This document shows positions 1-17,845 of a DNA stretch of 17,845 bases, piece after piece. The stretch spans positions 1 to 17,845 of the forward strand of contig JAAXQB010000293.1 of NCBI GenBank assembly GCA_012329085.1, read 5' to 3'. Made by a program: the position numbers and the translations under genes. Numbering within the stretch: the stretch's first letter is position 1; the number at the start of each line of letters is the position of its first letter. The notes below the pieces were generated by a model. It saw nothing but the letters and a program-made list of their open reading frames with translations. It was not told where the DNA came from and did not search any database. The DNA is from Methanosarcinales archaeon (GTDB lineage Archaea > Halobacteriota > Methanosarcinia > Methanosarcinales > Methanosarcinaceae).

Positions 1-10
1 ATTTTAGCAC

Positions 11-856
11 ATGTCATTTTATAATAATGAAAACGGAGTTTCGCCCATTATTGCTACGCTAATGTTGATTATGATAACATTAATTGCAGCATCTGGGCTT
101 GCAATGATAAGTGCACATTTACAAGAAGATCATGCAGATAGAGTAGGTCTTTTGGCGGCAATAGATGGAGAAAAATTAAGAATTGTGAATATTGATTTAG
201 CTCCTGCGGCAGGAACATCGCCTCAATATAGAGAATTAGATTTTATTAATATTACAATTCACAATCTCGACATAAAACCAGTTAGTATATTAGGAATTAT
301 GATTAATGACAATCCTGTTAGAAATTATACTATTGAAAATGATGATAGATTATTCAATCATACAAATCGATTGTCAATTCCTGGAGGCAGACATAAAATT
401 GTAAAAATAAATTTGTTAAATAATTTAACAAGAAATGAAACTATATTAAATAACGAATCCATTCATATAGAAATAATGACTTCTCGTGTAAATATGTTTA
501 GCAGAGTTTTCACTCCGCCTATTGTTGTGCCTATGGTGCAAATGGAGTCTAAAATTATAGGGTTTAATACTACGATTATCAATAACACTACCACTCATAA
601 ACCCATATTTCAAGATTTTTTAATACTTGATGCATCAAGGTCATTTGATCCTGATGATGATGGATTTATTATATCACATACATGGGGTGTATGGAATAAT
701 ACAACTGAACCAATATATAATTTCAATCTATCTGGACGAATGGTACGACCTAACCTTCCAAATAATGCAACTAATGTTTCAATATCCCTTATAACAAAAG
801 ATAATACGGGCATGGTATCAAAAAGTAAAAATATAACCCTTCCAGGTCCATTTTAG
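11..856 (+). CDS. Archaeal type IV pilin-like protein with C-terminal PKD-like domain
   Basis: A 281-residue surface protein. Residues 7-35 form an archaeal pilin N-terminus (Pilin_N, formerly DUF1628): a short polar leader, then G-V-S-P-I-I-A-T and a hydrophobic helix, the type processed by an archaeal prepilin peptidase. The middle (about 50-190) is rich in N-x-S/T sequons, as expected for a glycosylated exported protein. From about 200 to 278 it resembles a PKD beta-sandwich: D-A-S-R-S-F-D-P-D-D-D-G near 208, a Trp in the following strand, and S-L-I-T-K-D-N-T-G near the end. The start is secure because an in-frame TAG lies at 5-7. It is followed on the same strand by a KaiC-like ATPase and another pilin-type protein. 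The family call is firm. The partner or ligand is unknown; an adhesin or minor pilin is the natural guess. Confidence 0.8.
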   Translation: MSFYNNENGVSPIIATLMLIMITLIAASGLAMISAHLQEDHADRVGLLAAIDGEKLRIVNIDLAPAAGTSPQYRELDFINITIHNLDIKPVSILGIMINDNPVRNYTIENDDRLFNHTNRLSIPGGRHKIVKINLLNNLTRNETILNNESIHIEIMTSRVNMFSRVFTPPIVVPMVQMESKIIGFNTTIINNTTTHKPIFQDFLILDASRSFDPDDDGFIISHTWGVWNNTTEPIYNFNLSGRMVRPNLPNNATNVSISLITKDNTGMVSKSKNITLPGPF

Positions 857-961
857 AAATAATGATTTTTAAAAAAACACATCAAATATTTGCACCATTG
901 AATCAATCAAAATACATGCATAAGTTGTCCATAAAAATAAAATAAAGGAAATAAAATCTAA

Positions 962-1630
962 ATGATTGAATCAATGATTGGATTAAATACGCTGCCAAAA
1001 AAAAGCGTATTATTAATAGAAGAAGATATTGGCGATATAAAAAGCATACTTGTCCAACAAATTGGATATGAGATGGCAAAACTTAAGCAAAATATATATT
1101 ATATATCTACAAAAAAACTTAAAGAAGATATTATTAACCAAATGTTGCTTTTTGGCATGAATGATGTTTCTAATTTATCTACATTCAATATATATGAAAA
1201 AAATAATAAGGTAGAAAATTCCTTAGATGTATGCAATAATGATTTGTTACACTCTTTTTTTAATATTCCCCTGCAAAAACTTAATGAAGTGGATATTCTT
1301 ATAATAGATTCATTTTCATCACTTTATATAGATAAAGATAGTTCCAATTCACTTAAAAATTTATTAGATTTACTATTAAATGCGAGTAGAAAAAATAATT
1401 TAATAGTTCTATTAACTTTGGATATGGGCATACTTTCTAAAAGAGACGAATCCATTATGAGATTTATGGTAGATGGTATAATCCAATTTAAAACATCATA
1501 TTCAGATAATTCAATACATAGAAGTATAAACATTCCAAAAATGAAAGATAATTTTCCATATGATAAACTAGTATCTTTTTATTTAACAGACAAAGGCATG
1601 GCTGCAGATAGAAGGGAACGAATTGGGTGA
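962..1630 (+). CDS. RecA/KaiC-like ATPase-fold protein with degenerate Walker A
   Basis: A 222-residue soluble protein resembling the RecA-fold KaiC/RAD55/ArlH group. It has a first hydrophobic strand (V-L-L-I-E), then a loop at about 20-28 where a P-loop should be. Lys27-Ser28 are kept but the glycines are not (E-E-D-I-G-D-I-K-S). A good Walker B follows at 112-116 (I-L-I-I-D116-S). The D-S-F-S-S-L-Y after Walker B is typical of this group. Nucleotide binding may therefore be weakened or altered. An AAGGA ribosome-binding site lies near 945-949. It sits between two pilin-type genes on the same strand, which suggests a role in their assembly or in regulation, as ArlH assists the archaellum motor. 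That role is inferred; the fold assignment is moderate. Confidence 0.6.
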   Translation: MIESMIGLNTLPKKSVLLIEEDIGDIKSILVQQIGYEMAKLKQNIYYISTKKLKEDIINQMLLFGMNDVSNLSTFNIYEKNNKVENSLDVCNNDLLHSFFNIPLQKLNEVDILIIDSFSSLYIDKDSSNSLKNLLDLLLNASRKNNLIVLLTLDMGILSKRDESIMRFMVDGIIQFKTSYSDNSIHRSINIPKMKDNFPYDKLVSFYLTDKGMAADRRERIG

Positions 1631-1703
1631 TGTTTATTTTTTCGTCATGCAAATTTTAACATCAAAAATAAGTTCAATTTTAATTAAGTAGTATTACATA
1701 GAT

Positions 1704-3074
1704 GTGAATTTAAAAATTAAATGTATTAAATTTGTAAAAGATATACACGCAGAATCGCAAGTTGTAGCAACACTTATACTTATAATGGTAATAATTGTTG
1801 GTGTATCAGGATTGGGGGTAATTGCAGGACAATTTATGGATTTTGAAGAGCAAGAACCAAATATAGTAATTTCAGGTCGCACTATTATTATAGCAGGAAG
1901 TACAACTGTTGCGCCTATTGTAAGAGATCTTGCAGACGCATTTATGAGTATTGGTTCGGGTGCCAAGATAGTCGTACAAGAGGGAAATTCATACGCAGGT
2001 GTGGCAGCAGTAACAAGCGATATTGTTGATATTGGCATGGCATCCAGAGATGTTAGTATTGATGAATTAGCAGATGAACCGCTTCTTCAAACCATTAAGA
2101 TAGGTCACAGCGAAGTTGTGATAATTTATAGAGTTAATGATGATAAACCGAGCAATAATGAGCGTGCAGGCATTACAAAAGAAGATTTAATATGTTTATT
2201 TAAGGATCATAGGTTCACTTCAAGATTAACATGGGGTACAGGTGGAGGTGCAGGAGTTGGGGATACCACCAATACACGCGAAGTATTTCAGAGAATAGAT
2301 ACACCAGATACTGAATTCGCATTAATAAAAGCACTTGGAATTAATAAAATTAACAATTCCATAAAAGAATTTGCAAGTGATGCTGAAATAAGAGATGCTG
2401 TATTGAACTCACAAAAAAATTTAGCAATCGGATTTGTTAATTATAAATATGCATTTTGTAAGAATGATACTTTAAAAGATTCTGAAATCACAAACATGAG
2501 TGTTACATGTTTTAATATCCCATTTAATTTAATTACACTTGACACTCCAAATGATTTTGAACACGCATTCTTAAATTTTATAAAATTTCCAAACCATTAT
2601 GCTCTTTTTGATAAATATAAAATAAGACCTATAACTAAATCCGTGCCTTTGGCAAATATCAATATAACTGCAAAGAGTAATAATAATATTTTTTATGTCA
2701 ATCATACAAGGGGGGATGCAATACCAAATGCTTTTTATGATAAGAATAGACGCTATGGTCTAAATGATACATCTATACGATTAGACACAGAAGATTGGGA
2801 AAATATGCAAGTACGAATAAATAATTATATAATTACAGAAAGACTGAAAGGAGGGGGAGACCTAAGAAGATTTACACCAGCAAACTTAAAAAATGATAAA
2901 ACTAAGTATAACAGTCATCCGATTTCAAATGAATCAACAACATTCAAACAAGGAGATTGTTTAAAATTCGAAACCGAAGGAGTCCACGCAAATCAAACAC
3001 TCCGATTAAACGATACCATAACAGTAATTTATGTACCAACTGGAAAAATACTTGCAGAACATACTGTTGCATAA
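1704..3074 (+). CDS. PstS-like substrate-binding domain built into a type IV pilin scaffold
   Basis: A 456-residue protein in three parts. (1) Residues 13-44 are a pilin-type N-terminus: a short leader, then A-E-S-Q-V-V-A-T and a hydrophobic helix, with no lipobox Cys. (2) Residues about 57-310 are a PstS-like periplasmic-binding domain: A-G-S-T-T-V-A-P at 64-71, a helix, Q-E-G-N-S-Y-A-G, D-I-G-M-A-S-R-D at 109-116, and A-I-G-F-V-N-Y-K-Y-A at 241-250, the usual order of the phosphate-binding family. (3) Residues about 315-456 look like a pilin beta domain: V-N-H-T-R-G-D near 332, F-K-Q-G-D-C-L, then L-N-D-T-I-T-V-I-Y-V-P-T-G near the end. The start is GTG; the ATG two bases earlier is followed at once by a stop, and no clear ribosome-binding site is visible. 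No Pst transporter genes are adjacent, so uptake, sensing or a structural role all remain possible. Confidence 0.75.
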   Translation: MNLKIKCIKFVKDIHAESQVVATLILIMVIIVGVSGLGVIAGQFMDFEEQEPNIVISGRTIIIAGSTTVAPIVRDLADAFMSIGSGAKIVVQEGNSYAGVAAVTSDIVDIGMASRDVSIDELADEPLLQTIKIGHSEVVIIYRVNDDKPSNNERAGITKEDLICLFKDHRFTSRLTWGTGGGAGVGDTTNTREVFQRIDTPDTEFALIKALGINKINNSIKEFASDAEIRDAVLNSQKNLAIGFVNYKYAFCKNDTLKDSEITNMSVTCFNIPFNLITLDTPNDFEHAFLNFIKFPNHYALFDKYKIRPITKSVPLANINITAKSNNNIFYVNHTRGDAIPNAFYDKNRRYGLNDTSIRLDTEDWENMQVRINNYIITERLKGGGDLRRFTPANLKNDKTKYNSHPISNESTTFKQGDCLKFETEGVHANQTLRLNDTITVIYVPTGKILAEHTVA

Positions 3075-3175
3075 ATCTTCTATAAAATGCCCCATCGAAA
3101 ATTTTATATAAAAATCCTCTATAAAAAATTTGAATTGAATATATCTCTAAAATGAAACATATTCAAAACACCCTC

Positions 3176-4408
3176 TCAATATGCAGGGAATTTATCACAC
3201 AGCTTTTCGACTTCTTTTTTAACTTCTTCTAATACAGATTTATTATCCATATTTTTAAAAATAGTATTAATAAATCCTGCAATTTCTTTCATTTCACTTT
3301 CTTTCATTCCTCTTGTCGTAACAGCAGGAGTTCCAAGTCTAATACCACTTGTTGTAAAAGAGTCTCTTTTATCAAATGGAATTGAATTTTTATTAACAAC
3401 AATTCCAGTTTTACTTATAAGAATTTCTGCATCAATTCCAGATATATCATATTCACTCAAATCAATAAGTAATAAATGATTATCAGTTCCATTAGACACT
3501 ATCTTAAATCCAAAATCAATTAAACTATCAGACAATGCTTTACAATTTTTAACAGTCTGTAATTGGTCAGCCTTAAATTCATCACTCTGTGCTTCTTTCA
3601 ATGCAACAGCTTTTGCTGCTATTGCATGCATTAAAGGACCTCCTTGTAATCCTGGAAATACAGCATCATTAACTTTTCTTGCATATTTACTTTTACACAA
3701 AATCATTCCACCTCTTGGACCTCTCAATGATTTATGTGTTGTAGTTGTGACAAAATCTACATATGGCACTGGATTTTGATGCACACCTGCGGCAACAAGT
3801 CCTGCAATATGTGCAATATCTGCAGTAAGATATGCACCAACTTCATTTGCAATTTCTTTGAATTTCTCAAAATCAATTTTTCTTGGATATGATGACGCAC
3901 CCACAACAATCATTTGCGGTTTACATTCTTTTGCAATATCCATTAAATTTGAATAATCAAGCATCATTGTATCTTTATTTACGCCATACGATACAATATT
4001 AAAAAGTTGCCCTACAAATGAAAATTCGCTACCATGTGATAAATGTCCGCCATGTTCCAAGTCCATTGACATAATTGTATCGCCCGGCTTTAATACTGAA
4101 AGATATACAGCAAGATTTGCACTTGATCCTGAATGCGGTTGCACATTTACATGTTCTGCACCAAATATTTCTTTTGCTCTTTTAATTGCAAGATCTTCTG
4201 CTATATCTACAACTTCGCAACCTCCATAATATCTTTTACCTGAATATCCTTCTGCATATTTGTTTGTAAGCATGGAGCCTTGTGCTTCCATAACTGCATA
4301 ACTTACATGATTTTCTGATGCAATAAGTCCAAGCTTTTTATTTTGCCTTATCTTTTCAAGCTTCATCACTTCTGCAATTTCTGGGTCTATTTTTGAAACA
4401 TATTTCAT
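3176..4408 (-). CDS. glyA: Serine hydroxymethyltransferase
   Basis: A 410-residue PLP enzyme that interconverts serine and glycine with transfer of a one-carbon unit to a pterin carrier (tetrahydrofolate or an archaeal analogue). Visible landmarks are S-E-N-H-V-S at 31-36, the substrate loop [16 protein letters not shown] at 48-63, the A-D-I-A-H-I-A-G-L segment at 196-204, and the PLP-lysine motif T-T-T-T-H-K226. The length is normal. The loop sequences are of the bacterial GlyA type. Methanosarcina barkeri has a tetrahydrofolate-specific enzyme of this kind, so folate use is possible here, but that is inference. The gene is convergent with the PstS-pilin gene (about 100 bp between them) and follows the ATP synthase cluster on the same strand, separated by a repeat region. 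It probably has its own promoter. Confidence 0.95.
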
Positions 4409-4452
4409 AATTGTATATCCATTGATTTTTTTAGCATAAATTAATTGTATCC

Positions 4453-4468
4453 ATAGTATAAAAATTTT
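4453..4468 (-). promoter_or_regulatory. Candidate TATA region for glyA
   Basis: On the minus strand this reads AAATTTTTATACTATG, an AT-rich box about 50 bp upstream of the glyA ATG. This spacing would give a short leader of roughly 20-30 nt. It abuts the 4473-4493 hairpin, so the repeat element may contribute promoter sequence. The genome-wide AT content makes this a weak call. Confidence 0.25.
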
Positions 4469-4470
4469 GA

Positions 4471-4496
4471 TAGCTCGTTCGGAACGAACGAGCGTT
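4471..4496 (+). repeat. Dispersed hairpin repeat, reference copy (9-bp perfect stem)
   Basis: GCTCGTTCG (4473-4481) pairs perfectly with CGAACGAGC (4485-4493) around a GAA loop. It is flanked by TA on the left and GTT on the right. It is preceded by AAAATTTTGA, like the linker of other copies. This is the cleanest member of a family seen elsewhere in the window with changed but still paired stems. Confidence 0.85.
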
Positions 4497-4581
4497 ATTT
4501 GATTTTTGACTACAATATTAAAATATGCTTCTATTGATATTAAATATATTGCTATGTTTGTGATATTTGATTTATTTCTGT

Positions 4582-4620
4582 ATATAATTTATAAAGTTCG
4601 TTCTCAGAGAGAACGAGCGT
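4582..4620 (+). repeat. Dispersed composite repeat copy: AT half-palindrome plus hairpin
   Basis: ATATAATTTATAAAG leads directly into GTTCGTTCTC (4596-4605), which pairs with GAGAACGAGC (4609-4618) around an AGA loop. There is one G-T pair; all others are Watson-Crick. The stem differs from the 4471 copy by paired substitutions. Confidence 0.75.
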
Positions 4621-4687
4621 TTATTATATACTTAACACTCAAACTTTTCAGAACGATGTTTAAAGAAATTTACAAATTATATACTAT

Positions 4688-4837
4688 TTAAAAAGAAAAT
4701 ATCAATGCAATTATAAAAATAATAAGACCTAATGCAATTAATAAAGGTCTAAGCATAGTTAGAATTGTGATAAAAATATATAATTTTATTCTAAATTCTC
4801 GATTTTTTAAAAGGTTTGTAATATATTTATCTTTCAT
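4688..4837 (-). CDS. Small membrane protein after atpD; possible counterpart of Methanosarcina AhaG
   Basis: A 49-residue protein: a basic N-terminal part (K-D-K-Y-I-T-N-L-L-K-N-R-E-F-R) followed by hydrophobic residues about 19-49, enough for one membrane helix. The start at 4837 is chosen over the longer frame from 4900 because GAGGTG (4845-4850) sits 7 nt upstream of this ATG, one of the best ribosome-binding sites in the window. It lies about 97 bp after atpD on the same strand. The Methanosarcina aha operon ends with a small gene, ahaG, of unknown function in the same place, so positional equivalence is plausible. I cannot confirm sequence homology. Confidence 0.55.
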   Translation of the reverse strand: MKDKYITNLLKNREFRIKLYIFITILTMLRPLLIALGLIIFIIALIFSF

Positions 4838-4933
4838 GATTTTACACCTCTTATATATCTTAATTCTAACATATGATAAAATAAAAAAAATTCCATTCAA
4901 TATACTATTAAAATATCGAATGGACGCAAATAA

Positions 4934-5581
4934 TCAATCTATCGAATCTTTAAGTGCTGATTTTATTTTCTTTCGCCTAAAAAAGTCTTCTCTTTCAAGT
5001 TCTGCAAGATGCATTTTGATATAATTTTGTGTGTTTCCAAGTTTTGGAATTAAAATATTCTCAAGTGCATTAACTCGCCTTTTTGTTTTTTCAATTTCTT
5101 GTGCTAATTTTCGTATAGAACCTTCAGATTCTGCAAGTCTTAATATATTCTTTACAACATTCTCAAAACTGTTTGCCGCCTCATCAAGCTTTGCAGAAGT
5201 GCTTACAAAACTATATCCCCTTTCTTTGCTTTCTCGTAAAAATTCCATTTTTTCAATCAAAGGAACTTTTACACCTGTGATATTTCGAACCTTCATCTCA
5301 ATATCTTTCATTTCATTTACAGAATACGAACTCTCTTCAAGACCTGTATAACCAATTACCATTTGGGCTTCAATTAAAGTCTCAAATGCTTTTTTAATCT
5401 CTATTTCAAGCTCTGCCTTATCTTTTCTGTAATTTTTAATTCTTTTAAAAAACTCCATGATTAAAGCATCTCGCTTCTCTTCAAGTAAATCATGTCCTTT
5501 TTGTGCAAGAATTTTCCTTTTTTTAAGTTTTAAAAGTTCCATTCGAGTGGGACGAACCCCACTCAATATGTTTTTACCCAT
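4934..5581 (-). CDS. atpD: A-type ATP synthase subunit D (central stalk)
   Basis: A 215-residue, almost wholly helical protein. The N-terminal P-T-R-M-E-L-L-K-L-K-K-R and the H-D-L-L-E-E-K-R-D-A-L-I block are the family signature. The C-terminal A-E-L-E-R-E-D-F-F-R-R-K-K-I-K also matches. It forms the coiled-coil axle that turns inside the A3B3 head and links to subunits F and C. The length is normal. It starts 25 bp after atpB, so it is co-transcribed; a weak AAGGT lies upstream of the ATG. Confidence 0.95.
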   Translation of the reverse strand: MGKNILSGVRPTRMELLKLKKRKILAQKGHDLLEEKRDALIMEFFKRIKNYRKDKAELEIEIKKAFETLIEAQMVIGYTGLEESSYSVNEMKDIEMKVRNITGVKVPLIEKMEFLRESKERGYSFVSTSAKLDEAANSFENVVKNILRLAESEGSIRKLAQEIEKTKRRVNALENILIPKLGNTQNYIKMHLAELEREDFFRRKKIKSALKDSID

Positions 5582-5606
5582 ATGTAATTACCTTAAATTC
5601 AACAAT

Positions 5607-7004
5607 CTAATATTTCGAAGGATTATGTGCAGGATGGTATTTTTTAATAAATTCAGGGGAAATTCTTTTAAGTTCGGATTCTGGAAGCATTGACAATAAA
5701 TCCCATGCAAGATCAAGAGTTTCTTCAATTGATCTCCCCACTGTAAAGTCTTGCTTTACAAATTCAAATTCAAACCTATCAGCAAAATCAAGATATTTTC
5801 TATCTATTTCACTTAATGCCTCTGCACCAACTACTGCAACAAGATCTCTTAATTTTCTACCATTTGCATATGCAGAATACATTTGATTATTTACATTACC
5901 ATGATCTTCTCTTGTGTTTTCTTTTCCAATACCACCTTGCATAAGACGGGAAAGGCATGGAAGAACATCAATTGGAGGGTAAATTCCCCTTCTATAAAGG
6001 TCTCTTGAAAGTACAATTTGCCCTTCTGTAATATATCCTGTAAGATCTGGGATTGGGTGTGTAATATCATCATCAGGCATAGTAAGAATTGGAATTTGTG
6101 TAATTGAACCCTTCTTTCCTTTGATTTTACCTGCCCTCTCATAAAGAGATGCAAGATCTGTATACATGTAACCTGGGTATCCTCTTCTTCCTGGCACTTC
6201 TTCTCTTGCTGCTGCAATTTCTCGCAATGCTTCACAATAATTAGTAAGATCTGTAAGAACAACAAGAATATGCATTCCCTTTTCAAATGCAAGATATTCT
6301 GCTGTGGTGAGTGCTAATCTTGGTGTGATAATTCTTTCGATTGCAGGGTCATCTGCGAGATTTAAGAAAATTACCGCATTTTCAAGTGCGCCAGTCTCTT
6401 CAAAATCTTTAATGAAAAAGTTTGCTTCTTCATTGGTAATTCCCATTGCCGCAAATACAACCGCAAACTTATCAGATTCGCCCCTAGCTTTTGCTTGTCT
6501 TGCTATTTGTGCCGCAAGTAAACTATGTGGAAGACCAGACCCTGAAAATATAGGAAGTTTTTGTCCTCTAACAAGAGTCACCATTCCATCAATTGTAGAA
6601 ATTCCAGTTTGAATAAAATCTTGTGGAAATTCTCGTGCAATAGGATTGATTGGATAACCATTGACATCAAGTATCTTTTCAGGAATGATTTCGGGACCTC
6701 CATCAATTGGCTTTGCAGATCCATTAAATGCCCTTCCAAGCATATCTTCGGATACTGCAATTTTCATTGTTTCGCCTGTAAATAGTACTGAGGTAATATC
6801 TGTATCAATATCTCTTGTACCTTCAAATACTTGTACAATAGCTATATCTGTTCTAGCTTCTAACACTTGCCCTCTCCTTCTTTCTCCAGAAGGAAGTTTA
6901 ATTTCTACCACTTCACCGTATGCTACATCTGATATGCCTTCTACAATTATAAGTGGACCACTTACTTTTCTTACTGTGGTATATTCTCGTGATTTCATAA
7001 CCAT
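5607..7004 (-). CDS. atpB: A-type ATP synthase subunit B (non-catalytic)
   Basis: A 465-residue nucleotide-binding-fold subunit that alternates with A in the head. Family landmarks are the E-Y-T-T-V opening, V-S-G-P-L-I, a degenerate P-loop region (F-S-G-S-G-L-P-H-S) with no Lys-Thr, G-I-S-T-I-D-G before it, and [16 protein letters not shown]. The absence of a true P-loop is normal for B. The start is supported by AAAGGAG at 7011-7017, within the last codons of atpA, 6 nt before the ATG. The atpA stop and this ATG are one base apart, so translation is probably coupled. Confidence 0.97.
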
Positions 7005-7005
7005 T

Positions 7006-8772
7006 TTAAGCTCCTTTTATATTTTCAAATTGAGTTGTAAGTTCTTTTTCAATTTCTACATATGCTTTATCAAACTCATCTTCTGGAATTACATTCATTC
7101 TCGATAATTTTTCAGTTGCTTTAACTGCATGTATTGATTCAACAGATGCACCATTTTCTAATGCTTTTGTTGCAAGATCTTTATATTTCAACATAAGCGA
7201 TAGCATTTTATATTGTTTTTCAGGTGAACAGAAAGTATCTACTTCATGGAATGCATTTTGTCTAAGGAAATCTTCTCTTATAATTTTTGCACATTCGAGT
7301 GTAATTTGATCTACTTCTGGAAGTGCATCAGGTCCTACAAGTTGCACAATTTCTTCAAGCTCACTTTCTTTTTGAAGTAAATTCATTGCATTACTTCGCA
7401 TTCTTCCATATTTTTCACCTATTTCAGATTCCCACCATTTTGTTATTTCATCTGCATATAATGAATATGATTGTAACCAATTAATAGATGGAAAATGCCG
7501 CTTGTTTGCAAGATTTGCGTCCAATGCCCAAAATACTTTTACAATTCTAAGAGTATTTTGTGTGACAGGTTCAGAGAAATCCCCCCCAGGTGGACTTACT
7601 GCACCAATTACAGTAATAGAGCCCACTGAATCTTGATTTCCAATTACTTGTACTCGTCCAGCCCGTTCATAGAATTGTGCTAAACGAGATGAAAGATATG
7701 CAGGATATCCTTCTTCACCAGGCATTTCTTCAAGTCTTCCTGAAATTTCACGCATAGCTTCTGCCCATCGTGAAGTTGAATCTGCCATCAATGCAACATC
7801 ATAACCCATGTCTCTGTAATATTCTGCTATTGCCATTCCAGTATATACGCTCGCATCTCTTGCAGCCACAGGCATATTACTAGTATTTGCAATAAGAATA
7901 GTACGATTCATTAAAGGCTCGCCTGTTTTTGGATCTTCAAGTTCTGGGAACTCTCTAAGTACATCAGTCATTTCATTTCCTCGCTCCCCGCATCCAATAT
8001 ACACAATAATGTCTGCATTAGACCATTTTGCTAATAATTGTTGAACAACAGTTTTTCCTGAACCAAATGGTCCTGGAATTGCAGAAGTTCCACCTTTTGG
8101 AAGTGTGAATAACATATCAATTACTCTTTGACCTGTAATTAATGGAATGGATGGATTAAGCTTCTTTTGGTATGGTCTTGCATCTCGTACAGGCCATCGT
8201 TGAAGCATTGAAATATCTATGGTTTTTCCATCCATGTCTATTTTTACAATAGGTTCTTCAATTGTAAAACTTCCCTTTTGCTCAATACCTACAATCTTTC
8301 CAGATATGCCTGGTGGAACCATTACTTTATGAGTGAGTATTTTTGTTTCAGGGACAGTTCCAAGTACATCACCTTGATTTACTATATCTCCTAATTTTGC
8401 AGTAGCTGTAAAATCCCATTTCACATCTCTTTCAAGGGCTGCTACTTCAACTCCTCTCTCAATATAGTCTTCGACTTGCTCTTGTATTAATTCAAGTGGT
8501 CTTTGAATACCATCATAAATTTTTGAAAGAAGTCCAGGACCTAATTCAACTGATAATGGCATGTTTGTTCTAACAACAGGTTCTCCTGGCATGATACCAC
8601 CTGTTTCTTCATACACTTGAATTGTTGCTACATCTTCTTCAAGTTTAATAATTTCTCCGACAAGCCTTTCATTTCCAATTTTGACAAGCTCATACATTTT
8701 TGCGCCTGTCATGTTGTCTGCCAAGACAACAGGACCTATAATTTTTATTATAACGCCTTGTTTTTCTGTCAT
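7006..8772 (-). CDS. atpA: A-type ATP synthase subunit A (catalytic)
   Basis: A 588-residue catalytic subunit that makes or hydrolyses ATP at the A3B3 interfaces. Visible features: a beta-barrel N-terminus, the A-type-specific non-homologous insertion (about 115-190), Walker A G-P-F-G-S-G-K-T at 234-241, the G-C-G-E-R-G-N-E block at 260-267, and Walker B with [10 protein letters not shown] near 327-336. The P-F-G-S loop is the A-type form. There is no intein. GGAG at 8778-8781 lies 5 nt before the ATG. Unlike the other junctions, it is separated from atpF by a toxin-antitoxin pair, and it has its own TATA candidate upstream. Confidence 0.97.
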
Positions 8773-8825
8773 ATTTACTCCATTTAAATTTTTTTTTATT
8801 TAGTACATCTTTGTTAAGAGAATGT

Positions 8826-8848
8826 ATCTTATATATTTATTTATAAAA
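8826..8848 (-). promoter_or_regulatory. Candidate internal promoter (TATA region) for atpA-atpB-atpD
   Basis: The minus strand reads TTATAAATAAATATATAAG here, 55-75 bp upstream of the atpA ATG. A start site about 25 nt downstream would give a leader of roughly 30 nt carrying the GGAG site. Since a toxin-antitoxin pair separates atpF from atpA, an independent promoter would keep the head subunits expressed. AT richness limits certainty. Confidence 0.35.
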
Positions 8849-8955
8849 TTTTTCGATTACACATTTATCCATTCTAAATAAATTATATAAACATTTAATA
8901 ACTTATTTTTAAGAGAATGAGTATATTTTTTATTTTTTATACCTCTATCAAAAAT

Positions 8956-9321
8956 TTACAAATCTCTGATATTTTTGATTGTAACAATAGATTTTACTTT
9001 CTTTACCATTTCATTATCTACACTAACTAAAAAAATATCAAATTCTTTTGCAATATTTGCTGCTTCGTTTGCTCTAATTGAATCTATATCTAAAAAATTT
9101 ATTGTGTTTAGATTTTGCAAATTATTTTTAACCCTTTCAGCGAGAGATGTTGATTTTGTTCTTCTTTTTATTGCTGCAACGACTTCTATTAAAACTATAT
9201 AAGGCACTATGGTAATAAATTCACCGTCTTTTACCCTTTTAAGTAATCTTTTACAGTTTTCATGATTTTCTTCCTGCTCTCTCAAAGCAGCAACAATAAC
9301 AGAACTGTCTAATGTAATAAT
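8956..9321 (-). pseudogene. VapC-like PIN-domain toxin, probably decayed
   Basis: PIN-domain ribonuclease toxin remnant. Read from 9321, the frame gives I-I-T-L-D-S-S-V-I-V-A-A-L, the first PIN motif with its Asp. It then has L-I-E-V-V-A (second acidic position) and L-V-S-V-D-N-E (last Asp). Three oddities stand out. There is no ATG, GTG or TTG before the first motif; the first standard start is TTG at 9285, which would drop the first catalytic Asp. An ATG at 9331-9329 is one base out of frame and would give M-V-T then the motif if one base were removed. The segment between A-A-N-I-A-K-E-F and D-I-F-L-V-S, which in VapC usually carries an Asp-Ala pair, is missing, so the chain is about 20 residues short. 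It follows the antitoxin in the same frame, past one TAA. An ATT start and a live but altered protein is the alternative. Confidence 0.6.
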
Positions 9322-9324
9322 ATG

Positions 9325-9552
9325 TTACCATCTCTTTTCTCTTTGATCTCTTATCTCTCCGATAGCAGTTTCTCCCCTCCATGTCTTTGAAATTTCCTTT
9401 GATGCAGACATTAAATCATTCCATGCTTGTTCTGCTTTTTGCTCATCCTTTATATTAAGTTCTATAAATATTTTTTTTATTTGAATTAATTCATGTGTTA
9501 CACGATTCAAACGCCCTTTTATTTCTATAAGTTCTTTTTGCATTTTCATCAT
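9325..9552 (-). CDS. VapB-like antitoxin
   Basis: A 75-residue protein: a charged, probably coiled-coil N-terminal half (E-L-I-E-I-K-G-R-L-N-R-V-T-H-E-L) and a C-terminal toxin-binding-type tail, A-W-N-D-L-M-S-A-S-K-E-I-S-K-T-W then A-I-G-E-I-R-D-Q-R-E-K-R-W. The W-x-x-L...S-x-E-I-S...E-I-R-x-Q-R pattern is typical of archaeal VapB partners of PIN toxins. It is directly followed by the PIN remnant on the same strand. The pair is inserted between atpF and atpA. A perfect 11-bp inverted repeat lies just upstream (9569-9607) and could be its operator. Confidence 0.65.
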   Translation of the reverse strand: MMKMQKELIEIKGRLNRVTHELIQIKKIFIELNIKDEQKAEQAWNDLMSASKEISKTWRGETAIGEIRDQREKRW

Positions 9553-9568
9553 AATTATTCCTACTAAA

Positions 9569-9607
9569 TTTACAAATTAAATTTTTCATTAATATGTAAT
9601 TTGTAAA
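9569..9607. repeat. Perfect 11-bp inverted repeat upstream of vapB
   Basis: TTTACAAATTA (9569-9579) and TAATTTGTAAA (9597-9607), separated by 17 nt and 16 bp upstream of the antitoxin ATG. It may be an autoregulatory operator, as VapBC complexes often bind palindromes in their promoters. The right arm also resembles the AT-palindrome half of the dispersed repeat family, so a repeat origin is equally possible. Confidence 0.5.
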
Positions 9608-9695
9608 AATTGTATCTTTAATACATATTCATTAAAATCAAGTGAAAAAATTTAAGATATTATTTACTCATATAGACATTATAGTTCATATTCAA

Positions 9696-10001
9696 TTAAA
9701 CACCAATCGCCCTTCTAATTAATGAATCCATAATATCTTCTTTTTCAATTGGACCTGACTTTCCAGATATTTCCATAATTACAGGATATACTTCTTTTCT
9801 TTCTTGCAATTTATCTATAAAAGCTCGTGCTTTTTCTGCAAAACTATCTTGAATAATTAACACGCCTATTTCTGCATCTTGTATATATTCAGTAATTGCC
9901 GATTTAACTTCTTCTGGTGTTTCCACAATCTTTGATTTTTTAACCCCTGCGAGAGAAAAACCAATTGCCATTTGTTTATCACCGATTATCGCAAACTTCA
10001 T
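9696..10001 (-). CDS. atpF: A-type ATP synthase subunit F (central stalk)
   Basis: A 101-residue Rossmann-like protein. The opening M-K-F-A-I-I-G-D-K...G-F-S-L-A-G-V, the E-I-G-V-L-I-I strand and the P-V-I-M-E-I-S-G-K-S-G-P-I segment are family hallmarks. It binds subunit D in the central stalk. Its ATG overlaps the atpC stop (ATGA), so translation is coupled to atpC. In related clusters atpA follows directly; here 143 bp and a toxin-antitoxin pair intervene. Confidence 0.93.
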   Translation of the reverse strand: MKFAIIGDKQMAIGFSLAGVKKSKIVETPEEVKSAITEYIQDAEIGVLIIQDSFAEKARAFIDKLQERKEVYPVIMEISGKSGPIEKEDIMDSLIRRAIGV

Positions 10002-11194
10002 GCATATACCTCATCGTGTGTGATAAGAATTGATTTTATTGCAGAAGTAGGAACTGATTCTGCAAGTCCAGATAATATTGCTTTAAGATTTCTAATTTCA
10101 TATTGTTTTGCAACTATAAAATTAATCATAGGTCCAACTCCAAGATTGTGCATAGTGGAAAGATTTAATACAAATTCAAGTAAAAATTTATCAAGTTCAG
10201 ATTCAAATGGATATGTACTATCTGTTGATTCAAAATCTTGTATTTTTCTTTCAAGACATGCACCATATATCGTATTTTTAAGATTTGAAATCAATTCTAC
10301 CATAGTTTTAGATTCTGATAGTTCTTTTATACGATCCATTGATATTGATCCACCTGGCAATATATACTTTCCAATAATTAGAGAATCAAAATTATCTTTC
10401 TTTGCTCTAAGAAGCATTTTTATATTTGAAATATCCGAATATATTTTAACAAAACTCTTAATTGGATGTGACACATCATCATCTATTTGCCCTACTGATT
10501 TTCTAATACAATCGAATGTGAATGTGTCAAGTGCAAGCTCAAAAGGTAGCGTGGATTTAAGTTTTGTATATTCTGAAAATGCGTTAGACAAAACTTCAAC
10601 ATATTGTGTTTTTTGTAACATTAAAATTGCATCTTCTATGCTTTCTGATTCTGCAATATCATCTATAATTCGATCAGATATAACACCCGTTGGAATTAAT
10701 CTATTTCTAATATCGCTTGCTGAAAGTTTCATCTTTTTTGATTTAAGTGCAATTTTAATTTGTTCGGATTCCAATATTGATAGATACGCGTTAAAAAAGG
10801 GCTTTACTTTTTCTGGCGAAGAAGATACAATATTTTCGCACTCATTTACATAAATGGAATTTAATGCTCTTTCAAGTTTTTCAGGATTTTTTATTTCAGA
10901 TAGGTTAATGTCATATCCAGCATCATTTATTTTATTTGCTGCATCAGTCACACCTTTTGCATCCAAAATTATATTTATTTTATTTGAGTACACAAAAGGC
11001 ACCCCTATTGCTTTTACTCTTGTATTTGAATATACGAAATAAGAAATATTCATAATTGATTTTGAATAATTCAATATAACAATTATAAATACAGATATTG
11101 AAATTGTAAGTGCTATAACAATAGCAATAAATTCTATTGATGTAAGCCCAAAAGATTTAATAAGGTCATCTACATATGGGGATATATACGCCAC
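9998..11194 (-). CDS. atpC: A-type ATP synthase subunit C with N-terminal membrane helix
   Basis: A 398-residue subunit of the AC39/C type that forms the socket joining the central stalk to the c-ring. Helical repeats follow F-V-Y-S-N-T-R-V-K-A (about 53-62), which aligns with the usual Y-A-Y-x-N-A-R-V start of the family; the tail G-P-M-I-N-F-I-V-A-K-Q-Y-E-I-R-N-L-K-A-I-L also fits. The approximately 50 residues before that include a hydrophobic run at about 20-42, enough for one membrane helix. The start is GTG, supported by GGAGGG at 11204-11209, 9 nt upstream, so the extension is probably translated. The gene begins 3 bp after the atpE stop and its stop overlaps atpF. Similar extensions may exist in other methanogen lineages; I cannot check. 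Confidence 0.88.
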   Translation of the reverse strand: MAYISPYVDDLIKSFGLTSIEFIAIVIALTISISVFIIVILNYSKSIMNISYFVYSNTRVKAIGVPFVYSNKINIILDAKGVTDAANKINDAGYDINLSEIKNPEKLERALNSIYVNECENIVSSSPEKVKPFFNAYLSILESEQIKIALKSKKMKLSASDIRNRLIPTGVISDRIIDDIAESESIEDAILMLQKTQYVEVLSNAFSEYTKLKSTLPFELALDTFTFDCIRKSVGQIDDDVSHPIKSFVKIYSDISNIKMLLRAKKDNFDSLIIGKYILPGGSISMDRIKELSESKTMVELISNLKNTIYGACLERKIQDFESTDSTYPFESELDKFLLEFVLNLSTMHNLGVGPMINFIVAKQYEIRNLKAILSGLAESVPTSAIKSILITHDEVYA

Positions 11195-11197
11195 AAT

Positions 11198-11797
11198 CTA
11201 ATTCCCTCCATATAAAATTTTTGACACCCCATATCTAATTTCATTCTCTTTACGCCTAATAATTTCTTCAAACGTATTATTTACAAACATTGAATCATCT
11301 TTTGATTTGATAATTATGCCACCAATTGAATCGATGTGATTTTTAGATACTTTAATAGACAATAATTTACCAGACATGTTAGAGGCAATTTTTTTAACAA
11401 TTGGTGCATCTTTTTTATTACATTCCACTATAACATCTGTAAGTTCCATCATATCCATGCCATTTTGGATATATTTCACAAGTATGTCTTCGTATGCGTA
11501 TGTTGTTGGAATTTCCTTTAATTGTAAAAGTGATTCATTAAAACAGTCAGATATTAACTCACTCTTTGTATCCATAACAATTTTTTTAGAATTCATTCGT
11601 GCAACCGATTGTATTCGGTTGCTAAGTGCATCAGATTCAAAATTGCCTTTTAGTAATATCTCGTTGTATATTTCAAGACCTTTTTTTTCAGAATCTTTTT
11701 TGATTTCTTTTATTTGATCTATTGTATTAGATTTTATAGATTCTATTTTTTCATTTGCACTTTTTTCAATTTCTTCTATAATTTTATCAACACTCAT
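11198..11797 (-). CDS. atpE: A-type ATP synthase subunit E (peripheral stalk)
   Basis: A 199-residue protein: a long charged coiled coil (about 1-85) and a globular C-terminal domain with S-I-G-G-I-I-I-K-S near 155-162 and F-E-E-I-I-R-R-K-E-N-E-I-R close to the end, as in vATP-synt_E. It pairs with subunit H to form the peripheral stalks that hold the head. The length is normal. It ends with TAG three bases before the atpC GTG and starts 46 bp after atpK. Confidence 0.9.
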   Translation of the reverse strand: MSVDKIIEEIEKSANEKIESIKSNTIDQIKEIKKDSEKKGLEIYNEILLKGNFESDALSNRIQSVARMNSKKIVMDTKSELISDCFNESLLQLKEIPTTYAYEDILVKYIQNGMDMMELTDVIVECNKKDAPIVKKIASNMSGKLLSIKVSKNHIDSIGGIIIKSKDDSMFVNNTFEEIIRRKENEIRYGVSKILYGGN

Positions 11798-11843
11798 TAA
11801 TTTAAATCTCCTTATTATTCATATTTAAATTTCAATTGATTTA

Positions 11844-12809
11844 TCAAAGTAAACCAATTCCTGACATGATTAAGATTGCAACTAATAAACCAAATATTGC
11901 AAAAGTTTCAGACATGACAGAGAGAATAAGTCCCCTCCCCATTACAGCTGGATTTCTAATTATGGCACCTATTGCAGAGCTTGCCGTGATTCCTTGCCCA
12001 ATACCTGACAATCCAGCAAGACCTACTGCAAGTCCACAGCCAATTGCTGCAAATCCAATAGCAACCTCTTCTCTGAGATCTCCATAAAACATACCAGTAA
12101 ATGCCATAAGTAATATAGCAACTAACAGTCCGTAAATTGCTTGTGTTTCTGGAAGTACAGAGAACACCATACTTCGACCCATTGCTTTACTGTCTTCTGC
12201 TGTTGCACCAACACCTGCTGCTGATGCAATTCCTTGTCCAATACCTGATAGACCTGCAAGACCTATTGCAAGACCGCATCCAATTGCCACAAATCCAATT
12301 GCTGCATTGTCAATGAACTCTCCCTCAAACATGCCAGTAAATGCCATAAGTAAGATAGCAACTAACAGTCCGTAAATTGCTTGTGTTTCTGGAAGTACAG
12401 AGAACACCATACTTCGACCCATTGCATCACTATCTTCAGCTGTTGCACCAATACCTGCTGCCGATGCAATTCCTTGCCCAATAGCAGAAAATCCTGCAAG
12501 ACCTACTGCAAGACCTGCCCCTATGGATACCAATCCTATTGATACTGGAACATCTGCTAGATTGCCCCCTCCAAGAAATCCTGTAAACATTAATATTAAG
12601 ATGGCAGTTAAAAGTCCATATATACCTTGTGTTTGCGGAAGTGCCTGAAACACAATTGCTGTACCAAATTTATCTGGATTTTCAGCAATAGCTCCAACAC
12701 CTGCGGATCCTGTAATACCAACACCAATACCTGAACCAATTGCTGTTAGCCCAATTGCTAAACCTGCTCCAATTGCAGCGAGAACTGCTCCAATGCTAAT
12801 TTCAATCAT
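11844..12809 (-). CDS. atpK: A-type ATP synthase rotor subunit K (c), four-hairpin form
   Basis: A 321-residue proteolipid with eight predicted membrane helices, i.e. four fused hairpins of about 80 residues. The ion-binding position in each second helix reads L-P-Q59-T-Q (hairpin 1), L-P-E141-T-Q, L-P-E221-T-Q and M-S-E301-T-F, so three carboxylates per chain and Gln in the first hairpin. The first helix of hairpins 2-4 carries G-Q-G (Q112, Q192, Q272), where hairpin 1 has Val30. A Gln in helix 1 with Glu-Thr in helix 2 is the Na+-site pattern known from Enterococcus hirae NtpK. Methanocaldococcus jannaschii has three hairpins with Gln in the first; typical Methanosarcina c subunits are single hairpins. 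Hairpins 2 and 3 are nearly identical in DNA. AAGGA lies 11 nt before the ATG. Confidence 0.96.
   Translation of the reverse strand: MIEISIGAVLAAIGAGLAIGLTAIGSGIGVGITGSAGVGAIAENPDKFGTAIVFQALPQTQGIYGLLTAILILMFTGFLGGGNLADVPVSIGLVSIGAGLAVGLAGFSAIGQGIASAAGIGATAEDSDAMGRSMVFSVLPETQAIYGLLVAILLMAFTGMFEGEFIDNAAIGFVAIGCGLAIGLAGLSGIGQGIASAAGVGATAEDSKAMGRSMVFSVLPETQAIYGLLVAILLMAFTGMFYGDLREEVAIGFAAIGCGLAVGLAGLSGIGQGITASSAIGAIIRNPAVMGRGLILSVMSETFAIFGLLVAILIMSGIGLL
12115..12425 (-). repeat. Two 71-bp perfect direct copies inside atpK, 240 bp apart
   Basis: Positions 12115-12185 and 12355-12425 are identical base for base, including third codon positions, and encode the second helix of hairpins 3 and 2. Identity falls off gradually on both sides. 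The exact 240-bp period equals one 80-residue hairpin. This points to a recent duplication or continuing gene conversion between hairpins 2 and 3. Confidence 0.9.
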
Positions 12810-12837
12810 AATTTATTATATCCTTATTTTTATTTAT

Positions 12838-13018
12838 ATTAGTATATAATTTATAAAAATTATATACTGGGAGAAAAATTTCAATTCCTCGAATTATTTT
12901 ATTAATATTGTTATATGTTTTATATTATTTTTTGTAGCTCATTCAGAATGAATGAGTTTAAAAAAATCTTTGATTTTTAATAGCATATAATTTATAAAAA
13001 TTATGTACTAAGAGAAGA
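12838..13018. repeat. Repeat cluster between atpI and atpK
   Basis: Three parts of the dispersed repeat family lie in the atpI-atpK gap. First is a perfect 12-bp AT palindrome, AGTATATAATTT (12841-12852) with AAATTATATACT (12857-12868), followed by GGGAGAAAAATTT. Second is the hairpin CTCATTCA (12938-12945) with TGAATGAG (12949-12956) around GAA. Third is an imperfect palindrome at 12982-13009, followed by AAGAGAAGATTTT and the end of atpI. In a transcript through the operon these would form three stem-loops between the two membrane-motor genes. Confidence 0.8.
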
Positions 13019-13020
13019 TT

Positions 13021-15012
13021 TTATTTTTTCGTGTATCGCCTTATTATTTTAAATGGTGAGAATTCCACTCCTCCTCCAACATAGAATTGTCCGAAAAATT
13101 CAACATATTGCAAACGAAGTGAATGTATAAATGCACCAAGTGATTGCAATATAAAATTAAATAAATGTCCAACTATAAAGATGAAAACACCACCAATTAT
13201 CAGAATAGGATGTACATCAGAAACCATTCGAGTTAAGAAATTTATTGTCATGGCAATTCCACTAGTTGCAAGTGCTAATGCAAGAATTCTTGCGTAAGAT
13301 AACCAATTACCAAGGTACCCTGTAAGATCAAATGCAGCAAGAGGTCCATTTTTAATAAAAAGAATAGTTGATCCAAATACAACTCCTACTAACGATATAT
13401 TAACAATCATTGGATCTATTTGTGCCCATCCAAAGAAAACAAGCATCAATATAAATGCAAATGGTTGTATTATAAACCATGCAACAGGACCACATATAAT
13501 TTCTTTATAATTCTTTCTTTGAATATCTTGGTATGAAGAAATCACAAGCCCAAGATTTAAATGAATCAATCCGATTGCAAGTGAAAGAATAAGAATGATA
13601 ATAGGATACTCAAGAGGGTCTAAAAATGGAACTTCTATGCCTAATAATGCATAGGGCACATTTTCTATGCCTAAAAATATATCGGGTGCATTTCCAAAAT
13701 ACCCGCCTTGCAATATTCCAAATACAATTGCTGAAAATCCAATTGACATTAAAACAACACTCATATCTTTTGCAGATTTTTCAATTTTTCCAATTCCGCG
13801 ATAAAGTGCAAATCCAAATACTGCGATGAGAATTCCATATATTGCATCCCCTAACATGAGCCCAAAAAACATTACAATAAGTGGTGCAATAATAAAAGTT
13901 GGATCTATTTCGTCATATTTTGGACGACTAAACATCGTTGTTAAAAATTCAAAGGGTTGAAGAATTTTTGGATTGTTGTATTTAATTGGAACTTTTGAAA
14001 CATCATTAGATGATGGTTTATTAAATTCAACAACTACATGTCCGTCTGTTGCTTGTTCACACAAATTACTAAATTCATTCACATCTTTTGAATCAATCCA
14101 ACACTCTATTACAGAAACATGATCTGTATTTCCAAAATTAGAAAAACAATCCATTCGGTCCCATTCAATTTCAAGCTCTTCTTTTAAAACTAATAATTTT
14201 TCATTCCATTCTTTGTAAAGTGATTCTAATTCATTAACAAGTTTTAATTTTTTTGAATTAAATTCATCAATTTCTGAAGTAAGGATATTAATTGCATCGA
14301 TTGGATTTGCATCTATTTTACGAATATTTAATTCATTAAAAAGATTGCTTCGTACAATCGTATCTATTTCTTTTGAATTTTCAATTAGCGTTGCAATAAC
14401 TATGATGTGCTTATTTTCAACAAATTCTTTTAATATAATAAGCTCTTCAATGCCTTCTTGACTGATTGCATTATTAAATTCATCATATTCAGTATTTTCA
14501 ACAGTACCTGCAACAACATATAAATAATCTGATTTTCCAACAGAAGATAATTTAAAATCAAATTGTGTTAATAATGAAATATTATCTTTTTGAATATTTG
14601 CTGCATTAATTGAATCTTCTAATTTAGAAAGATTTTCATTAATTTCAAGTACGACATCTACCTTTTTTAGGGTAGTTTCAATTTCATCAAAAAGTTCAGT
14701 ATAATTGTCTCTTGATACTTGTGTTCTGTTGATTATACTTGGAAAAAATATACTTTTTAATACCCCATCTTTTTCTACATGCATTTCATTTAATATATTT
14801 AATACACGGTCAAGATTCATTTTATATTCAGTACATTTTCCAAGTGCGTTGTGAGATTCCCCAATATTTAAAATCTCATTAAGATTTTCTGTAGATTCTT
14901 TTATGTTTGAAATATCTGCAAGTCCAGATTCATGTAGGGCATAAATTAGATTTTCCTGATATTTTTTATGAACTATTATAGATGCGCTATTCATTGATGC
15001 TGGAAACATCAT
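13021..15012 (-). CDS. atpI: A-type ATP synthase subunit I (a; stator and ion channel)
   Basis: A 663-residue protein. The N-terminal half (about 1-375) is the cytoplasmic alpha/beta and coiled-coil arm that binds the peripheral stalks. The C-terminal half (about 380-640) holds several membrane helices. The channel arginine is in L-S-Y-A-R575-I-L-A-L-A-L-A. A second conserved arginine is in F-I-H-S-L-R633-L-Q-Y-V-E-F-F-G. G-D-A-I-Y-G near 400 and G-G-G-V-E-F-S-P-F at the end are also family features. The length is normal. Its ATG overlaps the atpH stop (ATGA). It is followed by a 211-bp repeat-filled gap before atpK. Confidence 0.96.
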   Translation of the reverse strand: MMFPASMNSASIIVHKKYQENLIYALHESGLADISNIKESTENLNEILNIGESHNALGKCTEYKMNLDRVLNILNEMHVEKDGVLKSIFFPSIINRTQVSRDNYTELFDEIETTLKKVDVVLEINENLSKLEDSINAANIQKDNISLLTQFDFKLSSVGKSDYLYVVAGTVENTEYDEFNNAISQEGIEELIILKEFVENKHIIVIATLIENSKEIDTIVRSNLFNELNIRKIDANPIDAINILTSEIDEFNSKKLKLVNELESLYKEWNEKLLVLKEELEIEWDRMDCFSNFGNTDHVSVIECWIDSKDVNEFSNLCEQATDGHVVVEFNKPSSNDVSKVPIKYNNPKILQPFEFLTTMFSRPKYDEIDPTFIIAPLIVMFFGLMLGDAIYGILIAVFGFALYRGIGKIEKSAKDMSVVLMSIGFSAIVFGILQGGYFGNAPDIFLGIENVPYALLGIEVPFLDPLEYPIIILILSLAIGLIHLNLGLVISSYQDIQRKNYKEIICGPVAWFIIQPFAFILMLVFFGWAQIDPMIVNISLVGVVFGSTILFIKNGPLAAFDLTGYLGNWLSYARILALALATSGIAMTINFLTRMVSDVHPILIIGGVFIFIVGHLFNFILQSLGAFIHSLRLQYVEFFGQFYVGGGVEFSPFKIIRRYTKK

Positions 15013-15329
15013 TGTAAATCGCCTGCCACTTCTTTTACAATATATCTAACAGCGTCTCCAAATTTTTGCTTAGTATGCATCCGTATAGTTTCTGCCTCTT
15101 CATGCCCTTTATTTTTTATAATTTCAGCTTTTTTTAATGCCGTTTGTTCAGCCTTTTCTTTTTTAATTCGAACTATTTCATTTGCTTCTTTTATTTTTTG
15201 CGAAATAAATTCATCAGCGTTTTGTTTTTCTAATTTTATTTCATTATTGGCAGATTCCTTGGTTTGCTTTTCCAATTCTATTGCTTTGGATTCCGCCTCT
15301 TTAATTTGTTCAATTTCACTTTGAGCCAT
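15009..15329 (-). CDS. atpH: A-type ATP synthase subunit H (peripheral stalk)
   Basis: A 106-residue, highly charged coiled coil with Ala/Glu/Lys-rich heptads throughout and a C-terminal R-Y-I-V-K-E-V-A tail, typical of the archaeal H subunit that dimerises with E. It is the first gene of the cluster. A GAGGG ribosome-binding site lies near 15340-15344. Translation appears coupled to atpI through an ATGA overlap. Confidence 0.88.
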   Translation of the reverse strand: MAQSEIEQIKEAESKAIELEKQTKESANNEIKLEKQNADEFISQKIKEANEIVRIKKEKAEQTALKKAEIIKNKGHEEAETIRMHTKQKFGDAVRYIVKEVAGDLQ

Positions 15330-15394
15330 TTAAAAAAACCCTCTTTATATTTTTTATACTGTTTCGAAATAATACTCATTTTTTTTAAAATCAC

Positions 15395-15411
15395 ATTCTT
15401 AGAAAAAGAAT
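15395..15411. repeat. Degenerate short hairpin upstream of atpH
   Basis: ATTCTT (15395-15400) and AAGAAT (15406-15411) around AGAAA, followed by ATGCGTTA, which resembles the GAGCGTTA right border of the dispersed hairpin. Probably a decayed copy. Confidence 0.35.
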
Positions 15412-15424
15412 ATGCGTTAATGAG

Positions 15425-15497
15425 CAAACATCAATTCTCTTTGAGAATTAGCTGTTAAATTTTTCCATCTATATATAATTTTACAAATTACATATGA
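15425..15497 (-). repeat. Complete composite repeat upstream of atpH
   Basis: Read on the minus strand, in order: an AT palindrome (ATATGTAATTT/AAAATTATATAT), a linker AGATGGAAAAATTTAAC, then AGCT followed by AATTCTC (15439-15433, paired with GAGAATT) around an AAA loop, ending GATGTT. This matches, block for block, the plus-strand copy at 17672-17741. It lies about 100 bp upstream of the atpH ATG in the same orientation as the operon, so it may be in the leader. Confidence 0.65.
15471..15478 (-). promoter_or_regulatory. Candidate TATA box for the ATP synthase operon
   Basis: TTATATAT on the minus strand, about 145 bp upstream of atpH. A start about 25 nt downstream would put the hairpin of the composite repeat at the 5' end of the leader. 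A second AT box (TATAAAAAATATAAAG, about 15344-15359) is too close to the ATG to fit a leader carrying the GAGGG site. Weak call. Confidence 0.22.
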
Positions 15498-15923
15498 TAA
15501 AAAATTTCCGTTTTACATATCCATATATATTATGCATGTTTTAAAAATCTTTTAATTTCGTTTTAATATACACATCAAATTAAAATCTAAAATTTAAAAT
15601 TATGCATTAAATTCCCTTTTTAACTATGCACCTCAGTTAGAGTATGTTTTAATCATGATGCATATTTATATATCCATCGTATTTAAAATCTTTGCAGTAT
15701 TGATTTAATATTGGATAACTATAAGGAATAGTTTATTTATATATAAACTTTCGTTTTTATTCACTATATTAGTGTAAAAAAAACAATCGTTCATTATTGA
15801 TTATGATATATAATTTCAATGCAAAAAATGAAATATTTGCGTAAGTTGATTAAACAAATTGTTGCATTGTAAATGCTGTAGATGCAATGACTTGGTTAGA
15901 AGAAATGTCGATGATTAATAAAT
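15498..15923. other. Intergenic region, no gene seen
   Basis: AT-rich DNA between the atpH leader and the end of the third pilin gene. I see no tRNA-like or GC-rich island, no frame with codon-like content, and only short AT palindromes. Confidence 0.6.
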
Positions 15924-16490
15924 TTATTTTTGAATTTTCTTTAAATTCCCATTTATCAGCTGAGGTTTTATTTGTGTTGTCCATAGATATGCGACTGTAA
16001 TAGTTGAATTTGGTCTTTGAGCACTCCTACTATCATACCCATTCAAGTTTAATATTTCACCAACTGACCAATATCCATCTGTTAATAGCATAGAATTTCT
16101 CGTGTCGTAATGTTCAATAGTTCCATCTTTCCCATTACTATGGGTATAATCATAGGTGACTATGATAGGGACTTCTCCGCTGTGTCTATATCCATTTCCA
16201 CTCCAATATGTCTGCCCATGACCTTGCATAATTATCTTGGTTTCATTTAAATAAAGCATATCGCCACTCCTATGTAATAGTTTAACTGAATTATTTTCCA
16301 GATTTACACCCATTCCTCCTTCAGAATCATTTACAGATATAATTACATACGGTGGAATGTCAGGAAGTGCAAATCCCCCAACCATTACCATTATTGTGCC
16401 AGCAATAACTATTGTTGCTACCACCATTAATACAATTCCAATAATATGGGAAATTGCAATTTCATTCATGTAAAAATATTTATTTTTCAT
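15924..16490 (-). CDS. Archaeal type IV pilin-like protein (Pilin_N domain)
   Basis: A 188-residue protein with an archaeal pilin N-terminus: M-N-E-I-A-I-S-H-I-I-G-I-V-L-M-V then a hydrophobic helix to about residue 39, equivalent to the A-V-S-P-V-I-G pattern of DUF1628 pilins. The globular part has K-L-L-H-R-S-G-D near 70-77 and Y-W-S-V-G-E-I-L-N-L near 140-149, both usual in this family. The first Met is used here; Met8 (16469) is also possible, and neither has a clear ribosome-binding site. An AT box about 20 bp upstream suggests a very short leader. It is monocistronic, divergent from aIF5A. It could be a structural or minor pilin. Confidence 0.8.
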   Translation of the reverse strand: MKNKYFYMNEIAISHIIGIVLMVVATIVIAGTIMVMVGGFALPDIPPYVIISVNDSEGGMGVNLENNSVKLLHRSGDMLYLNETKIIMQGHGQTYWSGNGYRHSGEVPIIVTYDYTHSNGKDGTIEHYDTRNSMLLTDGYWSVGEILNLNGYDSRSAQRPNSTITVAYLWTTQIKPQLINGNLKKIQK

Positions 16491-16551
16491 AGATTGAACA
16501 TATTGTTTTATATTAAAAATAATTTAAATTATCATCCAATTTACATCTATA

Positions 16552-16625
16552 AATATGTAACAGATATATAGGTATATTTTATGAATAGAATATGTAACAG
16601 ACATATGAGTATAGTTGATGAATAT
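16552..16625. repeat. Two tandem 37-bp units
   Basis: Units 16552-16588 and 16589-16625 match at 31 of 37 positions, both opening with AATATGTAACAGA and containing ATGAATA near the end. They lie 62-135 bp upstream of the pilin start and could be paired regulator sites, though a simple duplication is as likely. Confidence 0.7.
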
Positions 16626-16927
16626 ATTTGTTATTCAATTGATTGAATTTTAATCAAACAATTTAATGCCATAAAACACTTTAAATAGTTTTATAAGTTT
16701 ATTATCTTTGATTCTAATGCATTAACTATATATAAGTAAAGGTTCATTATAATTATTCAAATTGAAATATTATTTAAACTATGCAATTATCAATATTGTG
16801 AAGTAGTACTTATTCTATTTAAGAATGGACTATTATGAATTTCTCTTTACACATAATACAAAAATTTTGCTATTTTATAAAGCACATATTTTTTTAAGGT
16901 GTGTGTATTTACAGATTATACATTAAC

Positions 16928-16975
16928 GCTCATTCGTTTTGAATGAACTATCGAAAAATTAAAATTTTCTCTCAG
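16928..16975 (-). repeat. Dispersed composite repeat copy, inverted
   Basis: On the minus strand: AGAGAAAATTTTAATTTTTC, then GATA, then GTTCATTC (16948-16941) pairing with GAATGAGC (16935-16928) around AAAAC, ending GTTAATG. One G-T pair; the rest are Watson-Crick. Same block order as the plus-strand copies. Confidence 0.7.
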
Positions 16976-17012
16976 CATTTAATACAGAAATCCGGAGATT
17001 TTATAGAACATA

Positions 17013-17027
17013 TTTCTCTTTGAGAAA
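17013..17027. repeat. Small hairpin upstream of aIF5A
   Basis: TTTCTC (17013-17018) and GAGAAA (17022-17027) around TTT. On the minus strand the loop is AAA, as in the copy at 15433-15449, suggesting a shortened member of the hairpin family. It is about 50 bp upstream of the aIF5A start. Confidence 0.45.
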
Positions 17028-17075
17028 CATGTATTCTACAAATTATATGCTATAAAAAAAAGGAAATATACTTAC

Positions 17076-17459
17076 ATGAAGCAACAAGTAGAAGTTAAAA
17101 CACTTAAAGAAGGCAAATACATGATAATAGATGAAGAGCCATGCATTATAAAAAATTTCTCAAAATCAAAACCGGGAAAACATGGATCTGCAAAAGCAAG
17201 AATTGACGCAATTGGAATATTTGACGGTCAAAAAAGATCTTTTGTAGGTTCAGTATCAACAAAAGTATATGCACCACTTGTAGAAAGAAAAAATGCACAA
17301 GTTTTATCCATAAATAATAATATTGCACAGCTTATGGATAAAGAAGACTTTTCAATATTTGAACTTACAATTCAAGATGAATATAAAGATAGAGTAAAAG
17401 AAGGAGAGGACACATCATACATTACTTCAATGGGTAAATCAAAAATTGATTTACGATAA
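17076..17459 (+). CDS. eif5A: Translation initiation factor 5A (aIF5A)
   Basis: A 127-residue protein that relieves ribosome stalling and must carry a hypusine or deoxyhypusine residue. The modified lysine is K35 in K-S-K-P-G-K35-H-G-S-A-K-A-R, an exact family loop. The N-terminal SH3-like domain (1-68) and C-terminal OB-fold (about 70-127) are both present, with normal length. AAGGA at 17060-17064 is 11 nt before the ATG. It is transcribed away from the pilin gene and followed by repeats rather than another gene within the window. Confidence 0.96.
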   Translation: MKQQVEVKTLKEGKYMIIDEEPCIIKNFSKSKPGKHGSAKARIDAIGIFDGQKRSFVGSVSTKVYAPLVERKNAQVLSINNNIAQLMDKEDFSIFELTIQDEYKDRVKEGEDTSYITSMGKSKIDLR

Positions 17460-17510
17460 ATTTAAAATATAATTTATTATTTATTAATGTTATGCAAAAA
17501 GATTTTTTTA

Positions 17511-17570
17511 TAGCTCGTTTGAAACAAACGATCGTTAGTATATAACTTATAGAATTATATATTGAGGGAA
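17511..17570 (+). repeat. Hairpin followed by AT palindrome and purine-rich linker
   Basis: TCGTTTG (17515-17521) pairs with CAAACGA (17525-17531) around AAA, with left border TAGC and right border TCGTTAG. An AT palindrome follows at 17538-17564 (TATATAACTT/AATTATATA), then TTGAGGGAAATTTTTAAT. The stem has T-A pairs where the 4471 copy has C-G pairs. The AT palindrome and what follows resemble 12841-12900 closely. Confidence 0.7.
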
Positions 17571-17671
17571 ATTTTTAATTTCTCGAATTTATTTTTATTT
17601 AATTGCATTCAATATGAATGTGTTTTATCAACATGAATAAGTAATAATGCATAACATTAGTTATCTATATT

Positions 17672-17741
17672 AGCAGATAATTTATAAAATTATCTGTTAA
17701 GAGAAAATTTTAATAGCTCATTTTCGAAGAGGATGGGCGTT
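17672..17741 (+). repeat. Composite repeat, clearest plus-strand full copy
   Basis: A palindrome, CAGATAATTT (17674-17683) with AAATTATCTG (17687-17696), is followed by the linker TTAAGAGAAAATTTTAATA. A hairpin comes next: GCTCATTTTC (17716-17725) with GAGGATGGGC (17729-17738) around GAA, then GTT. All ten hairpin positions pair if G-T is allowed. It directly precedes the 13-bp array. Confidence 0.75.
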
Positions 17742-17742
17742 T

Positions 17743-17845
17743 GCTCGTTCGGAAAGCTCATTCGGAAAGCTCATTCGGAAAGCTCATTCGGAAAGCTCAT
17801 TCGGAAAGCTCATTCGGAAAGCTCATTCGGAAAGCTCATTCGGAA
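17743..17845 (+). repeat. 13-bp tandem array, eight units, running off the window
   Basis: Units start at 17743, 17756, 17769, 17782, 17795, 17808, 17821 and 17834. The unit is GCTCATTCGGAAA; the first has G for A at position 5, and the last is cut by the window end. The unit equals the left arm plus loop of the dispersed hairpin, so it looks like an amplified half-element. There are no spacers, so it is not a CRISPR. Confidence 0.95.

Follow-up and report, generated by a model that had tools for sequence, protein, structure and literature searches.

Probable miniature mobile double-hairpin elements, with fragments and nested mosaics, in archaeal genomes

Repeated hairpin units in the spacers of the window

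The stretch of DNA analysed here (the window; 17,845 nucleotides, 30% GC) is archaeal, and the nearest relatives compared have genomes of 0.7–1.6 Mb. Its intergenic regions, including the spacer between atpI and atpK, carry the following features, for which the E-values are those of R1, our covariance model of the window unit.

12810..13020, no strand: atpK-atpI spacer, 211 nt, largely made of these units (aligned part 12839-13023)
4440..4500, +: linker and GC hairpin (4473-4493: perfect 9 bp, loop GAA, 3' GTT), without AT palindrome; E 1.7e-8, in training set
4571..4640, +: AT palindrome in two parts, its loop holding GC hairpin 4596-4618; E 0.0014, outside training set
4657..4693, -: fragment, half an AT palindrome (D12, D14, D20)
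12835..12900, +: W-type unit, AT hairpin (12841-12868) and linker; E 3.5e-7, in training set
12929..12961, +: GC hairpin (12937-12957, D3; mechanically 12936-12958)
12976..13023, +: AT hairpin and linker, extending to the atpI stop codon (13021-13023); E 1.7e-6, in training set
15392..15414, +: degenerate hairpin, with GCGTTAATG after it as after GC hairpin 16928; E-F pair z 2.2, alone not significant
15423..15502, -: complete composite of AT hairpin, linker and GC hairpin; E 5.7e-11, in training set
16921..16991, -: right arm of an AT palindrome, linker and GC hairpin (16928-16948); E 2.3e-6, in training set
17008..17059, -: left arm (17033-17059) of the AT palindrome whose right arm is in 16921..16991, with hairpin 17008-17032 as loop insert
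17513..17533, +: GC hairpin, loop AAA; training row, recovered at E 0.056 only
17535..17587, +: W-type unit, AT hairpin and linker hairpin; E 8e-8, in training set
17604..17622, +: hairpin, loop ATA
17666..17745, +: complete composite of AT hairpin (17670-17700), linker and GC hairpin (17716-17738); E 1.8e-14, in training set
17743..17845, +: tandem array of the 13-nt GCTCATTCGGAAA, 7.9 copies, equal to half a GC hairpin and continuing past the window end

Hairpins were detected mechanically at 4473-4493, 4596-4618, 12841-12868, 12936-12958, 12985-13006, 15433-15449, 15471-15495, 16928-16948, 17008-17032, 17513-17533 and 17670-17700; the one at 17716-17738, which contains G-U pairs, was placed separately. 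A sequence-only reading of the window had proposed a fixed order of AT palindrome, linker and GC hairpin in at least eight copies or fragments. Only two copies show it in full, 15502-15423 (-) and 17666-17745 (+), the arms of which are 76% complementary across 72 nt, the others being either fragments of longer units (about 180 nt) or nested mosaics of them. Thus 12839-13023 aligns with 17535-17712 (z 17.0), 16985-16809 (-) with 17552-17737 (z 8.5) and 4465-4617 with 16956-16809 (-) (z 7.1; 25 shuffles each), while at 4571-4640 and 16921-17059 a split AT palindrome holds a hairpin in its loop.

The window hairpins are genuine and exceed chance, and the covariation of their arms, noted in that reading, is borne out. 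First, eight intergenic hairpins were found whose stems have 8 or more pairs and include two or more G/C, against 1.07 expected (maximum 4 in 30 shuffles). Second, there are six perfect stems of at least 8 bp with a 3-nt loop against 0.0 expected (three shuffles), a number to be read beside the mild triloop excess of control Methanomicrobiales (9 vs 3.3, stems of at least 8), the excess of other loop sizes as well in genome G237 and the small triloop excess of genome G284 (34 vs 22). Third, when the 3' arms of the seven core GC hairpins were permuted, the observed pairing was reached by 12 of 5040 permutations with G-U pairs allowed, and by 24 of 5040 with Watson-Crick pairs only. Fourth, both the percentage of paired positions and the covariation score of the nine-row alignment A2 were matched by none of 500 shuffles. 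The loops, which had been described as always purine, are all-purine in the seven core hairpins; some others of the set depart from this (ATA at 17604, TTT at 17566-17584).

The compensatory changes had been read as suggesting selection on structure. The structural constraint is real; an RNA function need not follow from it, and the same changes also fit a requirement of mobilisation together with repair of one arm from the other. A structured RNA, or an RNA-processing or termination signal, that is inherited at its site and whose pairing is maintained by selection at the transcript level would account for the covariation, for the G-U cells outnumbering A-C cells (8 vs 2) when the seven core hairpins are read in one orientation, and for the fold of 17500-17745, which is better in the sense strand (-56.7 kcal/mol, z -4.71) than in the complement (-37.3 kcal/mol, z -3.16). 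It does not account for the varying orientation of the units to their flanking genes. No Rfam match was obtained in the window up to E = 1.

The window unit in a related genome

At 13 other loci, atpK starts at most 24 nt from the atpI stop: in eight of them the ATG fixes the spacer at -10 to 23 nt, and in the remaining five the atpK-like sequence begins 3-4 nt before the end of the atpI stop. A copy of the window's unit of AT hairpin and linker hairpin (W) occurs in G294, a relative of 45% GC that shares about 90% nucleotide identity with its sister species G237. This copy is identical at 42 of 49 nt to its best window match (17539-17587) and scores 94.1 against the window spacers (shuffled maximum 55.3; 0/300), and a second G294 site scores 89.1 (shuffled maximum 65.2; 0/300), two control stretches remaining at background level. 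For the best W copy (L069), G237 offers no collinear orthologue. G294 L066 (7768) carries 98 nt of related modules, the corresponding place in G237 being taken by 34 nt of different sequence; the 'ATTATATACTTAACACTC' of 4571..4640 recurs in L066 with one change. From this presence/absence site and the expanded atpI-atpK spacer, we infer that the window's own family moves like the A-B family described below.

The 49-nt unit in a 45% GC relative also bears on the view that nothing moves, and that slippage and template switching in AT-rich spacers locally form and perfect the hairpins. Such turnover could explain the 13-nt array of half a hairpin, the AT-rich mosaics and the perfect arms of the hairpin A family (see below). 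We regard it as improbable as a full explanation, in view of this shared unit, of the 51-nt A-B unit present in seven genomes and at many places in several of them, and of the insertions with empty sites.

The search of relatives with a covariance model, as the sequence-only reading had envisaged, yielded little for the window unit: R1 gave nothing at E 0.05 in 232 genomes of the order of G001, nothing at E 1 in seven of them, and a best match of E 0.0067 in 11 closer genomes. The order of G001 was also discarded as the home of the unit on a blastn search of the 106-nt element (six genomes, best E 0.015) and on the hairpin pattern (0/232 genomes). An origin from a virus, plasmid or phage was rejected too: exact-pattern scans of viral contigs gave 0 matches, plasmids gave 0, and phages gave six weak, AT-rich Prevotella phage matches (E 9e-3) that we judged to be due to chance.

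A better preserved sister family

The A-B family is a better preserved sister family of the same design. Its 51-nt unit consists of hairpin A (4 bp and 6 bp separated by a conserved mismatch, then a 3-nt loop), 2 nt (TC) and hairpin B (9 bp and a 3-nt loop), so that two adjacent stable hairpins form one mobile unit, a likeness of architecture to the double-hairpin elements of mitochondria. Copies start with T-GTTG or T-GTCG and mostly end with CA; of a terminal inverted repeat of the MITE kind there is only a T-A pair (columns 3 and 53, 16 of 17 rows). In alignment A5, in which 17 copies align without gaps across 55 columns, all 170 cells of hairpin A are paired and none is G-U, which speaks against a structured RNA. 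Four of five covariation measures were reached by 0 of 500 shuffles, and the fifth, further pair types, did not exceed them (439/500).

The family is present in 7 of 11 genomes of the order of G237, in several of them at many places, and the A-B model R2 finds no match in the window. In G237, a single contig, cmsearch with R2 gave 33 matches (E up to 1.7e-4; 33 of 83 rows, the other 50 being weaker and including antisense echoes and single hairpins), 14 of which belonged to the R2 training set. Copy number is uneven: one common search found at least 14 copies in G237 and 3 in G284.

Empty sites between sister species

Sequence comparison shows insertion: there are empty sites, seven in-frame gene insertions and one copy in a tRNA-Tyr intron. 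Seven of the nine G294 sites checked in G237 had a collinear orthologue. The unit is cleanly absent from G237 at L080 5292 (51 nt) and at L082 ~6324-6330 (A-B), with no evident target duplication at either site, the placement of the ends being ambiguous by a few bases. At L064 15778, G237 has a shorter stretch with remnants, and at L064 6342, L065 15102 and L082 5782 it has other sequence, partly other hairpin arrays. Conversely, none of six comparable G237 sites is occupied in G294; only 6 of 29 sites could be compared, because the G294 look-up covered contigs C1-C20, or 264 kb out of roughly 700 kb. One of these six, G237 101702, is better described as a hot spot than as cleanly empty: G294 shows other hairpin remnants there, and the copy of G294 at L065 15102-15158 lies some 80 nt away from the junction. 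Among 141 gaps of at least 12 nt between G294 and G237, 54 are clean; six of these contain a hairpin of at least 8 pairs, and most are not hairpins.

These empty sites already weaken the structured-RNA explanation, and together with the absence of common sites between the sister species (0/6) and the in-frame copies within protein genes they leave it improbable in our view. An RNA-processing signal or a nucleoid site, both suggested from the window alone, is unsupported, since orientation to the genes is inconsistent and the sites of the sister family differ between sister species. The third suggestion, a non-autonomous mobile element, is borne out by the unit in a related genome, the empty sites of the sister family, and the occurrence of copies in either orientation and in unrelated places.

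Copies within protein genes and tRNA genes

Seven of the 29 A-B sites of G237 lie, in frame, within open reading frames that have homologues on both sides, and by our reading none of the 29 interrupts a conserved gene with loss of the frame. These seven, with G294 L080, are in-frame insertions into genes of unrelated function, as in Rickettsia palindromic elements (RPE). Protein alignments show 17-residue insertions at G294 L080 and G237 425009; at G284 128223, the element lies within an open frame whose homologue has no clean gap. Net insertion lengths from tblastx were not multiples of three at several sites, including 425009 (55) and 189892 (146), where flank matches fell in neighbouring genes or outside the reading frame; the protein alignments were used in place of that estimate.

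The tRNA-Tyr intron measures 141 nt in G237, where it contains a copy of the element, and 25 nt in G294, where it does not. A second tRNA-like gene differs between G294 and G237 by a 52-nt double hairpin. G237 115782, considered as a tRNA-Leu, was returned by ARAGORN only as a doubtful tRNA-Phe and remains a lead.

Both tRNA observations would suit bulge-helix-bulge mini-introns that are spliced from mRNA and tRNA. We consider this very improbable: all seven interior gene copies of G237 and G294 L080 leave the frame open, which splicing would not need, and the tRNA-Tyr of G294 has a 25-nt intron without the element.

Mobilisation and interpretation

The search for a mobilising enzyme covered two families, Y1 transposase and reverse transcriptase. 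Y1_Tnp (PF01797) was found in three of 11 genomes, G289, G278 and G246 (5 of 14 control genomes were positive), and none in G237, G284, G255, G304 and G294; reverse transcriptase was found in 0 of 11, including G237 and G294. An IS200/IS605-dependent class of the REP or PATE kind, moved by a Y1 (TnpA/RAYT) transposase, would fit the subterminal hairpins, the nesting, the lack of evident target duplication and the three Y1-positive genomes. It is unlikely, given the absence of Y1_Tnp from G294, G284, G255 and G304 and from G237, the single-contig genome in which the largest number of copies was found. In addition, the A-B ends lack a GTAG/CGTC tag, a CGTC string occurring only inside another hairpin (CCGTCTAAATC).

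We propose, with a probability of roughly three in four, that these are miniature non-coding mobile double-hairpin elements of archaea, REP/RPE-like, present as copies, fragments and nested mosaics. The proposal builds on what is shown: units present in one sister species and missing from the other, insertions that keep the frame, nested copies, covarying stems and unequal copy numbers among genomes. The basic window unit would comprise an AT hairpin, 2-4 nt and a linker hairpin (about 50 nt in total), and GC hairpins of a distinct family would often have inserted within or beside it. Each unit would insert in one piece as DNA, whether into a spacer, a tRNA intron, the loop of an older hairpin or, at times, a protein gene, which a 51-nt insert would lengthen by 17 codons. 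An enzyme acting in trans may read the hairpins, and the stems may stay paired through a need for pairing in mobility and the repair of each arm from its partner.

More speculatively, and with low confidence, they may form an archaeal selfish hairpin class without transposase or reverse transcriptase. It would prefer the loops of existing hairpins and structured RNA genes (a tRNA intron, and a possible tRNA D-loop that is a lead only), giving nested hairpins. Host enzymes that process RNA or DNA hairpins would move it, its arms would renew each other, and conserved proteins would time and again gain modules of 17 codons.

Relation to known elements

The BOX elements of pneumococcus are modular mosaics with hairpin subunits in varying number, like the archaeal units, from which their subunits differ in sequence and size. 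Selfish palindromes that enter protein genes in frame are already known from certain bacteria, Rickettsia among them, and double hairpins from mitochondria. RPE are described, in the sections of PMC10969869 and PMC3733652 that treat them, as small palindromic units of about 150 bp with a conserved peptide, lying in frame inside unrelated protein genes. Compared by these descriptions, in-frame palindromic insertion is common to both, whereas the archaeal A-B unit has 51 nt and two separate hairpins, uses more than one reading frame, and also occurs in a tRNA intron and nested in other elements.

The REP palindromes (GTAG/CGTC), as portrayed in the relevant parts of PMC3733652, are short, form dimers (some 1-2 bp apart), show alternative complementary stem bases and lie partly within ORFs, and the CGTC class seemingly lacks a dedicated transposase. 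The archaeal elements share these palindromes, dimers, complementary stem changes and copies within ORFs, whereas A-B has a fixed format of two hairpins and a single conserved mismatch. In its main text, PMC3733652 has 'archaea' twice, and 'archaeal' and 'Methano' 0 times. In fungal and sponge mitochondria, according to the passages of PMC2800124 on hairpin elements, double, triple and tandem hairpins with conserved stems and variable loops have invaded spacers as well as rRNA and nad genes, causing no frameshift. The likeness is one of architecture, tandem hairpins entering spacers and genes; the hosts there are organelles and here archaea, and the stems here covary.

Sister genomes of about 90% nucleotide identity with 0 of 6 comparable sites in common provide an archaeal system for studying movement without visible transposase, the growth of tRNA introns and the tolerance of conserved proteins to 17-residue inserts. 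The case also shows that strong covariation of intergenic hairpins does not necessarily signal an RNA gene. Exact 13-mer counts in parts of G237 and G294 brought out a CRISPR-like repeat and little else.

Hairpins of the window

The hairpins of the window are real, and they are best explained, at a probability of roughly three in four, as miniature mobile double-hairpin elements. A mobile element was one of three guesses of the sequence-only reading, which had described a dispersed composite element of about 70 bp, and a mechanical hairpin scan recovered hairpins at the positions that it had named. Eight spacer hairpins (8 or more pairs, stems with two or more G/C) were seen against 1.07 expected, the maximum in 30 shuffles being 4. 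The claim that the stems covary held up as well. First, swaps of the 3' arms among the seven core GC hairpins equalled the observed pairing in 12 of 5040 permutations (G-U allowed). Second, the nine-row alignment of window elements has 91.2% of the cells of the named structure paired, two-sided changes in five pairs and a covariation score of 0.165, and neither the paired percentage nor the score was reached in 500 shuffles, which did as well in pair count, cell count and further pair types in 6, 2 and 10 cases, respectively.

Comparison of the spacers with one another yielded longer shared units, one pair at 12839-13023 and 17535-17712 and another at 16985-16809 and 17552-17737, and hairpins were found within AT palindromes:

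4571-4640, AT palindrome split by a hairpin in its loop
16921-17059, AT palindrome split by a hairpin in its loop

The covariance model R1, built from the nine window rows, recovered eight of them at E ≤7e-5 and the ninth at E 0.056 only; it also matched the copy at 4571, outside the training set (E 0.0014). In the sense orientation, the window hairpins hold eight G-U cells versus two A-C cells, which hints weakly that one strand folds while single-stranded; this G-U surplus has no counterpart in hairpin A of the A-B family, a 51-nt sister family of relatives (hairpin A, TC, hairpin B). A 13-nt tandem array, GCTCATTCGGAAA, which is half of a GC hairpin, occupies 17743-17845 up to the window end, which may be the point where the assembly stopped.

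Gene content and relatives of the window

The 17,845-nt window has a GC content of 25-38% per kb. Its minus strand carries an archaeal A1Ao ATP synthase operon; genes for serine hydroxymethyltransferase and eIF5A and type IV pilin-like genes are also present. The AtpI of the window shares no more than 45% identity with those from genomes of G001's order, here called Methanomicrobiales, and 51% with that of G237, a single-contig genome of 1.07 Mb that came from a sample of genomes of the phylum, which we take to be Halobacteriota. In the AtpI tree, the window falls in a moderately supported group (82/81) with G237 and P0003. G237's order is represented in our comparison by 11 genomes of 0.7-1.6 Mb each.

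From the atpI stop to the atpK start, the window has 211 nt, most of them belonging to the element. The atpK-like sequence of 13 other loci starts somewhere between 7 nt ahead of the last base of the atpI stop and 24 nt beyond it; the spacer measures -10 to 23 nt in the eight loci where an ATG fixes the atpK start. Compared with these loci, the element in the window spacer looks inserted. As separate observations, the 321-aa AtpK (11844-12809) has 240-nt internal repeats, being a multi-hairpin c subunit, and the G237 match covers its whole length; inside the operon, atpA and atpF are separated by a PIN-domain gene (PF01850, E 1e-5) and a small upstream ORF that matches no Pfam family (8956-9551), possibly a toxin-antitoxin pair.

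The window unit in related genomes

The window unit (AT hairpin plus linker hairpin, about 50 nt) gave no R1 match in seven genomes of the Methanomicrobiales at E 1, nor in 232 genomes of that order at E 0.05. In the 11-genome order, the best matches were in G294, the sister species of G237 (E 0.0067 and weaker). The G294 copy in locus L069, [TATATAATTT tta AAATTATGTA] CTCA [GAGAAATT ttt AATTTCTC] GAA, is identical to window 17539-17587 at 42 of 49 positions, with a Smith-Waterman score of 94.1 (shuffles reached at most 55.3); the corresponding values for a second site, L066 7765-7865, were 89.1 and 65.2, and two control stretches stayed at background level. A shared AT bias fails to account for this match, because G294 has a GC content of about 45%. 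The L066 site spans 98 nt in G294 versus 34 nt in G237, where the flanks are 88-90% identical. Judged by sequence likeness, relatives carry the window's unit. G237 lacks a collinear orthologue of the L069 copy, and our confidence in the mobile-element reading is slightly reduced because this best copy has no comparable site there.

Structure and distribution of the A-B family

A-TC-B is the commonest tandem-hairpin unit in G237 and G294, and 17 copies (G237, G294, G284) align over 55 columns without a gap. In hairpin A, all 170 cells are paired, and six of the ten pairs show two-sided changes and none a one-sided change; the mismatch within this hairpin is A-A in 16 copies and A-G in one. The lack of one-sided changes is consistent with a stem that strictly has to stay perfect, or with an arm that is renewed from its partner, and the pattern is unlike slow drift via G-U. 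Over the whole structure, 96.8% of the cells are paired, with 56 double-change cells versus a shuffled mean of 18.6 (0/500 shuffles); further pair types showed no surplus over shuffles (439/500).

A search of G237 with R2, the covariance model of A-B, gave 83 rows at E = 1 or below; we used the 33 rows with E up to 1.7e-4, which correspond to 29 sites. In the 392-genome phylum sample, at least 14 genomes match at E 0.01; among the matches listed, the best E falls below 1e-16 only in G237, G255, G278, G284 (at least three matches), G289, G294 and G304, all belonging to the 11-genome order; the best E after these is 3.5e-6. The window holds no A-B copy detectable with R2 up to E = 1. Seven of the 232 genomes of the Methanomicrobiales match at E 0.001, with 1-4 matches each, and seven of eight loci fetched from that order (L199-L204, L206) hold a version of 49 nt whose first hairpin is shorter and reads GTTGCAC-nnnnn-GTGCAAC or nearly so; TG or TC follows, then CCTCAGATC-nnn-GATCTGGGG or a similar sequence, and finally CA. 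The core sequence of this version, searched for in L205, was absent there. G406 has a different first hairpin ahead of a second hairpin of the same kind. From the 49-nt versions and the G406 variant, the double-hairpin design seems to extend beyond the 11-genome order.

Insertion between sister species

Insertion of A-B-type units is demonstrated by two G294 loci. At L080 5292, 51 nt (hairpin B and another hairpin) are cleanly missing in G237. At L082 6330, A-B is present, and the gap versus G237, 45 nt as placed by the aligner, comes to 51 nt once the conserved ends of the element define its limits; the AT-rich flank then differs by 6 nt. No target duplication is evident at either site, the placement of the ends being ambiguous by a few bases. 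Among the G294 contigs compared, orthologues were found for six of the 29 G237 sites, and none of the six is occupied in G294; at one of them, G294 carries remnants of other hairpins, with a copy of its own nearby.

Copies in protein and tRNA genes

Of the 29 sites in G237, seven fall within ORFs that have homologues on either side of the insert, all in frame:

G237 8207, 10982, 189892, 326755, 389893, 425009 and 770247, in-frame sites

By our reading, no conserved gene is interrupted out of frame at any of the 29 sites. The 959-aa ORF at 770247 has an 87% identical G294 homologue without the insert, and the ORF at 189892 is presumably a family B DNA polymerase. The G294 copy at L080 5292 accounts for exactly 17 extra residues in an ORF, which we take to be ribosomal protein uL10, 86% identical to that of G237. 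Another G237 site lies in a tRNA-Tyr intron, predicted by ARAGORN to be 141 nt long in G237 versus 25 nt in G294, and hairpin A of this copy holds two further nested hairpins. The other 21 sites are intergenic, lie at the end of a gene or fall in ORFs that lack informative homologues.

Two tRNA-like genes of G237 C1 also differ from their G294 counterparts, one (115782) by a 52-nt double hairpin and the other (161734) by a 39-nt intron, the counterpart being an intron-less tRNA-Met. Both may reflect tRNA intron gain or loss between the sisters.

Mobilisation and comparison with known elements

The elements insert as whole units with no evident target duplication, nest within one another, are tolerated in frame and are strictly paired. 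Their mobilisation would be supplied in trans. Y1 transposase was found in G289, G278 and G246, and not in G237, G294, G284, G255 or G304; reverse transcriptase was found in none of the 11 genomes of G237's order. Both absences are weaker for G294, because its genome is incomplete.

In the literature consulted, REP dimers and intragenic REPs are described from bacteria (PMC3733652), RPEs from Rickettsia (PMC10969869, PMC3733652), hairpin elements from mitochondria (PMC2800124) and archaeal MITEs from a few genera; the open-licence literature searched yielded no account of double-hairpin elements from an archaeon.

Hairpin abundance in G237 and G294

Clusters of at least two tandem hairpins with 3-nt loops numbered six in 264 kb of G294 (versus 3 in one shuffle), 16 in 480 kb of G237 (versus 2 in one shuffle) and none in Methanomicrobiales (180 kb); tandem clusters of hairpins with 5-nt loops were no fewer (11 in G294, 17 in G237). 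Over the whole of G237, hairpins of at least 9 pairs were in surplus at all loop sizes tested, and most so at 3 nt (observed/shuffled: 108/27, 60/29, 83/28 and 59/30 for loops of 3, 4, 5 and 6 nt); the control Methanomicrobiales have a mild 3-nt-loop surplus of their own (9 versus 3.3, for stems of at least 8 pairs). Two further repeats were seen in G237 C1. A CRISPR-like repeat (GGTCTGATTTTAA ... ATAGTGGGATTGAAAT), with 13-mers in 12-13 copies, lies within 1-400000 or 885475-965474. At about 401768 (L104), a 171-nt length difference versus G294 goes with tandem units containing GAATTCATTCGG, which are reminiscent of the 13-nt array of the window.
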